Position numbers and translations under genes: made by a program. Under the pieces are notes generated by a model, which worked only from the letters and a program-made list of their open reading frames with translations, had not been told where the DNA came from and searched no databases. Shown piece by piece: positions 1-64,000 of a stretch of DNA of 64,000 nt (the first letter of the stretch is position 1; each line of letters starts with the position of its first letter). The DNA comes from Bacteroidales bacterium (lineage in GTDB: Bacteria; Bacteroidota; Bacteroidia; Bacteroidales; F082). The DNA lies in NCBI GenBank assembly GCA_017394865.1, contig JAFPWT010000006.1:62001-126000 (forward strand), given 5' to 3'.

Positions 1-2102
1 GTGCTTTCGCCTACATCGGCTCCTGCCCGAGTTCTTACTGGTATGAGGACTACTATTTCGCTGTTGGTGCCACCAACACCTTCTACGCTCCGCCTACCTA
101 CGAAGAATCTTCAATGGGTTGCTATGACGCCCAATTCCAGGATGACTTCAACAGCATCTCAGCCGTTCCGTTCGTCGGCAACCTCGCTGTGGCTTACTCA
201 CACGCCGGTGGTTACCAAGGTAGTGTTTCCGACCAGTACTACTGGGAGTCCTACCACGTCCTCGGCGATGGTTCCATCTGCCCGTATCACGTCAATCCTA
301 TTGAGAACACCGTGAACCACCTTCCCACCCTGCCCATCGGCATGGACTTCTACACTGTGGAAGCCGACCCGGGTTCCTATGTTGGTATCTCCAAGGACGG
401 TGTGCTCTACGGTGCCGGTGAAATCGGCGAAGACGGCACTGCCGACATCCCGATGACTCCTATCACCTCTGGCGGCACTGCCAAGATCGTGGTGACCCAC
501 CCGCAACGTCAACCCTACATCGCCGAAGTCCCTGCCGCCGCCATGAACGGCGCCTACGTGGCCATCGACAACTACGCCATGAATGTGGAGCAAGCCAACT
601 ATGGCGAGACCATCGACATGGACATTACCCTGAAGAACGTTGGCACCTTGGCCTCTGGCAGCCTCACCGCCACCCTCACCACCGAATGCGAATATGTTGA
701 CCTTCTGGTTGCCGAAGGCACCCTTAACGCTCTGGATCCTGAACAGAACGGCACTATCGAAGGCTTCCAATTCAGTGTCGCCGAAGACGTGCCTGACAAG
801 ACCAAGGCTCAGTTCCACGTTACCGTGACCGACGGTACCGATACTTGGGAAAGCAACATCAACATTGAACTTCACGCTCCCGTTCTCGTCGTCGAAAGCG
901 TTGCCCAAGTCGACGGTCACACCAACAAATACCTCGCCTTCGCCTTCAAGAACACTGGTACTGCTCCGTTCTACGGCGGCACCCTAGTGATCAACAGCTG
1001 CTCACCCGACCTGGTCTTCGATCCTTCCACCATCACCATCGAGGATGCTGTTGAGGGCGGTCAAACCATTGAAATGACAGCCAGCTACACCGTGGCTGAA
1101 AGCGTTGCTCCCGCCTCTTCATTCGAGGTCAACTACAACTTCACCACTGGTCTCCTCGAGGTCGATGGCATCTTCGTTCTGACACACGATGTGCTCATCG
1201 AAGACTTCGAGAGTGGCAACTTTGGTGATGATTGGACCTTCAGCCCTGCAAATGCCTGGGCTATCGTCGATGGCGGAATGAAGGGAACCAAATGTGCCAA
1301 ACCAACCAACCAAGGCTTGGCCGGTTCAGATTATTCCATGACACTGACCGTGGATGTGATGGCTGACGGCGAAATGACCTTTATGTACAAAGTATCCTCA
1401 GAATACAACTACGACAAGCTCCATTTCTACATGGACAACCAAGAGAAACTCGTTGAGTCGGGCGCTGGACAATGGACACTGTTCACACAGCCTGTGACCG
1501 TGGGTCAGCACACCTTCAAATGGAGCTACACCAAGGACAACTCCGTGAACAGCAATGACGACTGCGCATATATCGACGACATCGTCTTCCCGATCGTCAA
1601 CAACTTCGCTTTCATCGCTCCTGCCACCGACCTCGTTGCCGAAGTTGAAGGTTCTGAAGTCACCCTCACCTGGACCGCATCAGAAGATGCCGACAACTAT
1701 GTTGTGAAACGTGACGGCGAGACCATCGCTACCGTTACTGAGACCTCCCACATTGACCAACTTGAGAAGGATGGCACCTACACCTATGCCGTGTATGCCA
1801 TGAATAGCAATGGCCAACTGTCAACTCCTATCACAGCGACTATCGTTGCCGAATTCGACGCCATTGGTGAAGGCCAAGAGGCTCGCCTCAGCGTCTACCC
1901 GAACCCCGCCAACAGCGTTCTGAACATCGTTTCAGCCGACAGCTTCGAGTATCGCCTCTACAACAGCACTGGTCAAGAAATGGTCAGCGGTGTTGCTCAG
2001 GGTGTGAAGCAAATCAATGTCAGCAACTTCTCGAAGGGCGTTTACTTCCTGCACGTCACCACTGGCGCCAAAGTCGACATCCAAAAGGTCGTTGTTGAAT
2101 AA
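1..2102 (+). CDS. C25 (gingipain-type) peptidase with T9SS tail, 5' truncated by window edge
   Basis: The frame is open from the left edge with codon phase starting at base 3, so 699 residues are visible. The first residues (AYIGSCPSSYWYEDYY) and YHVLGDGSICPY near residue 90 resemble the C-terminal half of a C25 catalytic domain; the His/Cys dyad would lie upstream of the window. After that come Ig-like beta domains (about 130-390), a cleaved-adhesin-like jelly roll (FESGNFGDDW at about 402, CAYIDDIVF at about 521), a fibronectin III domain (about 538-616) and a type A T9SS sorting domain (YPNP near 635, ending IQKVVVE). It is probably exported by T9SS and held at the cell surface. The next two genes are paralogues. 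An ATG at 114 lies inside the domain and is not the real start. Confidence 0.85.
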   Translation, partial: AFAYIGSCPSSYWYEDYYFAVGATNTFYAPPTYEESSMGCYDAQFQDDFNSISAVPFVGNLAVAYSHAGGYQGSVSDQYYWESYHVLGDGSICPYHVNPIENTVNHLPTLPIGMDFYTVEADPGSYVGISKDGVLYGAGEIGEDGTADIPMTPITSGGTAKIVVTHPQRQPYIAEVPAAAMNGAYVAIDNYAMNVEQANYGETIDMDITLKNVGTLASGSLTATLTTECEYVDLLVAEGTLNALDPEQNGTIEGFQFSVAEDVPDKTKAQFHVTVTDGTDTWESNINIELHAPVLVVESVAQVDGHTNKYLAFAFKNTGTAPFYGGTLVINSCSPDLVFDPSTITIEDAVEGGQTIEMTASYTVAESVAPASSFEVNYNFTTGLLEVDGIFVLTHDVLIEDFESGNFGDDWTFSPANAWAIVDGGMKGTKCAKPTNQGLAGSDYSMTLTVDVMADGEMTFMYKVSSEYNYDKLHFYMDNQEKLVESGAGQWTLFTQPVTVGQHTFKWSYTKDNSVNSNDDCAYIDDIVFPIVNNFAFIAPATDLVAEVEGSEVTLTWTASEDADNYVVKRDGETIATVTETSHIDQLEKDGTYTYAVYAMNSNGQLSTPITATIVAEFDAIGEGQEARLSVYPNPANSVLNIVSADSFEYRLYNSTGQEMVSGVAQGVKQINVSNFSKGVYFLHVTTGAKVDIQKVVVE

Positions 2103-2110
2103 AAACCAAC

Positions 2111-2140
2111 AAAAGGAGACGGTTCGCCGTCTCCTTTTTT
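2111..2140 (+). terminator. Rho-independent terminator after the first C25 gene
   Basis: A 12-bp perfect stem (AAAAGGAGACGG with CCGTCTCCTTTT) encloses a TTCG tetraloop and runs into a T tract, nine bases after the TAA stop. Confidence 0.88.
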
Positions 2141-2175
2141 CTCTCACAAAAACATCAAACACCATTTAAAAAACA

Positions 2176-5100
2176 ATGAAGAAAACCTTATCCCTTCTCC
2201 TGGCTCTCCTGTTCGTTGGAAGCGTTTTCGCACAGAAAGCCCCTCAGACCAAGCTGATCTCCAGCACCGAGGAAAGCATCGTGGTCAATTTCCAACTCAA
2301 CGGATTCAGCACCAATAGAGTTGCGACTCCACAGGGTGACCAGTTCATCGTAAATGTTCCCGAGATGGCAGCCATGCTTGAAGCAGGCTCCCCAAGTCTT
2401 CCCTTCTATCCTGTACCCGTCATCATCGGCGACCAAGCTGAGATGACTGTCAGCGTTATTGATGCCAAGTACACCGACTACACCAATATGAGCATCGCCC
2501 CTTCGAAGGGCAATATCAGCCGTCAGGTCAACCCCGACGACGTGCCTTACACCTACGGTGCCATGTACCAAGAGAACGCCTTCTGGCCCGCCACACAGGC
2601 CTACCTCGAGAAGCCTTACATCTTGAGAGACTTCCGCGGCCAGAACATCATGGTGCAGCCTTTCGCTTACAACCCTGTGACCAAGACCCTGCGTGTGTAT
2701 GAAAGCCTCACACTGGAGATGACTAAAGTGAGCGACAACGGTGCCAACCCGAAAGTCACCCGCAAGAGCGGCGCCATCAAAGTAGATCCGGAACAAAAAG
2801 CCCAGTACGGTCGTCGTTTCATCAACTTCGGCTCCACAGAAGCCAAGTATAACTTTGACGAAGACTACGGCGAGTTGCTGATCATCTGTACCGATGCCTA
2901 CATGGAAAACCTTCAGCCTCTCGTTGAATGGAAGAACCAGTCGGGTCGTCCGACCACACTCGTGAGCCTTTCCACAGCCGGTGGCAACAACGCACAGAAT
3001 ATCAAGAACTACATCCAAGGTATCTACGATGATCCCAACCACAACCTTGAGTTCATCCTCTTGGTCGGTGAATACAATGACCTCACACCCTATTCGATCT
3101 CATACGACAAGAAATCAGACAACTGGTTCGGCAAGCTGGAAGGTAACGACAACTACCTCGACGCCTTGGTAGGTCGTCTTTCGGTCTCCAATGCCGCTGA
3201 TGCCGATGTGCAAGTCAACAAGATCATCTACTACGAGCGCGACATCACCACCGAAGCCACTTGGGGCAATCGGGGCATGGGTATCGGCTATTACGGCGCC
3301 GGCAGCGGCCACTATGGCGAAGATGACTACCAGCATATCGACTATATCCGCGACACCCTCATGCACTACACCTATGCTCAAGTGACCGAGCATCACGGCG
3401 GTAGCGGCGGCGACGCCAGCGTTGCCACCATCAGCGCCACCACCAACGAGGGTATCGGCATCATCAACTACTGCAACCACGGTTCGGTGACCAGCTGGGG
3501 CGTGGCCGACTTCAGCGTCAGCAACGTCAACGCATTGACCAACGACGGCAAGCTACCCATCGTATGGTCAGTGGCCTGCCTGAATGGTCAGTTCGACACC
3601 GGCACCTGCTTCGGTGAGTCATGGCTGCGTGCCACCAATAACGCCACTGGTGCTCCCACCGGTGCTGTCGGCGGCATGTTCTCCTGGATCTCACAGCCTT
3701 GGATTCCGCCCATGTACGGCCAAGACGAGATGGTCGACATCCTAACCGGATGGCGTCATCCTGAAATGTTCAACCACACCCTGGGTGGTGCCTCACTGAA
3801 CGGCAGTATGGATATCCTCGACAAGGAGCCCAACGACTCATACCAGACCTTCAACACCTGGCTGCTCTTTGGCGACCCGAGTTTGTTGGTCCGCACCGAC
3901 ATCCCCACCGAGATGGGTGTCAGCCTCAACCCCGCTGTTCTGATGCTGGGCATGAGCACCCTTGAAGTCTCTACCGACGCCACCAGTGGCATCGCCACCT
4001 TGTACGATGGCGAAGAGGTCATTGCTTCAGCCAGAATCATCGATGGTTCCGCCAACCTTGAATTCCCAGCTTTGAACAGCGTAGGTGAGATCACCCTCAC
4101 TGTGATTGGCTACAACAAAGTCACCGAAGTGATGACTCTGGAAGTCCTTCCCGCACAAGGCGCCTACGTCTCCGTCGACGCCTTCACCCCCGGCAACGTT
4201 CCGGTCAACGAAGAGCAGACGATGAGCATGAGCTTCAAGAACGTCGGTGTTGATCCTACTACCGGCACCACCAACGTCACGCTCTCCTGCGACGACCCGA
4301 ACCTGACCTTCACCGACAACGAGGGATCATTCGATGTCCTCGGTGCCAACGAGATTATCACGCTGGAAGACGAGTTTGCTTTCACTGTAGCTCCTGGCGT
4401 TGCCGACGGCACTAAGATCCAGATCGATGTCACCATGGCTTGTGATGGCAACATCTGGACTGGCAAAGCCAAGATCACCGTGGGCGCTCCCATCGTTGAG
4501 TTCGGAGAGTTCCAATGCATTGGAGGCTTCGTCCCAGGCGAATCACAAAATATCGCCGTCACCTTCAATAATGTCGGTCACTACATGGCTACCAACGCCG
4601 TGGTAACCGTCAGCTCACAGAACCAATACGTCACATTCGCTAGCGAGACCGTCGAAATCGGCACCATCGACGCCGAAGGCAATGCAACCGCCATGTTCAA
4701 TGTGACCATTGACGAAGCATGCCCGACCACCGATGTGATCGACCTCACCTTTGACCTGGTCGCCGACAACGAAATCACCGCCACCGGCACCGGCAGCCTG
4801 AAGAACAGCTGCAATGTGGTGTTCGACCTCACTGACTCCTACGGCGACGGTTGGAACGGCAACCAGCTGACCGTTTCGTTCAGCGACGGCACTCCCACAC
4901 AGAATCTCACCATCAGCAGCGGCAACACTGCCACTTATACACTTGAGATCGGCATGGGAGTCCATGTGACCTTAGGCTGGATCAGCGGCAACTACACTTA
5001 CGAATGCTCGTTCACGGTCAGCTACGAAGACGGCGACCAAATCACCTCTGCCTCGAATATTAGCGCAGGCTATAGCTTCGAGTTCGACGTGAACTGCGCT

Positions 5101-5613
5101 GGTGAGCCTATCATTGGAACAACCGAACCTGTCACCGAGCTGGCATCAGAAATCGACTACGAGAACTTGATCGTGGTGTTGACCTGGGAAGCTCCCAACA
5201 GAGACGTGGTCAACTACCTCGTCACCCGCAATGGTGAAGAGTTGGCACAAGTCACCGAAACCCGCTATGTCGACTACGCACCTACAGATTACGCTGAATA
5301 CTGTGTCATCGCCCAGTATCTGAACGGCAACTCCGAGCCCATGTGCCTTGACCCAATCGAGAACCTCTTGGGCGTGGAAGAAACCGAAGGCAACATCCGC
5401 ATCTATCCCAACCCTGTGAAGAACACCCTGTACATCAAGGGCGGCGATGCTGAATACAGCTTCGTGCTTTACAACGGTATGGGTCAGATGGTGGCCAACG
5501 GCACTGCCAACGGCACCCACCAGATCAACTGCAGCGAGATGACCCAAGGCATCTACTTCCTGCATCTCACTACAGGCGGTAATGTCATCATCGAGAAGAT
5601 CGTGGTGAAATAA
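2176..5613 (+). CDS. Secreted C25 gingipain-type cysteine peptidase with T9SS sorting domain
   Basis: 1145 residues. A signal peptide (1-19, ending VFA) precedes a C25-type propeptide (about 20-228) and the catalytic domain (about 231-575). The catalytic dyad is visible as His435 in NYCNHGS and Cys468 in VACLNG; the 33-residue spacing matches that of gingipains RgpB and Kgp. FGDPSLLV closes the domain. Ig-like domains follow (about 580-870), then a DSYGDGWNGN beta domain (about 886-975), fibronectin III (about 985-1065) and a type A sorting domain (YPNP near 1077, ending IEKIVVK). Expected to be an exported, surface-bound endopeptidase. It is the middle member of a tandem trio. The P1 specificity (Arg or Lys) cannot be read from the sequence. 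Confidence 0.93.
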   Translation: MKKTLSLLLALLFVGSVFAQKAPQTKLISSTEESIVVNFQLNGFSTNRVATPQGDQFIVNVPEMAAMLEAGSPSLPFYPVPVIIGDQAEMTVSVIDAKYTDYTNMSIAPSKGNISRQVNPDDVPYTYGAMYQENAFWPATQAYLEKPYILRDFRGQNIMVQPFAYNPVTKTLRVYESLTLEMTKVSDNGANPKVTRKSGAIKVDPEQKAQYGRRFINFGSTEAKYNFDEDYGELLIICTDAYMENLQPLVEWKNQSGRPTTLVSLSTAGGNNAQNIKNYIQGIYDDPNHNLEFILLVGEYNDLTPYSISYDKKSDNWFGKLEGNDNYLDALVGRLSVSNAADADVQVNKIIYYERDITTEATWGNRGMGIGYYGAGSGHYGEDDYQHIDYIRDTLMHYTYAQVTEHHGGSGGDASVATISATTNEGIGIINYCNHGSVTSWGVADFSVSNVNALTNDGKLPIVWSVACLNGQFDTGTCFGESWLRATNNATGAPTGAVGGMFSWISQPWIPPMYGQDEMVDILTGWRHPEMFNHTLGGASLNGSMDILDKEPNDSYQTFNTWLLFGDPSLLVRTDIPTEMGVSLNPAVLMLGMSTLEVSTDATSGIATLYDGEEVIASARIIDGSANLEFPALNSVGEITLTVIGYNKVTEVMTLEVLPAQGAYVSVDAFTPGNVPVNEEQTMSMSFKNVGVDPTTGTTNVTLSCDDPNLTFTDNEGSFDVLGANEIITLEDEFAFTVAPGVADGTKIQIDVTMACDGNIWTGKAKITVGAPIVEFGEFQCIGGFVPGESQNIAVTFNNVGHYMATNAVVTVSSQNQYVTFASETVEIGTIDAEGNATAMFNVTIDEACPTTDVIDLTFDLVADNEITATGTGSLKNSCNVVFDLTDSYGDGWNGNQLTVSFSDGTPTQNLTISSGNTATYTLEIGMGVHVTLGWISGNYTYECSFTVSYEDGDQITSASNISAGYSFEFDVNCAGEPIIGTTEPVTELASEIDYENLIVVLTWEAPNRDVVNYLVTRNGEELAQVTETRYVDYAPTDYAEYCVIAQYLNGNSEPMCLDPIENLLGVEETEGNIRIYPNPVKNTLYIKGGDAEYSFVLYNGMGQMVANGTANGTHQINCSEMTQGIYFLHLTTGGNVIIEKIVVK

Positions 5614-5640
5614 CACGATTCCCTACCGATAATCAAATTT

Positions 5641-5668
5641 GTAGAGACGCAATGCATTGCGTCTCTAC
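5641..5668. repeat. 28-bp palindromic repeat, intergenic copy 1
   Basis: Perfect palindrome: arms GTAGAGACG and CGTCTCTAC around the core CAATGCATTG. A run of nine T residues follows, so on the + strand it looks like an intrinsic terminator for the C25 gene ending at 5613. The T run leads straight into the -7 box of the next gene. Related copies lie at 24441, 39766 (degenerate), 54353 and 59786. Confidence 0.92.
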
Positions 5669-5684
5669 TTTTTTTTTATATTTG
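5657..5684 (+). promoter_or_regulatory. Bacteroidota-type promoter for the third C25 gene
   Basis: The -7 box TATATTTG (5677-5684) fits TAnnTTTG. The only TTG at a plausible -33 distance (5657-5659) lies inside the palindromic repeat, 17 bp upstream. The start codon is 29 bp downstream. Confidence 0.6.
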
Positions 5685-5712
5685 CGGTTTGGAATATTAA
5701 AATCTCATCACC

Positions 5713-8700
5713 ATGAAAACAAGATTACTGGCAATCCTGCTACTGCTCCCTTTCCTTTCCATCGGACAACAGTATAAACTGGTTACTGCCACTGAGTCAA
5801 GCCTTACTATCGACATACAGGTCCCCGACTTCCAAAGCCATGCCGTGGCCACTCCACGAGGTGAAGCCTTTGTGATCACAGCGTCCAAAGCCATGAACCG
5901 CACCGAGGTCGGCAATCCCGACCTCCCAATGCTCGTTTTTCCAACTATCGTGGGCGACCAAGCCTTGATGCAGGTTAATGTTGTCGAAGCAGAGTATCTA
6001 GACTATGAAGGCATGGAGATCGCCCCCTCGAAAGGCGACTTCCCCCGCAGCATCAACCCCGAAGACGTTCCCTACACCTACGGTGAGGCCTATCATCGCA
6101 ACGCCTTCTTCCCGACTGAACTGGCCAAGCTCGACGAGCCCTACATCCACCGCGACGTAAGAGGACAGAACATCGTGGTCACACCTTATCAATATAATCC
6201 AGTGACCAAGACCCTCAGGGTATACACCCATCTGGTGCTGAGCATGGACAACATCGGCAAGGACAACCGTAACATCATCGAGAACCGCCCGAAGTCGTTC
6301 ACACTTGATCCTGAGTTCAAGAGCATGTACGAGCACCGCTATATTAATTATAAGGAGTCGATGGCCAAATACACCCCCATCGAGGAGAACGGTGAGCTGC
6401 TCATCATCTGCCACGATGCCTTCATGGCCGCCATGGAGCCCTTTGTAGCCTGGAAGAAGCAAATCGGTCGCCCCACAACGATGGTTGGAACCAGCGTCAC
6501 CGGCAACACCGATCCTGCCATCAAGTCCTATATTCAGACTTATTTTGCAGCACATCCCAATCTGACCGACATCCTACTCGTTGGCGACGTGGCGCAGATT
6601 CCCGGCGTGTATATCTCCGCAGGATCAGGATATTCAGGCTATTCAGGCTACGGCGATGTACAATATGGCCAGCTGGCCGGCAACGATTATTACAACGAAG
6701 TGATTGTTGGCCGTTTCTGCTGCGAGACCGAAGCCCAAGTAACCAACCACGTCAATAAGGTGTTGAACTATGAGCGCGACCTTGATGCAACGGCCACGTG
6801 GCTTTCGGTGGGACAGGGCGTCTCCAAGCGCGAAAACGGTAGCGGCCACTATGGCGAGGATGATTATCAGCATATCGACAACATCAGGAATGACCTTTTG
6901 AACTACGGCTACACTGAGGTACACCGCGATTACCAAGGTGTCACTGGTGTTACCTCAAGTGCCGCAACCATCAGCCAGCACATCAACGAGGGCGTGAGCA
7001 TCATCAACTACTGCAACCACGGCTCAGAAACCAGTTGGGGCGTGTTCAGCTACAGCAACTCGCACGTCAATGCGCTGACCAACGATTACAAGCTGCCGTA
7101 CATCATCTCGGTAGCCTGCTTGAACGGAAAATACGACTACGGCGGAAATGGCTGTTTTGCAGAGAACTGGATGCGTGCCACCAACAACAGCAACGGCAAC
7201 CCAACGGGCGCCATCGGCGGCATGTTTTCCTATATCTCTCAACCTTGGATTCCGCCCATGTATGGCCAGGACGAGATGGTTGACATCTTGACCGAGCAAC
7301 AAGCCAACAACATCAAGCACACCATGGGTGGTGTCTCCATCAATGGCACCATGAAAGTGTTGGACCAAGGAGCTAGCCAGAATGCCGTGAAAGGCACTTA
7401 TAACACCTGGATTCTATTTGGCGACCCAACCTTGACCCTGCGTAATGCGGTGCCTGCCGACATGAATGTGAGTCACAACTCCATCATGGATGCCGGTGCG
7501 ACAACTTTCACCGTCAACGCCCCCGATGGCGATGGCGCTCTGGCCACTTTGACCAAGGATGGCGAGATCATGGGCTCAGCGGTCGTCACCAGTGGCACCG
7601 CCACCATCACCTTCACCGCACCTGGCACCACAGGCGAAGCCACACTTACCGTTTTTGGCTACAACAAACTCACCTACATCAGCACGGTCAACATCACCTC
7701 TGGTGGTATCACCTACCCGACAGCACCTACCAACGTGACGGCTGCGGTTAACAATCAAGACGTGACGCTCAACTGGAACGCCGCCACACCTGCCGACTCT
7801 TATAAGATATACCGGAACAACAGGTTGCTCGCACAAGGCATCACCGCCACCACTTACACCGACAGCGACCTGCTGCCCGGCACCTATACCTATGAGGTCG
7901 CCACCATGTACAATGGGTTGGAGTCACCGAAATCGGCAACAGCCTCGGCTACCATCCTTGCTCCTCTGAGTGTCACCGTGACCGCCTCTGATCCTATCTA
8001 CGTACCTAATCCCGTCCCGGGTGGATGGACTGGCATCAGCCTGACGGCCAACGCTACTGGCGGCAACGGCAACTACACCTATAGCTGGACACCCGCCAAC
8101 GCCGTCAACAGCCCCACGGCTCAGACCACCACAGCTTCTCCAACAGAGACCACCACCTACACTTGTACCGTCACTTGCAACGGACAGAGCACCTCTGGCA
8201 GCGTCACCGTCATCGTGGTGAATCCACCTACCGAGGTTAATGCCGACTTCGTCGCTGACAACGAAGTTCGCATCAGCTGGAACGCCGCCGACTATGCCGA
8301 TGGATACAACGTTTACAGAGAAGACGAGCTCATCGCTGAAAGCATTCCCACACTGTATTACACTGACATCTTCCAAGGCGCCGGTTCTGTCACCTATCAA
8401 GTCAGAAGCGTCTATCAAGGCCACGTCAGCCAACCTGAAATCACGGGCATTTACTTCTGTGTAGCCCCTGAGAATGTTCAGGCCGAATATATATGGAACA
8501 ACGGCAACTTCTTTAACCGTATCTCTTGGACCAAGAACCAAGCCGTCGACTACGAAGTCACGCATTTCAACATTTACCAAAGCAACAGCGATGGACTTGA
8601 ACTGATTGGCACTGTCGAAAGCGAAGACTATGTATATGAGTACAGTTTCGATGACGTTGAGGCAACAACGCTCGGCGAATATTCCTATACCGTTAGTGCC

Positions 8701-8997
8701 GTCTACACTTTAGACTGCGAAATCAAGGCGGATCCCGTCAATTGCATGGTGACTAATGTCGGCGAATCGAACATCGTACATCAACTCTACCCCAACCCAA
8801 CATCCGGAAAGATCACCGTGAAAGCGGAAGGATTAGAGCGGATGGTCATCGTCAACAGCCTCGGCCAGACCGTCTATCAAGCAAACTCCGAAGCCTCTGA
8901 AACCGTCATCGACCTTGCTCCTTACGGCAAGGGCATCTATTTCATGACGATACAGACCAGACAAGGCATCGCCACACAAAAGATCATTGTTGAATAA
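5713..8997 (+). CDS. Secreted C25 gingipain-type cysteine peptidase with T9SS sorting domain
   Basis: 1094 residues, a paralogue of the preceding gene. A signal peptide (about 1-18) leads into the propeptide, then a catalytic domain (about 225-575) with His436 (NYCNHGS) and Cys469 (VACLNG), again 33 residues apart, closing at FGDPTLTL. The downstream architecture differs: an Ig-like domain, a fibronectin III domain (about 675-755), a PKD-like segment (YSWTPANAV, about 790), two more fibronectin-like domains, and a type A sorting domain (LYPNPTSGK near 1025, ending TQKIIVE). Probably a surface protease. It has its own promoter and lies only 11 bp upstream of the metallohydrolase gene, so it may head a long transcript. 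Confidence 0.93.
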   Translation: MKTRLLAILLLLPFLSIGQQYKLVTATESSLTIDIQVPDFQSHAVATPRGEAFVITASKAMNRTEVGNPDLPMLVFPTIVGDQALMQVNVVEAEYLDYEGMEIAPSKGDFPRSINPEDVPYTYGEAYHRNAFFPTELAKLDEPYIHRDVRGQNIVVTPYQYNPVTKTLRVYTHLVLSMDNIGKDNRNIIENRPKSFTLDPEFKSMYEHRYINYKESMAKYTPIEENGELLIICHDAFMAAMEPFVAWKKQIGRPTTMVGTSVTGNTDPAIKSYIQTYFAAHPNLTDILLVGDVAQIPGVYISAGSGYSGYSGYGDVQYGQLAGNDYYNEVIVGRFCCETEAQVTNHVNKVLNYERDLDATATWLSVGQGVSKRENGSGHYGEDDYQHIDNIRNDLLNYGYTEVHRDYQGVTGVTSSAATISQHINEGVSIINYCNHGSETSWGVFSYSNSHVNALTNDYKLPYIISVACLNGKYDYGGNGCFAENWMRATNNSNGNPTGAIGGMFSYISQPWIPPMYGQDEMVDILTEQQANNIKHTMGGVSINGTMKVLDQGASQNAVKGTYNTWILFGDPTLTLRNAVPADMNVSHNSIMDAGATTFTVNAPDGDGALATLTKDGEIMGSAVVTSGTATITFTAPGTTGEATLTVFGYNKLTYISTVNITSGGITYPTAPTNVTAAVNNQDVTLNWNAATPADSYKIYRNNRLLAQGITATTYTDSDLLPGTYTYEVATMYNGLESPKSATASATILAPLSVTVTASDPIYVPNPVPGGWTGISLTANATGGNGNYTYSWTPANAVNSPTAQTTTASPTETTTYTCTVTCNGQSTSGSVTVIVVNPPTEVNADFVADNEVRISWNAADYADGYNVYREDELIAESIPTLYYTDIFQGAGSVTYQVRSVYQGHVSQPEITGIYFCVAPENVQAEYIWNNGNFFNRISWTKNQAVDYEVTHFNIYQSNSDGLELIGTVESEDYVYEYSFDDVEATTLGEYSYTVSAVYTLDCEIKADPVNCMVTNVGESNIVHQLYPNPTSGKITVKAEGLERMVIVNSLGQTVYQANSEASETVIDLAPYGKGIYFMTIQTRQGIATQKIIVE

Positions 8998-9008
8998 TTG
9001 AAAAAACC

Positions 9009-10421
9009 ATGAAAATAAAGTTCATCGGTGCTGCCAAGGAAGTCACCGGCAGCAAGCATCTCATCACCACCGACCACGGGAAGAAGATCCTGTTGGACTG
9101 TGGCATGTTCCAAGGCAAAGGCTTGGAGACCGATGCCGCCAACCGCAATACTATGGTTGATCCCAAGGAGGTCGACTACATCATCCTGACCCATGCTCAT
9201 ATCGACCATTGCGGTTTGATCCCTTATTTCTACAAAAACGGATTCAGGGGTCAGGTGGTATGCACCGACGCCACGAAGGACTTGTGCAACATCATGTTGC
9301 CCGACAGCGGTTTCATCCAGGAGAACGACATGGAGTGGTTCAACAAGAAGCGCCGCAAGCAAGGACTTCCTGCGCTGGAGCCCATCTACACGGAGAAAGA
9401 CGCCCGCGCTTGTATGGACCTCTTCCTCAGCGTCGCCTACAACCGTTATGTTTACCTCGACAGCAACATCAAGGTAAAATTCAACAACACCGGTCACCTG
9501 CTCGGTAGCGGCTGTGCCACCATCGAAATCGACGAAGGCGGCAAGATGATCCGTATCGCATACACGGGTGACGTTGGCCGCGAATACAACTATCTGCTGC
9601 GCTCGCCCGAGCCATTCCCGCACTGCGACTACCTGATCACCGAAGCCACCTATGGCAATCGGCTGCATAGCGACAGAAGCAACGCCGAACAAACCTTGCT
9701 AGATATTATCTACCATACCTGCGTTGAAAAAAGAGGCAAGCTGATCATCCCTTCGTTTGCCGTCAGCCGCACGCAGGAGATTGTGTATCTGCTGAACAAC
9801 TTCTACAACGAAGGCAAGTTGCCGGAGAAGATTCCGGTATTTGTCGACAGCCCTTTGGCCGTCAACGCCACTGAGATCTTCCGTCTGCACGTCAACCTGT
9901 TCAACGACGAAGTTCAGAACGTCATCGAATACGACCCTGACCCATTCGGTTTCAACAGTTTGACCTTTATTCGCGACATCAACGCCTCGAAAGCACTGAA
10001 CAGCCGCACTGAGCCATGTATCATCATCTCCGCCTCGGGCATGATGGAGGCCGGACGCGTCAAGCATCATCTGGCCAACAGCATCTCCAATCCGAAGAAC
10101 AGCATTCTGGCCATCGGCTACTGCTCACCGGAGACCTTGGGTGCCAAGATACTCGCCGATCCCAGACCTCAGACCGTCAGCATTTTCGGCAACGAATACA
10201 CTGTCGCCGCCGACATCTACTCCATCGATGCCTTCAGCGGTCACGGCGACTACAACGAGTTGGTGGATTACCTGAAATGCCAAGATCCCTCGAAGATCAA
10301 GAAGACCTTCCTGGTCCACGGCGATCCCGACGCCCTGCAATACTACAAACGCGTACTTCGCAAGGAAGGCTGGGATAACATTGTCATTCCAGAACCTGGA
10401 GAAACATTCGAACTAAAATAA
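9009..10421 (+). CDS. MBL-fold metallohydrolase with beta-CASP and RNA-specificity (RMMBL) domains
   Basis: 470 residues. The metallo-beta-lactamase signature HAHIDH (His62, His64, Asp66, His67) binds two zinc ions in this family. A conserved His sits in GHLLGSG and an Asp in YTGDVG. The beta-CASP region covers about 215-375, and the C-terminal RMMBL segment has SGHGDYNEL and FLVHGDPDA. Bacterial members of the CPSF/YsdA-like group are thought to act on RNA; the substrate here is unknown. No signal peptide, so cytoplasmic. It starts 11 bp after the C25 gene and 29 bp before the zinc-ribbon gene. Confidence 0.88.
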   Translation: MKIKFIGAAKEVTGSKHLITTDHGKKILLDCGMFQGKGLETDAANRNTMVDPKEVDYIILTHAHIDHCGLIPYFYKNGFRGQVVCTDATKDLCNIMLPDSGFIQENDMEWFNKKRRKQGLPALEPIYTEKDARACMDLFLSVAYNRYVYLDSNIKVKFNNTGHLLGSGCATIEIDEGGKMIRIAYTGDVGREYNYLLRSPEPFPHCDYLITEATYGNRLHSDRSNAEQTLLDIIYHTCVEKRGKLIIPSFAVSRTQEIVYLLNNFYNEGKLPEKIPVFVDSPLAVNATEIFRLHVNLFNDEVQNVIEYDPDPFGFNSLTFIRDINASKALNSRTEPCIIISASGMMEAGRVKHHLANSISNPKNSILAIGYCSPETLGAKILADPRPQTVSIFGNEYTVAADIYSIDAFSGHGDYNELVDYLKCQDPSKIKKTFLVHGDPDALQYYKRVLRKEGWDNIVIPEPGETFELK

Positions 10422-10450
10422 AAAATAATAATATCTAAAACTCAAACACC

Positions 10451-11053
10451 ATGTTTTGTCCAAATTGCGGGCTTCAAATCCAAGACGGCACCAAGTTTTG
10501 CCCTAGCTGCGGAACGCCCATCGCACCTATCAGTGCAGAACCGCAAACAGAACCAACTCCTCAACCTACACCAGAGCCCAAACCGGAACCCAAACCGGAA
10601 CCCAAACCGGAACCCAAAGTAGAGCCGAAACCAGAGCCTAAAGTTGAACCCGAAAAAGAAGAGCCCCTCGAAGAATACGCTGCGCCCAACTCTTTGGAGA
10701 AGACCCTCGCTGTTGAAGCTTACCTAGGCATCCTCGTCCTGGCACCCCTCTTCGGAGCCAAACAGTCAAGGTTCGACAGGTTCCACACCAATCAAGGTCT
10801 TATCCTGTTTGCCCTCTCCTTTGCCTTGTCGATCCTCGTTTTCTTTAACGCAGTTATCCTCGCAGCCATTACGTTCAAAACTGGCTTTTTCTTCAATGCC
10901 ATCAGAGTGATCTTCATCCTGCTCAACGGACTTTATTCAATTGCCGGATGTGGTGTGACTGCTCTTTGCGTTATCGGCATCATCAATGCTTTGAAAGGTA
11001 AGATGAAGAAGTTGCCGATCATCGGAAAATTCAAAATCCTCAAGGAAAAATAA
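10451..11053 (+). CDS. Zinc-ribbon membrane protein with Pro/Glu/Lys linker (DUF4870-like C-terminus)
   Basis: 200 residues. The N-terminal zinc ribbon has CPNC and CPSC pairs (Cys3, Cys6, Cys17, Cys20). Next is a PEPK-rich linker (about 35-75) coded by near-perfect 12-bp DNA repeats (CCCAAACCGGAA). The C-terminal half has about three hydrophobic segments with FHTNQGLILF and a KKLPIIGKFKIL end, a pattern resembling DUF4870-type membrane proteins. Function unknown. The DNA repeat makes the linker prone to length change. It stops 6 bp before hisS. Confidence 0.72.
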   Translation: MFCPNCGLQIQDGTKFCPSCGTPIAPISAEPQTEPTPQPTPEPKPEPKPEPKPEPKVEPKPEPKVEPEKEEPLEEYAAPNSLEKTLAVEAYLGILVLAPLFGAKQSRFDRFHTNQGLILFALSFALSILVFFNAVILAAITFKTGFFFNAIRVIFILLNGLYSIAGCGVTALCVIGIINALKGKMKKLPIIGKFKILKEK

Positions 11054-11059
11054 ACCATA

Positions 11060-12418
11060 ATGGCACAAAAACCCAGTATTGCCAAAGGAACCCGTGACTT
11101 CCTCCCCGAGGTCATGGTGCGCCGCAATTATATTTTTGACACCATCAAAGCCGTCTTCAAGCGCTATGGCTTCCTGCCCATTGAGACACCCTCGATGGAG
11201 AACCTCAGCACCTTGCTCGGCAAATATGGAGAGGAAGGCGACAAGCTGCTGTTCCGCATCCTCAACTCCGGCGATTTCATGTCGGGCGTGGAGCAGAACG
11301 GCGAGCCGCTGGAATCGCTGAAACTGGCAGGAAAGATTACGGAGAAAGGCCTTCGCTACGACCTGACTGTTCCCTTCGCCCGTTTCGTGACGATGTACCG
11401 CGACCAAATTGCCTTCCCCTTCAAGCGCTATCAGATTCAACCTGTGTGGCGTGCTGACCGACCGCAAAAAGGCCGTTACCGCGAGTTCTACCAATGCGAT
11501 GTCGACATCATCGGAAGCAACTCCATCTTGAACGAGGCGGAATTGGTAAATATCGTCAACGACGTTTTCAACAATCTGAAGATCAATGTCTTACTGAAAA
11601 TCAACAACCGTAAGGTGCTGGCTGGCATCGCTGAATACATCGGCAAGTCGGATGCTTTGGTTGATATCACCGTGGCCATCGACAAACTTGATAAAATCGG
11701 CATCGATGCCGTCAATGCAGAACTTGCCACAAAAGGACTCGATCCCGAAGCCATCGCTAAGCTCCAACCCATCCTCTTCATGAAAGGCGGCACCCGTGAG
11801 AAGCTTGCCCAACTGAAAGCCATGCTCGACAACGAAGTCGGACAGAAAGGCATCGAAGAGCTAGAGGTGTTGTTTGACTATATCGACGACATGGATCTGG
11901 ACATCGAAACCGAACTTGACCTCACGTTGGCCCGTGGGTTGAACTACTATACCGGCGCCATCTTCGAGGTGAAAGCCAAGGACTTCCCCATGGGCAGCAT
12001 CTCCGGCGGCGGACGTTACGACAACCTCACCGGCATCTTCGGTCTGCCCAACGTCTCCGGCGTAGGCATCAGCTTCGGTGCCGACCGCATCTATGACGTG
12101 CTGGAGGGACTCAAGCTCTTCCCCGAGACCATGTCGGAAAGCACCCAGGTCATCTTCCTCAACTTCGGAAAGAACGAAGAACGCTATTGTCTGAAATACC
12201 TCAATCAGGTGCGCAAACACGGCATCAACGCTGAGATCTATCCCGATGCCGCCAAGATCCAGAAACAGATGAAATACGCTGACCAGCGTGGCATCCCCAT
12301 GGTCATCATCGCCGGTGAATCGGAAATCACCGATCAGAAATTCACCGTAAAATGGATGAAAGAAGGCCGTCAGGAGGTCGTGGAAGCTAATAAACTCGTT
12401 GAAACAATTTTAAAATAA
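11060..12418 (+). CDS. hisS: Histidine--tRNA ligase
   Basis: 452 residues, a class II synthetase that charges tRNA-His. Visible motifs: KGTRDFLP at the N-terminus, LTVPFARFV, motif 2 ([20 protein letters not shown]), the HisRS signature ARGLNYYTG (usually RGLDYYTG), and motif 3 ([15 protein letters not shown]). The C-terminal anticodon-binding domain begins near 360. The ATG at 11060 starts right after the upstream stop and keeps the whole N-terminus. hutH starts 6 bp downstream. I see no T-box-like leader. Confidence 0.96.
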
Positions 12419-12424
12419 AATAGA

Positions 12425-13936
12425 ATGAAAACCCATTACATCAGCTCTAAAGAACTGACTTTCAAACAAGTAAACGAAATACTCACCCAAAGATACAAAC
12501 TCGCTCTCAGCGACGATGCCATCAAGCGCATCCAGCACTGCCGCGACTATCTCGACAAGAAGATGGAGAATCCCGAGAAGCCCATCTACGGCGTGACTAC
12601 TGGATTCGGCTCCCTGTGTGATCATAGCATCTCAAAGGAAGACCTGAGCACCTTGCAGAAGAATCTGGTCATGTCGCATGCCTGCGGCACCGGCGAGATG
12701 GTTCCCGAAGAGATCATCCGACTCATGCTCCTGTTGAAGGTACAGAGTCTCAGTTACGGCAACAGCGGTGTGCAGGTGGTGACCGTGCAGCGTTTGATCG
12801 ACTTCTTCAACAACGACGTGCTGCCTGTGGTCTATAACCAAGGCTCGTTGGGTGCCTCCGGTGACCTGGCACCTCTGGCCAACCTGATGCTGCCTCTACT
12901 CGGTTTGGGCGAGGTGCATTACGAAGGCAAGATTGTCCCTGCACAGAAGGTACTCAAGAAGTTCGGTTGGAAGCCCATCACCCTCCAGTCGAAAGAAGGC
13001 TTGGCCCTGCTCAACGGCACCCAGTTCATGAGCAGCTACGGCACCTACGTCCTGTTGAAGGCCTTCCGTCTGAGCTATCTGGCCGACCTCATCGGCACAG
13101 TCTCCCTAGAGGCTTTCGACGGCCGTATCGAGCCCTTCTTCGACCAGATCCACCAGATCCGCCATCACAACGGGCAGATCGTCACTGCCAAGCGTGTGCG
13201 CAACTTCCTGAAGGGTAGCCAACTCATCAAGAGGGAGAAGAAACACGTACAGGATCCTTATTCCTTCCGTTGCATGCCGCAGGTACACGGTGCCTCCAAA
13301 GACGCCATCGACTACGTGGCCTCTGTGTTCAGCGAGGAAATCAACGCCGTCACCGACAACCCGACCATCTTCCCTGACGAAGATCTGGTCATCAGCGCCG
13401 GTAACTTCCACGGTCAGCCTTTGGCCATCACCTTGGACTTCCTGGCCATCGCCATGGCTGAGTTGGGCAACATCAGCGAACGCCGTATCTACCAGTTGAT
13501 CAGCGGCAAGCGCGAATTGCCTTCGTTCCTCGTCGCCGAGCCCGGCCTCAACAGCGGTTTCATGATTCCGCAGTATGCCGCTGCCAGCATCGTCAGCCAG
13601 AGCAAGCAGCTCTGCACGCCCGCCTCGGTCGACAGCATCGAATCGTCGCAGGGACAGGAAGACCACGTCAGCATGGGCGCCAACGCTGCCACCAAGGCCT
13701 TGCGTGTGGCAGAAAACCTGGAGCGCGTGTTGGCTATCGAGCTGTTGAACGCTGCCCAAGCTCTCGAGTTCCGCCGTCCGCTGAAATCCTCCAAGATCAT
13801 CGAGAACTTCGTTGCCGAATATCGCAAACATGTAGAGTTTGTGCGTGTCGACAAGGTGATGTATACCGAGATCGCCAAGTCTGTGGAATTTGTAAAGAAC
13901 TATCCACTGGCTTTCGATGACCTGAAAAACAAATAA
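12425..13936 (+). CDS. hutH: Histidine ammonia-lyase (aromatic amino acid lyase family)
   Basis: 503 residues. The MIO-forming triad Ala144-Ser145-Gly146 lies in GASGDLAPLANL, and the catalytic Tyr55 in YGVTTGFG. The selectivity pair is Ser84-His85 (LVMSHACG), the pair seen in histidine lyases; tyrosine lyases have His-Leu there. Expected to deaminate L-histidine to urocanate in the cytoplasm. No hutU, hutI or hutG lies nearby; the neighbours are hisS, 6 bp upstream, and small membrane proteins, so a complete Hut pathway is not shown here. A tyrosine-lyase role is the main alternative. Confidence 0.9.
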   Translation: MKTHYISSKELTFKQVNEILTQRYKLALSDDAIKRIQHCRDYLDKKMENPEKPIYGVTTGFGSLCDHSISKEDLSTLQKNLVMSHACGTGEMVPEEIIRLMLLLKVQSLSYGNSGVQVVTVQRLIDFFNNDVLPVVYNQGSLGASGDLAPLANLMLPLLGLGEVHYEGKIVPAQKVLKKFGWKPITLQSKEGLALLNGTQFMSSYGTYVLLKAFRLSYLADLIGTVSLEAFDGRIEPFFDQIHQIRHHNGQIVTAKRVRNFLKGSQLIKREKKHVQDPYSFRCMPQVHGASKDAIDYVASVFSEEINAVTDNPTIFPDEDLVISAGNFHGQPLAITLDFLAIAMAELGNISERRIYQLISGKRELPSFLVAEPGLNSGFMIPQYAAASIVSQSKQLCTPASVDSIESSQGQEDHVSMGANAATKALRVAENLERVLAIELLNAAQALEFRRPLKSSKIIENFVAEYRKHVEFVRVDKVMYTEIAKSVEFVKNYPLAFDDLKNK

Positions 13937-13941
13937 GTCCC

Positions 13942-14463
13942 ATGAGCGCCCAACCTGTCCGCCGTCCCGTAGGCATGACCGTATTGCTGATCATCTCGCT
14001 CGTCAATGCATGCATGCAGATCTTCAGCAACCTCTTCATGTTTATCACCACGCCGATCGTCAAGGAGACGGTGGAGTCGCCAGAATGGGAAAAAATCACT
14101 ACTCCGTTTCTCTCAGCCATGGGCAAAGGCATGGCTGAGAGTTACACGAAGACCATGGAGTTATGGACCACCATCAACCCTGCCTACTTCCTGATTACCG
14201 GGGTGCTTTTCATTTGCTCGTTGATGGGTGTCATCAGGATGCTCAAGCTTCAACGCGTGGGGTTTCATCTTTACAGCATCTCGCAGCTCCTGATTCTTAT
14301 TACTGCCGTGGCATTCCATTACTTCCAAATCACGCAGGTTCCGTTTTTCAGCGAATTACTCATCACCGCCATGTTCATCTTGATTTACCATCTGTATTTC
14401 AAGCGAATCGAATTCCAAACCCAACAAACCCCTAACGACAATGGCCAAGCAGAAGGAGAGTAA
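13942..14463 (+). CDS. Hypothetical multi-pass membrane protein
   Basis: 173 residues, family not recognised. Hydrophobic segments lie at about 12-37, 80-98, 108-127 and 132-150. A long polar loop between the first two carries KETVESPEWEKI. The tail is Gln- and Asn-rich. It starts 5 bp after hutH and overlaps the next gene by 23 bp, so it probably belongs to the same transcript. No enzymatic motif is visible. Confidence 0.65.
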   Translation: MSAQPVRRPVGMTVLLIISLVNACMQIFSNLFMFITTPIVKETVESPEWEKITTPFLSAMGKGMAESYTKTMELWTTINPAYFLITGVLFICSLMGVIRMLKLQRVGFHLYSISQLLILITAVAFHYFQITQVPFFSELLITAMFILIYHLYFKRIEFQTQQTPNDNGQAEGE

Positions 14464-14998
14464 AATATTTGACTTGAAGCCCAAACTCACCCTGGCGATG
14501 AAGTTGGCGGCTACCTTTGCCATCACCTACTACGGGTTGTTGTTCCTATATGAGGTGCTTACGTTGGTACTGTATCATTATTCACTCGATTCCTATTATA
14601 TGGGAAATGATGAAGTCCTTGAAAACCAGTCCAAGGACTTCATCTATCTCGTCATCGAGTTCCTGCTCTCAGGCTTGTTGATCTTCAGTCTGATCCAAAT
14701 TTTCCGGAAGAAGGTCAACGGCAAGGCTTTCTTCGTGGGTTTTTCAATCCTGCTCATCGCCTTCCAGCTTTACACTTCTGGAATACATCCATGGGTAAAG
14801 TACGCTATGGAGGCACTCTTAGTGCTCATCATTGCCCCTGTCAGGATGAAGAAAAAAGTCAAAATCAAACAGGGGAAGATTACGCTGGAGGATTCAGCTG
14901 AACAGCCAGAGAATCCTGTTGAGGCTCCGGCTCCTGATACGGTTCAGGAACCTCAGGACTTCGCATCGACTCCATCCAATAACGAGCCACTTTCGTAA
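14441..14998 (+). CDS. Hypothetical membrane protein with acidic Pro-rich tail
   Basis: 185 residues, not recognised. Three to four hydrophobic segments (about 20-45, 68-88, 96-112, 118-133) are followed by a basic patch (MKKKVKIKQGK) and a Pro/Glu-rich tail of about 40 residues. The start overlaps the previous gene by 23 bp. The last 119 bp overlap the 3' end of the M23 peptidase gene on the other strand, so both low-complexity tails are read from the same DNA. Confidence 0.65.
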   Translation: MAKQKESKIFDLKPKLTLAMKLAATFAITYYGLLFLYEVLTLVLYHYSLDSYYMGNDEVLENQSKDFIYLVIEFLLSGLLIFSLIQIFRKKVNGKAFFVGFSILLIAFQLYTSGIHPWVKYAMEALLVLIIAPVRMKKKVKIKQGKITLEDSAEQPENPVEAPAPDTVQEPQDFASTPSNNEPLS

Positions 14999-16217
14999 AC
15001 TGCTCCATATCTTCCTTCTTGATGGGATCCGCCGGTGGGCTTTCCATTTTGAGCGGGTCGATGGGTGTGCCGTCCTTGAACACACGGAAGTCGAGATGTG
15101 GTCCTGTGGAGATACCAGTACTTCCCACATAGCCAATCACCTGTCCTTGCTTCACGCGAACGCCTTCGGCGATGCCCTTGGCATATCCTTTCAGATGCAT
15201 GTAGCTGGTGGTATAGGTGGAGTTATGCTTGATTTTGAGGTAATAGCCAGCACCGCCCGACTGATAAGCCTTTTTGATAACCACACCGTCGCCGATGCTG
15301 CTCACCGGGGTGCCGGCAGGAGCTGCATAATCCACACCGTGGTGAGGCCGATAGACCTTCAGCACAGGATGATAGCGGCTGTTGGAGAAGGTTGAACTGA
15401 TGCGCCGGTAGTTGAGTGGGGCCTTCAGGAAGGCCTTGCGGAGGTTCTCCCCTTTCTCGTTATAGAAACTGGTGATGCCGTCCTGTTCGTAGGCGATGGC
15501 ACGGAGTGTGTCGCCACAATGTACAAACTCGCAATAAATCACTTCACCCATCCCAACGGGCTGACCATCGATATACTGTCGATCATAAACCACATCGAAG
15601 CAATCGCCTTTCTGGATGCCGAAGAAGTCGATCGTCCAAGCGTACACATCAGAGAGATGCACTGCCAGACTAGCGTCGCCTCCATTGTCGATGACGGCAT
15701 TCCACAACGATGTATTGATCACGCCAGAGGTGCGAGCCAACTGCACTTCCATGTCCTTTTGGAAACGCCAAGCTGTAAGCGAGTCGGTAAGGCTGAAGAG
15801 CGCGTAGTTACGGCGGTCGATCTCATAGATCCAAAACAGCGGTGTCTCCAGAGTGTCGTTGGAGATCAAGAAATAATACCGTTTACCGGAGCGTATCTTT
15901 CCCACGTCGAACACGTCTTTATGGTTACGGGCGATATGGTCAGTGACTTTGGAGCCGATGCCCTTGGAGGCAAAGATCGTGGAGAGGGTTTGACCCTGTG
16001 TGATCTGGCCCTCCTCAACGAACATCGAATCGATACAGATGCCGTAGAAATACGTCGGTTCAACTGGGGTGATCGTATCGATCATGTCATCGGTGAAGCC
16101 CGGCTCGCCGCGATGTTCACAGGAGCGGCTGCAGTAACTTATCAGCAGTGCCAACAGCAGAAGAGGTGCTGCTATCAGAAGCAGCACCTTGATCCGATGT
16201 TTTGTCCTATACCTCAT
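14880..16217 (-). CDS. M23-family peptidoglycan endopeptidase, membrane-anchored
   Basis: 445 residues. A basic N-terminus and one TM segment (about 10-28, then a CSRSC motif) precede OapA/LysM-like and linker regions. The LytM/M23 domain (about 290-410) has HHGVDYAAP (HxxxD) and GPHLDFRV. In the latter, the second His of the usual HxH motif is Asp, a variant I recall from Bacteroidota homologues. The Pro/Gln/Glu tail ends at the overlap with the convergent gene. The start ATG overlaps the iorB stop (ATGA at 16214-16217), so translation is probably coupled. Likely cleaves peptide cross-links in the periplasm. Confidence 0.87.
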   Translation of the reverse strand: MRYRTKHRIKVLLLIAAPLLLLALLISYCSRSCEHRGEPGFTDDMIDTITPVEPTYFYGICIDSMFVEEGQITQGQTLSTIFASKGIGSKVTDHIARNHKDVFDVGKIRSGKRYYFLISNDTLETPLFWIYEIDRRNYALFSLTDSLTAWRFQKDMEVQLARTSGVINTSLWNAVIDNGGDASLAVHLSDVYAWTIDFFGIQKGDCFDVVYDRQYIDGQPVGMGEVIYCEFVHCGDTLRAIAYEQDGITSFYNEKGENLRKAFLKAPLNYRRISSTFSNSRYHPVLKVYRPHHGVDYAAPAGTPVSSIGDGVVIKKAYQSGGAGYYLKIKHNSTYTTSYMHLKGYAKGIAEGVRVKQGQVIGYVGSTGISTGPHLDFRVFKDGTPIDPLKMESPPADPIKKEDMEQFTKVARYWMESMRSPEVPEPYQEPEPQQDSLAVQLNPPA

Positions 16218-16783
16218 TTGGTAGCCTGTTCGTAGCCGGCGTGCAGCGCCTTCATATTCACTTCAACCACCTCGGCGCCTTTGCTGCCGAAGATATGCAT
16301 GATAGCTTCTTCGACTTTAGCAAGGTCAATGCCAAGATAAGGCACGGTGGCGCCCAGCAACACCATGTTGGAGCGAGCTTTGATGGCTTTGGCAATCTCG
16401 GAAGCGTTGAAGCTCACGAGGTTCTTGATCTTGCCCAGCTCGGCGTTCACCTTCTCCATATCAGGGTAGTTCGTGATATTGACGAAAGGCTCGTTGTTGG
16501 TGATGATCCAGCCGTCCTTGGCCAGCCAGGGCAGGTAGCGAAGTGCTTCCATCGGCTCGCTGGATAGGATGATGTCGGCATGACCTTCCGGGATAACGTC
16601 GGCATAGATCTCGTCGCTCGAGAGGCGCAGGTGCGAGAACACCGAGCCGCCACGTTGCGACATACCGTGGATTTCAGACTGTTTGAGGTTGAGGCCCATA
16701 TTCAGGGCAGCGTCAGAGATGATTTTGGCTACGGAGACAATACCATCACCGCCCACGCCGCATAATACGATATCTTTTTTCAT
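16214..16783 (-). CDS. iorB: Indolepyruvate:ferredoxin oxidoreductase, beta subunit
   Basis: 189 residues, the pyruvate-ferredoxin-oxidoreductase gamma-type fold. Visible: GVGGDGIVSVAKII near the N-terminus, EIHGMSQRGGSV (a family signature) at about 38-49, and a C-terminal ALGVDL-like segment (YLGIDLAKVEEA). With IorA it oxidatively decarboxylates aryl pyruvates to aryl-acetyl-CoA, passing electrons to ferredoxin, in anaerobic aromatic amino acid breakdown. It starts 4 bp after the iorA stop and shares ATGA with the M23 gene. Confidence 0.93.
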   Translation of the reverse strand: MKKDIVLCGVGGDGIVSVAKIISDAALNMGLNLKQSEIHGMSQRGGSVFSHLRLSSDEIYADVIPEGHADIILSSEPMEALRYLPWLAKDGWIITNNEPFVNITNYPDMEKVNAELGKIKNLVSFNASEIAKAIKARSNMVLLGATVPYLGIDLAKVEEAIMHIFGSKGAEVVEVNMKALHAGYEQATK

Positions 16784-16787
16784 AGGA

Positions 16788-18368
16788 TTACTTTTTTAAA
16801 TGTTTCTTTAATTCGACGAGGCAGGTACGGTGAGGAATGATGACCGAGACACCGTTGTAATTGACCTCTTCTTCGATGATACGGACGTTCTCGTCGTGGT
16901 TCTTCGGCAGCGGGATGATGTCGCGGATATGCTCAGGGGCGACGCCGAGGCCTTCACATATCTGGCGGATCTTATTGTTGGCCGATGAAGGTTGGCCGCC
17001 GGTCATGGCGGTGATGTCGTTGTCGAGGATCATGACCACCACGTTGGCTTTTTCGTTGACGCAGTCAAGCAGGCCAGTCATGCCGCTATGGCCGAAGGTG
17101 CCGTCGCCGATGACTGCCACGCTTGGGAAGATACCCACCTCGCTGGCGCCTTTGGCCATGGTGATGGAGGCACCCATACACACGGTGGTGTTGATGGCAT
17201 GCATGTTGAAGCCCAAGGTATAACAGCCAATATCGCCGAACACCTTGCCGCCTTTATGGTTGGCCATCACAGCGTTGAGGGCGTTGTAGCTGTCGACGTG
17301 CGGGCAGCCTTGGCAGAGCGCAGGGGGACGGTTGGTGACCACTTCAGGCACGGCGAGGCCGCTATCGGCCTTCATGCCAAGAGCCTTGGCCACCTTCTCA
17401 GCGTTGAGCTCTCCATCGCGACGGATGGTCTCATCCAAACGGCCCATGACCTTCTTGCCTTTGCCGAGGAAGCCTTTGATCTGCTCTTCCACGAAGGGCT
17501 GACCGTCTTCAAGCACCAAAATCTCATCCACCTCGTCATACAGCTTGTTGATCATATTGTAAGGCAGCGGATATTGTGTAATCTTAACTACCGGGTAGGG
17601 GCATTTGCCATCAGGGAAGTTCTCCATCAGGTAGTTGTAGGCGATGCCAGTGGTGATGATGCCGAGCTTCTTGTTCTCGCCATCAATGTATTTATTGTAA
17701 CCTGACTCTTCCGAAGCTTTGGTGAAGGCAGGCTGTTTGTCGATCAAGTCTCTATAGAGGCGTTTGGCGTTGGCCGGAAGGAGCACGAACGACCTGGCGT
17801 CAGCCGGTTCGGTAAGTTCATTCTGCTTACGAACGGGCTTACGCACCACGCCGGCGCGGCTGTGGGCCAGACGAGTGGGGATACGGTAGAGCACCGGGGT
17901 GCCGAGCTTCTCGCTCAGGTCGAAGCCAAAGTGAACCATGTCGTAGGCCTCCTGTTGGTTAGAGGGCTCCAGCATCGGGATCATGGCCCAATGGCCGTAG
18001 AAGCGGCTGTCCTGTTCATCCTGTGAGGAGAACATGCTGGGGTCGTCGGCAACGACTATGAGGACGCCTTTGGTGCCGATGATGGCAGCGTTCATGAACG
18101 GGTCGCCGCAGACGTTCAGGCCCACATGCTTCATGCAGGTCATAGCACGCTTGCCAGCGTAAGCCACGCCGATGGAAGCCTCAAGGGCGGTCTTCTCGTT
18201 GGCGCACCAGTTGGCGCGGACACCAAGCTCCTTGGCTTGTTTCGATTTCATCACATATTCCGTAATCTGGGTTGAGGGCGTGCCGGGATAACTGTTGATG
18301 GCACTGCCTCCCGCATCGATGAAGCCTTGTGCTATGGCCTCATCTCCGAGTAATAAGATTTTCTCCAT
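16788..18368 (-). CDS. iorA: Indolepyruvate:ferredoxin oxidoreductase, alpha subunit
   Basis: 526 residues. N-terminal pyrimidine-binding domain (GDEAIAQGFIDAGG, SYPGTPSTQ). C-terminal thiamine-diphosphate domain with CQGCPHVDS (about 358), GDIGCYTLG and the TPP motif GDGTFGHSG...LDNDITAMTGGQ. It ends at LVELKKHLKK without the C-terminal double [4Fe-4S] ferredoxin domain found in archaeal IorA. That shorter form is, to my knowledge, usual in this phylum. It heads the iorA-iorB-M23 unit and has its own promoter. Confidence 0.94.
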   Translation of the reverse strand: MEKILLLGDEAIAQGFIDAGGSAINSYPGTPSTQITEYVMKSKQAKELGVRANWCANEKTALEASIGVAYAGKRAMTCMKHVGLNVCGDPFMNAAIIGTKGVLIVVADDPSMFSSQDEQDSRFYGHWAMIPMLEPSNQQEAYDMVHFGFDLSEKLGTPVLYRIPTRLAHSRAGVVRKPVRKQNELTEPADARSFVLLPANAKRLYRDLIDKQPAFTKASEESGYNKYIDGENKKLGIITTGIAYNYLMENFPDGKCPYPVVKITQYPLPYNMINKLYDEVDEILVLEDGQPFVEEQIKGFLGKGKKVMGRLDETIRRDGELNAEKVAKALGMKADSGLAVPEVVTNRPPALCQGCPHVDSYNALNAVMANHKGGKVFGDIGCYTLGFNMHAINTTVCMGASITMAKGASEVGIFPSVAVIGDGTFGHSGMTGLLDCVNEKANVVVMILDNDITAMTGGQPSSANNKIRQICEGLGVAPEHIRDIIPLPKNHDENVRIIEEEVNYNGVSVIIPHRTCLVELKKHLKK

Positions 18369-18399
18369 GCTAATTCTTTTGCGTTATGTTGTAAACGCA

Positions 18400-18407
18400 C
18401 AAAGATA
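18400..18407 (-). promoter_or_regulatory. -7 box of iorA promoter
   Basis: On the minus strand the sequence reads TATCTTTG, matching TAnnTTTG, 32 bp upstream of the iorA ATG. Confidence 0.65.
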
Positions 18408-18434
18408 AGAAAAAATAAGGTACAAACAACTATT

Positions 18435-20057
18435 TTACCGAATTATTCTTCGAACGATGACTTTCCCGTCATTCATCCTAGTATAACGGACGATATAGAC
18501 ACCATGCGGCAACAGGTCGTTATCCTTCACGATTCGGCCCATCATGTCATACACAGAGATCTCATAATCGCCCTCTTCCAAGTCAAAAAACTCATCTGAC
18601 ACTCCATCATGGCTTACCGTCCAATGCGCCCGCCAGCCACTTGCAGTAGTAAGGCAATCGGAGCGGAACTCCACACACATGACATTACCCGAAGACGTCA
18701 CTAGGCCCGGGCTCATGGTATTCCAGCGGCCCAACTGAGGCGCAAATACATTGTCACCATCATAGATCCACAGAAAATCGTAATCCGTCTCCAAATTGAA
18801 AGCACTGAACTCAAGATTTATAATAGTATTATCATCACTTCTGATAACCCATATAACACGTTCATCATTCCCGTACTGTTCGTGATTGAGTTCTCCTTCA
18901 GTAACGCCTGGTCCACCAAGGTTAATCACCGAGGCATCTTCGTTAATGAGCTTATAATAGTAGTTCCAGTTCCAATAGGGTCCCGGATCAGTGTGCGACT
19001 GGTCGGGGTAATGCTGGTGGCCTCGTATCTGGATGCAGGCGCCTTCGCCGCCCAAGTTATGCAGTCCTGAGTCTAGTGCAGTGCCATTGTCGAGGGTGTC
19101 GGTGCAGAAGGTACGGTTGCCATTGATGGCCTCATAGCGGAAACAGATGTTACGCATCAGGTCTGCCGACGAGGCATACATCTCCCTAGTGAAAAAACTG
19201 ATGATATCGCCGTAGGCCTCATGTTCCACTCCGATGGTATAACCGTTGGCGGAACGGGCGTGCCAAGCCTTGTCTTTCTCACGCACCATCTGCGTCACCT
19301 GTCCGTCGTAAGACCGAATCACATAATGTGCCGATACTTGGGCATCGCAGTTCTGAAACCAGCTGATGCAGCCGGCATAGGAGCCTTCCGTATAGTGGAT
19401 CACCACGGCGCTCACCTCCTTGGTGCGCGCCTCGTAGTTGCACTCCGCGGCCGGATTCCAGATGGCATTGGGATAGTCCGTTTCTTTTGCAAGGGAGACC
19501 TCGGTGCCCGAGAGCAATGGATAGTCCTCACCAAAGAGTGCCTTGAGGTCAACACCCATATGGTCATACACCGAATAAAGCATCATCTTCATGGGCAATT
19601 CATCCATCTTCTCGCCTATTGGGAGCTCTGAAAGCTCAATAATGACAGGCATCCAGGCTTCTGGGGACTTCGAGGTGACACCCATCTGCAAGGCCGTTTT
19701 CTCGCAGGCTTTGGCATAAGCCAACACGTTCAAAGTGGGATCATCGAGAATATCTTGTTCGGAATAGCCTGAGAGCTCCGACACGGTTTTGAGGTTTTCC
19801 CTAAAATATCCTTTGCCGTCTCTCACCAGACCCATCATCCCGTAGGCATGGGGCATGGCGGCGGGATCGTCAGCCGGAACACCATAGTCGGCATCGGTAA
19901 GGTGATGGCACTGGGTATTGGTAAACGCTATCGCCCTGAGCAGGCCTTGGGGCAGCGACGGGCACTGTTCCTCAGCCAGACGGAATACCTCCGTATCCTG
20001 TGCCTTCAGCGTAACGAAGAAAAAGAGTATCAAGACAAAAAAGCTGATCTTGCGCAT
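18435..20057 (-). CDS. Secreted N-acetylmuramoyl-L-alanine amidase with CUB-like and T9SS domains
   Basis: 540 residues. A signal peptide (1-19, ending LKA) is followed by about 190 residues of unassigned lysozyme-like or helical region. The amidase_2/PGRP domain (about 210-360) has VIHYTEGS (His about 217, zinc ligand), a second His region in WHARSANGYTIGVEHEAYG, and HTDPGPYWNW. A CUB-like beta domain (about 375-470) has YDFLWIYDGDN. The C-terminal segment (MGRIVKDNDLLPHGVYIVRY) is type A T9SS. Expected to cut the lactyl amide of peptidoglycan outside the cell. Divergently transcribed from the TonB-dependent receptor. Confidence 0.88.
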   Translation of the reverse strand: MRKISFFVLILFFFVTLKAQDTEVFRLAEEQCPSLPQGLLRAIAFTNTQCHHLTDADYGVPADDPAAMPHAYGMMGLVRDGKGYFRENLKTVSELSGYSEQDILDDPTLNVLAYAKACEKTALQMGVTSKSPEAWMPVIIELSELPIGEKMDELPMKMMLYSVYDHMGVDLKALFGEDYPLLSGTEVSLAKETDYPNAIWNPAAECNYEARTKEVSAVVIHYTEGSYAGCISWFQNCDAQVSAHYVIRSYDGQVTQMVREKDKAWHARSANGYTIGVEHEAYGDIISFFTREMYASSADLMRNICFRYEAINGNRTFCTDTLDNGTALDSGLHNLGGEGACIQIRGHQHYPDQSHTDPGPYWNWNYYYKLINEDASVINLGGPGVTEGELNHEQYGNDERVIWVIRSDDNTIINLEFSAFNLETDYDFLWIYDGDNVFAPQLGRWNTMSPGLVTSSGNVMCVEFRSDCLTTASGWRAHWTVSHDGVSDEFFDLEEGDYEISVYDMMGRIVKDNDLLPHGVYIVRYTRMNDGKVIVRRIIR

Positions 20058-20076
20058 GATGCATTCTGTTTTCTTG

Positions 20077-20084
20077 CAAAGATA
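20077..20084 (-). promoter_or_regulatory. -7 box of the amidase promoter
   Basis: Minus strand TATCTTTG, 20 bp upstream of the amidase ATG. It lies 32 bp from the oppositely oriented -7 box of the receptor gene, so the two divergent promoters overlap. Confidence 0.65.
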
Positions 20085-20091
20085 ATTATTT

Positions 20092-20123
20092 TTGACCGAT
20101 TGCTACTTTTTTTATTATCTTTG
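20092..20123 (+). promoter_or_regulatory. Promoter of the TonB-dependent receptor
   Basis: TTG (20092-20094) and TATCTTTG (20116-20123) are separated by 21 bp, matching the Bacteroidota TTTG-N19-21-TAnnTTTG pattern. This rules out the upstream start at 20092 for the receptor. Confidence 0.7.
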
Positions 20124-20145
20124 CAAACTTAAAATGTCTCCTAAT

Positions 20146-22488
20146 ATGCAAAGACCACTATTCCGCCAGTTACTACTTATTATATCCGTTTTGTTCATCA
20201 GTTCGTATACCTTCGCTCAGGACAACGACATTAAGGGTTTCGTTTACGAAGAGTCGACTGGAGAGCCTATCATGTTCTGTAACGTATTTCTCAAAGGAAC
20301 CACTCTAGGGTGTTCCACCACGGAGAACGGATACTTCAATATCACACGCATCCCCGATGGAAAGTACACTTTGTACATCACCTGCGTAGGTTATGATACT
20401 TTGACGGATCGTATCAGTCTTTCAGGAGGAAAGAGCATCAACAAGAAATACACGTTGAAGGAGACCAGTCTGACCTTAGAGTCGGTGAGCATCACTGCCG
20501 ACAAGGTGGAGGCACGGACGGAGACGAAGACTTCGGTGATTACGGTAACGCCCAAGACGATCACCAAGATCCCGAGCGTCGGCGGTCAGGCCGACCTTGC
20601 GCAATACCTTCAAGTGGTTCCTGGTGTCATCTTCACCGGTGACCAAGGCGGACAGCTTTACATCCGCGGTGGTTCCCCCATCCAGAACAAGGTGCTGCTC
20701 GACGGCATGGTTATCTACAATCCTTTCCACTCCATCGGGTTGTTCTCGGTGTTCGACACCGACATCATACGCAACGCCGATGTCTACACGGGAGGTTTTG
20801 GAGCCGAATATGGTGGCCGCATCTCGTCGGTGATGGACATCAGTACCCGTGATGGCAATAAACGCCGCTGGTCGGGCAAACTCGGTGCCAGCTGCTTCGG
20901 CGCCAAATTGATGCTGGAAGGTCCCATCGTGAAGCCCAAGACCAACGACGATGCCGCTGTCACCATGGTATTTTCCGCCAAGAACTCCTATCTGGAACAG
21001 ACCAGCAGAACGCTTTACAAATACGCCTCTGAAGACGGATTGCCGTTCAACTACTCCGACCTCTATGGCAAATTCTCCATCAACGCCCCCAACGGCTCCA
21101 AGGTGAACCTCTTTGGCTTCTCGTTCAACGACCGAGTCAACAATTACAAGGCGCTGTCTGATTTCGGATGGAACTCATGGGGTGCAGGCACCAACTTCCT
21201 GGTCATCCCCGGAAAAGCCCCGGTGATGATCGAGGGTAACATCGCCTATTCGAGCTATCTCTCCCAGATGAAAGAGGCCAACAACCCTGACCGTTTCAGC
21301 AAGATCGAAGGCTTCAACATGGGATTCGATTTCAATTATTTCCTCGGGAAAAACACACTGAAATATGGCATCGAGATTCAAGGATTCTCCACAAAATATG
21401 AGACTTACAGCAACTACGGCGGCTATAAGATCGGAGCCAAGAACTTCTCCACCGAGATCGGCGCCTATGTGAAATACAAAGCCTCGTTGGGCAAGTTGCT
21501 GCTTGAACCCAGCTTCCGCCTGCAGTACTATGCGCATCTCACCGAACTCTCACCGGAGCCCCGTCTCGCCGTCAAATATAACGTCAACAACAACTTCCGT
21601 CTGAAAGCTGCTGCCGGACACTATTCACAAGACTTTGTGGCGGCTACCAGCGACCGCGACGTCGTCAACCTGTTCTACGGATTCCTCTCGGGCGTCACCA
21701 ACCTGCCAAACTACTATAACGGCAGCAAGATCAACTCCAGCCTGCAAAAGGCCAACCACTATGTTGTCGGCACGGAGATCGACATCACCAACGACTTGAC
21801 ACTGAACCTCGAGGGCTACTGGAAACAATTCACCCAGTTGACCAACCTCAATCGTAACAAAATCTATCAAGACAGCGAAGAAAATGCTTTGGAGAACGAC
21901 TTGATTAAAAAAGACTTCATGGTCGAGACCGGCGACGCCTATGGTTTCGATCTAGCGCTGAAATATGAGACTAACCGTTGGTATTTCTGGGGCGTCTATG
22001 CTCTGGGCTTCGTCAACAGAAACTACGAAAAATACGATAACGGCACCGTCAATTTGATCAGCTACCAACCTCACTTCGACCGCCGGCACAATGTCAACCT
22101 CATCCTGACCTACACGGCGGGTGACATGAGGGAATGGGAGTTCAGCGGACGCTGGAATTTCGGAACGGGATTCCCCTTCACACAGGTACAGGGCTTCTAT
22201 GAGTTCCTTTCCTTCCAAGATGGCATTTATTTCGACTACACCACCACCAACGGCGACCTGGGCGTGATCTTCGCCGACCTCAACCAAGGACGACTGCCCA
22301 CCTATCATCGTTTCGACATCGATGCCAAACGAAAGATCTTCTTCGATGAACACACCATCCTTGAAATCGACTTGGGCGTCACCAACGTTTACAACCGCGC
22401 CAATGTGTTCTATGTGGATCTGGTCACCAACCAAACCGTACACCAGCTTCCCATCCTCCCATCACTTGGACTGACCCTCTCTTTCTAA
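20146..22488 (+). CDS. TonB-dependent receptor with carboxypeptidase-like regulatory domain
   Basis: 780 residues from ATG 20146 (ATG 20134 is the alternative; anything earlier lies in the promoter). A signal peptide ending YTFAQ leads to a CarboxypepD_reg-like domain (about 22-105: IKGFVYEESTGEPI, GYFNITRIPDGKY), a plug (about 115-235: LQVVPGVIFTGDQGGQLYIRGG), and a TonB-dependent outer-membrane barrel ending SLGLTLSF with a terminal Phe. No SusD partner is adjacent, so it may take up a metal chelate or small ligand rather than glycan. The downstream CpcT-like gene begins 18 bp later. Confidence 0.9.
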   Translation: MQRPLFRQLLLIISVLFISSYTFAQDNDIKGFVYEESTGEPIMFCNVFLKGTTLGCSTTENGYFNITRIPDGKYTLYITCVGYDTLTDRISLSGGKSINKKYTLKETSLTLESVSITADKVEARTETKTSVITVTPKTITKIPSVGGQADLAQYLQVVPGVIFTGDQGGQLYIRGGSPIQNKVLLDGMVIYNPFHSIGLFSVFDTDIIRNADVYTGGFGAEYGGRISSVMDISTRDGNKRRWSGKLGASCFGAKLMLEGPIVKPKTNDDAAVTMVFSAKNSYLEQTSRTLYKYASEDGLPFNYSDLYGKFSINAPNGSKVNLFGFSFNDRVNNYKALSDFGWNSWGAGTNFLVIPGKAPVMIEGNIAYSSYLSQMKEANNPDRFSKIEGFNMGFDFNYFLGKNTLKYGIEIQGFSTKYETYSNYGGYKIGAKNFSTEIGAYVKYKASLGKLLLEPSFRLQYYAHLTELSPEPRLAVKYNVNNNFRLKAAAGHYSQDFVAATSDRDVVNLFYGFLSGVTNLPNYYNGSKINSSLQKANHYVVGTEIDITNDLTLNLEGYWKQFTQLTNLNRNKIYQDSEENALENDLIKKDFMVETGDAYGFDLALKYETNRWYFWGVYALGFVNRNYEKYDNGTVNLISYQPHFDRRHNVNLILTYTAGDMREWEFSGRWNFGTGFPFTQVQGFYEFLSFQDGIYFDYTTTNGDLGVIFADLNQGRLPTYHRFDIDAKRKIFFDEHTILEIDLGVTNVYNRANVFYVDLVTNQTVHQLPILPSLGLTLSF

Positions 22489-22506
22489 CCGCGCAAAAAC
22501 AAAACC

Positions 22507-23094
22507 ATGAAAAAGATCCTCCTGCTCCTCACCATCGGTCTGCTAACCCTTAATGTTACCGCTCAAAAAGATTATTCTGAGAACGACGTTAAACAATTCT
22601 ATAGGACCATACAAGGAGATTACACTGGGAAACTTGACGACACTATCACGTTATCGCTTCACTTCGTCCCCATCTGGGAACGTGAAAAAGACCAGTTCCA
22701 CTGGCTTTACATGGAAGCCATCAACAACAATACCAAAGAGATCATTGAGCAGAAGATTCTTGAGATCAAGCCCATTTCCGACATCGCCTTCAGAGTACTG
22801 GTATACGACATCTCCGAACCCGAACGCTTTGTGGGAAAATGGGGAAACCGCAACTTCTTTGACGGATTCAACACCGGCATCCTGAAGCGGGGCAAGAGGT
22901 TCGATTTCATTAAGACCAAGGACTTCGAATACCAAACCAATTGGTATAAAAGAAAAAATCTAGGATGCTTCCCTTCGGGTGAGCGTGTCCATTTCAAGTT
23001 TGTTCAGGAAGACGAGCGGTTTTACGTGAAACGCCTCTTGACGCGGTCGTCAAAACTCAAGGAGATCGTGTTTGTCAAAATCCCGATTGGCTAA
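22507..23094 (+). CDS. Secreted CpcT/CpeT-like protein
   Basis: 195 residues with a signal peptide (1-19, ending NVTA). The body has YRTIQGDYTG, a beta strand with SLHFVPIWERE, then HWLYMEA, VYDISEPERFVGKW and NLGCFPSGERVHFKF. This layout resembles the CpeT/CpcT family (DUF1001), known from phycobilin lyases but also present in non-photosynthetic bacteria with no known role. I am only moderately sure of the family. It follows the receptor by 18 bp and ends 20 bp inside the 3' end of the convergent fucosidase gene. Confidence 0.6.
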   Translation: MKKILLLLTIGLLTLNVTAQKDYSENDVKQFYRTIQGDYTGKLDDTITLSLHFVPIWEREKDQFHWLYMEAINNNTKEIIEQKILEIKPISDIAFRVLVYDISEPERFVGKWGNRNFFDGFNTGILKRGKRFDFIKTKDFEYQTNWYKRKNLGCFPSGERVHFKFVQEDERFYVKRLLTRSSKLKEIVFVKIPIG

Positions 23095-24409
23095 GTTTGA
23101 ACACCCAAGCCGCAGTGCTGCGGATATCACCATAACGAAGGCTACCTGTCTCAATGACGAGGTGGCCTTTTTCGTAACGCCAAGGCAGGGCTTCGTCACA
23201 GCCAAGCAGCGTAACGGTCATCTTCTTTGAAGGCTTGTCGATATCCAACACCAACTGTTCATCAGGATATTCGAGCGCGATGGCATAGAGTGCATCATTG
23301 CCCCGTGTGTAGCACACTTTCGGTTGCGCCACTGTGTCGTTCCTGTAAGGCTGTGAGCCATAAATGGCTTCGCCATTGATTTCGAGCCATTTGCCAAGAT
23401 CCAACAGACGTTCCTGCTGGAGCATCGGGATGGTACCGTCAGCAGCGGGACCCACATTGATCGTCATGCCACCGCCTGCCGCTACCAAGATGACGAAATG
23501 GCGGATCAGTTCGTCGGAAGTCAGATAGTTTTCAAGTGGCTCGTTGCGGTTAAGGCCGAAGGAGCGTCCGATGCCACGACATTCAGCCCAAGGACGATCG
23601 TTGAGTTTGGCACGTCCTGTGTATTCTGGGGTTCGGAAACCATGCTGCTGTCCGTTGCCCCAACGATCGTTGACGATGGCCTCGTCGCCCACCGTATTGT
23701 AATACCAGGAAATCAACTCTGTGGCATGCCACTGCTCCGCGCTGTTGCGCCATTCGCCATCGGTGAAAAGCACCGTGGGTTTATAGGCAGATACCAGTTC
23801 CTTGAACTGTGGAATCATGTGTGTGTCGACATATTCCGCAATGGAGTCGTCAGGGTCTTCATACCAGCAGTGGATCTTACTGGTCCACTCTGGCAGGGAG
23901 TAATAAAAGCCCATTTGTAGACCCTGTTTGCGTACGGCTTCCGTCAGTTCACCGCAGATGTCGCGATGCGGTCCCGTCTCCACGCTGTTCCAACCAGGCG
24001 CATATTGGCTTGGCCATAGGCAGTAGCCATCGTGGTGCTTCGAGACGAGGAGGACGTATTTGGCACCCGATTTCTTGAAAAGTTCCACCCATTCGTCGGG
24101 ATTCCAAAGTTCGGCTTTCCACATCGGGACAAAGTCCTCGTAACGGAAGTCTTTGCCATACACTCGTTCCATGAATTCCTTGCGATTGTCGCTCATCATC
24201 AAGCCACGATAAAACCACTCGGCATAACCGTCAGGACTGGCATAGGCAGGCACTGAATAGAGGCCCCAATGGATGAAGATACCCAACTTGGCATCAGAGA
24301 ACCACTGCGGATAACCCCGTTGGTTGATGGATTCCCAAGTGGGTTGAACTTGAGCTGACAGGTTGATGGCGATGAAAGCCAAGGTGAGGATGATAAAGAG
24401 TCGTTTCAT
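23075..24409 (-). CDS. Secreted alpha-L-fucosidase, GH29
   Basis: 444 residues from ATG 24409, which gives a signal peptide (MKRLFIILTLAFIAINLSA); the longer frame from 24523 crosses the promoter. GH29 features: FIHWGLYSVPAY, YVLLVSKHHDGYCLW, the nucleophile region TVLFTDGEW (Asp about 217) and GGGMTINVGPAADG. It hydrolyses terminal alpha-L-fucose from glycans such as mucin O-glycans or plant xyloglucan; the sequence does not tell which. No lipobox, so probably periplasmic. It stands alone with its own promoter. Confidence 0.92.
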   Translation of the reverse strand: MKRLFIILTLAFIAINLSAQVQPTWESINQRGYPQWFSDAKLGIFIHWGLYSVPAYASPDGYAEWFYRGLMMSDNRKEFMERVYGKDFRYEDFVPMWKAELWNPDEWVELFKKSGAKYVLLVSKHHDGYCLWPSQYAPGWNSVETGPHRDICGELTEAVRKQGLQMGFYYSLPEWTSKIHCWYEDPDDSIAEYVDTHMIPQFKELVSAYKPTVLFTDGEWRNSAEQWHATELISWYYNTVGDEAIVNDRWGNGQQHGFRTPEYTGRAKLNDRPWAECRGIGRSFGLNRNEPLENYLTSDELIRHFVILVAAGGGMTINVGPAADGTIPMLQQERLLDLGKWLEINGEAIYGSQPYRNDTVAQPKVCYTRGNDALYAIALEYPDEQLVLDIDKPSKKMTVTLLGCDEALPWRYEKGHLVIETGSLRYGDIRSTAAWVFKLSQSGF

Positions 24410-24426
24410 GGGATGATGATTTGCGA

Positions 24427-24434
24427 CAAAGATA
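24427..24434 (-). promoter_or_regulatory. -7 box of the fucosidase promoter
   Basis: Minus strand TATCTTTG, 17 bp upstream of ATG 24409. The palindromic repeat with its T run ends only six bases upstream on that strand. Confidence 0.65.
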
Positions 24435-24440
24435 AAAAAA

Positions 24441-24468
24441 GTAGAGACGCACCAAGGCACGTCTCTAC
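24441..24468. repeat. 28-bp palindromic repeat, intergenic copy 2
   Basis: Arms GTAGAGACG and CGTCTCTAC with an imperfect 10-nt core. On the minus strand a run of seven T follows, so it resembles a terminator for the outer-membrane barrel gene (ends 24490) placed directly against the fucosidase promoter, the same arrangement as at 5641. Confidence 0.88.
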
Positions 24469-24489
24469 ACATTATTTGTTCAAATGGAA

Positions 24490-25011
24490 TTACAAGTTGT
24501 AATAAATTCCGATGCGCGGGCAAGCCAGAGCGCCTTCCAGCAGGAAGCCGTCGGTGCCATAGATGTTGTGGTCATAACCGATCTTGCAGAAACGGAAGGC
24601 GGCGGTGAATTTTTCCGTCGGGTTCCAAGCAATACCGGGCTGGAGGGTCACTGCATAAGCGCCATTAGCGTCGAGCAGACCGAAGTCGCCGCAAAGGTCG
24701 GCAAACAAAGAGAACTTCTTTCCGATGGTGCCACCCACGTAACGGACGTAAGGCTGCAGGAAGAGGGTGTTGTTCGTTACCTTGGTTTCAACGCCGAGGA
24801 TGTCCATCTTGGTCTGGTCATAGTTATAACCAACGCCCAGAGCAATGGTCCACTGCTTGTTGATGGTGTAGCCCACTTCAGGAGCGACTGAGAAAGCGGT
24901 GTGATTCTTTTCGATCTGAGCACCGATGTTGTTAAGGCCAACCCAAACCTGGGCATTAGCTGACATAACACCTGCAAAAACGATTGCGAGAACTAAAACT
25001 AATTTTTTCAT
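24490..25011 (-). CDS. Small outer-membrane beta-barrel protein
   Basis: 173 residues. A signal peptide (MKKLVLVLAIVFAGVMSANA) is followed by alternating amphipathic strands typical of an 8-strand OmpW/OmpX-like barrel (VAPEVGYTINKQWTIALGVGY, FLQPYVRYVGG), ending ACPRIGIYYNL. Likely a porin-like or structural outer-membrane protein of unknown ligand. It starts 32 bp after the carboxyltransferase stop on the same strand, so it is probably co-transcribed. Confidence 0.78.
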   Translation of the reverse strand: MKKLVLVLAIVFAGVMSANAQVWVGLNNIGAQIEKNHTAFSVAPEVGYTINKQWTIALGVGYNYDQTKMDILGVETKVTNNTLFLQPYVRYVGGTIGKKFSLFADLCGDFGLLDANGAYAVTLQPGIAWNPTEKFTAAFRFCKIGYDHNIYGTDGFLLEGALACPRIGIYYNL

Positions 25012-25043
25012 GATTTAAATAATTTAGTTAAACAATAGTATGG

Positions 25044-26810
25044 TTATTTCTCAATAAATGCAATGGTTTCACCTTTGGCAACGCGTTTTCCTTGTTCGGC
25101 AGTCGCCTCAACGATCTTACCCGGCCAAAGGGCGTAAACGGGTTCCATGCCGTGTTCGCTATTGATGGCACAGAGCAGGTCACCTTCTTTATAAACTGTA
25201 CCTGGAGCAGGAGCAATCGACTTGTCGTCGAAATCGACTTCCCACATCACGATGCCACTCACTGGGGCTACGACAGGTTCTGCATTGGGATGGCGCAGGG
25301 CACGGAGATCCGGGATCTTGGCTTCGCCGCCAGCTTTCTCGAACTTGGCTTTCATCTTGGCTTCCAGCTCTTGGTTGAAGCGGCGTTTGGCCTCACCCGA
25401 CTTGTACTCGCGGTACTGTTTTTCATGCATGGCGAACTCGAAGAGTTCCTCATCGTCCTGACCGCGGTCCCAGCCTTCCTTTTCCATCATCTCGATGAAA
25501 TGTGGTAAGGCATCGGGATAGTTGTCCTGCGGATTGCCCGTGAAGAACTCCAAGCCTTTTTTCTTGGCCAGCTCCACGATCTCAGGAGCGAGGGTGCCCG
25601 GCAGCTTTCCAGCTTTGCCGAGGATCATATCCCAAGCGGCGGGATCGATACTGGTCTCGTAGCGCGGTTCACCCTTGCTGAGCGCGAATAGGTTCATCAG
25701 GGCGATATTCTTGGTGTATTGGCTGAACGGGGTCACCAATGGCGGGTTGCCGAGTTTCGGCCAGATGTCTTGCACTTCCTGGAAGAGCTCGACAAGCATC
25801 TCGTCTTCGGTCAAGGCCGGCAGACCTTGCTTCTCGCGGTTCATGTTGATGGCAGCGTGTACCGGCTTGAGGTCGGCCATCAGCGAGCCCATCATGCCAC
25901 CGGGGAGGCCGCAGCCCACCAATAACGAATTGATATAGCGGTTGCGCGGGTCGATCCAGTAGCCGAGGAAGTCGTCGATGAAGCTCTGCGTCATGCTGCG
26001 AGCAGCCATATAGGTCTTCATGTCGATATCCTTTACGAGGAAGCCAGCGTCCTTCAGCATGGCTTGAACGCTGATGACATCAGGATGGACGGTACCCCAT
26101 GACAGCGGCTCCATGGCCACATCGACATAGTCGCAGCCAGCCTTGCAGACCTCAAGCATTGAAGCCATTGAGAGGCCTGGGGTGGTGTGACCATGATATT
26201 GCACCTTGATTTCAGGATGTGATTTCTTGATATGCTCGACGATACGGCCCAAGCTGACAGGACGGCCTACACCAGCCATATCCTTGAGCGCGATCTCCTT
26301 GGCACCAGCCTCGATGAGCTGGTCGGCGATATGCATATAATATTCAGCAGTATGCACCTGTGAGTAGGTGATACTCATGGCGGCTTGCGAGATCATGCCA
26401 GCCTCATTGGCCCAATGGATGGAAGGGATGATATTGCGCACATCGTTGAGGCCACAGAAGATACGGGTGATGTCGACGCCTTGGGCTTTCTTCACCTTAT
26501 ACATCAGTTGGCGCACGTCGGCCGGAACGGGATTCATGCGGAGTGCATTCAATGCTCTATCCAGCATATGGCACTCGATACCACCCTTATGCAGTGCTGC
26601 CGTAAAAGCTCGGACAGACGGATTCGGATTTTCACCATAGAGCAAGTTAACCTGTTCGGCGGCGCCGCCGTTGGTCTCCACACGGTCGAAACAGCCCATT
26701 TCGATGATCAACGGAGCTATTTTTTCAAGTTGATCCTTACGTGGCACATACTTTCCTGACGACTGCCACATGTCGCGATATACCAGACTGAATTTAACTT
26801 CTTTCTTCAT
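25044..26810 (-). CDS. Oxaloacetate decarboxylase alpha / pyruvate carboxylase subunit B-type carboxyltransferase lacking the biotin lysine
   Basis: 588 residues from ATG 26810 (MKKEVKFSLVYRDMWQSS); the earlier in-frame start at 26834 overlaps the -7 box. TIM-barrel carboxyltransferase motifs: YRDMWQSSGKYVP, the catalytic KDMAG, metal-ligand HxH in YHGHTTPG, and MEPLSWGTVHPD. The conserved carboxylase region follows. The C-terminal biotinyl/lipoyl-like domain (about 510-588) has the fold pattern (VAPVSGIVMWEV...), but at the AMKM position it reads NSEHGMEPVYA, with no lysine. It probably moves carboxyl groups between oxaloacetate or pyruvate and biotin on a separate carrier. Confidence 0.85.
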   Translation of the reverse strand: MKKEVKFSLVYRDMWQSSGKYVPRKDQLEKIAPLIIEMGCFDRVETNGGAAEQVNLLYGENPNPSVRAFTAALHKGGIECHMLDRALNALRMNPVPADVRQLMYKVKKAQGVDITRIFCGLNDVRNIIPSIHWANEAGMISQAAMSITYSQVHTAEYYMHIADQLIEAGAKEIALKDMAGVGRPVSLGRIVEHIKKSHPEIKVQYHGHTTPGLSMASMLEVCKAGCDYVDVAMEPLSWGTVHPDVISVQAMLKDAGFLVKDIDMKTYMAARSMTQSFIDDFLGYWIDPRNRYINSLLVGCGLPGGMMGSLMADLKPVHAAINMNREKQGLPALTEDEMLVELFQEVQDIWPKLGNPPLVTPFSQYTKNIALMNLFALSKGEPRYETSIDPAAWDMILGKAGKLPGTLAPEIVELAKKKGLEFFTGNPQDNYPDALPHFIEMMEKEGWDRGQDDEELFEFAMHEKQYREYKSGEAKRRFNQELEAKMKAKFEKAGGEAKIPDLRALRHPNAEPVVAPVSGIVMWEVDFDDKSIAPAPGTVYKEGDLLCAINSEHGMEPVYALWPGKIVEATAEQGKRVAKGETIAFIEK

Positions 26811-26831
26811 ATTTCCGTTTCTGATACCCTG

Positions 26832-26839
26832 CAAAGATA
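26832..26839 (-). promoter_or_regulatory. -7 box of the carboxyltransferase promoter
   Basis: Minus strand TATCTTTG, 21 bp upstream of ATG 26810. It excludes the ORF start at 26834. Confidence 0.65.
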
Positions 26840-26879
26840 GGGACTATCCTCGTAGGTGGTAATAAAAACTTTTCAACAA

Positions 26880-27872
26880 TTATCGCTTATCAGCGTGTTT
26901 ACGGGTTCTTCGGCGGTCTTTTGCCCACAAGCCATACACCTCACTCACGTTACCAGCGGTGGTGAAGGCATTGATTTCATTTTTACCAAGGAACTCCATG
27001 AGTTTCGAGAACTCGTCGTTGGTAAGCAAGGCTTCAAGTTCAATCGACTTCTCATTGGTATAGCCGCCTATAACCTCATAGAGGGTACAGCCACGGTCAA
27101 GATCATCAATGATGTAACGGCGAATGCGGTCGTAGTCCTTGGAGACGATGCAGACACGCTTGCGTTGGTTTAGGTTGGCCGTGAACATATTCACCACCAT
27201 GCCATTAATCCAAGTGGCGATGAGGCCGATGACGACCATCTGGAAGGGGTTGATGGCGAAAGCGGTAAGGCAGATGATGGCGCCTGCCACGCTCACCGAC
27301 TTGCCCATGTCGAAGTGCAGGTACTTGTTGACGATCTTGGCCAAGATGTCGAGGCCGCCCGTAGAGGCATTAATGGAAAACATCATGGTTTGTGCCGCAC
27401 TGAGGATGACCACGCAGCAAAGCAGGTCGAACCACGGGTTGCCCATCACCGAATAGGCCTCATCGACAGGAACCCCCATATTCACCAGATAGCCATTGGG
27501 CGTTTTGAAGTTTTCCCAAGGGTAGATCCACTCGCAGACCTTGGTCAAGGGACCGAGAATCAGGGCGCAATACACGGTTTTCAGTCCGAACTCCTTTCCA
27601 ATAAGGATATAAGCCAATATCAGCAGAATCGCATTGATGATGGTGATCATCCAGGAGAGACTGATGTTGACACCGATGCCGTTGAAGATGTTGGTCAGCA
27701 CGATGGAGAGACCCGAGATGGAGCCCACGATCAGTTTGCTGGGGACCAAGAAATAATAGACGCAGATGGCCGTCATAAACATACCTAAGGTCATAATCAG
27801 CAGTTCAACCCAAAACTTTTTGCTGATCAAAGCATGGCCTATTTCTTTGAAAATGTCATTTACCTTGCTCAT
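26880..27872 (-). CDS. YitT-family membrane protein (DUF161/DUF2179)
   Basis: 330 residues. About five or six hydrophobic segments in the first 215 residues (KFWVELLIMTLGMFMTAICVY, GSISGLSIVLTN, MFSINASTGGLDILAKI) match the YitT membrane domain. The C-terminal DUF2179 domain (about 235-320) has KDYDRIRRYIIDDLDRGCT. Transport substrate unknown. It is single and divergent from the TA module. A -7-like CGATCTTTG at about 27927-27935 (minus strand) is a weak match. Confidence 0.88.
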   Translation of the reverse strand: MSKVNDIFKEIGHALISKKFWVELLIMTLGMFMTAICVYYFLVPSKLIVGSISGLSIVLTNIFNGIGVNISLSWMITIINAILLILAYILIGKEFGLKTVYCALILGPLTKVCEWIYPWENFKTPNGYLVNMGVPVDEAYSVMGNPWFDLLCCVVILSAAQTMMFSINASTGGLDILAKIVNKYLHFDMGKSVSVAGAIICLTAFAINPFQMVVIGLIATWINGMVVNMFTANLNQRKRVCIVSKDYDRIRRYIIDDLDRGCTLYEVIGGYTNEKSIELEALLTNDEFSKLMEFLGKNEINAFTTAGNVSEVYGLWAKDRRRTRKHADKR

Positions 27873-28189
27873 AAATGATTGATTTATAAAATTTTAACAA
27901 ATAAAATAACGCTCGTTTTGAGGCGGCAAAGATCGTAATCTTTTTTGAGATAAAAAAGTGTTTTTGCTTTTTTCTACTGTTAAGATACAGAAATGTATAT
28001 TATTAATACAATATAAAAATATTTTTATCAATTAATATATTGAATATTTAATTGTTTTATATTTTTGCAAGCGAAACATAAAAGTAGAACACTATGAAAA
28101 GCTTGCAAAACAACATTTTAAAAAATGATTGGCCGATAGTGGCCCCAACCACAAAAAACGTTTATCTTTGTCCAAAAATAATCGAAGAG
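27873..28189. other. AT-rich intergenic region between yitT and the toxin-antitoxin pair
   Basis: Very AT-rich from about 27950 to 28080. It holds a possible weak -7 box for yitT on the minus strand and two + strand -7-like boxes: TATTTTTG (28060-28067) and TATCTTTG (28163-28170). An ATG at 28094 is in frame with the antitoxin but precedes the better promoter, so I treat 28094-28189 as leader. No other gene seen. Confidence 0.5.
28163..28170 (+). promoter_or_regulatory. -7 box of the toxin-antitoxin operon
   Basis: TATCTTTG, 19 bp upstream of ATG 28190. It decides for the shorter antitoxin. Confidence 0.6.
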
Positions 28190-28402
28190 ATGAACGAGGA
28201 AACTTTTTTGACTGAACTCGAAGAGGAAGAAATGTATCGCAAACTCGAAGAAGAGGGGGTGTCGCTGAAACCTTATACCATGGAGGAAATCGATGCCATG
28301 CTTGAAGAATCAGAACGTGATTTTGAGGCTGGAAGAGTCTTTACCACAGAAGAAGTAATAGATTATTGTAAAAAAAGACTGGCCGAATTGGAAAAAGCAT
28401 GA
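28190..28402 (+). CDS. Antitoxin of a ParE/RelE-type module
   Basis: 70 residues from ATG 28190. It is highly acidic and helical (LEEEEMYRKLEEEGVSLKPY, EEIDAMLEESERDFEAG), with TTEEVIDYCKKRLAELEK at the end. The only clue to function is its position: its stop overlaps the toxin start (ATGA at 28399-28402), the usual coupling of type II pairs. Expected to bind and neutralise the toxin and perhaps repress its own promoter, although no clear DNA-binding motif is visible. A 102-residue version from 28094 is possible. Confidence 0.7.
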   Translation: MNEETFLTELEEEEMYRKLEEEGVSLKPYTMEEIDAMLEESERDFEAGRVFTTEEVIDYCKKRLAELEKA

Positions 28403-28710
28403 TAATATCCTGGTCACAGAAAGCCCGTGAGACCGCCAGCAATATTTTGAATTTCATTTTCACAGAATTCGGCTCGAAAGCGAGCCAAAAATACCTTCAA
28501 AATATCGAAAGAACAACCAAGGTATTAGAATCTAATCCTTACGCTGGCCGAATTGAGCCTTTACTAATTGGTTCAAATAACGAATACAGAAGCCTCCTTG
28601 TAAACAAGATTAACAAACTCGTTTATCGAATTGACCATGAAACCATTGTGATAGTTGCTCTATGGGACACCCGTCGCGAGCCGAAGAAGTTGACTGAGGG
28701 GTTGAAATGA
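28399..28710 (+). CDS. RelE/ParE-superfamily toxin
   Basis: 103 residues. ISWSQKARETASNILNFI, a mid-helix KYLQNIERTTKVLESNPYAG, YRSLLVNKINKLVYRID and the C-terminal IVIVALWDTRREPKK follow the ParE/RelE fold pattern. ParE poisons gyrase while RelE cuts mRNA; the sequence resembles ParE in length and the NPYAGR segment, but the target is inferred. Downstream partner of the acidic antitoxin. Confidence 0.85.
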   Translation: MIISWSQKARETASNILNFIFTEFGSKASQKYLQNIERTTKVLESNPYAGRIEPLLIGSNNEYRSLLVNKINKLVYRIDHETIVIVALWDTRREPKKLTEGLK

Positions 28711-28731
28711 ACGGAATAATCTGTATTTTTG
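28702..28731 (+). promoter_or_regulatory. Promoter of the YgiQ-family gene
   Basis: TTG (28702-28704), 19 bp spacer, TATTTTTG (28724-28731), matching the Bacteroidota consensus. The ATG follows 17 bp downstream. Confidence 0.65.
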
Positions 28732-28748
28732 TAGCCAAATAACAATAA

Positions 28749-30566
28749 ATGACCCTCCTTGACTGGCTACCGATCACCAAAAAAGAAACCGACCTGCGCG
28801 GGTGGGAAGAGGTGGACATTGTGTTCGTCACGGGTGACGCCTATGTGGACCATCCCGCATTCGGGGCAGCGGTCATCGGGCGGGTGCTGGAACACGCTGG
28901 ATTCCGGGTGGCGTTGATTCCACAACCCAACTGGAGGGACGACCTCCGCGACTTCAAGAAATTTGGGAAGCCTAGACTGTATTTCGGTGTCTCCGCAGGC
29001 TGCATGGACTCGATGGTAAACCACTATACCGCCAACAAACGCCTCCGCAGCAACGACGCTTATACTCCAGGCGGGGAGGCAGGCTTCCGTCCCGACAGAG
29101 CCAGTGTGGTCTATAGCAACATCTTGAAGAAACTCTATCCCGATGTACCCGTCGTCATCGGCGGCATCGAGGCCTCGCTACGCCGCGTGACACATTACGA
29201 CTATTGGGATGACTGCCTGAAACCTTCGATATTGGTAGATTCCCATGCAGATATCGGCGTCTACGGCATGGGCGAGCTGACCATGGTGGAAATCGCCAAA
29301 GCCATCCAGCAAGGCCGGAAAGTCAACGAACTGACAGATATCCAACAAACCTTTTTCCTTCAAGACAAAAGCCTTGAATTACCAGCTTTTGAAGGCGAGA
29401 CCATCGAGCTCGTCTCCCATGAGATCTGCCTGAAGGACAAGAAACGCTATGCTTCCAACTTCAAGCATATCGAGGAGGAATCGAACAAAAAACACGCCGC
29501 CAGATTAATTCAGAACGTCGGCAACCATCGAGTGATCATCAATCCTCCCCTACCAACCTTTACCACTGAGCAAATCGATGCCTCGTTCGACCTGCCTTAC
29601 ACCAGACTACCCCATCCGAAATACGCCAAGCGCGGGCCAATACCGGCTTACGAGATGATCAAGCACTCCATCAATCTTCACCGAGGCTGTTTCGGCGGTT
29701 GCGCCTTCTGCACCATCTCGGCCCATCAAGGCAAGTTCGTCGCTTCCAGAAGCAAGGCATCTATCATGCGCGAAGTGGAAAAGGTGACCCAGATGGAGGA
29801 CTTCAAAGGCTACATCAGCGACCTGGGCGGCCCATCGGCCAACATGTACCGGATGCGTGGCAAGGACGAGAAACTCTGCGAGAAATGCGCCCGTCCCACC
29901 TGCCTCCAGCCCACCGTCTGCAAGAACCTCAACACCGACCATCATCCATTGATTGAGATCTACCAGGAGGTGGACAAGCATCCGAAGGTCAAGAAAGCCA
30001 CCGTGGGTTCAGGCATTCGCTACGACCTCTTCCTTCATGACTGTACCCCCGAGGAAAACAAAGCGATGGGTTACGATGAGTATTTCCGCCAGCTGGTGAC
30101 CCGACATGTCAGCGGACGTTTGAAAGTGGCTCCCGAACACACCAGCAACGCCGTACTGAAACTGATGCGCAAGCCCCCATTCGAGATGTTCGTCAAGCTG
30201 AAGAAAAAATTTGATGCCATTAATGAAAAAGAGCATCTCAACCAGCAGCTCATCCCCTATTTCATCTCTTCGCATCCTGACTGTTATCTGGAGGACATGG
30301 CCGATTTAGCCTTGAAAACCAAAGCCTTGGGCTATCATCTGGAGCAAGTACAGGACTTCACCCCCACCCCGATGACACTGGCCACGGAGATCTATTATTC
30401 AGGCTACAATCCCTACACGCTGGAGCCTGTCTTTGTGGCCAAAAGCAAAGAAGAGAAACTCGCCCAGCAACGCTTCTTTTTCTGGTACAAGCCCGAAAAC
30501 CGCGAGTGGGTCAAGTCGATGTTGAAAAAAATGGGGCATCCTGAGTGGATCAAAAAAATGTTGTAA
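28749..30566 (+). CDS. YgiQ-family radical SAM protein
   Basis: 605 residues. The N-terminal cobalamin-binding-like YgiQ domain (DIVFVTGDAYVDHPAFG, GVSAGCMDSMVNHYTA) is followed by a radical SAM core with Cys314-x3-Cys318-x2-Cys321 (CFGGCAFC), which binds a [4Fe-4S] cluster and SAM. GGIEASLRR, the extra Cys cluster near 375-398 (CEKCARPTCLQPTVC) and APEHTS are family landmarks. The reaction is not known. Full length for the family. Monocistronic, with its stop overlapping the next promoter. Confidence 0.95.
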   Translation: MTLLDWLPITKKETDLRGWEEVDIVFVTGDAYVDHPAFGAAVIGRVLEHAGFRVALIPQPNWRDDLRDFKKFGKPRLYFGVSAGCMDSMVNHYTANKRLRSNDAYTPGGEAGFRPDRASVVYSNILKKLYPDVPVVIGGIEASLRRVTHYDYWDDCLKPSILVDSHADIGVYGMGELTMVEIAKAIQQGRKVNELTDIQQTFFLQDKSLELPAFEGETIELVSHEICLKDKKRYASNFKHIEEESNKKHAARLIQNVGNHRVIINPPLPTFTTEQIDASFDLPYTRLPHPKYAKRGPIPAYEMIKHSINLHRGCFGGCAFCTISAHQGKFVASRSKASIMREVEKVTQMEDFKGYISDLGGPSANMYRMRGKDEKLCEKCARPTCLQPTVCKNLNTDHHPLIEIYQEVDKHPKVKKATVGSGIRYDLFLHDCTPEENKAMGYDEYFRQLVTRHVSGRLKVAPEHTSNAVLKLMRKPPFEMFVKLKKKFDAINEKEHLNQQLIPYFISSHPDCYLEDMADLALKTKALGYHLEQVQDFTPTPMTLATEIYYSGYNPYTLEPVFVAKSKEEKLAQQRFFFWYKPENREWVKSMLKKMGHPEWIKKML

Positions 30567-30571
30567 CTTTG
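30564..30571 (+). promoter_or_regulatory. -7 box of the lipoprotein nicotinamidase gene
   Basis: TAACTTTG begins at the TAA stop of the radical SAM gene and lies 29 bp before ATG 30601. Confidence 0.55.
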
Positions 30572-30600
30572 CCGCAAAATTCAAAACCTAAAATAGAATT

Positions 30601-31302
30601 ATGAAAAAACAAATTTTCGGAGCCATGATGCTCGTCGCAGCCTTGATAATGACTGGCTGCGGAAACAATGACGATCCTACCAAAAAAGACGTTAAGAACA
30701 AAAAAGAAGTGAAAGTGGAGAAAGAAAATCGCATGCTCATCATCGTCGACCCACAGATCGACTTCACCACGGGTAGCTTGGCCACTGCCAAAGGTCCCGA
30801 GGCTATGGACCGTCTCGCCCAGGCCATCGACAACGGTGTCTTGGACAAATACACTTGGGTCATCGTCACCCAGGACGCCCACCCCACCAACCACTGCTCG
30901 TTTGTGGACAACGGCGGTGTGTTTCCTCCTCACTGCGTGCAAGGAACAGAAGGCATGAACGTCTATCCTCCCCTGCAAAAAGCACTGGAAGACAGCAAAT
31001 TCAGCGAGTATCACTATATGACCAAAGGTGACTTGGCCGACAAAGAGGAGTTCAGCATTTTCCAAAACGCCAAAAGCAGTGAAAAACTGACCACCACCAT
31101 CAAAGAGGTTGACTTCAAGGGTATCGACATCTGCGGTATCGCCACCGACTACTGCGTGTATGAGACCACCAAGGACCTGATGGCCATCTATCCCGCCAAG
31201 CAGATCCGCATCGTCACCAACTGCATCGCCGCCGTCGACGAAAACGACACCAAGCTCGCTGACCTGATGAAGGAAAACGGTATTGAGGGAATCACTTTCT
31301 AA
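30601..31302 (+). CDS. Lipoprotein cysteine hydrolase (nicotinamidase/isochorismatase family)
   Basis: 233 residues. N-terminal lipoprotein signal with Cys20 (IMTGCGN), then a charged linker rich in Lys and Asp (22-43). The hydrolase core has the catalytic triad Asp50 (IIVDPQIDF), Lys142 (TKGD) and Cys185 (GIATDYCVYET), and metal ligands Asp92, His94 and His98 (QDAHPTNH), the pattern of PncA nicotinamidase. Expected to convert nicotinamide to nicotinate. A lipid-anchored form outside the cytoplasm is unusual for this family; the lipobox is weak at -3 (Met), so anchoring is probable, not certain. Confidence 0.85.
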   Translation: MKKQIFGAMMLVAALIMTGCGNNDDPTKKDVKNKKEVKVEKENRMLIIVDPQIDFTTGSLATAKGPEAMDRLAQAIDNGVLDKYTWVIVTQDAHPTNHCSFVDNGGVFPPHCVQGTEGMNVYPPLQKALEDSKFSEYHYMTKGDLADKEEFSIFQNAKSSEKLTTTIKEVDFKGIDICGIATDYCVYETTKDLMAIYPAKQIRIVTNCIAAVDENDTKLADLMKENGIEGITF

Positions 31303-31326
31303 AGTGGAAAGTTAAGAGTTGAGCTT
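31303..31326. repeat. Heptamer-like low-complexity repeat at the start of the PTS IIC gene
   Basis: AGTGGAAAGTTAAGAGTTGA belongs to the same (purine-rich) class as tracts at 35420, 36687 and 48574. It contains the TTG start of the downstream gene. Confidence 0.5.
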
Positions 31327-32437
31327 TAGATCGTTTTGTAAGCGGAAAGACATTGAAGTCTCCTTGAAGCGCTATGGCATTGACGCCCTCAGTGCCATGG
31401 CGCAGGGGCTGTTCTGTACCCTCCTTGTCGGCACCATCCTAAACACGTTGGGCGAACAATGCCACATCGGCTTTCTTAACAAAGTCCTTGTGACCATCGG
31501 AAAAGGAGATGCCACTATTGGTTACAGGATTGGAGACTTGGCCTCTGCCATGGTAGGCCCGGCCATGGCTGTCGCCATCGGCTACGCCTTACACGCCCCA
31601 GCATTGGTGCTGTTCTCTCTGATCCCAGTAGGATTTGCCAGCAACGCCCTGGGCGAGGCCGGTGGTCCCCTTTCCGTATACTTCGTTGCACTCATTGCAT
31701 CAGAGCTTGGTAAAGCAATATCCAAAGAGACCAAGATCGATATTTTACTGACCCCCATCGTGACCATCTTGGGGGGCTTCGGCATAGCCTATCTCATCGC
31801 CGCCCCCATCGGACATGCTGCCATGTCCATCGGCGACTTTATCATGTGGGCCACCGAACAACGTCCATTCCTCATGGGCATCATCGTCAGCGTGGTCGTG
31901 GGCATGGTCCTCACCCTCCCCATCTCTTCCGCAGCCATCTGCGCTGCTTTTGCCCTCACCGGTCTTGCAGGTGGAGCTGCTGTAGCAGGATGCTGCGCCC
32001 AGATGATCGGTTTCGCCGTCATGTCTTTCAAGGAAAACCGCTGGGGAGGTCTGGTTTCCCAAGGCCTTGGCACCTCGATGCTACAAATGGGCAACATCGT
32101 CCGAAACCCCAAGATCTGGATTCCACCCATTATAACCTCCGCCATTACTGGACCCATCGCCACCTGTATCTTCAAGTTACAGATGAATGGCGCACCCGTC
32201 TCCTCGGGCATGGGCACCTGTGGGATGGTAGGGCCCTTGAGTGTTTGGACCGGCTGGGTTTCTCCCAGCAAAGCAGCCATCGCCAACGGAGCATCCGCCA
32301 TCACCCCGAACGCCATGGACTGGATCGGCATGATCCTGATCTGCTTCGTGCTTCCCGCCCTACTCACATGGCTGTTCGGCCTTGTGCTGAGAAAAATCGG
32401 TTGGATCAAGGAGGGCGACCTTAAAATCGAATGCTGA
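31319..32437 (+). CDS. PTS sugar-transporter IIC-like membrane protein (PTS_EIIC_2 family)
   Basis: 372 residues, about eight to ten hydrophobic segments. LSAMAQGLFCTLLVGTIL, GFASNALGEAGGPLSVY, GGAAVAGCCAQMIGF, NIVRNPKIWIPP and NGAPVSSGMGTCGMVGPL match the PTS_EIIC_2 (PF13303) family, whose cargo is unknown; no IIA or IIB gene lies nearby. A stop at 31313 leaves only TTG 31319 (inside a repeat) or an internal ATG near residue 27 as start, so the N-terminus is uncertain. Overlaps recX by 7 bp. Confidence 0.85.
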   Translation: MSFRSFCKRKDIEVSLKRYGIDALSAMAQGLFCTLLVGTILNTLGEQCHIGFLNKVLVTIGKGDATIGYRIGDLASAMVGPAMAVAIGYALHAPALVLFSLIPVGFASNALGEAGGPLSVYFVALIASELGKAISKETKIDILLTPIVTILGGFGIAYLIAAPIGHAAMSIGDFIMWATEQRPFLMGIIVSVVVGMVLTLPISSAAICAAFALTGLAGGAAVAGCCAQMIGFAVMSFKENRWGGLVSQGLGTSMLQMGNIVRNPKIWIPPIITSAITGPIATCIFKLQMNGAPVSSGMGTCGMVGPLSVWTGWVSPSKAAIANGASAITPNAMDWIGMILICFVLPALLTWLFGLVLRKIGWIKEGDLKIEC

Positions 32438-32919
32438 TGCCAACAAAGACCAACAAGCTGCTCAGCCCGGACCAGGTGCTGGACAAGATGGCCAAATACT
32501 GCGCCTATCAGGAACGCTGTGTGAAGGACGTGACGGATAAGCTAAAAACATTCGATATCAGCCCAAAAGACAAAGACGAAATTCTTAACTATCTGATTGA
32601 CAATCGTTTTGTCAGCAATGAGCGTTTTGCTAGAGCCTTTGTTCGCGGCAAGATCAACCAAAGCGGTTGGGGACTGAATAAGATCCGTTTTCATCTGATA
32701 CAGAAGGGGATCGACAAGGAAATCATCGAGGAATCCCTGCAAGGCGCCGATGAAGAGATGTATCGCCTGCGGCTTATCGAAGTCCTGAAGTCAAAGGCCA
32801 AGACCGTGAAGGCGGAAAACGACTTCGAAAAAAAGCGTAAACTGGCTGCTTATGCCATGCAACGGGGCTTTGAAGCCTCTTTGGTATGGGAGATCTTGAA
32901 AGAAGATTTTGAGGATTAA
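32431..32919 (+). CDS. recX: Regulatory protein RecX
   Basis: 162 residues of three-helix repeats: DKMAKYCAYQERCVKDVTDKL, LIDNRFVSNERFARAFVRGKI, WGLNKIRFHLIQKGIDKEII and a C-terminal KKRKLAAYAMQRGFEASLVWEIL. RecX inhibits RecA filaments. The start ATG 32431 overlaps the previous stop; ATG 32437 is an alternative. recA is not in the window. Confidence 0.92.
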   Translation: MLMPTKTNKLLSPDQVLDKMAKYCAYQERCVKDVTDKLKTFDISPKDKDEILNYLIDNRFVSNERFARAFVRGKINQSGWGLNKIRFHLIQKGIDKEIIEESLQGADEEMYRLRLIEVLKSKAKTVKAENDFEKKRKLAAYAMQRGFEASLVWEILKEDFED

Positions 32920-32939
32920 AACGTTTTTTTGTATCTTTG
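32907..32939 (+). promoter_or_regulatory. Promoter of the LytTR regulator
   Basis: TTTTG (32907-32911), 20 bp spacer, TATCTTTG (32932-32939): the best consensus match in the window. It overlaps the 3' end of recX, with ATG 17 bp downstream. Confidence 0.75.
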
Positions 32940-32956
32940 CGCACCAAATTTGAGTC

Positions 32957-33862
32957 ATGAAGACCCGGAAACGACTGATCACACAGACACCCGAATGCTT
33001 GACTGACCCCACCAGTCAGGTCATCAGCGTCATCATCTCGACGCTGTTTGCGTTGGTGTTCCTCACAGCATACGTCCCGTTTTCGGAAACGGCATGGTTC
33101 CGTGTGGGTTGGTCGAAAGACGGCACTGGAGGTCCAAACTATTTCTTCATCACGCTGGCATTTGTAGGCGCTGCAACCATATTTCTGGCATTCAGCCGCA
33201 TACTCATGAACTGGGTGCTCCGAAAAAGCCGGCATTTCCCCTTCTGGCTTTATATCCTGTGGCTTTTCCTCGAGATCATGATCATCGCAATATGCCACAC
33301 GCTGATCTCCTATTTTCAAATTCCAGGAAAATCCACTGAATACAGCTTCGCCTATCTTTACGCGAAAAGCGTCCTCATCAGCTTTATTGCCATAGCGGTA
33401 CCTTACACCGTCACCACTTTGGCTATCATGCTGAAAGACACGCAACAGCGCCTCATGCTCACCAAGAGCGACATGGTGGAATCGGACGATGAGGTGATGC
33501 CTGAGCATACCGAGATCATCAACTTGATGGACAACAACGGCAATCTGAAACTGTCGGTAAAACTCGACAACCTCTACTACATCAAGGCTGAGGACAACTA
33601 CATCAACGTGTTTTTCCAACGCGGTGGTGCTATTGCCAGCTACATGCTACGCTGCAAGATGAAGACCATCGAGGACAACTGCGTGGATTCCAGTTCGTTG
33701 ATGCGCTGCCACCGTTCTTACATTGTCAACATCAAGAAGGTCAGTGTGTTACACAACGAATCCGATGGCTTCATCATCGACTTTGAGCGCGAGGGGCTGG
33801 AATCGATACCTGTCTCGAAGACCTATTCACAGAAGGTGTTGGAAGCTTTCAACAAGAAATAA
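32957..33862 (+). CDS. Membrane-bound LytTR-family transcriptional regulator
   Basis: 301 residues. Four hydrophobic segments (about 24-45, 58-78, 92-115, 132-155) are followed by a linker and a C-terminal LytTR DNA-binding domain (about 190-300) with LYYIKAEDNYINVFF, CKMKTIEDN and MRCHRSYIVNIKKV. It lacks a phospho-acceptor receiver domain, so the membrane part is presumably the sensor. Such one-component LytTR regulators often control neighbouring or autologous genes; the targets here are unknown. Confidence 0.88.
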   Translation: MKTRKRLITQTPECLTDPTSQVISVIISTLFALVFLTAYVPFSETAWFRVGWSKDGTGGPNYFFITLAFVGAATIFLAFSRILMNWVLRKSRHFPFWLYILWLFLEIMIIAICHTLISYFQIPGKSTEYSFAYLYAKSVLISFIAIAVPYTVTTLAIMLKDTQQRLMLTKSDMVESDDEVMPEHTEIINLMDNNGNLKLSVKLDNLYYIKAEDNYINVFFQRGGAIASYMLRCKMKTIEDNCVDSSSLMRCHRSYIVNIKKVSVLHNESDGFIIDFEREGLESIPVSKTYSQKVLEAFNKK

Positions 33863-33864
33863 AG

Positions 33865-33898
33865 AAAGAGCTTTGCCAATCGGCAAAGCTCTTTTTCT
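33865..33898. terminator. Bidirectional terminator between the LytTR gene and fabG
   Basis: A 13-bp perfect stem (AAAGAGCTTTGCC with GGCAAAGCTCTTT) and AATC loop, flanked by T and A runs, sits between convergent genes. Confidence 0.85.
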
Positions 33899-33918
33899 GC
33901 TCGTTTTCAAAAAATGTC

Positions 33919-34665
33919 TTAGCAATTCATGCCGCCACAGCAGTGGATGACCTGACCTGTGACATAGGAGGAGAGGTCAGAGGCGAGGAAGAGCGCCACA
34001 TTGGCGACGTCCTCGGGGGTGCCACCGCGACGCAGCGGGATGAGGTTTTCCCAAGCCTTGCGGACTTCTTCCGGCAGAGCGTTGGTCATAGCCGTAATGA
34101 TGAATCCCGGAGCGATGGCATTGTGACGGATGTTACGAACGCCCATCTCCTTGGCGGCACTCTTGGTGAAGCCAATGATGCCGGCCTTGGAGGCGGAATA
34201 GTTGCACTGGTTGGCATTACCTGAAACGCCCACCACCGAACTCATGTTGATGACGCTACCGCCATTCTGACGCCACATGACGGGCTGAACCGCCTTGGTG
34301 AAGTTGAACACCGACTTGAGGTTGACGTTGATGACAGCGTCCCACTGCTCCTCGGTCATGCGCTTGAGGGCGGTGTCTTTGGTAATGCCGGCGTTGTTGA
34401 CCAACACGTCGATACGACCGAAGTCCTTGACGACCTCTTCAACCACCTGTTGGGTCTCAGCGAAGTTGGCAGCATTGGAGGCGTAGGCCTTGGCCTTGAT
34501 GCCCATGGCCAGAAGCTCCTTTTCCGTCTCCAGCACGAAGTCGCTCAAAGCGATATCGGTGAAGGCGATGGCGCAACCCTCGCTAGCGAAACGCATGGCG
34601 ATGGCCTTGCCGATGCCGCGACCGGCACCCGTGATCAAGGCCACCTTGTTTTCTAATAAACCCAT
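33919..34665 (-). CDS. fabG: 3-oxoacyl-[ACP] reductase
   Basis: 248 residues, a short-chain dehydrogenase. NADPH motif TGAGRGIG (12-19), NNAG at 90-93, catalytic Ser143-Tyr156-Lys160 (NYSASK). Reduces beta-ketoacyl-ACP in fatty acid elongation. The C-terminus HCCGGMNC is Cys-rich where FabG usually ends in VDGGM-type residues. Last gene of the minus-strand fab cluster, 6 bp after acpP. Confidence 0.94.
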   Translation of the reverse strand: MGLLENKVALITGAGRGIGKAIAMRFASEGCAIAFTDIALSDFVLETEKELLAMGIKAKAYASNAANFAETQQVVEEVVKDFGRIDVLVNNAGITKDTALKRMTEEQWDAVINVNLKSVFNFTKAVQPVMWRQNGGSVINMSSVVGVSGNANQCNYSASKAGIIGFTKSAAKEMGVRNIRHNAIAPGFIITAMTNALPEEVRKAWENLIPLRRGGTPEDVANVALFLASDLSSYVTGQVIHCCGGMNC

Positions 34666-34671
34666 GATGAA

Positions 34672-34911
34672 TTATTTGTTGGTGTATTCCTCAATGAGTT
34701 TGTAGAGGTCGGAGATAGTCTGAATCTTCTCAGTATCAGTATCTTCGAACTTCAAATTGAACTCACGCTCGAGTTCCATGGAGAGCTCGACGACGTCCAG
34801 TGAGTCGGCGCCCAGGTCGTTGGTGAGGTTCTTGTCAGGAGTGATTTCGTCTTCGGCGATGCCGAGTTTCGAAGCGACGATGCTTCTTACTTTGTCTTGA
34901 ATTGTTGCCAT
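34672..34911 (-). CDS. acpP: Acyl carrier protein
   Basis: 79 residues, acidic. Phosphopantetheine site Ser37 in GADSLDVVEL. Carries growing acyl chains for the Fab enzymes encoded on both sides of it. The tail (YKLIEEYTNK) matches the normal ACP length. Confidence 0.96.
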   Translation of the reverse strand: MATIQDKVRSIVASKLGIAEDEITPDKNLTNDLGADSLDVVELSMELEREFNLKFEDTDTEKIQTISDLYKLIEEYTNK

Positions 34912-34945
34912 AGTTTTAAAGATGTTTAATTGTTAGTTTATTCAG

Positions 34946-35374
34946 TTATTTGTTTCGTGTATCAGGAAGAAGGGCGAAAGAGAGTTCGCCACGGACGCAC
35001 ATCTTGCCGCCCACGCTGAGTTTGGCGGAGCAGATGTAGATGTTGGCACGGTGCACATCGAGGGTGGCTTCCACTTCGACAGTGTCGCCAGGACGAACAC
35101 TATTCTTAAAACGCACTTTATCGATGCCAGTGTAGAAGGTCAGCTTGCCGATGAGGTCGTCCTTCATCAGCAAAGCGCACGATTGGGCCATGATCTCACA
35201 AAGGATGACGCCCGGGACGATGGGCTCGCCTGGAAAATGGCCTTGCAGGAAATACTCATCGCCGGTCACGTGGTACTTGGAATGACACACATGGTTCTCG
35301 TCGAGGTACATCTCATCGACCAGGAGCATGGGCTCGCGGTGCGGGAGATACTGTTTGATTTCTTCTCTGTTCAT
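34946..35374 (-). CDS. fabZ: 3-hydroxyacyl-[ACP] dehydratase
   Basis: 142 residues, hot-dog fold. Catalytic His46 (GHFPGEPIVPGV) and Glu60 (CEIMAQ) are both in place. Removes water from 3-hydroxyacyl-ACP. It lies between fabF and acpP, 34 bp before acpP. Confidence 0.94.
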   Translation of the reverse strand: MNREEIKQYLPHREPMLLVDEMYLDENHVCHSKYHVTGDEYFLQGHFPGEPIVPGVILCEIMAQSCALLMKDDLIGKLTFYTGIDKVRFKNSVRPGDTVEVEATLDVHRANIYICSAKLSVGGKMCVRGELSFALLPDTRNK

Positions 35375-35419
35375 TATTGTTGATTTGTCGATTTGTTGAG
35401 TTGTTGAGTTGTTTTTATT

Positions 35420-35449
35420 CCACCTCTAACCTTTAACCTCTCACCTTTC
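35420..35449. repeat. Heptamer-like repeat forming the 3' end of fabF
   Basis: On the + strand, units like CCTCTAACC, TTTAACC and TCTCACC follow each other. The fabF stop (35433) and its last codons (KVRG) lie inside. A T/G-rich run (TTGTTGAGTTGTTGAG) sits next to it in the fabF-fabZ gap. Confidence 0.5.
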
Positions 35450-36674
35450 TAATTGCTACGCAGGCATTGTGACCACCGAAGCCGAGGGAGTTGGAGATGG
35501 CAATGTCGAGGTCTACTTTGACAGCTTTGTTAGGCGTATAGTCGAGGTCGCATTCCGGATCGGGCTCGTCGAGGCCGATGGTCGGTGGGATGATGCCCGT
35601 GTTGAGGGCCATCACCGTGGCTACCAACTCGATACCGCCGGCGGCGCCGAGGGCGTGTCCCATCTCTGATTTGGTGGAGCTGATATGGGCACGACGAGCT
35701 TCTTCCTCACCCATCGCGATCTTGATGGCCTTGGTCTCACCGCTGTCGTTCATCGGGGTACCCGTACCGTGAGCGTTGATATACAGCGACTCACCCGCTT
35801 TATAGCCAGCTTGGTCAAGGGCTTGCTTGATGGCCATGCTCTGGGTGGTGCCATCCGGACGCGGGGCAGTGCTATGGTAGGCGTCACAGCTATTGCCATA
35901 GCCACAGACTTCAGCATAGATCTTGGCGCCACGCTGTTTGGCGTGTTCGTATTCTTCAAGGAGCAGAATGCCAGCGCCTTCAGCGATGACAAATCCCGCG
36001 CGATTCTTATTAAACGGCAGGGAGGCTCTCAGCGGATCCTCGGCCTTGGTCAGCGCCTTGCAGTTAGCGAAGCCACCGATGGAGACAGGGTTGATACCCG
36101 CCTCTGAGCCACCAGCGATGATGGCATCGGCATAGCCATGCATGATGGCACGGTAAGCCTCACCGATAGAGTGAGTGCCTGTAGCACAAGCCGTTACGAT
36201 AGGAACACAGGGGCCTTGGGCGTTGTAACGAATAGCGACGCTACCCGAGGCCATATTGCCGATCATGGTGGGGATCATGAGGGGTGATATCCAACGTGCC
36301 CCCTCATCATGGTATCTGATAACGCCATCCATGATGGTGTCGAAGCCACCGATTCCCGAGCCGATATAGACACCTAAACGGCTGGGATCCATCTGCATAT
36401 CCTCGTTGCCTCTCATGGCCTGCGCAGCGGCAGCCATGGCATACACGGCAAAACGGTCGTTACGTTTGACAAAGCCTTTGTCGACACCAGCCTCAATAGG
36501 ATCGAAGTCCTTCAACTCGGCGGCGATCTTCACCGGGAGATCGATGGTGTCGAACGATTTGATTGGGGCAATACCGCACACCCCATTAATTAAATTATTC
36601 CACGTGGTTTCAACGTCGTTGCCTACCGGCGTAACGACACCCAAACCTGTTATGACTACTCTTCTTAATTCCAT
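35433..36674 (-). CDS. fabF: 3-oxoacyl-[ACP] synthase II
   Basis: 413 residues. Catalytic triad Cys163 (TACATGTH), His302 (NAHGTGTP) and His340 (SEMGHALGAAG), essentially at E. coli FabF positions. Condenses malonyl-ACP with acyl-ACP. Its last codons come from a low-complexity repeat, and a similar tract lies just upstream of its start, so the gene is bracketed by repeats inside the fab cluster. Confidence 0.95.
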   Translation of the reverse strand: MELRRVVITGLGVVTPVGNDVETTWNNLINGVCGIAPIKSFDTIDLPVKIAAELKDFDPIEAGVDKGFVKRNDRFAVYAMAAAAQAMRGNEDMQMDPSRLGVYIGSGIGGFDTIMDGVIRYHDEGARWISPLMIPTMIGNMASGSVAIRYNAQGPCVPIVTACATGTHSIGEAYRAIMHGYADAIIAGGSEAGINPVSIGGFANCKALTKAEDPLRASLPFNKNRAGFVIAEGAGILLLEEYEHAKQRGAKIYAEVCGYGNSCDAYHSTAPRPDGTTQSMAIKQALDQAGYKAGESLYINAHGTGTPMNDSGETKAIKIAMGEEEARRAHISSTKSEMGHALGAAGGIELVATVMALNTGIIPPTIGLDEPDPECDLDYTPNKAVKVDLDIAISNSLGFGGHNACVAIRKVRG

Positions 36675-36686
36675 TAAAACTATCCG

Positions 36687-36715
36687 TTTTCAGTTTTCAA
36701 CTTTCAACTTTAACT
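36687..36715. repeat. Heptamer-like repeat upstream of fabF
   Basis: TTTTCAGTTTTCAACTTTCA followed by ACTTTAACT: tandem TTTCAAC-type units in the fabH-fabF gap. Beyond it (36716-36785) is a GC-rich tract with GGAGTTACCTCC and CCCTTCGGGG small hairpins. No gene is seen in it. Confidence 0.5.
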
Positions 36716-36786
36716 CGTTTCACTTCGTTGAGGGCGGAGTTACCTCCCTCCGGTCGGTGAGCCCTTCGGGGTTCGCCGTTCCACTT

Positions 36787-37740
36787 TTAGAACTCCCACT
36801 CCCACCAGCAAGCGGCAGAGACGAATCCAGCGCCGAAAGCACTCATCACGATTTTGTCGCCCTGATGTATCTTATTGTCTCTCAGCATCTCATCAAGCAT
36901 AATCGGAATGCTTGCTGAGGAGGTGTTGCCGTATTTTTCGATCACGGTGGGGTATTTCTCTTCGGGACCGCCCACAATAGTACGGATGCCTTCGATGATA
37001 CGCTTGTTGGCTTGATGAAGCAAGAACCAATTGATGTCGTCAGCAGTGAGGTGGGCACGGTTCAAGATAGTCTGAATGTCCTTGGCCGATTCCGACACAG
37101 CGGTGCGAAACAGTTCCTTGCCTTTCATTACAAGGGGTTGTCCTTTCACGTAAGTGCTCTCGAAAGGTGTGGTCTCCATACCTCTTTCATAGTACAGTAC
37201 GTCGCGGTCGGAGATCATGGTGAGGTTCACATCTTTAAAGGCATTGCCTTCGGTGAGCACCACGGCGCCGGCGCCATCGCCGAACAGCACGCTGCAGTCG
37301 CGTTCATGCCAGTTGCAGTATTTGGTAGGCTCCTCAGCGCAGAGGATCAGGATGTTCTTGGCGTGGCCCGATTTCATCATGCTGTCGGCCAGCATCAAGG
37401 CGTTGACGAATCCGGCGCAAGCCACATTAATATCGAGACCCGCGCAGGTCAGGCCAATGCGTTTCTGGACGATGCAGCTCAGTCCCGGGGTGATATGGCG
37501 GTTGGCCACATTCGAGACCAGGAGGAAGTCAATTTGATCAGGACGGAGACCCGAGGCCTTGATAGCCTTGATCGAGGCGTCCACTGCCAGATCATAGAGA
37601 TCTTCTGTTGATAATAGGTGACGGGTTTTTATTCCGGTACGCGTGGTGATCCACGTGTCGTTGGTATCTAAAAATTTTGCCAAGTCGTCGTTACTGACGG
37701 TCATCGACGGAATGGCGCTTCCAGTTCCAATAATTTTCAT
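36787..37740 (-). CDS. fabH: 3-oxoacyl-[ACP] synthase III
   Basis: 317 residues. Cys108 (NVACAGF), His242 (LLHQANKR) and Asn272 (KYGNTSSAS) form the canonical KAS III triad. Starts fatty acid synthesis by condensing acetyl- or branched acyl-CoA with malonyl-ACP. First gene of the order fabH-fabF-fabZ-acpP-fabG. The 112-bp repeat-filled gap before fabF may weaken co-transcription. Confidence 0.95.
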   Translation of the reverse strand: MKIIGTGSAIPSMTVSNDDLAKFLDTNDTWITTRTGIKTRHLLSTEDLYDLAVDASIKAIKASGLRPDQIDFLLVSNVANRHITPGLSCIVQKRIGLTCAGLDINVACAGFVNALMLADSMMKSGHAKNILILCAEEPTKYCNWHERDCSVLFGDGAGAVVLTEGNAFKDVNLTMISDRDVLYYERGMETTPFESTYVKGQPLVMKGKELFRTAVSESAKDIQTILNRAHLTADDINWFLLHQANKRIIEGIRTIVGGPEEKYPTVIEKYGNTSSASIPIMLDEMLRDNKIHQGDKIVMSAFGAGFVSAACWWEWEF

Positions 37741-37786
37741 AGTCTAAAAAATTTTTTGCTCGTTTTTGAAAAACATAAAAACGATG

Positions 37787-37794
37787 CAAAAGTA
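37787..37794 (-). promoter_or_regulatory. -7 box of the fab cluster promoter
   Basis: Minus strand TACTTTTG, fitting TAnnTTTG, 47 bp upstream of the fabH ATG. Confidence 0.5.
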
Positions 37795-37957
37795 TCTCGA
37801 CTTCACATGTCCTGTTGAAAAAGGTGGTTATTGTGGTTCAAAAGTGGCGAAAAACGCTATTTAGGGGTGAAAATGGTCAAATTTTGGGGTGAAAAATGGG
37901 ATTTTTTTGAAAATAGGGATTTCGAATTGCGGTAAAAACCGTAATTTTGGGGGCGAA

Positions 37958-39070
37958 ATGGGTGATAATTTTTGGACTATATTATGCTTTTCGTTCAACC
38001 TGGTCTACATTGTGACCGCTCTATATGGTTGGTTGTTGAAGCGGTTCTTTGTGCCTGAGGCCTACAGGCATGATGTCAAGGAGTTGTATCCAGCCCGGCG
38101 TTCGGTGGCAGGCTTCTATCTTTTGCAGCTTTTTGAGCTCCCCTATTTAATAAAAGTGTGTCAACCCGAGGCTTTGTTTTACGTGAATGGCGCGGGGTTG
38201 TTGGTCTTTTCGTCGTTCATGCTGGTGATGGTGGAGAACTACTTCTATCAAAAGGGGTACTCCATCCGCAAGCGACTGCTGTTTCTATTTCCGATGTGGG
38301 CCTGTTGGGTAGCCTTGATCATTCCCGTTTTCGAGAAGAGTCTGTTTACGCCTGATTACCAGCTGATTATGACCATCGTGGTGTTGGTGGTGTTTACAGG
38401 ATACATGTTTATGCTTGACCGGTTCCGTCGTCGGTTGATGCGACGTGTGCGAGAGTTGGACGAGGATGAGTATTCCAACGAGGAAGACTTCCCGGTGAAG
38501 TTTGCCAAGAGTGTGCGGTTGTTGCCGCTGGCACTCTGTTTGATGCTGGTCGTCAATTTCCTGCTTAACGATGTCACAGTCAAGATGATACGCGATATCA
38601 TCTTCACGGTAGTTGATGTATGGTTTGCCATTTACACCCTCAATCCGCACCGAAAGCTCAAGCAGATGCCCAAGGAGCTCCAGGTAGAAGAGGTGGAAAA
38701 AGAGGAGGTTCCAACGCATCGCCGAGTCACCGATGAGCAGGCTAAAGAGATGGAAGCCAAAATGTTGGAGTTGATCAAGAGTGAAAAGCTCTATTTGGAG
38801 GATCACTTCACGCTTACCGACCTGGTGAAGCGGATGAACACCAACAAAACCTATCTGAGCGAGGTGATTGCCCATAGTGAGTATGGATCTTTTTACCAGT
38901 TAATCAACACTTTACGCATCGACCATGCCTGTTGGATGTTGGGTGAGGACCCCACCCTCAAGATGGAGCAAGTCGCTTTGGCTTCAGGTTTTTCCTCCGG
39001 CAGTGCTTTTTCCCAGGTCTTCAAACGCATAAAAGGCGTTTCTCCTTCGGAGTATTTGCGAGAAAAATAG
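37958..39070 (+). CDS. Membrane-anchored AraC-type transcriptional regulator
   Basis: 370 residues from ATG 37958; an upstream GTG at 37889 gives 23 extra residues with no support. About six hydrophobic segments occupy the first 215 residues, followed by a charged linker (VEEVEKEEVPTHRR). The C-terminal HTH_18 domain (about 275-370) has FTLTDLVKRMNTNKTYLSEVI and VALASGFSSGSAFSQVFKR with ending GVSPSEYLREK. A one-component membrane regulator common in Bacteroidales; targets unknown. Divergent from the fab cluster. Confidence 0.85.
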   Translation: MGDNFWTILCFSFNLVYIVTALYGWLLKRFFVPEAYRHDVKELYPARRSVAGFYLLQLFELPYLIKVCQPEALFYVNGAGLLVFSSFMLVMVENYFYQKGYSIRKRLLFLFPMWACWVALIIPVFEKSLFTPDYQLIMTIVVLVVFTGYMFMLDRFRRRLMRRVRELDEDEYSNEEDFPVKFAKSVRLLPLALCLMLVVNFLLNDVTVKMIRDIIFTVVDVWFAIYTLNPHRKLKQMPKELQVEEVEKEEVPTHRRVTDEQAKEMEAKMLELIKSEKLYLEDHFTLTDLVKRMNTNKTYLSEVIAHSEYGSFYQLINTLRIDHACWMLGEDPTLKMEQVALASGFSSGSAFSQVFKRIKGVSPSEYLREK

Positions 39071-39091
39071 CAATTCGTTGTAAATCAGTGA

Positions 39092-39123
39092 TTTTATTCT
39101 GCGTCAATTGACGCAGAATAAAA
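39092..39123. repeat. 32-bp perfect palindrome
   Basis: TTTTATTCTGCGTCAA followed by its exact reverse complement, 22 bp after the AraC-type gene. It could serve as terminator, operator or recombination site. Confidence 0.85.
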
Positions 39124-39151
39124 CGATTTTGGCGGAGAATAAAACGATTTT
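39113..39151. repeat. Direct repeats of an AGAATAAAACGATTTTG motif
   Basis: Two near-identical units (39115-39131 and 39135-39151) and a decayed third follow the palindrome's right arm. An inverted partial copy (AATCGTTTTATTTTTCC) lies at 39872-39888, beyond the mini-gene. Confidence 0.7.
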
Positions 39152-39216
39152 GACTTAGCATAAAGAAAAAGCCGTTTTGATTTTGGATTTTTGCCACCTA
39201 TTTTAAAAAGAAAAGT

Positions 39217-39870
39217 ATGACAACTATTCAGATCATTGGAATCGTCGTAGTGGCCTTGTTGGGCCTCTACGTGTTTTATTGCATTTACGATCTTGAGAAA
39301 TTCAACAAGAAGAAAGACCGTCATACCAAGAACAAAGTCTTCGCTGTACTGCTGACCATCGCGGCGCTCTTCGCGGGGCAACAGGCTTTCGCCAACATCT
39401 ACATCCCACAGAACAATAAGGAATATGCCATCGCCTACGCCGGCAACCAAACCGAAATGCCGCTGAACTTCAAGGCTGTTACGAATGGTTCTTATACCTT
39501 AACGGTGAATCCTGAGGACTTGGAGATGAACTATCTCCACCTGATTGATCACTTGACGGGTGCCGATATCAACCTGCTGGTCACCCCGAGTTACACCTTC
39601 ACAGCCAAGACCACCGACTACGCCTCACGCTTCAAGCTGGTGTTCAACGGCAATAGCGCTGAAGGCAACGACGACTTCGCTTTCATCGATGGCAACGGTA
39701 ATATCATCGTCAATGGTTCCGGAATGGGTCAAATCATCGACATGATGGGGCGCGTCATTACGAACGTAGAGACGTCATATGTCTCCACAAACGGCATGGC
39801 ACCTGGTGTTTATGTGTTACGTTTGATCAACGGAGAAAATGTAAAGACACAGAAGATCGTCATTAAATAA
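39217..39870 (+). CDS. Mini surface protein: membrane segments fused to the giants' C-terminal T9SS module
   Basis: 217 residues. A first TM segment (about 5-22) and a Lys-rich stretch (DLEKFNKKKDRHTKNK) precede a second hydrophobic, signal-peptide-like segment ending GQQAFA (about 40-58). From residue 60 the protein matches only the last 150 or so residues of the three giant proteins (NKEYAIAY, YLHLIDHLTGADINLL, YASRFKLVF, GVYVLRLINGENVKTQKIVIK). All passenger domains are absent. It may be a deletion product still coding for an exported sorting module. A degenerate palindromic repeat lies in frame at 39766. Confidence 0.75.
   Translation: MTTIQIIGIVVVALLGLYVFYCIYDLEKFNKKKDRHTKNKVFAVLLTIAALFAGQQAFANIYIPQNNKEYAIAYAGNQTEMPLNFKAVTNGSYTLTVNPEDLEMNYLHLIDHLTGADINLLVTPSYTFTAKTTDYASRFKLVFNGNSAEGNDDFAFIDGNGNIIVNGSGMGQIIDMMGRVITNVETSYVSTNGMAPGVYVLRLINGENVKTQKIVIK
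39766..39788. repeat. Degenerate in-frame copy of the palindromic repeat
   Basis: GTAGAGAC and GTCTCCAC arms separated by 7 bp, inside the sorting domain of the mini-gene (translated VETSYVST). Same codon context as the perfect copy at 54353. Confidence 0.6.
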
Positions 39871-39905
39871 TAATCGTTTTATTTTTCCAAAATAAGGTTA
39901 TTTTA

Positions 39906-39913
39906 TATCTTTG
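39906..39913 (+). promoter_or_regulatory. -7 box of the first ATPase gene
   Basis: TATCTTTG, 21 bp upstream of ATG 39935. It excludes the TTG start at 39911. Confidence 0.65.
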
Positions 39914-39934
39914 CGGAAATTTAAACGCAGTTTT

Positions 39935-41380
39935 ATGAGTAGAATCATCGGTAGAAAACAGGAAATAGAAGAGCTTCAAGAGCTTTACCGTAGCGGTAAG
40001 GCAGAGTTTGTGGCTGTGTATGGTCGCCGTCGTGTGGGCAAGACCTATCTCATCGACGAGACCTTAGGTGACCACATCACTTTCAGACATGCTGGACTGT
40101 CGCCTGTCGACGACAACAATAAGCAGAATTTGATGAAAGACCAGTTGCAGCATTTCTATCACTCGCTGTTGTCACATGGTATGAAAAAAAGCCACCAGCC
40201 CACATCGTGGTTGGAAGCCTTCTATATGCTACAGGTGCATCTTCAAAATATCGACGATGGTTCCAGACAGGTGGTGTTCATCGACGAATTGCCCTGGATG
40301 GACACACCTCGCTCCAAGTTCATCATGGCTTTGGAAGGCTTTTGGAACGGCTGGGCCTGTCATCGCCACAACCTGATGCTGGTGGTCTGCGGCAGCGCCA
40401 ACTCCTGGATGCTCGACAATCTGGTGAACAACCACGGTGGACTCTATGGCCGTGTCACCTACGAAATCAAGCTTTCTCCCTTCACGCTCAAAGAGTGTGA
40501 GGCCTATTTCAAGAGCCTGGACATCAAACTGTCGCGATACGACATTGTTCAGAGTTATATGATGCTTGGCGGTATTCCCTTTTATCTGAACTATTTCAAA
40601 CGCGGTCTCAGCCTGGCCCAGAATATCGACCATCTGTTTTTTGCTCCCAATGCAAAATTGCGCAACGAATATGACCGCCTCTTTGCCTCGGTCTTCAGCA
40701 ATCCCGAGGACATGAAGCGAATTGTGAAACTGTTGAGTACCCGGCATTCAGGCTATACCCGCCAGGAGATTCTGGCGAAGACGGGCATGGACAGCAGCGG
40801 AGCAGCCACCAAGATGCTCAACGCATTGCAAACCAGCAACTTTATATTGAAGTATCTGCCTTTTGGCAAGGGAAAACGAGAGGAAGCCTATAAACTGACA
40901 GACCCTTTCTGCCTGTTTTATCTCCGTTGGGTAGAAGGTCATGATCATCTGAATCCCGACTTTTGGATGCTCAACATGACTTCGCAGCCAGTGATTAGTT
41001 GGCGGGGCATTGCCTTCGAAGAGGTGTGCCTGACGCATATCCCGCAGATCAAGGCTGCACTGGGTGTTTCTGGTGTTTCATCCGAGCAGTCGGCATGGGC
41101 AGTGAAGGGCGATGACGATACGGAAGGCACTCAAATCGACTTGCTTATCAATCGCAAGGACAATGTTGTCAACCTTTGCGAAATGAAGTTCTACGGAGAT
41201 ACCTTCTCGGTTACGAAAGCCTACGATCGCAAGCTGGCTCACCGCCAGATTTTGCTCTCCGAGATGGTTAACCGCCGCACAGTCATTCATCCGGTACTGA
41301 TCACCACCTATGGATTAACCTACAATGAATATAGCGGAGTTTTCATGCACATATTGACGCTGGACGATTTATTCCAATAA
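39935..41380 (+). CDS. Archaeal-type ATPase with C-terminal DUF234-like nuclease-fold domain
   Basis: 481 residues from ATG 39935. Walker A GRRRVGKT (30-37), Walker B VVFIDELPW, and a winged-helix region (STRHSGYTRQEILAKTG) match ATPase_2 (PF01637). The C-terminal region (about 330-480) resembles DUF234 with a PD-(D/E)XK-like site: QIDLL...CEMKF. Function unknown; such ATPases are abundant in Bacteroidota and archaea. The first giant surface gene follows with its likely ATG 42 bp downstream, suggesting co-transcription. Confidence 0.85.
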   Translation: MSRIIGRKQEIEELQELYRSGKAEFVAVYGRRRVGKTYLIDETLGDHITFRHAGLSPVDDNNKQNLMKDQLQHFYHSLLSHGMKKSHQPTSWLEAFYMLQVHLQNIDDGSRQVVFIDELPWMDTPRSKFIMALEGFWNGWACHRHNLMLVVCGSANSWMLDNLVNNHGGLYGRVTYEIKLSPFTLKECEAYFKSLDIKLSRYDIVQSYMMLGGIPFYLNYFKRGLSLAQNIDHLFFAPNAKLRNEYDRLFASVFSNPEDMKRIVKLLSTRHSGYTRQEILAKTGMDSSGAATKMLNALQTSNFILKYLPFGKGKREEAYKLTDPFCLFYLRWVEGHDHLNPDFWMLNMTSQPVISWRGIAFEEVCLTHIPQIKAALGVSGVSSEQSAWAVKGDDDTEGTQIDLLINRKDNVVNLCEMKFYGDTFSVTKAYDRKLAHRQILLSEMVNRRTVIHPVLITTYGLTYNEYSGVFMHILTLDDLFQ

Positions 41381-41422
41381 GATACCATGATAGATAAATA
41401 TAAACAAATAACAACAGATACA

Positions 41423-44400
41423 ATGAAGCAAACCAAACTCAACATCATTTCGGCATTGCTGTTTGTGGCGGCAATGGCCATTGAGACCAGTGCCTGGGCG
41501 CAGGACTTCTCCATCGAAGCGACGTACAACAGCAGCACACACAAGACCCTGTTCACCATCGAGCGCAGCGGCAGCAGTCTGCCACAGCAGACCATCAAAT
41601 ACCGTACGGTGAACCTCTCGGCATACGCGGGAGTGCATTACACCGCAGTGAGCAACACCTATACCTTCCCTGAAAACATTACTAGCGTGCAGGTAGAGGT
41701 TAGCGAATACTCTACAAGCAGCAATGCCTTCCAATTCCAGAATGGCACCACCCGCAGCTACCGCTTCGAGGTACTCGACGTCAACGGCTTCCAGCTGGCA
41801 TACAAGGATCGCAGCATGACCACGGGTACTAGTGTGCCTTCCTCTGGTGCATACAATGTGAAGGACGTGACCATTTATTCGGACGAATACTGGGCTGATG
41901 ACGGAGGTTACGATGATAACGGTTTCAAGTCGGTGTTAAGTTCTCATTATTTCAACAATGCCGCACCTAAGGAATACTTCCAGTTGGTCGGTGCTGAGTT
42001 GCGCATGACCTTAACCATGCAAGCCAAAGAAGAGGACGACGCATACCAATATCTGCAAATCCTATTCAACGACACCGTTAACTGTGACAATAGGAATAAA
42101 TGTGACAATGGCGATCCTGGAAACCAAGTACGCTCAATTTACATGGCTGGCTTTGAGATAAAAAGCGGTGTAACGTATAGCACATATAAAAGCTACACCT
42201 TCCCCGTCATCTCTGCTGGCAATAACGAAGGTGCTAGCAATCCTTGGGGATACGGCAGCGACTTTCCTCTTGATTTACAAAAATTCAACACCCAAACCGT
42301 CATCAACTTTCGCGCCGATGATGGGCGTCTCATTCTCCCGCTGGCGAATTTCAACAAGCTCGTACTTCGCTTGAACGCCTCCGGCAGCAGCGGCAGCGAC
42401 AAATGGTGGGCCAAGAATGTCGTCGCTCACATCCAGGCTGTAGAGGCAAACAAGCCGACGCTCATCAACGGCACCGACGGCATCACCGTCTCAGCTGGCC
42501 CTTACGTCAAAGGCAACACCTTCTATATCAGCGTGCCGTTTAGCGAGATTGTGCATGTTTCAGGAGGATCCAAACAGTTGAACACCTCCTGGGGCAACGT
42601 TACCTACGTGTCGGGCGACTACACCAATGTAATTACCTTCGAAGGTACCATCAATACAACAGCAGGTACCACCTTGGCAATAACCGGCATCAATAATTGT
42701 ATGTTTAACGACTTGGCAGGTAACTACGATAACTTCAGTACCAGCAGCTTCAACAAGACCTTCAATGGCGTCACCTGCACTGAGAGCTACACCCTCGAAG
42801 CCGCCAACACCGAATTCACAGGTCTAGCTGATGAGTATGTGCTTAGCAACAATGGTCCCATCCAGCCGCACCCAACGGTGTATTTCTATAAAGGTAAGAA
42901 GGAGAGTGCCAACAAGGTGCAACTCACCGAAAACACTAACTACACCTTGTCGTGGGCCAACAACAATACTGCGGGCAACGGAAGAGTCACTGCCACAGGA
43001 ACGGGTATCTACACTGGTTCTGCCAGCACCACCTTCCCCATCCGCTGGAGCACCTACACCGTCAGTTTCCATGAAAACGGAAGCACAGCCATACCTGCCA
43101 CGGGAACAATGAGCGATCAAGCCTTCCAATATGGTGTGGCGCAGAACCTCACCGCCAACGCCTTCAGCCGTGAGGGCTTCACCTTTGCCGGATGGAACAC
43201 TGAACCTGATGGCAACGGCACCGCCTACAGCAATGAACAGTCGCTTCTCAGACTCACCCCCACTGACGGCGCCGTCATAGACCTCTACGCACAGTGGGCC
43301 CTCATTCCTTGGACAGGCAGCGGCGACAACGCCAACGACCCTTACATTATTCTATACGCCAGCCAACTCGACCTGTTGGCAACCAACGTGAACAGCGGCA
43401 ACAACTACAGCGGCAAGTTCTTCAAGTTGGACGCCGACATCACCTACGCCCACACCACCCTCTGGAACGATGCCACCAGCACCGAGAACAACTATACCGC
43501 TATTGGTACTTCAACCAATAATTTCAGAGGCACCTTCGACGGCGACAACCATACCATCAGCGGCATCCGTATCTACAATACCGATGATAATCAAGGTCTT
43601 TTCGGCTATGCCGATTATGCTACCATCAAAAACGTCATTCTCACCGACGCCCGTATCACGTGCTACAATGATGTCGGTGGCATAGCAGGCTATATCGATT
43701 ACGCCACCACCATTCAAAGCTGTCTTGTCAGCAATGCAGCCATCACAGGTAATAATAAAGTCGGTGCTGTTGTGGGCTTTAAATATAGTAGCACCGATCA
43801 TCTTATCTACAACTACTACCTTGGCTGCATTGTCAAAAAAGGCAGCACCACTTACTATACAGGTATTGGCCTTGGTCAACCACAGGGTGACTATGTAAAC
43901 GAGGTGGCAAGTCTCCACACCCTCAGCCTAAGTGATAATATCACCGCCAGCGGCGAGAGCGTCGTGATTGACAACGTCACCTACTACGCTCACCTGAGCA
44001 CCATCACCTTGGGCTATACCGGCGCAGTGGACGCTGGCTATAACGTAAACTACCAATACAACGACGGCACGGCCCACGCGGTGGTGGGCAACACCTTCAA
44101 GATGCCTGGAGCCGATGTCACTGTGAGCAGCACCTTCACCGATGTGTGGGGCATCGCTGACGGCGCCGACGGTTCACAGGAGCATCCCTATATCATCTCC
44201 GACACCACCGGCCTCAACGTATTGGCCCAATGCGTGAACGGCACCCATGGCCACACCGCCAACAGTTTCAACGGCAAGTTCTTCAAGCTGGGCGCCGATA
44301 TCACCTACAGCCACACCACCGACTGGGACGATGCCACCAGCACCGAGAACAACTACACTGCTATCGGCAATGGTTCACATTTCTTCCGCGGCACCTTCGA

Positions 44401-47400
44401 CGGCGACGGCCATACCATCAGTGGCATACGTATCTATAAGCCCACCGACGAGTATCAGGGGCTCTTCGGCTTTATCGACAATGGCACTATGAAGAATCTA
44501 GCTATTGCCGATGCCCGAATCACTGGTGATAAGAACAGTGGCGGTATCACAGGTCAGTCACAAAACGGCGATATCATGAGCTGCCATGTAGCCAACAATG
44601 TAATCATACATTCTACACACCTCAATGCCAAGTATCACGGTGGCATCGTGGGATTGATGAATGATGGTTCGATAGTGATTGGCTGCATCAGTGAAGCTAG
44701 CCTCACCATGGTTAATAATATGCCTAACAACTTGGGTGGCATTGTAGGCTATTTAAGTGCTGGTACTGTCGAAGATTGCCTTTTTACCGGTACCGTTCCA
44801 GATGGTTCATGGTGTGGTGCCATCGCCGGTTATATATACGAGGGTCTTGCAAACTTCACCAACAACTACTACACCACCGATGGCATTGGCGGCGTGAACG
44901 GCAGTGACTGCGACGGTGCCCGTCGTGCACGCACCATCACCTTGGGTGAGAATGTCGGCATTGCAGGCGACCAGACGGCATACGACGTGAGCGGCCTCAC
45001 CGCCTTTGGCACCACCGCCCTCAGCTACAATAACGGCACCTCCACTACCATCTACAGCGGTGCCACGCAAACCGTCACGCTGAGCGACGCCGCGCCACAG
45101 GGCTGCGTCGTTACCAGCTACAGTCTGAACGGCACTCCGCTTGCCGGCAACAGCTTCACCATGCCCGACAGCGACGTCACCGTGAGCGCCACTATAGGAG
45201 TGCCCTATATCGACGCCGACGGCAACGAGCGAATATGCACCGACTACACCCTCATCGAGAGCAGTACGGGCAGCACCGTCATACTCGGCGCCGTAGGAAC
45301 GGAGACATGGTATGCCGTCTGCGGCAATGTGAATATCACTGTTTCTGACGATAAGGCTATCAAGACCTATGGAGCCGTTCATCTGATTCTGATGGATGGC
45401 GCCACGCTCACCGTGGGAGGGCAATATCCCATTTTTGCTTCCGGTAGCCTCAGCATCTACGGCCAGAGCCTCGGCACAGGAAGCCTCACGGCAAGCGGAA
45501 GCGGTTCGGCCATATATGTATATGATGGTACCCTGACCATCAACGGCGGCATTGTCACCGCCACATCTTCCACCGGCAGTGGCATTTGGGCCAATAATGC
45601 CATCACTATCAATGGCGGCAACGTCAGTGCCAGCGGTAACGGCATCCAGGCTATCGGCACCCTCACCCTTGGTTGGCACAACGCCTCCGACCGTATTTAT
45701 GCCAGCAGCTATTATGGCTATAGTGGTGTCGCGGTCAAGAGCGGCCAGTACCTCAGCGACGGCACGGCGGGTTATAGCGGCACCCTCAGCACCACTCAGG
45801 TGAACGCCCTCGCCGGCAAGACCCTGCAGCCCGCCTTTGCGCTGACGTTGCCGAAATACGTCAACGCCACCTCAGGAGCGCTCGTACAGGAAGGTCACAC
45901 CGCCTATGCACAGGCTGGCGCCAATGTCACCATCGCCGGCGAAGGCTGCACCATCACGAATGTCACCGTGGGCGGCGAAGCAGCCACCGACAACGGCGAC
46001 GGCACCTGGAGTTTCATCATGCCTGCCAACGATGTCACCGTGAGCGCCACAGTAACCGCAATCGACTTCACCACCGGCCACGCCGGCACCGAGGGCGACC
46101 CATACATCATCATGTATCGCTCCCAGCTCGACCTGCTGGCTACCCGCGTGAACGGCGGCGAATCCTACGACGGCAAGTTCTTGAAGCTTGGTGCCGACAT
46201 CGCTTACGACCCGAATGACCTTGACGACAATGGCGAGAACTACACTGCCATAGGCACTAAGGTTAATAATTACAGATATTTCAATGGTTCCTTCGACGGA
46301 GACGGCCACATCGTCAGTGGCATCCGCATCAACAAGACGGGCCAAACCGATGCCGATAAAAAGCAGGGGCTCTTCGGTTATGTATATAACGCTTTCATCA
46401 AAAACGTCGTACTTAGCGACGCCAGCATCACTGGCTACACACAGGTTGGCGGCATCGTGGGAGACATTTTTTTTAATAACACCATACAGAACTGCCTTGT
46501 GTTGAATTCACATATTACCGCAGCTAATAATACTACTAATAAAGGTGCCATTGCCGGCTTTTATACTTCCTCTCTTACCCTCACCGACAACTACTACTAC
46601 AACTGCACTGTGGATGGTGTCTCCACCAATGTAGGTGTCGGCGGCAATAGTGTCTCCGACAGCGACGGCGCCCGCTGCGTCAACAAGCTCACCTTGTGCG
46701 AGCACGTCAGCACCACGCCGGCAGCGGCAGTCACCTACCAGGGCAAAGGTTATTACCTGCCAGGCACCAGCGTCACGCTGAGCGTCGAGGAGGGCTACAC
46801 CCTCAACGACAGCTACTCCGTGAAGGACGCCAACAACAACGACATCACCCTCACTGGCGGCGACACCTTCGAGATGCCTGCAAGCGATGTCACCGTGAGC
46901 ACCGATATCACCATCGCCACCATGGATGGCAGCGGCACCGAGGACGACCCGTGGATTATCATGTACCGCAGCCAGATGGACCAGTTGGCTATAAGTGAAA
47001 TCAACAACGGCGAATACTACCAGTTGGGCAGAGATCTCACCTACAGCTATGAAGGCCTTAGTGAGACCGAGAGCAACTACACACCAATCCGCGTTAACGA
47101 GGGCGGTCACTTTGACGGTGCAGGCCATACCATCAGTGGCATACGCATCTATCCTTATGACGATTTTTATGATGTCAACAAAGGACTTTTCAGTTTAAAC
47201 TATGGTACCGTGAAGAATGTCACCCTCACCGATGCTATAATCACAGGCGAGGACTATGTCGGTGGTATTGTGGGAAGCAATACTAAAAACGGCCTCATCG
47301 ATAGTTGCCACGTCACCAGCACCGTCATCATCAAGGCTTATGGCTATTCATCAGATTACCACGGCGGTATCTCGGGTGATAATGCTGGCGATGTAGGTAA

Positions 47401-48937
47401 GATACCATCCATTCGTAACTGTACCAGTGCTGCCACCATCACCAACAACGGGTATGAAAATTGTATTGATTACGGCGGCATCGTGGGCGAAAATGTCGGT
47501 GGTATTGTCAGTGGATGCACAGTCTATGAAGCCAATATTACAGCCACTGATGTTGCCGGTGGTATCGTGGGGTATAATTATTGGTGTTGTGATTTTGAGG
47601 ATCCCGTCGTCGAAAACTGCGTCGTCATAGGTTGCACCATAGTTGGCAAAGAGGCAGGAGCCATTAGCTGTAATAGTGGTTCTGCCATATTCAACCATAA
47701 CTATTACTACAATTGCACTGCCAACGGCAACACTACCGACATCGGTACTATGAATGGCGACATCACAGAGAACGACGGCGCTGTGCCAGCCACTGCCGTC
47801 AGTCGCACCATTACAGGCTATGGCGACAGCACCGAGAGCGACCATTGGGCCTTCATCGCCTCTCCAATGGATTGCGTCATGACGCCTCACCACGTGCAAG
47901 GCCTCATGACCACGCCGGCGGAGCACTATGACCTCTACCGCTTCAACCAGGATGCCGACCTTGAATGGCAGAACTACAAGGCTCATACGGGCGACTTCAA
48001 CATTGAAAACGGCAAAGGCTACCTCTATGCCAGCAAGGAAGACGTCACCCTCACTTTCCTCGGAACACCGAACAGCGACGATGCCGTTAATGTATCCCTG
48101 TCCTACACCGAAGGCAAGCCTCTGGCGGGCTTCAACCTAGTGGGCAACCCGTTTGCGGAGAATGCCACCCTCAACAAGAGCTATTACAGCATGAACGCCG
48201 CAGGCACAGGCCTCGTGGCCACAGCAACGGATGGCTCAACACCGATTGCCCCCTGCACCGGTGTGATTGTGCAAGCTACCGAAGCCAACCAGTCGGTGAC
48301 TTTCACTAAAGTGACGCGTGGCGAAACATCAACCGGCAACGGTAGCCTGAACATTGCCCTTGGGCAAGCTCAGGGTACGATGATCGACAACGCCATCGTC
48401 AGCTTCGACGAAGGCAGTCAACTCAACAAGTTCTATTTCGGCGAGCAGAACGCCAATATTTATATTCTTCAAGATGGCAAAGAATACGCCATCGTCAGCG
48501 CTGAAGCCAAAGGCGAGGTACCAGTCAATTTCAAGGCCAAGAAAAACGGCGAGTACACCTTGACGGTTTCACCAACTTTCCACTCTCCACTTTCCACTCT
48601 CCACTTAATCGACAACCTCACCGGCGCCGATATTGACCTGCTCCAAACCCCGAGCTACACCTTCAACGCCCGCACCTCCGACTACGCCTCGCGCTTCAAG
48701 CTGGTGTTCAACGCTAACGGTGCTGAAGGCAACGACGACTTCGCCTTCATTGACGGCAATGGCAACCTCATCGTCAACGGCTCCGGCATCGTCCAGATCA
48801 TCGACATAATGGGCCACGTCCTCGTCACCCGCGACGCCAACGACCGCATCGGCATCGAAGGCCTCGTCGGCGGGGTATATGTGTTAAGATTCATTAATGG
48901 AGAGAATGTAAAAACGCAAAAAATTGTTGTAAAATAA
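41423..48937 (+). CDS. Giant surface protein with GLUG modules and T9SS module (giant 1)
   Basis: 2504 residues from ATG 41423, which puts a signal peptide (ending SAWAQ) at the N-terminus; the ORF opens at 41387. A Calx-beta-like N-terminal domain, a Listeria-Bacteroides (Flg_new/InlB_B) repeat (about 543-626: FAGWNTEPDGNG, VIDLYAQW) and four GLUG-type modules (about 628-830, 909-1160, 1552-1746, 1834-2119), each opening GT..DPYII and holding HTISGIRI, VGGI.G. The C-terminal module shared with giants 2 and 3 runs from about 2130 to the end (YDLYRFNQ, GKGYLYAS, LIDNLTGADIDLL, TQKIVVK). Likely a T9SS-exported adhesin-like protein. Residues coded at 48574-48606 come from a DNA repeat. Confidence 0.87.
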   Translation: MKQTKLNIISALLFVAAMAIETSAWAQDFSIEATYNSSTHKTLFTIERSGSSLPQQTIKYRTVNLSAYAGVHYTAVSNTYTFPENITSVQVEVSEYSTSSNAFQFQNGTTRSYRFEVLDVNGFQLAYKDRSMTTGTSVPSSGAYNVKDVTIYSDEYWADDGGYDDNGFKSVLSSHYFNNAAPKEYFQLVGAELRMTLTMQAKEEDDAYQYLQILFNDTVNCDNRNKCDNGDPGNQVRSIYMAGFEIKSGVTYSTYKSYTFPVISAGNNEGASNPWGYGSDFPLDLQKFNTQTVINFRADDGRLILPLANFNKLVLRLNASGSSGSDKWWAKNVVAHIQAVEANKPTLINGTDGITVSAGPYVKGNTFYISVPFSEIVHVSGGSKQLNTSWGNVTYVSGDYTNVITFEGTINTTAGTTLAITGINNCMFNDLAGNYDNFSTSSFNKTFNGVTCTESYTLEAANTEFTGLADEYVLSNNGPIQPHPTVYFYKGKKESANKVQLTENTNYTLSWANNNTAGNGRVTATGTGIYTGSASTTFPIRWSTYTVSFHENGSTAIPATGTMSDQAFQYGVAQNLTANAFSREGFTFAGWNTEPDGNGTAYSNEQSLLRLTPTDGAVIDLYAQWALIPWTGSGDNANDPYIILYASQLDLLATNVNSGNNYSGKFFKLDADITYAHTTLWNDATSTENNYTAIGTSTNNFRGTFDGDNHTISGIRIYNTDDNQGLFGYADYATIKNVILTDARITCYNDVGGIAGYIDYATTIQSCLVSNAAITGNNKVGAVVGFKYSSTDHLIYNYYLGCIVKKGSTTYYTGIGLGQPQGDYVNEVASLHTLSLSDNITASGESVVIDNVTYYAHLSTITLGYTGAVDAGYNVNYQYNDGTAHAVVGNTFKMPGADVTVSSTFTDVWGIADGADGSQEHPYIISDTTGLNVLAQCVNGTHGHTANSFNGKFFKLGADITYSHTTDWDDATSTENNYTAIGNGSHFFRGTFDGDGHTISGIRIYKPTDEYQGLFGFIDNGTMKNLAIADARITGDKNSGGITGQSQNGDIMSCHVANNVIIHSTHLNAKYHGGIVGLMNDGSIVIGCISEASLTMVNNMPNNLGGIVGYLSAGTVEDCLFTGTVPDGSWCGAIAGYIYEGLANFTNNYYTTDGIGGVNGSDCDGARRARTITLGENVGIAGDQTAYDVSGLTAFGTTALSYNNGTSTTIYSGATQTVTLSDAAPQGCVVTSYSLNGTPLAGNSFTMPDSDVTVSATIGVPYIDADGNERICTDYTLIESSTGSTVILGAVGTETWYAVCGNVNITVSDDKAIKTYGAVHLILMDGATLTVGGQYPIFASGSLSIYGQSLGTGSLTASGSGSAIYVYDGTLTINGGIVTATSSTGSGIWANNAITINGGNVSASGNGIQAIGTLTLGWHNASDRIYASSYYGYSGVAVKSGQYLSDGTAGYSGTLSTTQVNALAGKTLQPAFALTLPKYVNATSGALVQEGHTAYAQAGANVTIAGEGCTITNVTVGGEAATDNGDGTWSFIMPANDVTVSATVTAIDFTTGHAGTEGDPYIIMYRSQLDLLATRVNGGESYDGKFLKLGADIAYDPNDLDDNGENYTAIGTKVNNYRYFNGSFDGDGHIVSGIRINKTGQTDADKKQGLFGYVYNAFIKNVVLSDASITGYTQVGGIVGDIFFNNTIQNCLVLNSHITAANNTTNKGAIAGFYTSSLTLTDNYYYNCTVDGVSTNVGVGGNSVSDSDGARCVNKLTLCEHVSTTPAAAVTYQGKGYYLPGTSVTLSVEEGYTLNDSYSVKDANNNDITLTGGDTFEMPASDVTVSTDITIATMDGSGTEDDPWIIMYRSQMDQLAISEINNGEYYQLGRDLTYSYEGLSETESNYTPIRVNEGGHFDGAGHTISGIRIYPYDDFYDVNKGLFSLNYGTVKNVTLTDAIITGEDYVGGIVGSNTKNGLIDSCHVTSTVIIKAYGYSSDYHGGISGDNAGDVGKIPSIRNCTSAATITNNGYENCIDYGGIVGENVGGIVSGCTVYEANITATDVAGGIVGYNYWCCDFEDPVVENCVVIGCTIVGKEAGAISCNSGSAIFNHNYYYNCTANGNTTDIGTMNGDITENDGAVPATAVSRTITGYGDSTESDHWAFIASPMDCVMTPHHVQGLMTTPAEHYDLYRFNQDADLEWQNYKAHTGDFNIENGKGYLYASKEDVTLTFLGTPNSDDAVNVSLSYTEGKPLAGFNLVGNPFAENATLNKSYYSMNAAGTGLVATATDGSTPIAPCTGVIVQATEANQSVTFTKVTRGETSTGNGSLNIALGQAQGTMIDNAIVSFDEGSQLNKFYFGEQNANIYILQDGKEYAIVSAEAKGEVPVNFKAKKNGEYTLTVSPTFHSPLSTLHLIDNLTGADIDLLQTPSYTFNARTSDYASRFKLVFNANGAEGNDDFAFIDGNGNLIVNGSGIVQIIDIMGHVLVTRDANDRIGIEGLVGGVYVLRFINGENVKTQKIVVK
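48574..48606. repeat. Heptamer-like repeat inside giant 1 coding sequence
   Basis: AACTTTCCACTCTCCACTTT and onward: two copies of a CCACTTTCCACTCT-type unit. Translated PTFHSPLSTLH where the paralogues have PEETEMAYLH-type residues. Confidence 0.75.
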
Positions 48938-48955
48938 TTTAAAACCAATCATAAA

Positions 48956-49240
48956 ATGAAAAAATTAGCAATCACTTTAGCAATTGTTCTTGGAATGACC
49001 CTCAGTGTTTCGGCGCAGTGGGGTGGCGGACTGTTTCAACGCGGCGCTGTCAGCGACGAGGAATACTATGGCGCAAGCTATGATTACCAGACCCGTACCG
49101 ACGGACTCCTCAACTTGCCCTCACAGCATGGAACATCCAACGACGAGCAGGCGCCCCTCGGCGGCGGTGCCTTGCTGCTCATCGGCTTTGGTGCGGCTTA
49201 TGCGGTGAAAAAACAATCGTTCAAAAAAATGTCGGATTGA
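48956..49240 (+). CDS. Small signal-peptide/TM protein with PLGGGALLLIGFGAAY motif
   Basis: 94 residues. A signal peptide (MKKLAITLAIVLGMTLSVSA) is followed by a 40-residue polar region rich in Tyr, Asp and Thr, then APLGGGALLLIGFGAAY and a basic tail (VKKQSFKKMSD). Motif, hydrophobic stretch and basic end are arranged like a C-terminal sorting signal or a simple membrane anchor; I know of no named family. It starts 18 bp after giant 1, so it is probably co-transcribed. Decayed copies of its C-terminal half lie at 60337 and about 62029. Confidence 0.7.
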   Translation: MKKLAITLAIVLGMTLSVSAQWGGGLFQRGAVSDEEYYGASYDYQTRTDGLLNLPSQHGTSNDEQAPLGGGALLLIGFGAAYAVKKQSFKKMSD

Positions 49241-49251
49241 TAAAATATTTG

Positions 49252-49259
49252 TATCTTTG
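49252..49259 (+). promoter_or_regulatory. -7 box of the second ATPase gene
   Basis: TATCTTTG, 44 bp upstream of ATG 49304. Confidence 0.6.
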
Positions 49260-49303
49260 CAACCGCCATTAAGTTAATGGGCGTTTAATTAGAGTTGTTC
49301 GAT

Positions 49304-50620
49304 ATGAAATTCTACGACAGGGAAAAGGAACTGGAAATACTCCAAACCAACTGGAATCAAACCACCAACAGGGGGCGACTGACGGTGCTCATCGGACGTC
49401 GTCGCATTGGGAAGACCACACTATTGGGAAAGAGTGCAGAAGACGCCAGACAGCCTTTGCTTTATCTCTACGTCTCGAAAGACAACGAGAGGGTGCTGAC
49501 AGGCAAGTTCCAGGATGCCGCCGAGCAAGCGCTGGGGTTGCAAATATTCGGTCGTTTGGAAACCTTTGCCCAATTCTTCGAGCAGGTGTTGAGATATGGA
49601 CAGCAGCACCATTTCACACTGGTGTTCGACGAGTTCCAGAATTTCATCAAGGTAAATCCGGCCATTCCCAGTCACATTCAGGACCTCTGGGACCGCTATC
49701 ATGAAAAGGTGAAGGTGAATATGGTGGCCTGCGGCAGCATCTACAACATGATGCACAAGATCTTCGACAACGAGGACGAGCCGCTTTATGGCCGTCAGGA
49801 CTGCCGTATGAACATGCTGCCGTTCCGCATCAGCGTGCTGAAGCAGATTCTTCACGACCACAACCCCAAGTACACTTCGGAAGATTTGCTCTGTCTTTAC
49901 ATGCTGACCGGCGGCGTAGCCAAGTATGTGGCTTGGCTGATGAACGCCAAGGCGACCACCAAGGCGAAGATGCTCCGTTGGGTGACGCAGGCAGGCTCGC
50001 CCTATCTCAGCGAAGGCACGGAACTGATCATCTCGGAATTCGGCAAGGACTACACCAACTACCTGAGCATCCTCCAGTTGGTGGCTTCGGGCATGACGAA
50101 ACAGAGCGAGATTGACGGCGCTCTCGGCAAGAACACAGGGGCCTTCCTCGACAATCTGGAGACGGAATACAGCTATCTCCATCATAAGCAGCCCATGTTC
50201 AGCAAGCCCAACGGGAGGAACTCGCGATGGCAGCTTGACGACTGCTTCCTGCGGTTCTGGTTCCGCTTCATCCTGCGCAACCAGGCTCTGGTAGAAATGG
50301 AGCGCAACGACCTGTTGCTTGAGATTGTGGGGCGCGACTATGAGCGGTACTCGGGCCTCGTGCTTGAACAGTACTTCCGCCAGAAATGGATGGAAGAGGA
50401 ACGGGTGACCCTGGTGGGCAACTACTGGGATCGCAACGGCCAGAATGAGATAGACCTGATTGCCTTAAACGACATTGACAAGACCGCAGTCGTGGCAGAG
50501 ATCAAGCGGCAGCGAAAGAAATTCAACCCCAACGAACTTGCCGAAAAGGCAGCTGCCCTCTGCAAGGATCTGGCGAAATACAGCGTCCGACAAATCGGAC
50601 TTTCAATGGAAGATATGTAA
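49304..50620 (+). CDS. Archaeal-type ATPase with C-terminal nuclease-fold domain (second)
   Basis: 438 residues from ATG 49304 (MKFYDREKEL); TTG 49295 is the alternative. Walker A GRRRIGKT (31-38), Walker B LVFDEFQNF, CRMNMLPFRI and LTGGVAKYVAWLM in the ATPase_2 core. The C-terminal DUF234-like part has WDRNGQNEIDLIAL...VAEIKR, a PD-(D/E)XK-like site. It is in the same family as the ATPase at 39935 but clearly diverged. Ends 15 bp before the orphan signal-peptide ORF and 134 bp before giant 2. Confidence 0.85.
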   Translation: MKFYDREKELEILQTNWNQTTNRGRLTVLIGRRRIGKTTLLGKSAEDARQPLLYLYVSKDNERVLTGKFQDAAEQALGLQIFGRLETFAQFFEQVLRYGQQHHFTLVFDEFQNFIKVNPAIPSHIQDLWDRYHEKVKVNMVACGSIYNMMHKIFDNEDEPLYGRQDCRMNMLPFRISVLKQILHDHNPKYTSEDLLCLYMLTGGVAKYVAWLMNAKATTKAKMLRWVTQAGSPYLSEGTELIISEFGKDYTNYLSILQLVASGMTKQSEIDGALGKNTGAFLDNLETEYSYLHHKQPMFSKPNGRNSRWQLDDCFLRFWFRFILRNQALVEMERNDLLLEIVGRDYERYSGLVLEQYFRQKWMEEERVTLVGNYWDRNGQNEIDLIALNDIDKTAVVAEIKRQRKKFNPNELAEKAAALCKDLAKYSVRQIGLSMEDM

Positions 50621-50635
50621 AAACAGATACAACAG

Positions 50636-50758
50636 ATGAACAGAAAGCAAACCCTCTACAAAGTCCTTGTGGCGATCATGATTTTCGTTGGTATGGCCTT
50701 CGGGCAACAGGCCATGGCCGAGTGGAGGCCCTCAATTGACATTATATATAAACAATGA
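50636..50758 (+). CDS. Orphan signal-peptide ORF coupled to giant 2
   Basis: 40 residues. Basic start (MNRKQTLYK), hydrophobic core (VLVAIMIFVGMAF) and GQQAMA cleavage-like end, then ten more residues to a TGA that overlaps the ATG of giant 2 (ATGA at 50755-50758). The core and GQQA-A end resemble the second hydrophobic segment of the mini-gene (LLTIAALFAGQQAFA). Probably the decapitated start of a lost surface gene that now serves as a coupled leader ORF. Confidence 0.5.
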   Translation: MNRKQTLYKVLVAIMIFVGMAFGQQAMAEWRPSIDIIYKQ

Positions 50759-53700
50759 GCAAAACAGCAAAAACAACAAAGCACAATAATAGCCTAGCTC
50801 GAACGGTCATGACACTGTTCATGATGCTGGCGATGACACTAACGGCATCGGCCACGGACTTCATCACCGATGTGATGGTTCTCGGCGACGATAACAAAAC
50901 TTCGTTCTACAGCCAGTTAAGCGAACTCACGGCACAGGGCTGGATCGACATTAACTATGACTTGAACGAGTCCTGCGGCGCCGGCACCGACTACATCCAC
51001 CTGCTCTATAAAAAACAGAGCAGCTCGGGCAACACTGGCGTGCCCATCACCGACTTCTACATCAGGACAGGCAAATATCCCCCCGGCAGCCTAACCCACG
51101 GAGGACGCACCTACTATCTTGTTCCATACGATGGAAGTGACGATTTCATAGATAGTGAAGGAGACCTGAACAACCATGCAGGTGGCGACTACATCCACCT
51201 CTACTACACCAAGGATGCCTTGGCGAACAGCCACGGAGTCACTGGCATTACCTTCAACACCACCCAAAGCGGTGCCGTGGGCGCAAACGGCGGCGGCACC
51301 GGTTACGACCTCAACGAAGGCTGCGGCTCCCAGTCCGCCTACGTCTATATGCACATCGCCACCACCTCGGGGGCAAACGTGGTGACGTTGAGTTCGGGCA
51401 GTGGAAACGTACAACTCCAAAACGGTCATATACTCACAGGCACGGGCGGCGAAGACACCCGAGTCACCATCACCGACGGTGCCACGGTGACCTTGAACGG
51501 CGTGAACATCACCGCCATCGCCAATGACTATAACCACATGTGGCCAGGCATCAATTGTTTGGGCAACGCCGTCATCGTCTTGGGTGGCGGCACAACAAAC
51601 ACCATAAGAGGGGGAGATAATAGTTCCGGCATCTACGTACCTGAAAACGAGACCCTCACCATCCAAGGCAGCGGAACACTCAACGTCACTGGCGGTTCTA
51701 ATGGTGCGGGCATCGGCAGCAACTTTATTCAATCCTCTTGTGGCAACATTACTATCAACAGTGGCACTGTCAACGCCGCTGGCGGCAATTATGCTGCGGG
51801 TATTGGCAGCAGCCACGGCAGCAATTCCTCTTGCGGCAACATCACCATCAACGGCGGCTCCGTCACAGCCACTGGCGGTACTCGTGGTGCGGGTATCGGC
51901 AGCGGTGAATACAAATCCTCTTGCGGCAGCATTTTTATCAACGGCGGCACCGTCACAGCCACTGGCGGAGAAAATGCTGCGGGTATCGGCAGCGGCTTCA
52001 ACAATTCCTCTTGCGGCAGCATCTCTATTACCCAAGGCGTGACCCGCGTCACCGCCACAAAAGGCTCCGGATGCAACAACGCCATCGGTGCTGGCTATAA
52101 TAGCAGCTGCCAATCCGTCACCATCGGCGGCGTGGAGACAGGCTCCATCACACAAAGTCCCTTCACCACCTTCCCCTACACGGTCGCCTTCAATGCCAAC
52201 GGCGGCACAGGCACCATGACCAACATGAACTTCATGTATAACGTGGCACAAAACCTCACAGCCAATGCCTTCACCAACGGGGGACGTCAGTTCTTAGGAT
52301 GGGCCACTTCGGCCAACGGGCAAAAAGTCTATAACGATGGGCAGAGCGTGAGCAACTTGACACAGACTGCAGGTGCCACCGTGACGTTATACGCGAAATG
52401 GGCAAACACGGTAACACTGACACAACAAATCGGAGAAGTGCTGCTCCAAAACGGTGAAACGCTTACTGGTACGGGGGGCCAAAACACCCGCGTCAAAATT
52501 GCCGACGGCGCCACGGTGACCTTCAGCGGCGTGAACATCACCGCCATTGTCGATGACGAAGACCACATTTGGCCAGGCATCAATTGTTTGGGCAACGCCG
52601 TCATCGTCTTGGGTGGCGGCACCACAAACACCATAAATGGTGGATATTACAGTTCCGGCATCTACGTGCCTGAAAACAAGACCCTCACCATCCAAGGCAG
52701 CGGAACGCTCAATGCTACTGGCGGAAAACATGGTGCGGGTATCGGCGGCGGCCGCAAATCCTCTTGCGGCAACATCACCATCAGCGGCGGCTCCGTCACA
52801 GCCACTGGCGATTTTGGTACTGCGGGTATCGGAAGCGGCTACTACCAATCCTCTTGCGGCAACATTACCATCAATGGCGGCACCGTCACAGCCAATGGCG
52901 GTGATTATTCTGCGGGTATCGGCAGCGGTAGAAACTACTCCCCTTGCGGGAGCATCTCTATTACCCAAGGCGTGACTCGCGTCACCGCCACAAAAGGCTA
53001 CAATTGCGACAATGCCATCGGCGCGAGCATTAATAGCAGCTGCCAGTCCGTCACCATCGGCGGCGTGGAGACAGGCTCCATCACACAAAGTCCCTTCACC
53101 ACCTTTCCCTACACTGTCGCCTTCAATGCCAACGGCGGCACGGGCACCATGGCCAACCAGGTTTTCATGTACAACGTGGCACAGCCCCTTTCCGCCAATT
53201 CCTTCACCTGTACAGGCTACACGAAGGATGGATGGGCCACCACACTTAACGGACCGAAGGTGTATAACGACGGGCAGAGCGTAACCAACCTGACGGAAAC
53301 CACCGTGACACTCTATGCAAGATGGAATGCCCTCAAGGCCATCGCCGGCTACGGCGAAAGCACCACCAGCGGATGGAATTTGATAGCCTTGCCCATCGAG
53401 GGAAGCATCGCAGCCGAAGCCGTGGGCAACATCTTCAGTGCGGCGGAATACGACCTCTACCGCTTCAACCAAAACGCGGAACAGGAATGGGAGAATTGGA
53501 AAAGCCATGCCAACAACGACGACCACTACCACTTCAACCTTGAGAGCGGTCGCGGCTATCTCTACGCCAGCCAAGCCTACACCACCTTGGTGTTCTGCGG
53601 AACGCCATATAGTGGTAATGGCCAAGTGACGCTACACAAGACCGATGGCGCTCGATTGGGAGGATGGAACCTCATCGGCAACCCCTTCATCACGTCCAAG

Positions 53701-54462
53701 ACCATCGGCGGCAAGCCATTCTACCGCATGAACGAACTCGGCACCGAAATCATCGCCGCCGCCAATCCCACCATCGCCGCCATGGAAGGCATCTTCGTGG
53801 TGGCCAACACGAACGGCGAAACCATAACCTTCGCCGATCCTACGAGAGGCCGCGAGAGCGAGGAACGCATCATCATCAACCTTTGCAACAACAACACCGC
53901 CGTCATCGACCGTGCCATCGTGCGCCTCGGCGAGGGCGAGGCACTGCCCAAAATGCAAATCCGCGACAACAACACAAAGATTTATTTATCGCAGGGCGGC
54001 AAGGACTACGCCATCGCCAACGCCGAAACCACAGGCGAAATCCCCATCAGTTTCAAGCCCTCGGAAAACGGCACTTACATCATTTCGGTAAATCCCGAAG
54101 GCATGGAGATGGACTATTTGCATTTGATTGACAATCTAACTGGCATGGATGTTAACCTACTGGCTTCACCTTCTTACACCTTCAATGCCAAAACTACGGA
54201 TTATGCCTCCCGTTTCAAATTAGTGTTTTCCGCCAATGGAAACGCTGACAGCGAAGAGGTCCCCTTTGCCTTCCTCAGCAACGGCAACATCATCGTCAAT
54301 GGTGACGGAATCGTCCAGGTGATTGACATGATGGGACAGATTATCGTTCAACGTAGAGACGGTGCATGCACCGTCTCTACAGACGCAATGGCCCCCGGCG
54401 TGTATGTGTTGCGGTTGATTAACGGCGATAAAGTAAAGACACAAAAAATTGTCATCCAATAA
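50755..54462 (+). CDS. Giant surface protein with duplicated Gly-rich beta-helix unit and T9SS module (giant 2)
   Basis: 1235 residues. An uncleaved-looking basic start precedes a signal peptide (VMTLFMMLAMTLTASA). A first domain with two DYIHL(L/Y)Y segments (about 40-205) is followed by two copies of a large unit (about 209-545 and 550-855). Each has LTGTGG, WPGINCLGNAVIVLGGGTTN, a series of SSCGNITINGGTVTATGG..GAGIGSG turns suggesting a right-handed beta-helix, and a Flg_new repeat ending TLYAKW or TLYARW. The shared C-terminal module starts at about 861 (AIAGYGEST, YDLYRFNQNAEQEWENW) and ends TQKIVIQ. A perfect 28-bp palindrome lies in frame at 54353. Confidence 0.87.
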   Translation: MSKTAKTTKHNNSLARTVMTLFMMLAMTLTASATDFITDVMVLGDDNKTSFYSQLSELTAQGWIDINYDLNESCGAGTDYIHLLYKKQSSSGNTGVPITDFYIRTGKYPPGSLTHGGRTYYLVPYDGSDDFIDSEGDLNNHAGGDYIHLYYTKDALANSHGVTGITFNTTQSGAVGANGGGTGYDLNEGCGSQSAYVYMHIATTSGANVVTLSSGSGNVQLQNGHILTGTGGEDTRVTITDGATVTLNGVNITAIANDYNHMWPGINCLGNAVIVLGGGTTNTIRGGDNSSGIYVPENETLTIQGSGTLNVTGGSNGAGIGSNFIQSSCGNITINSGTVNAAGGNYAAGIGSSHGSNSSCGNITINGGSVTATGGTRGAGIGSGEYKSSCGSIFINGGTVTATGGENAAGIGSGFNNSSCGSISITQGVTRVTATKGSGCNNAIGAGYNSSCQSVTIGGVETGSITQSPFTTFPYTVAFNANGGTGTMTNMNFMYNVAQNLTANAFTNGGRQFLGWATSANGQKVYNDGQSVSNLTQTAGATVTLYAKWANTVTLTQQIGEVLLQNGETLTGTGGQNTRVKIADGATVTFSGVNITAIVDDEDHIWPGINCLGNAVIVLGGGTTNTINGGYYSSGIYVPENKTLTIQGSGTLNATGGKHGAGIGGGRKSSCGNITISGGSVTATGDFGTAGIGSGYYQSSCGNITINGGTVTANGGDYSAGIGSGRNYSPCGSISITQGVTRVTATKGYNCDNAIGASINSSCQSVTIGGVETGSITQSPFTTFPYTVAFNANGGTGTMANQVFMYNVAQPLSANSFTCTGYTKDGWATTLNGPKVYNDGQSVTNLTETTVTLYARWNALKAIAGYGESTTSGWNLIALPIEGSIAAEAVGNIFSAAEYDLYRFNQNAEQEWENWKSHANNDDHYHFNLESGRGYLYASQAYTTLVFCGTPYSGNGQVTLHKTDGARLGGWNLIGNPFITSKTIGGKPFYRMNELGTEIIAAANPTIAAMEGIFVVANTNGETITFADPTRGRESEERIIINLCNNNTAVIDRAIVRLGEGEALPKMQIRDNNTKIYLSQGGKDYAIANAETTGEIPISFKPSENGTYIISVNPEGMEMDYLHLIDNLTGMDVNLLASPSYTFNAKTTDYASRFKLVFSANGNADSEEVPFAFLSNGNIIVNGDGIVQVIDMMGQIIVQRRDGACTVSTDAMAPGVYVLRLINGDKVKTQKIVIQ
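51541..51593 (+). repeat. Intragenic duplication, first copy marker
   Basis: A 53-bp tract beginning TGGCCAGGCATCAATTGTTT is repeated identically, or nearly so, at 52570-52622 in the same gene. It marks a duplication of about 0.93-1.03 kb (offset 1029 bp here, 934 bp at the 3' marker near 52122/53056), the second copy having about one Gly module fewer. Confidence 0.85.
54353..54380. repeat. 28-bp palindromic repeat, in frame in giant 2
   Basis: Perfect palindrome with arms GTAGAGACG/CGTCTCTAC and core GTGCATGCAC. Translated RDGACTVST within the sorting domain, where giant 1 has RDANDRIGIEGL. Confidence 0.92.
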
Positions 54463-54489
54463 CCACCTCTGGTTATCTAATATGTTTGA

Positions 54490-54522
54490 AAAAATCCGTC
54501 AAGATGCTTGGCGGATTATTTT
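54490..54522 (+). terminator. Hairpin after giant 2
   Basis: AATCCGTCAAG and CTTGGCGGATT (one G-T pair) with an ATG loop, followed by ATTTT. A moderate terminator candidate 31 bp after the stop. Confidence 0.6.
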
Positions 54523-54554
54523 GCAACCATCTTATTATCAATCCATTATTTTTG

Positions 54555-54562
54555 TAATTTTG
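54555..54562 (+). promoter_or_regulatory. -7 box of giant 3
   Basis: TAATTTTG, 44 bp upstream of ATG 54607, fitting TAnnTTTG. No convincing -33 box. Confidence 0.5.
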
Positions 54563-54606
54563 CGCCCTCAAAAAATAAAGATTAAAAAAATAATAAGAGA
54601 TCGAGA

Positions 54607-57600
54607 ATGAAACTTCTACCAAGAATGAAAAACAACATAACCAGGGCAGCTGTCATGCTGCTGCTTACATTTATGGCCTCCGCCACGGCGTGGGCTGATC
54701 CCGACCTCGTCATCCGTTCGGCAGCCGATTGGAACACCTTCGCTGACAATGTCAACAACGGCACGTCTTATCAAGGTCAGACTGTGGTTTTGGCCGCAGA
54801 CATCAGTGTAACAACGATGGTGGGCATCAATACTCAACCCTTCGATGGAACCTTCGACGGTTGCGGACACACGCTCAATCTCAACCTCACAAACGGTGGC
54901 TATTACACTGCCCCTTTCAGTAAAATACAAGGAGCTACCATCAAAAATCTTAAGACAACTGGAACGGTGACCGGTGGTATGCATTGCTCCGGACTTGTGG
55001 GCATAGCGTTCCTAACCAACCTCATTCAAAACTGCGAAGTGGCGGTTTCAGTGGTTTGCAGCGGTGGCAATCACTCTCACTGCGGCGGTATTGTAGGACA
55101 CGGTGGGGACTCAAACACCACAATCCGCGACTGTCTCTTTTCGGGCAGTATAGAAGGTGCCACCCAAAAAACAGGCATCATCTATGGTTGGGCCAACAAT
55201 GGCACACATACCCTCATCAATTGCCTGGCAGCTGGCACTTACATCAATTGCGGTGGATTGGACATCATACAGCCAAGAGGAACTGTCAATGTCTCCAACT
55301 GTTACAAGACGCAGAACGTCGGTAATTATGGCACCTACACCACTGCTACTGGCGAAACGCTGAGAGCCCTGCTCGGCGACGGCTGGGAGGTGAGCGGCAA
55401 CAATGTGGTGCCGGTGATGGTCAACAGCTTTGAGGTGCCGAACGTATCATATTTTGCCTACAACACGACGACACAGACATTTGAAACACTTACGGCGAAT
55501 GTTTGCAGGATAGTCACCTCCAGCACCACAACGATGGGAGTTGCCAATACCGAGACGTGGTATGTGGTGAACAACACCGTCACCGTGAACAGCAGCCGTA
55601 TCGAGGTGCTCGGCACGGTGAATTTGATTCTTGCCGACGGCAAGACATTCAGGGCCGAAAAAGGTCTCCATGTGCCCGATGGCGTGACCCTCAACATCTA
55701 CGGCCAGAGCAGCGGCACAGGCAAACTCTTCTGCGCCTCTGAGGCAGACTATCTTGCCGGTATTGGCGGCAACAATGACGAAACAAGCGGCACCATCAAC
55801 ATCCATAGTGGCAGAATTGAGGCATACGGCAACTATCTGTCGGCGGCCATTGGCGGTGGTCGCGCCGCCAATGGCGGTACTACAACCATCTATGGCGGCA
55901 CAGTCAATGCCACAGGCGGCACCTATGGCGCAGGCATTGGCGGCGGTGCAAACGGTAACGGTGGCACCATTACTATCATCGGTGGCACGGTCATAGCCCA
56001 AGCAGGAACCGTGGACGGAAATGACAACAGCCAGGCCATCGGCTCTGGTGCCATTGGTTCTGGTGGTACCCTGATGCTTGGTGACATGAAAGTGTACGCC
56101 AGTGCGGAAGCCACAAATCCCGTTACATACGCCAACCGCGTAAGCACCTGCCATTCCAAATACGCGAAACTTGTGCCATGCACCGACCATAACTACGTCA
56201 ACGGCGTATGTAACTATTGCGGTGCCATGCCCAACGTTCCTGTGACGTATCTTGCTTATCAGACGACGACACATACATTTGCGGAGCAGACGGTGAGCGA
56301 AACCACGTTGGTCGATGAATTTACCACAACGATGGGGGCCGACAACACCGAGACGTGGTACGCAGTGAGAAGAGGCGTTTCAAACGACAACCGCATCGAG
56401 GTCAGGGGTACGGTACACTTGATTCTCTGCGACGGCAAGACGCTGACCGCCTCGAAAGGCATCACTGTCAATAACGGCAACACATTGATCATCTACGGGC
56501 AGAGCGGCGGCACCGGTGCGCTGAATGCCACAGGCTTTGAGGCAGGTGGTAACATTTACGAATGTGCAGCCATAGGAAGCACAGGACGCACATCTCTTGG
56601 AGATATTACCATTCATGGAGGTCGTATCACTGCCACTGGCGTTGCATGGACGGCAGGCATTGGCGGTGGTATCGGCAGTGGCGAAGGCTCGATTACTATC
56701 TATGGAGGTACCATCAACGCCACAGGCAACAGCGGAAACTCAGAGGCCATCGGCCACGGTGCCGACGGTGCCAATGTCACAAGAACCCTTATCGACGGAC
56801 TACGCGTGACCACTGGCAGCAATACGACTCCTGTTGCGTATAGCGACCGATTATCAGGTCTTAGTCAAAAAGTAGCCAGAGTTGAGCCTTGTACGGAGCA
56901 CCATACCACCACCGATCATTGCGACTATTGCGGCATCACCTGCTACGCTGTCGCTTACGACGGCAACAATGCCACAAACGGAACAGTTCCCGTTCCCAAC
57001 ACGACCTATCTACCTGGTGCGACGGTTACTGTGCTTGGCAATACGGCTAATCTGGAACGCACGGGCTACACCTTCGCCGGATGGAATACCAAGGCCAACG
57101 GCAGCGGCACCACCTACACCGCTGGTGCGACCTTCACCATCAATGGCACCACCACGCTCTACGCCAAGTGGGCACCCATTACCTATACCGTCCGCTTCCA
57201 TAAGAACCACGACGATGCGACTGGCACAATGAGCGACTTGACGCTGACTTATGATGTCGCACAACCTCTCACCACCAATGCCTTCATCCGCAATGGCTAT
57301 GCCTTAGTGGGATGGAGCACCATCGCCAACGGTACAGTGGCCTATACCGACGGTCAGAGCGTAAGCAATCTCGCCACCGAGCAGAATGTCGTGGTCAACC
57401 TCTATGCCCAGTGGACCGAACTCTACACCATCGGCTACGACCTCGCTGGCGGCAGCGTAGCGACACCCAACCCCACTACCTACACAGTATTGAGCAATGC
57501 CATCACTCTCGTCAATCCTACCCGCGAAGGCTACACCTTCACGGGATGGACGGGCACCGGCCTCACCGAGCCGACGATGACGGTCACCATTCCTGCCGGC

Positions 57601-60240
57601 TCCACGGGCAACCGAGAATACACCGCCACTTGGATAATGACCTCGATGACACTGAGGAACACCGCCGACAACAGCGCAATCATTGCCGAAGCCAACGAAA
57701 AGTTGCTTGAAAGTGTAACTCTCGCCGATCGCACTCTCTACCGCAACGGCGACTGGAACACGCTCGTCCTGCCTTTTAACCTCAACAGTCTCACAGGCAC
57801 ACCGCTCCAGAGATTCAAATTGAAGACGCTCTCAAGTTCGACCTACAGCGACGGTACACTCACGATGAACTTCGCAGACGCCTCAACCATCGAGGCTGGC
57901 AAGCCCTACATCGTAAGATATGAAGAAGCCGACCTCGTCATCAGTTCTACTGCCGACTGGAACAGCTTTGTCAATAAAGTAAAAAATGGCACAACTTACC
58001 AAGGCAAGATAGTGAAACTCGCCGCCGACATCACTATTTCTCAAGAGGTGGGCACATACAACAAGTTTTTCAAGGGTACTTTTGACGGTGGCGGACATAC
58101 GCTGACCCTCAACATCACATACACTAACGCTAATAGTTGCTTGGGACCTTTCCGCTACATCGAAGGTGCCACAATTAAAAACCTCTTTGTTGATGGAACC
58201 ATCACCTCAATGGGCCATGGTATTAGCGGCTTAGTGGGATCTTCCAGAGGGACGGTAACCATTTCAAACTGCGTAGTCAGTGCCAGCATCACCAGCACCA
58301 TGAGCAACGATGAAGGCAGAAATGGCGGCTTTGTCGGAGAGATAAGGACTGGTAGTGTCACCATCAACAACTGTGCATTTAATGGGAGACTGCTTGGTCC
58401 AAATTGCACAACAAATGGCGGTTTCATAGGAGATAAATATGACTCCAGTTACCCTGCCGTGTTCAACAACTGCTTGTTTGCTCCTTCCCAAGTCACCATG
58501 GGTTCCTCCAATAGCGGTACATACATCAACACGAAATACAACAACCCTGTCAACACTACATTCAACAACAGCTATTATAAAACACAATTCGGCTCAAAGC
58601 AGGGAACAAAAACTACTTATACAGGCACAGCGCTTAAAAATCAGCTTGGCAATGGCTGGGAAGTTGTCAATGGCGATGTGGTGCCGAAGATGGAGAGAAC
58701 CCCCAGCAACATCGTGAATCCCGTGTTCACCAATGTCACCATCAACGAAGCCACAACCAATGTTAGCACCACCTACGCCGACTTCATCGGCAGCTATGCG
58801 CCTTTTAACAATGATGCTCTGCTTCTCGATGCCCTCAACCCCAACGGAGACGCACAACATGCCGCCCTCAACATTACCGCCCCCACCGCACCAACGGGCT
58901 TCACCTTTGGCGGCTGGTACTCCGACGCCGAACTAACGGCTCCTGTCACTACCATCCCCTTTGCCACCAACGGCACGGTCACGCTCTATGCCAAATGGAT
59001 ACCCACGCTCACCGTGGCAGGTTACGGCACAGGCACCGACAAATGGGTGTTTATCGCCTCACCGGTTGCGGGAAGCATCGCACCTGATGATGTCGTCAAC
59101 CTTTTAGGCTCGCAGATTTCCGAAAATCCTGTGTTGTACAATTACGACCTCTACCGCTTCAACCAAAGCCCCGCCATGAGCAACGACGGTCGTTACTTGG
59201 AATGGGAAAACTATCACCAGCACAACACACAGCAAGATCCTTTCCTGTTGGTTAATGGCCAAGGCTACCTCTATGCCCGGCAGAACAATGTCAACCTGTT
59301 TTTCAATGGCACGTTGAACACTGGCAATGTGATGAGCGTAAACCTTGACTACGATGGAAGCGCACGGCTCAAAGGCTACAACCTCGTGGGCAACCCGTTC
59401 CCGTGCGAGGCCTACGTCAACAGGCCGTTCTACAGGATGAACGATGCAGGCAACAACATTGAACCCGTGGCGAACTATGATTCCTACACTCCAACCACCA
59501 TCCCACCCTACACCGGCATCATCGTGAAAGCCGACGGAGCCAACGAGAGCGTCACCTTCAGCACGTCGGCACCTGCAACCTCGACAGGCAACCACGGCAA
59601 CCTCGCCATTACTTTGTCGCAACAGACAGAAACCACTCGTGGCAGTTCCACAACGGTAACCCACGACAAGGCTTTCGTCAGTTTCAACGAAGGCAGTCGG
59701 TTGGGGAAATTCTATTTCGGCGAACAGAACGGCAACATCTATATCCCGCAGGGCGGTGAGGAATATGCTATCGTTTCCGTTGGTGGTAGAGACGCAATGC
59801 ATTGCGTCTCTACAGAGATTCCGGTCAATTTCAAGGCCACGAAGGACGGCACCTACACCCTCACGGTGAATCCCGAGGAAACGGAGATGGCCTATCTGCA
59901 CTTGATCGACAACCTCACGGGCACCAACGTGGACCTGCTCCAGACCCCGAGCTACACCTTCGAGGGCAAGACCACCGACTACGCCTCGCGTTTCAAATTG
60001 GTGTTCAGCGCACGGAAGAGCATCGAGGAGATTGGCGATGAAGGTTTCGCGTTCATCCACGATGGCGAGATCATCATCGAGGCTGATGGCATCATCCAGG
60101 TGATTGACATGCTGGGCCGTGTCCTTGTCAACCGCGATGCCAACGAGCGCATCACCACCGACGGCCTCGTCGGCGGGGTATATGTATTGAGATTAATTAA
60201 TGGCGAAATTGTGAAGACGCAAAAAATTGTTGTGAAATAA
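54607..60240 (+). CDS. Giant surface protein with GLUG-like, beta-helix and InlB-type repeats and T9SS module (giant 3)
   Basis: 1877 residues; ATG 54625 is an alternative start. A signal peptide ends ATAWA. A GLUG-like domain (about 35-280: DGTFDGCGHTLNLNL, CGGIVGHGG), two Gly-rich beta-helix units (about 300-740: YGGTVNATGGTYGAGIGGG), three Flg_new/InlB_B-type repeats (about 775-1010: FAGWNTKANGSG, TLYAKW), then a second GLUG-like domain (about 1110-1375) that repeats the first (WNSF..KVKNGTTYQGK). The shared C-terminal module (about 1471-1877) ends TQKIVVK. A perfect 28-bp palindrome codes GRDAMHCVST near residue 1726. Unlike the other giants, no ATPase lies directly upstream; one lies downstream on the opposite strand. 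Confidence 0.86.
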   Translation: MKLLPRMKNNITRAAVMLLLTFMASATAWADPDLVIRSAADWNTFADNVNNGTSYQGQTVVLAADISVTTMVGINTQPFDGTFDGCGHTLNLNLTNGGYYTAPFSKIQGATIKNLKTTGTVTGGMHCSGLVGIAFLTNLIQNCEVAVSVVCSGGNHSHCGGIVGHGGDSNTTIRDCLFSGSIEGATQKTGIIYGWANNGTHTLINCLAAGTYINCGGLDIIQPRGTVNVSNCYKTQNVGNYGTYTTATGETLRALLGDGWEVSGNNVVPVMVNSFEVPNVSYFAYNTTTQTFETLTANVCRIVTSSTTTMGVANTETWYVVNNTVTVNSSRIEVLGTVNLILADGKTFRAEKGLHVPDGVTLNIYGQSSGTGKLFCASEADYLAGIGGNNDETSGTINIHSGRIEAYGNYLSAAIGGGRAANGGTTTIYGGTVNATGGTYGAGIGGGANGNGGTITIIGGTVIAQAGTVDGNDNSQAIGSGAIGSGGTLMLGDMKVYASAEATNPVTYANRVSTCHSKYAKLVPCTDHNYVNGVCNYCGAMPNVPVTYLAYQTTTHTFAEQTVSETTLVDEFTTTMGADNTETWYAVRRGVSNDNRIEVRGTVHLILCDGKTLTASKGITVNNGNTLIIYGQSGGTGALNATGFEAGGNIYECAAIGSTGRTSLGDITIHGGRITATGVAWTAGIGGGIGSGEGSITIYGGTINATGNSGNSEAIGHGADGANVTRTLIDGLRVTTGSNTTPVAYSDRLSGLSQKVARVEPCTEHHTTTDHCDYCGITCYAVAYDGNNATNGTVPVPNTTYLPGATVTVLGNTANLERTGYTFAGWNTKANGSGTTYTAGATFTINGTTTLYAKWAPITYTVRFHKNHDDATGTMSDLTLTYDVAQPLTTNAFIRNGYALVGWSTIANGTVAYTDGQSVSNLATEQNVVVNLYAQWTELYTIGYDLAGGSVATPNPTTYTVLSNAITLVNPTREGYTFTGWTGTGLTEPTMTVTIPAGSTGNREYTATWIMTSMTLRNTADNSAIIAEANEKLLESVTLADRTLYRNGDWNTLVLPFNLNSLTGTPLQRFKLKTLSSSTYSDGTLTMNFADASTIEAGKPYIVRYEEADLVISSTADWNSFVNKVKNGTTYQGKIVKLAADITISQEVGTYNKFFKGTFDGGGHTLTLNITYTNANSCLGPFRYIEGATIKNLFVDGTITSMGHGISGLVGSSRGTVTISNCVVSASITSTMSNDEGRNGGFVGEIRTGSVTINNCAFNGRLLGPNCTTNGGFIGDKYDSSYPAVFNNCLFAPSQVTMGSSNSGTYINTKYNNPVNTTFNNSYYKTQFGSKQGTKTTYTGTALKNQLGNGWEVVNGDVVPKMERTPSNIVNPVFTNVTINEATTNVSTTYADFIGSYAPFNNDALLLDALNPNGDAQHAALNITAPTAPTGFTFGGWYSDAELTAPVTTIPFATNGTVTLYAKWIPTLTVAGYGTGTDKWVFIASPVAGSIAPDDVVNLLGSQISENPVLYNYDLYRFNQSPAMSNDGRYLEWENYHQHNTQQDPFLLVNGQGYLYARQNNVNLFFNGTLNTGNVMSVNLDYDGSARLKGYNLVGNPFPCEAYVNRPFYRMNDAGNNIEPVANYDSYTPTTIPPYTGIIVKADGANESVTFSTSAPATSTGNHGNLAITLSQQTETTRGSSTTVTHDKAFVSFNEGSRLGKFYFGEQNGNIYIPQGGEEYAIVSVGGRDAMHCVSTEIPVNFKATKDGTYTLTVNPEETEMAYLHLIDNLTGTNVDLLQTPSYTFEGKTTDYASRFKLVFSARKSIEEIGDEGFAFIHDGEIIIEADGIIQVIDMLGRVLVNRDANERITTDGLVGGVYVLRLINGEIVKTQKIVVK
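59786..59813. repeat. 28-bp palindromic repeat, in frame in giant 3
   Basis: Identical to the intergenic copy at 5641. It adds residues between AIVSV and EIPVNFKA, where giant 1 has only AEAKG and giant 2 AETTG. Confidence 0.93.
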
Positions 60241-60242
60241 GG

Positions 60243-60322
60243 GCATCCGCCTTTGGCGGATGCTAGCTCTGTAGAACGAGAAACCATCAGCTACAGAGCT
60301 AGCATCCCCTAGCGGGGATGCT
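60243..60322. repeat. Composite palindromic element (three nested inverted repeats)
   Basis: GCATCCGCC/GGCGGATGC (60243-60263), GATGCTAGCTCTGTAG (60259-60274) with CTACAGAGCTAGCATC (60291-60306), and AGCATCCCC/GGGGATGCT (60301-60322). The arms share bases, so alternative foldings compete. It starts 3 bp after giant 3 and resembles a REP/BIME-type element; no transposase is nearby. Confidence 0.85.
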
Positions 60323-60336
60323 GTAATCCGCTTTTG

Positions 60337-60456
60337 AGCCTGTCCGGTACCCACGGCGAGACCAACGATCAAGGTGCACCCTTAGGCAGCGGTGCCTTGC
60401 TGCTCATTGGCTTTGGCGCCGCCTACTTCGTGGGCAAGAAACGCAAAGAGGAATAA
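60337..60456 (+). pseudogene. Decayed copy of the small PLGGGALLLIGFGAAY protein
   Basis: Reading from CTT 60337: LLSLSGTHGETNDQGAPLGS, then GALLLIGFGAAYFVGKKRKEE and a TAA. It aligns with the C-terminal half of the 94-residue protein at 48956. Signal peptide and N-terminal half are gone, replaced by the composite palindrome. Confidence 0.75.
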
Positions 60457-60519
60457 CAGTACGCTGTTTTCCAACATCGAAAGGCCGCCAAGCACGACTG
60501 GTGAGGGAGGTGGAATAAC

Positions 60520-61860
60520 TCAAAGAAACATCGTCATCGCCACTGGCAACAAGGTTGTGGCTCCGTCCTTACGATAGTCTTTTGTGTAAACTAAGTATCG
60601 CTCGCCCACACGGCTGGAAAACTTCTCGCAGAATGCATCCAGAGACGCATGGCTCTTATAGCCCGACGACTTCACCTCCAGCGGCCACAGTTTGGCCCCT
60701 CTTGACAGCAGGAAATCCACCTCATAGTTGTGTTTTCCGCTCTCTGTAGGCCAAGTATGGTAAAAAAGCCTGTTACCTGTAGCTGTCAGCACCTGTGCCA
60801 CAATATTCTCATACACATAGCCCAGGTCTGCCGACAGCTTGTCGCTCAACAACTTCTGGTAAATCACGTTCTCCGTCACATCCTTGTCCCAGAATGCCAG
60901 TGTGATAAACAATCCCGTATCGTTCAGGAACATTTTGTAGCGTCCCATATCCTCATGCAGCGACAGCCCCACATTTGGGTCATCAGCATGATGCGAGAAA
61001 AGCACCACTTTCGAGTCCTCCATGTCCTGAAGCAACTCTTCCACCCGATCCTGCTTACCTTGCTCAATCACACTCGAAATTTGATAGCGTGAGGCATTCT
61101 TGTTCAGTTGGGCAGGTACGGCATAAAACATCCTCGTGGCCTTTCCTGTAGGGTCAATCTTGCGGAAATCGTCAGCATACAACTCGATGATCTCGCGCTT
61201 CACCATATCCACAGCGCTCAGGTTGTTTGTGTCCAGATATTCGTTCACCGCCTGTGGCATACCACCCACCAGCATATACAGCCGGAAATCTCGCAGCAAC
61301 TTGCGCATCACCCCATCGCCCAGCGGACGTTTAGCTTCGTAAGCCTCGCGTAGCAAATCTACCGTCACCGTGTCTCCCAGTGCCCAGCGGAACTCCTCGT
61401 AGTCCATCGGATACATCTCAATCCTAGTCTCCTCGCTTGGAATGCGGATTTTCTTCGTTTTTTTCTTGATAGAAATCAGCGAGCCCGTCTCGATATAGTC
61501 ATAGCGATGGTCTTTCACAAGCTTTTTAATAGCCTGCCGAGCCAACGGGCAATCCTGTACCTCGTCGAAGATAATTACTGACTTTCGCGGTGTAAGCCTG
61601 GTATTGTAATGATACTGAAGTTGGAACAGCAGATCATCCAAGTCTGATATATCCTCGAACAAATCTTTCACCTCCTGGTCCGCTTCCGTGAAATCTATCA
61701 AAATATATGACTCATATTCCCTCTTGGCGAACTCCTCTGCCAAAGTCGATTTGCCTACACGTCTGGCACCTTTTATCAGGAGGGCGGTTTTCCCGTCACG
61801 CTCCTGTTTCCACTGTAACATCTTCTCGTACAGCTTTCTTCTGAATATTCTTTCTGCCAT
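60520..61860 (-). CDS. AAA_14/DUF4143 ATPase
   Basis: 446 residues from ATG 61860 (MAERIFRRKL); the longer ORF from 61911 crosses the -7 box. Walker A GARRVGKS (31-38), Walker B SVIIFDEVQD, sensor-like YIETGSLISIKKK, and YPMDYEEFRWALGD typical of AAA_14 (PF13173). The C-terminal DUF4143 part has LYMLVGGMPQAVNEYLD, NDTGLF and a PD-(D/E)XK-like YEVDFLL...PLEVKS. Function unknown. Three direct repeats lie immediately upstream, suggesting an operator. Opposite in strand to the giants. Confidence 0.87.
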   Translation of the reverse strand: MAERIFRRKLYEKMLQWKQERDGKTALLIKGARRVGKSTLAEEFAKREYESYILIDFTEADQEVKDLFEDISDLDDLLFQLQYHYNTRLTPRKSVIIFDEVQDCPLARQAIKKLVKDHRYDYIETGSLISIKKKTKKIRIPSEETRIEMYPMDYEEFRWALGDTVTVDLLREAYEAKRPLGDGVMRKLLRDFRLYMLVGGMPQAVNEYLDTNNLSAVDMVKREIIELYADDFRKIDPTGKATRMFYAVPAQLNKNASRYQISSVIEQGKQDRVEELLQDMEDSKVVLFSHHADDPNVGLSLHEDMGRYKMFLNDTGLFITLAFWDKDVTENVIYQKLLSDKLSADLGYVYENIVAQVLTATGNRLFYHTWPTESGKHNYEVDFLLSRGAKLWPLEVKSSGYKSHASLDAFCEKFSSRVGERYLVYTKDYRKDGATTLLPVAMTMFL

Positions 61861-61881
61861 ATCAGTTCGGTTTTGACGGTG

Positions 61882-61889
61882 CAAAGATA
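61882..61889 (-). promoter_or_regulatory. -7 box of the DUF4143 ATPase gene
   Basis: Minus strand TATCTTTG, 21 bp upstream of ATG 61860. It fixes the start. Confidence 0.65.
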
Positions 61890-61895
61890 TCACTT

Positions 61896-61973
61896 TTGCC
61901 GAAATTCTCAAAATTTATTTTATTAAAATTGCCGAATATCTCACAATTTCATGCTATATTGCCGAAATTCTCA
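61896..61973 (-). repeat. Three operator-like direct repeats upstream of the ATPase
   Basis: On the minus strand TGAGAATTTCGGCAA at 61896-61910 and 61959-61973, and TGAGATATTCGGCAA at 61929-61943: starts 33 and 30 bp apart, about three helical turns. The nearest unit occupies the -33 region of the promoter. Confidence 0.75.
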
Positions 61974-62028
61974 TCTTTTAAAATCACTATTTTGCCCATT
62001 TCCTCATAATATTTCAATAATGTCCAGA

Positions 62029-62139
62029 CTCCCCTCGGCGGCGGTGCCTTGTTGCTCATTGGCTTTAGCGCCGCCTACCTCGTGGGCAAGAACTTCCGCT
62101 CCTCCACCAGGGAGCGGAGGCCTTTTTTTGAGGTATAAC
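62029..62139 (+). pseudogene. Second decayed copy of the small PLGGGALLLIGFGAAY protein
   Basis: QTPLGGGALLLIGFSAAYLV then GKNFRSSTRERRPFFEV and a stop. It matches only the C-terminal motif and TM stretch of the 48956 protein, with no start or signal peptide. An ATG at 62021 falls in another context and I do not credit it. Confidence 0.65.
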
Positions 62140-62170
62140 TTGGACAATTCCCATGGTTGGAAAAAAGTTT

Positions 62171-62178
62171 TATCTTTG
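62171..62178 (+). promoter_or_regulatory. -7 box of the truncated ATPase remnant
   Basis: TATCTTTG, 19 bp before ATG 62198; the promoter survives although the gene does not. Confidence 0.5.
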
Positions 62179-62197
62179 TAGGCAAATTATTTGCGTC

Positions 62198-62278
62198 ATG
62201 GGGTTTTTCATCAATGTCGGAAACGCTGGGTTCCAAAGAGTCCTCAACAGCGAGTATGTGTGGGACCTCTATGGATAG
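62198..62278 (+). pseudogene. 5' remnant of a DUF1703-type AAA-ATPase gene
   Basis: 26 codons: MGFFINVGNAGFQRVLNSEY then VWDLYG and a stop. The first 20 residues match the conserved start of AAA-ATPase-like/DUF1703 proteins of Bacteroidota (usually ...GNxGFxxxxNGEYVDKTGLI). The match breaks after EYV, where the fimbrillin-like ORF begins on the other strand: a deletion or insertion junction. Confidence 0.65.
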
Positions 62279-62973
62279 CTAAAGGTTCCCAAGTCGTATA
62301 TCTTGCCGGCCTCGAAGGTGACGTTTGATTTCGTCTTTTGTTTAAAAGGCGTATATTTACGATACTCAAACGCGCTAACACTGAATTCGTCGTATTCACC
62401 CGGGGCGATGCATATATACAAAACTTTATCACTCGCCATGATAGAATGAGAATAGTCACCACTAGCACCAACATTTATAGTATTGACGGGCTCGGGGTTC
62501 GATGAGATTAGTTCTCCTGTTGAGGTGTCGAGCTCAAACGTTCCTGCCAGATTTCCACCAAATGCCAATATTCTAAAATAACCAACCCAAGCACCAGTTG
62601 CACGGATTTTCAGGATGGCGCACAGGTTGTGGAACTGAAGGCTCTCGCCTTCTGTTACGGCGTATGCAAGGGGGGCAGCTGGGTCCCATGATGCTCTAAG
62701 GCCTCCGCTTCCGCTCCCCCAATTATCGCTCCACTGGTAATCGGGAATTGTCACGCCTGAGATGAAGTCGACGTCGAGGGTAATGTTGTCATCTCTGAAA
62801 GGACTGATGGCATAGAACCCGTTGTCGTTCGCAGCTGCACCGGAGAAGGTAGCCGTTGCGCCGCCCGATGCGGTGGTGAACCGCTTTTTTGAGTTCTTGG
62901 TGCTGAGGATGCTAATTTGATCGCCGGCGGAAAAGCTTACTTCCATTGTGTAGGGGTCAAGCGTGGTGCGCAC
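62269..62973 (-). pseudogene. N-terminally truncated fimbrillin-like protein
   Basis: Up to 234 residues (GTG 62973, or ATG 62946). EVSFSAGDQISILSTKN, ATATFSGAAANDNGFYAISPF and FHNLCAILKI follow the Mfa/fimbrillin (FimA-like) N-terminal domain pattern. FEAGKIYDLGTFSYP resembles the end of such proteins (YTFNLT-like strand). There is no signal peptide or lipobox; the upstream frame stays open but reads unlike a fimbrillin (HAPFLRPVHAEIYRC). The 3' end overlaps the ATPase remnant by 10 bp. Probably a rearranged fragment, though expression cannot be excluded. Confidence 0.55.
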
Positions 62974-63226
62974 TTGTTCCTCAACGTGGTGGAATAGGTG
63001 GCGTTGGCATCGGTATATTTCTGCGTGGACTGGCCGTAGGAAAGGATGGGCACCATTGTCGGATGCCTACGGCATCCCATATCCACACATCCACATCATC
63101 CGCATGTCTACGTCATCCATACGTCCACACATCCATATCATTCATACGTCCATGTCAACATTGGGCCCCGTAGGGGCCATACAACGGTAGCCAGCCATTT
63201 CAATGGCTGGCTTTCGTCATATGATA
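62974..63226. other. Repeat-rich intergenic region
   Basis: 63065-63155 is a degenerate series of ATCCACACATCC, CATACGTCC and ATGTC-type units. It is followed by two hairpins before the receptor's stop codon. I see no gene here beyond unsupported open frames. Confidence 0.5.
63164..63212. repeat. Two hairpins downstream of the receptor gene
   Basis: GGCCCC-GTA-GGGGCC (63164-63178) and AGCCAGCCATT-TC-AATGGCTGGCT (63189-63212). They follow the stop of the minus-strand receptor and could end its transcript. The AGCCAGCCATT palindrome looks like a REP-type unit. Confidence 0.7.
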
Positions 63227-64000
63227 TCACATCCCACCCATGCCCTGCGGGGCACCTTGTGAGTCATCGGCGCCTTGTTTGGCCATCTGTTCGAGTTCCA
63301 TCTTACCGAAGCGGAAGGTCACACCGACTGAGACGCTACGGCTGTTGTATTTGGAGCTGGAAATGGATTCCACGTATGGGCTGTAGTTGCTCTCGCCCCA
63401 TCGGTTGGTATTGAAAATATCGTTGGCGTTGACAAAGACCGACATCTTACGGTCGAAGAAATCAGCCTTGAGGCCGGCGTTGACACCGAAACGGGAACCC
63501 CACTCGTAAAAGAGAGAAGGCGTAGGCGAGCTATAGTAACTCGAAGCCGTCACCTCCAGCCTATTCCACAACTTCGTCCAGAGATTCAAGCTGAAAGCAT
63601 AGGCCCAGTCATTGAACTTGTACTCTTGTCCGCCAAACACCGTTTCAATATCCGAATTGTAGAGGTTGGCAGAGAAACGCAAGTTGAAGAAGCCGCTCGG
63701 GCGGTACATCATGTTGCAGGAAATGCCCAGCTGTTGGGTCTTGCCCACGTTGACGGGATAGCTGTAAGGCACCACACGGCCATATAAAGGATGATAGACG
63801 GACATTTGTATCGTGCTGACCTCGTTCGACTTGCCACGATAGTAGGCGGACAAGCCCACCGATCCGAAGTTCATGAAATACTTGGTCCAACCTGCCTCAA
63901 CCGAATTGGTATAAACACGGTCTAGGTTGGGGTTGCCCGTACTGAACTCGTCCTCATCGTAGAGGGGGAAGCTGCTCAGCGAATTCGCATCGGGAGCGGC
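63227..64000 (-). CDS. C-terminal part of an outer-membrane beta-barrel TonB-dependent receptor
   Basis: Open to the right edge; 257 residues visible. SFPLYDEDEFSTGNPNLDRV near the edge is the typical GNPxL landmark of the OMP_b-brl_3 (PF14905) receptor family, followed by barrel strands (GSVGLSAYYRGKSNEV, YSYPVNVGKTQQLGIS, DRKMSVFVNANDIFNTNRW). It ends with a Gln/Met/Gly-rich tail (QGAPQGMGGM) after the last strand VSVGVTFRFGKM, an extension beyond the usual terminal aromatic residue. Substrate unknown; plug and signal peptide lie outside the window. Confidence 0.85.
   Translation of the reverse strand, partial: AAPDANSLSSFPLYDEDEFSTGNPNLDRVYTNSVEAGWTKYFMNFGSVGLSAYYRGKSNEVSTIQMSVYHPLYGRVVPYSYPVNVGKTQQLGISCNMMYRPSGFFNLRFSANLYNSDIETVFGGQEYKFNDWAYAFSLNLWTKLWNRLEVTASSYYSSPTPSLFYEWGSRFGVNAGLKADFFDRKMSVFVNANDIFNTNRWGESNYSPYVESISSSKYNSRSVSVGVTFRFGKMELEQMAKQGADDSQGAPQGMGGM

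Follow-up and report, generated by a model that had tools for sequence, protein, structure and literature searches.

The genome of a rumen Bacteroidales bacterium carries, within the 64,000 nucleotides analysed here (the window), three giant surface-protein genes that alternate with three genes for nuclease-like ATPases (Table 1). Such an arrangement raises the question of whether the two kinds of gene belong together or have met by separate routes. The account that we consider probable is that of a swollen AraC-giant-small protein-outer membrane protein locus in which the ATPases would have arrived separately, as autoregulated single-gene mobile units; we infer both binding and movement from sequence comparisons.

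Table 1. Features of the locus (window coordinates).
Feature	Position	Strand	Remarks
AraC-family regulator	37958..39070	+	Pfam HTH_18; left flank of the locus, order conserved in L018, L019, L024
Mini-gene, remnant of a giant	39217..39870	+	N-terminus, then last ~160 aa of the module
Short palindrome	39879..39895		just upstream of the ATPase1 box; read from the sequence
Block common with G010	39888..41567	+	93-100% identity; 100% over 40008 to 41567 (1.56 kb)
-7-like promoter box of ATPase1	39906..39913	+	TATCTTTG
ATPase1	39911..41380	+	ATPase_2 (PF01637), C-terminal D..ExK site; ATG start 39935
giant1	41387..48937	+	2516 aa surface protein; likely start 41423
Small signal-peptide/TM protein	48956..49240	+	PID-CTERM-like
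-7-like box of ATPase2	49252..49259	+	TATCTTTG
ATPase2	49295..50620	+	ATPase_2 (PF01637) + DUF234; ATG start 49304
Orphan signal-peptide ORF	50636..50758	+	40 aa; stop codon overlaps giant2 start codon
giant2	50755..54462	+	1235 aa
giant3	54607..60240	+	1877 aa
Decayed small-protein gene	60345..60456	+	3' part
Direct-repeat copy, ATPase3 downstream side	60379..60440	.	small-gene 3' end
ATPase3	60520..61911	-	AAA_14-DUF4143 (PF13173 + PF13635); ATG start 61860
-7-like box of ATPase3	61882..61889	-	TATCTTTG
Array of ATPase3	61896..61972	-	three 14-bp repeats: 61896-61909, 61929-61942, 61959-61972; spacing 33 and 30 bp
Direct-repeat copy, ATPase3 upstream side	62031..62092	.	small-gene 3' end; 90% identical to the downstream copy
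27-codon ORF	62198..62278	+	perhaps first codons of another ATPase, unconfirmed
Outer-membrane beta-barrel gene	63227..64000	-	right flank; conserved in L019, 84.4% DNA over 761 bp

Surface-protein genes

The three giants have a C-terminal module in common, as a first-pass annotation of this DNA had proposed; it is about 370 aa long and occurs at 17 places in the same genome (2.08 Mb assembly, 19 contigs). Of the type IX secretion (T9SS) tails proposed for these proteins, that of the mini-gene matched TIGR04183 with 31.8 bits, above the cut-off of 23, and those of the giants stayed at 17.3-22.2 bits in Pfam, below the cut-off of 27. Giants and mini-gene appear to carry a tail like the known type IX sorting domain (TIGR04183/PF18962), weak in Pfam, and the giants differ by their distinct module. 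The small protein encoded behind giant1 reached 17.5 bits with NF046080 (PID-CTERM) and that of L079 17.1 bits, both under the cut-off of 26, and it is PID-CTERM-like only. Using a pattern that was chosen after part of the data had been inspected, we found a small-protein gene paired with 25 of 119 module genes as compared to 1 of 1602 other genes. Giant and small protein are therefore a true pair.

The relatives named here are MAGs. In L019, the same flanks enclose one giant and one small gene, with no ATPase. In the sister species G010 (L143/L018), an intact giant of 2234 aa lies at the place of the mini-gene, and the order is AraC - x - ATPase1. Repeated gain and loss, as suggested earlier, is supported by the mini-gene at the place of the intact giant of G010 and by the remnants of small genes. 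The suggested fourth ATPase amounts only to the 27-codon ORF, 21 aa of which gave no Pfam match.

Predicted nuclease ATPases

Pfam matches and motifs confirmed the three interleaved genes as P-loop ATPases with a PD-(D/E)XK-like site. The alignments of the ATPase3 type and of the ATPase1 type show no variation at P-loop, Walker B and the C-terminal D...ExK, whereas the motifs of ATPase2 were read from its own sequence only. In the ATPase3 type, E380, D382, E395 and K397 are invariant in 16 sequences. With these invariant D/ExK residues and a modelled alpha-beta core (ATPase3 type), the ATPases are predicted PD-(D/E)XK nucleases. The best PDB match of the ATPase3 nuclease-domain model, and the only one with E <0.001, was the McrBC chain 6hz4_N, which we take to be McrC; it was followed by 3fov (function not known), McrBC, Bax1 and, lower, Can2, most with E >0.001. 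Among the matches listed for the whole ATPase3 model were ORC/Cdc6, MuB, STAND and other AAA+ proteins, with TM-scores of at most 0.37 by query length. When solved structures were searched by sequence, the ATPase3 alignment gave no match and the ATPase1 alignment two weak ATPase matches, 2fna and 2qen.

With the HMMs of PADLOC, ATPase1 and ATPase2 matched PDC-S27 (653.4 and 147.5 bits) and ATPase3 matched PDC-S01 (321 bits, profile positions 3-430 of 439); the match was nearly full length in ATPase3 and in the PDC-S01-type relatives tested. Both classes are phage-defence candidates.

ATPases and surface-protein genes as neighbours

The first-pass annotation had proposed a moving cassette of ATPase, giant and small signal-peptide/TM protein or, alternatively, ATPases that act on the repeats of the giant genes. 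In the genome of the window, a module giant adjoins 4 of 12 ATPases (6 of 22 neighbour slots), a set that omits a PF01637 match above cut-off at C4:30321 and matches below the cut-offs; these four are not independent, because three of them sit in the cluster described here. In other genomes, 74 of 75 module loci were examined, and ATPases occupied 4 of 134 adjacent slots but 1 of 283 slots at ranks 2-4 (Fisher p 0.04), which is a weak excess. L059 and L125 also have an ATPase with a module giant behind it in the same orientation, and in L144 an ATPase is followed by a long open frame that the end of the contig truncates.

These observations favour a cassette, but the genus-wide sample does not. 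Around 82 genus ATPases, the best-scoring among the matches listed (matches near contig starts were skipped), a T9SS gene came next in 8/153 slots compared with 28/396 at ranks 2-4 (p 0.56), and a module gene in 2/153 compared with 5/396. These counts include 13 ATPases missed by the gene caller and rescued; without them, the T9SS figures were 5/129 and 22/336. For ABC-transporter controls (36 of 40, four having been missed by the gene caller), a T9SS gene was next in 0 of 70 slots. A general link between ATPases and T9SS genes was rejected, since T9SS genes are not enriched next to genus ATPases, and the ATPases look like independent passengers because such genes are no more frequent beside them than further out. 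In addition, the ATPases involved best match four different PADLOC models, L019 has giant and small protein without an ATPase, and the ATPase3 unit common with L026 stops at the ATPase3 stop codon. The giant and small-protein part of the cassette stands, its ATPase part is not supported, and action on surface-gene repeats finds no support in the neighbour counts; we regard either version as very improbable. The other earlier suggestion, selfish or defence-like passengers, fits the PDC-S27 and PDC-S01 matches as well as the limits of shared DNA and the recent move of ATPase1 described next.

Limits of shared DNA and flanking direct repeats

ATPase1 appears to have moved recently. Its protein is identical to that of G010 at 479 of 481 residues, while the adjoining AraC DNA is 68% identical, and among 99 genus genomes only the genome of the window and G010 hold it at near 100%, the next being at 70%. 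The block common to both species runs on into giant1. An assembly artefact, with MAG contigs misjoined at the recurring modules and the ATPase1 block, could be imagined from the long repeats in a 19-contig assembly and from a 100% block between divergent flanks. Each species nevertheless has its own distinct flanks on both sides of ATPase1, and the arrays described below are found in plasmid records from named organisms as well; we hold such an artefact to be scarcely credible.

We compared the extent of shared DNA in gene pairs at 72-92% identity only; once pairs that reused a gene had been dropped, 14 of 25 ATPase pairs and 73 of 195 control pairs remained. Shared DNA ended at most 145 bp from the start codon in all 14 ATPase pairs; both of its ends lay at most 200 bp away in 11 of the 14, compared with 14 of 73 control pairs. 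Upstream extension beyond 300 bp was found in 0/14 ATPase pairs versus 44/73 control pairs. At this identity the common DNA in most cases holds the ATPase gene alone, and we saw neither a transposase nor an integrase in it. ATPase pairs above 92% identity often have much longer shared flanks (for example L207/L209 and L189/L190, >6 kb).

Flanking direct repeats were found at 38 of 125 ATPases, the best-scoring among the matches listed, compared with 10 of 600 controls; for outer repeats the counts were 13/125 and 2/600. As the copies of the outer repeats are 65-100% identical, most of them are not fresh target duplications. Codon changes between repeat copies comprised four synonymous and two others in 38 codons at L275, and five and two in 18 at L307. 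The first two IMG/VR scans gave flanking repeats with a score of at least 24 in 7 of 43 loci, and the PDC-S27 scan (15 loci) a score of at least 25 in four (L331, L332, L334, L340). In the PDC-S27 type, an operator-like region is often repeated just behind the stop codon.

Phased repeat arrays upstream of the ATPases

ATPase3 is preceded by an array of three unevenly spaced repeats, and no upstream array was found for ATPase1 and ATPase2 in the window. With a cut-off and lag bands chosen after part of the data had been inspected, repeats phased at 31-34 bp were present at 41 of 132 ATPases (again the best-scoring among the matches listed) versus 20 of 700 control genes, and repeats phased at 51-54 bp at 25 versus 19; at the off-period of 41-44 bp, the counts of 6/132 and 17/700 do not differ. 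Shuffles gave 0 and 1 of 396. After clustering at 50% identity (n=47), the 33-bp type was found in 17 clusters and the 52-bp type in 11. Arrays of about 33 bp belong mainly to the PDC-S01 type and those of about 52 bp mainly to the ATPase1 type, and they lie near the promoter. In the majority of ATPases no array exceeds the cut-off. The motif TATCTTTG ahead of the ATPases is one that we assign to the -7-like promoter box type, and a -7-like box is also present in 59 of 68 ATPases without an array.

Arrays resemble each other more than background, as judged by their best 14-mer identity, only when the proteins are about 60% identical or more. The repeat sequence is common to close relatives only. 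It varies with the ATPase at constant phase, and this is more in keeping with binding by the gene's own product than with binding by one shared regulator. In the first two IMG/VR scans, 44 of 58 loci were analysed for arrays (the rest were duplicates or had upstream DNA too short), and 9 of 13 ATPase3-type loci had one, L311 and L314 having the same array. Among the PDC-S27 loci of IMG/VR (15 analysed of 17), none had its best phase over the cut-off at 51-54 bp; only L336-L338 exceeded the cut-off, at 56 bp. Eight plasmid loci were examined out of at least 50 matches, and seven had arrays at 33 or 66 bp, in Bacteroidota, Bacillota and Actinomycetota; the one without was from Treponema, obtained with a second query. 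The homologue of Agathobacter rectalis (L324) is preceded by four repeats that are nearly perfect. The ATPase3 repeat was also considered as a dispersed REP-like element and rejected: at most one mismatch gives three places in the genome, two of them at ATPase3.

Origin of the locus

The arrays, the block ends near the gene and the flanking repeats together suggest autoregulated single-gene mobile units. The locus would have started as AraC-giant-small protein-OMP, as in L019, and grown by recombination among similar giants, and three different AAA+/PD-(D/E)XK ATPase genes would have come in separately. An ATPase with an array probably binds that array and represses its own promoter. Less surely, array and gene may form a minimal mobile or selfish unit, and this unit might enter behind gene 3' ends and leave a copy of that end on the other side.

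Alternatively, the ATPases could be ordinary, horizontally spread defence genes, with arrays that are the operators of another regulator and flanking repeats left by plain homologous recombination with donor DNA that happens to end in sequence matching conserved 3' ends of genes. PADLOC names both families as phage-defence candidates, the repeat copies of L275 and L307 differ at synonymous sites like alleles from different genomes, the ATPase1 block continues into giant1 as in simple gene conversion, and near-identical ATPase pairs often have long shared flanks. On the other hand, the array phase is kept while the repeat sequence follows the ATPase, and the array and the stop codon are, for the most part, where DNA shared at 72-92% identity ends; we find this explanation possible but less likely. 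The idea of autoregulated mobile units can be taken further. PDC-S01 and PDC-S27, which rank with the commonest phage-defence candidates, may originally have been minimal mobile elements of one gene and about 1.5 kb, with gene and private, helically phased array forming the whole element; the ATPase would bind the array as both end and operator, the nuclease would open gene 3' ends in chromosomes and phages, and the gene-end copy would keep the host gene whole. We offer this extension tentatively and think it rather unlikely.

Free-standing homing endonuclease genes are solo nuclease genes that adjoin a conserved gene and spread with short co-converted flanks. The ATPase genes are likewise solo predicted nuclease genes beside a conserved gene, but encode an AAA+ ATPase and can have a private phased array; the likeness is one of arrangement. 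In McrBC, the AAA+ protein McrB is paired with the PD-(D/E)XK protein McrC. The same pairing of motor and nuclease is predicted here, and a McrBC chain is the best PDB match of the modelled nuclease domain, but the window ATPases are one chain and the TM-scores are only 0.43 and 0.37.

In the accessible portions of two reports, PDC-S01 is the individual locus found most often in genomes from the rumen (PMC13356809) and the fourth most common defence across prokaryotes, and most PDC candidates await experimental validation (PMC12988326). ATPase3 likewise combines AAA_14 and DUF4143, but the same portions make no mention of upstream phased arrays, gene-bound block ends or flanking repeats for PDC-S01, nor, for PDC-S27, whose HMM is matched by ATPase1 and ATPase2, of an operator-like copy behind the stop codon (PMC13356809, PMC12988326). 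Phased arrays ahead of these genes were also unmentioned in the parts seen of the literature searched, which left most subscription journals outside.

A private array at about three helical turns, present ahead of many of these genes, names the DNA that the ATPase in question should bind, so that simple binding and reporter assays can address the function of the family. If the units move alone, selfish genes are being counted among the 'defence systems' of many genomes. For the surface proteins, the swelling of a single giant and small-protein pair to three giants would show how they diversify.

The position of the ATPases among the surface genes may give giant1 or giant2 a shared transcript, with no shared function. 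The gaps of 42 and 134 bp noted earlier between ATPase and giant hold if giant1 starts at ATG 41423. There is no TAnnTTTG box upstream of giant1 (41371-41430) and no promoter-like box at 50601-50760, ahead of giant2; the gap upstream of giant3 holds promoter-like boxes, the nearest at 54555.

ATPase families and phased upstream arrays

ATPase1 and ATPase2 match the PADLOC family PDC-S27 (653 and 147.5 bits, respectively) and ATPase3 matches PDC-S01 (321 bits). In the portions of the literature searched, these families are already known as phage-defence candidates, and the array and unit anatomy described here was not found there for them. The predicted structure of ATPase3 (mean pLDDT 87, pTM 0.87) is best read, from its secondary structure, as AAA+, helical and winged-helix-like parts with a C-terminal nuclease. 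The nuclease piece was also modelled alone (pLDDT 83.5), and an McrBC chain was its sole PDB match with E < 0.001; 3fov (unknown function), Bax1 and Can2 gave weaker E-values, with unrelated folds further down. Residues E351, E380, D382, E395 and K397 are invariant across 16 sequences of the ATPase3 type.

Upstream of ATPase3, a 14-mer is present in three copies beside a -7-like box. When the 240 bp upstream of each of 132 distinct ATPases were screened, peaks appeared at 32–33 and 51–53 bp, plus a doubled one at 66 bp, with little in 500 controls. In a per-gene count whose control set (n = 700) excluded divergent neighbours of ATPases, a 31–34 bp phase was found for 41/132 ATPases versus 20/700 controls and a 51–54 bp phase for 25/132 versus 19/700; the off-peak band of 41–44 bp held 6/132 versus 17/700. 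Shuffled ATPase upstream regions yielded 0/396 at 31–34 bp and 1/396 at 51–54 bp. The 33-bp type occurs in 17 of 47 clusters and the 52-bp type in 11. By best phase, 33-bp arrays belong mainly to DUF4143-type genes and 52-bp arrays mainly to ATPase1-type genes, in which the repeat unit is often an inverted repeat. Most 33-bp arrays (32/41) end at most 30 bp from the start of a -7-like box, which is also present in 59 of the 68 ATPases without an array. Array 14-mers resemble each other only at protein identities of about 60% or more; at lower identities, their similarity barely differs from that of pairs lacking a BLAST match. A constant period with changing sequence is what private binding sites would look like.

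Beyond the genus, the 33-bp phase was found in 9 of the 13 IMG/VR loci of the ATPase3 type not marked as duplicates, two of which share one array; IMG/VR loci of the other DUF4143 type, where phased, show 40 or 75–78 bp more than 33. Arrays at 33 or 66 bp passed the cut-off in seven of eight plasmid loci fetched (Segatella hominis, Agathobacter rectalis, Segatella copri, Collinsella, Vescimonas, which scores higher at 42 bp, Prevotella, and Parabacteroides, at 66 bp only); the Treponema locus had none. A best phase of 51–54 bp over the cut-off was found in 0/15 IMG/VR PDC-S27 loci, and the 52-bp phase is therefore shown for the genus only; three of the 15 have a 56-bp phase. The L187 query found a DUF4143-type ATPase on plasmid pTS1 of Treponema saccharophilum; this gene follows hsdR at 96 bp and precedes an annotated DNA methyltransferase gene.

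Coordinates of features in the window and in other loci
Feature	Coordinates	Strand	Remark
Three large T9SS proteins	1-8997		in tandem, further to giants 1–3 (C16:63893, 67401, 70785)
Flank shared with L019	37001-39300		KASIII end and AraC
Mini-gene	39217-39870		keeps module end
ATPase1	39911-41380	+	
Block identical to G010	40008-41567		
Small signal-peptide protein	48956-49240		PLGSG-TM-KR end; also L019:11149-11409, L079:11142-11417
ATPase2	49295-50620	+	
Orphan signal-peptide ORF	50636-50758		stop codon overlaps giant2 start codon
ATPase3	60520-61911	-	
27-codon ORF	62198-62278		
225-aa gene	62269-62946		between ATPase3 and barrel gene
ATPase behind putative terminase gene	L275:1054-3854		
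pTS1 ATPase locus	L330:1-4230		

Flanking repeats and recent movement

Direct repeats across the two gene sides were found for 38/125 ATPases versus 10/600 other genes, and outer direct repeats for 13/125 versus 2/600. In the ATPase1 type, the putative operator region is often repeated directly behind the stop codon. Nine of 19 hand-picked repeat cases (the window and loci L145, L148, L182, L196, L198, L232, L275 and L307) overlap the 3′ end of a neighbour gene wholly or partly, and the L158 repeat lies less than 50 bp from one. Among the neighbours are T9SS (L196) and permease-like (L232) genes and, at L275, a phage gene taken from its sequence for a putative terminase gene; there the ATPase follows directly, with a 118-bp copy of the phage gene's 3′ end behind the ATPase stop codon. 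In the window, a small-gene end stands on both sides of ATPase3, in copies 90% identical. The copies at L275 (4 synonymous and 2 other codon differences) and L307 (5 and 2) seem more like alleles than a fresh target duplication.

One ATPase copy was transferred recently: ATPase1 differs from its copy in the sister species G010 at 2/481 residues, within a block of 100% DNA identity preceded by 120 bases at 93–95%. To the left, 60-column bins across the module end have 52–80% identity, and to the right 300 bases suffice for a fall from 95% to about 33%; the adjacent AraC gene is at 68%. Only these two of 99 genus genomes carry ATPase1 at near 100%, the next best being 70%. The block that ATPase3 has in common with locus L026 begins with the outermost repeat and ends at the stop codon, with nothing beyond.

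ATPase pairs of 72–92% identity share DNA beyond 300 bp upstream in 0/14 cases and downstream in 3/14, versus 44/73 and 46/73 control pairs, and sharing ends within 200 bp on both sides in 11/14 versus 14/73. Above 92% identity, longer common flanks are frequent, some exceeding 6 kb; one insertion present in close relatives would produce this, and so would ordinary inheritance. A simpler possibility is that ordinary defence genes recombine and that the arrays are operators for another regulator.

The data show arrays phased near the promoter, ATPases as solo units where divergence is moderate, enriched flanking repeats and the recent transfer of one copy, and the explanation that we favour overall, as a reasonably probable one, is an autoregulated ATPase and, less surely, a mobile unit of array plus gene. 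The ATPase would assemble on its own array and repress its own promoter; some signal would release this repression, and the nuclease would then act on invading or target DNA. More tentatively, the array and its gene may make up a mobile unit that enters behind gene ends. That PDC-S01 and PDC-S27 are in origin minimal single-gene mobile elements reaches further and appears rather unlikely. Confidence in both readings is slightly lowered by the long flanks that near-identical pairs share and by the lower repeat identities. Beyond the known defence-candidate status, the array and unit anatomy could be a new variant, or more.

ATPases and giant surface proteins

The first-pass annotation had proposed a cassette of ATPase, giant and small protein, with the ATPases as possible selfish or defence-like passengers. 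Around 74 of 75 other-genome loci with the giants' C-terminal module, an ATPase is next in 4/134 slots versus 1/283 at ranks 2–4 (p 0.04). Around 82 sampled genus ATPases, a T9SS gene is next in 8/153 slots versus 28/396 at ranks 2–4 (p 0.56) and a module gene in 2/153 versus 5/396; for ABC-transporter controls (36 of 40), T9SS genes occupy 0/70 next slots and 10/183 at ranks 2–4. In the window's own genome, module genes fill 6/22 ATPase neighbour slots, and three of the four ATPases concerned are the window's. By these counts, ATPases are weakly enriched next to modules, and no enrichment is seen around ATPases; passengers in a recombining locus are the simplest reading. The first-pass view is thus partly right, as regards passengers, and its cassette is not supported. 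TAnnTTTG, which we take to be a promoter-like box type, is absent from the gaps before giant1 and giant2, which may therefore be transcribed from the ATPase promoters.

Origin of the locus

The window spans positions 62001–126000 of contig C16. Its assembly (2.08 Mb, 19 contigs, 73% complete) has 99 type IX tail matches at E up to 0.001 and the module, about 370 aa common to the three giants, at 17 places. Relatives found via the module are Bacteroidales-type MAGs, many sampled from rumen and gut. Between 38 and 64 kb, AraC is followed by the mini-gene, ATPase1, giant1, the small protein, ATPase2, the orphan signal peptide, giant2, giant3, a small-gene fragment, ATPase3 (minus strand), another small-gene fragment, the 225-aa gene and the outer-membrane barrel gene. 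The orphan ORF could be translationally coupled to giant2. The 225-aa gene has a weak fimbrillin-like match (E 0.036) and no counterpart in the gene map of L019 (RUG14679). The supposed start of a fourth ATPase is the 27-codon ORF, which may resemble how another Bacteroidales ATPase family begins; searches gave that identity no support.

The flanks in L019 match those of the locus (left, 80.9% DNA identity; right, 84.4% over 761 bp), and between them lie a single 2110-aa giant and a single small protein. At locus L024, AraC and a giant1 relative are present but no ATPase1. In G010 (L143/L018), AraC is accompanied by an intact giant of 2234 aa, ATPase1 and the beginning of a giant1 relative. 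Because this intact giant lies between AraC and ATPase1, the mini-gene is a remnant of it. Most simply, 24 kb of the window grew from a giant plus small-protein unit. This pairing is genuine: at most 700 bp behind 25/119 module genes (two of the 25 in the window, the pattern having been written after seeing the window copies) versus 1/1602 other genes, there is a small ORF with a PLGxG-TM-KR end. The small protein is PID-CTERM-like, scoring under the PID-CTERM cut-off. Tandem module giants are frequent, the next gene being another module gene in 17/134 slots (L018–L092).
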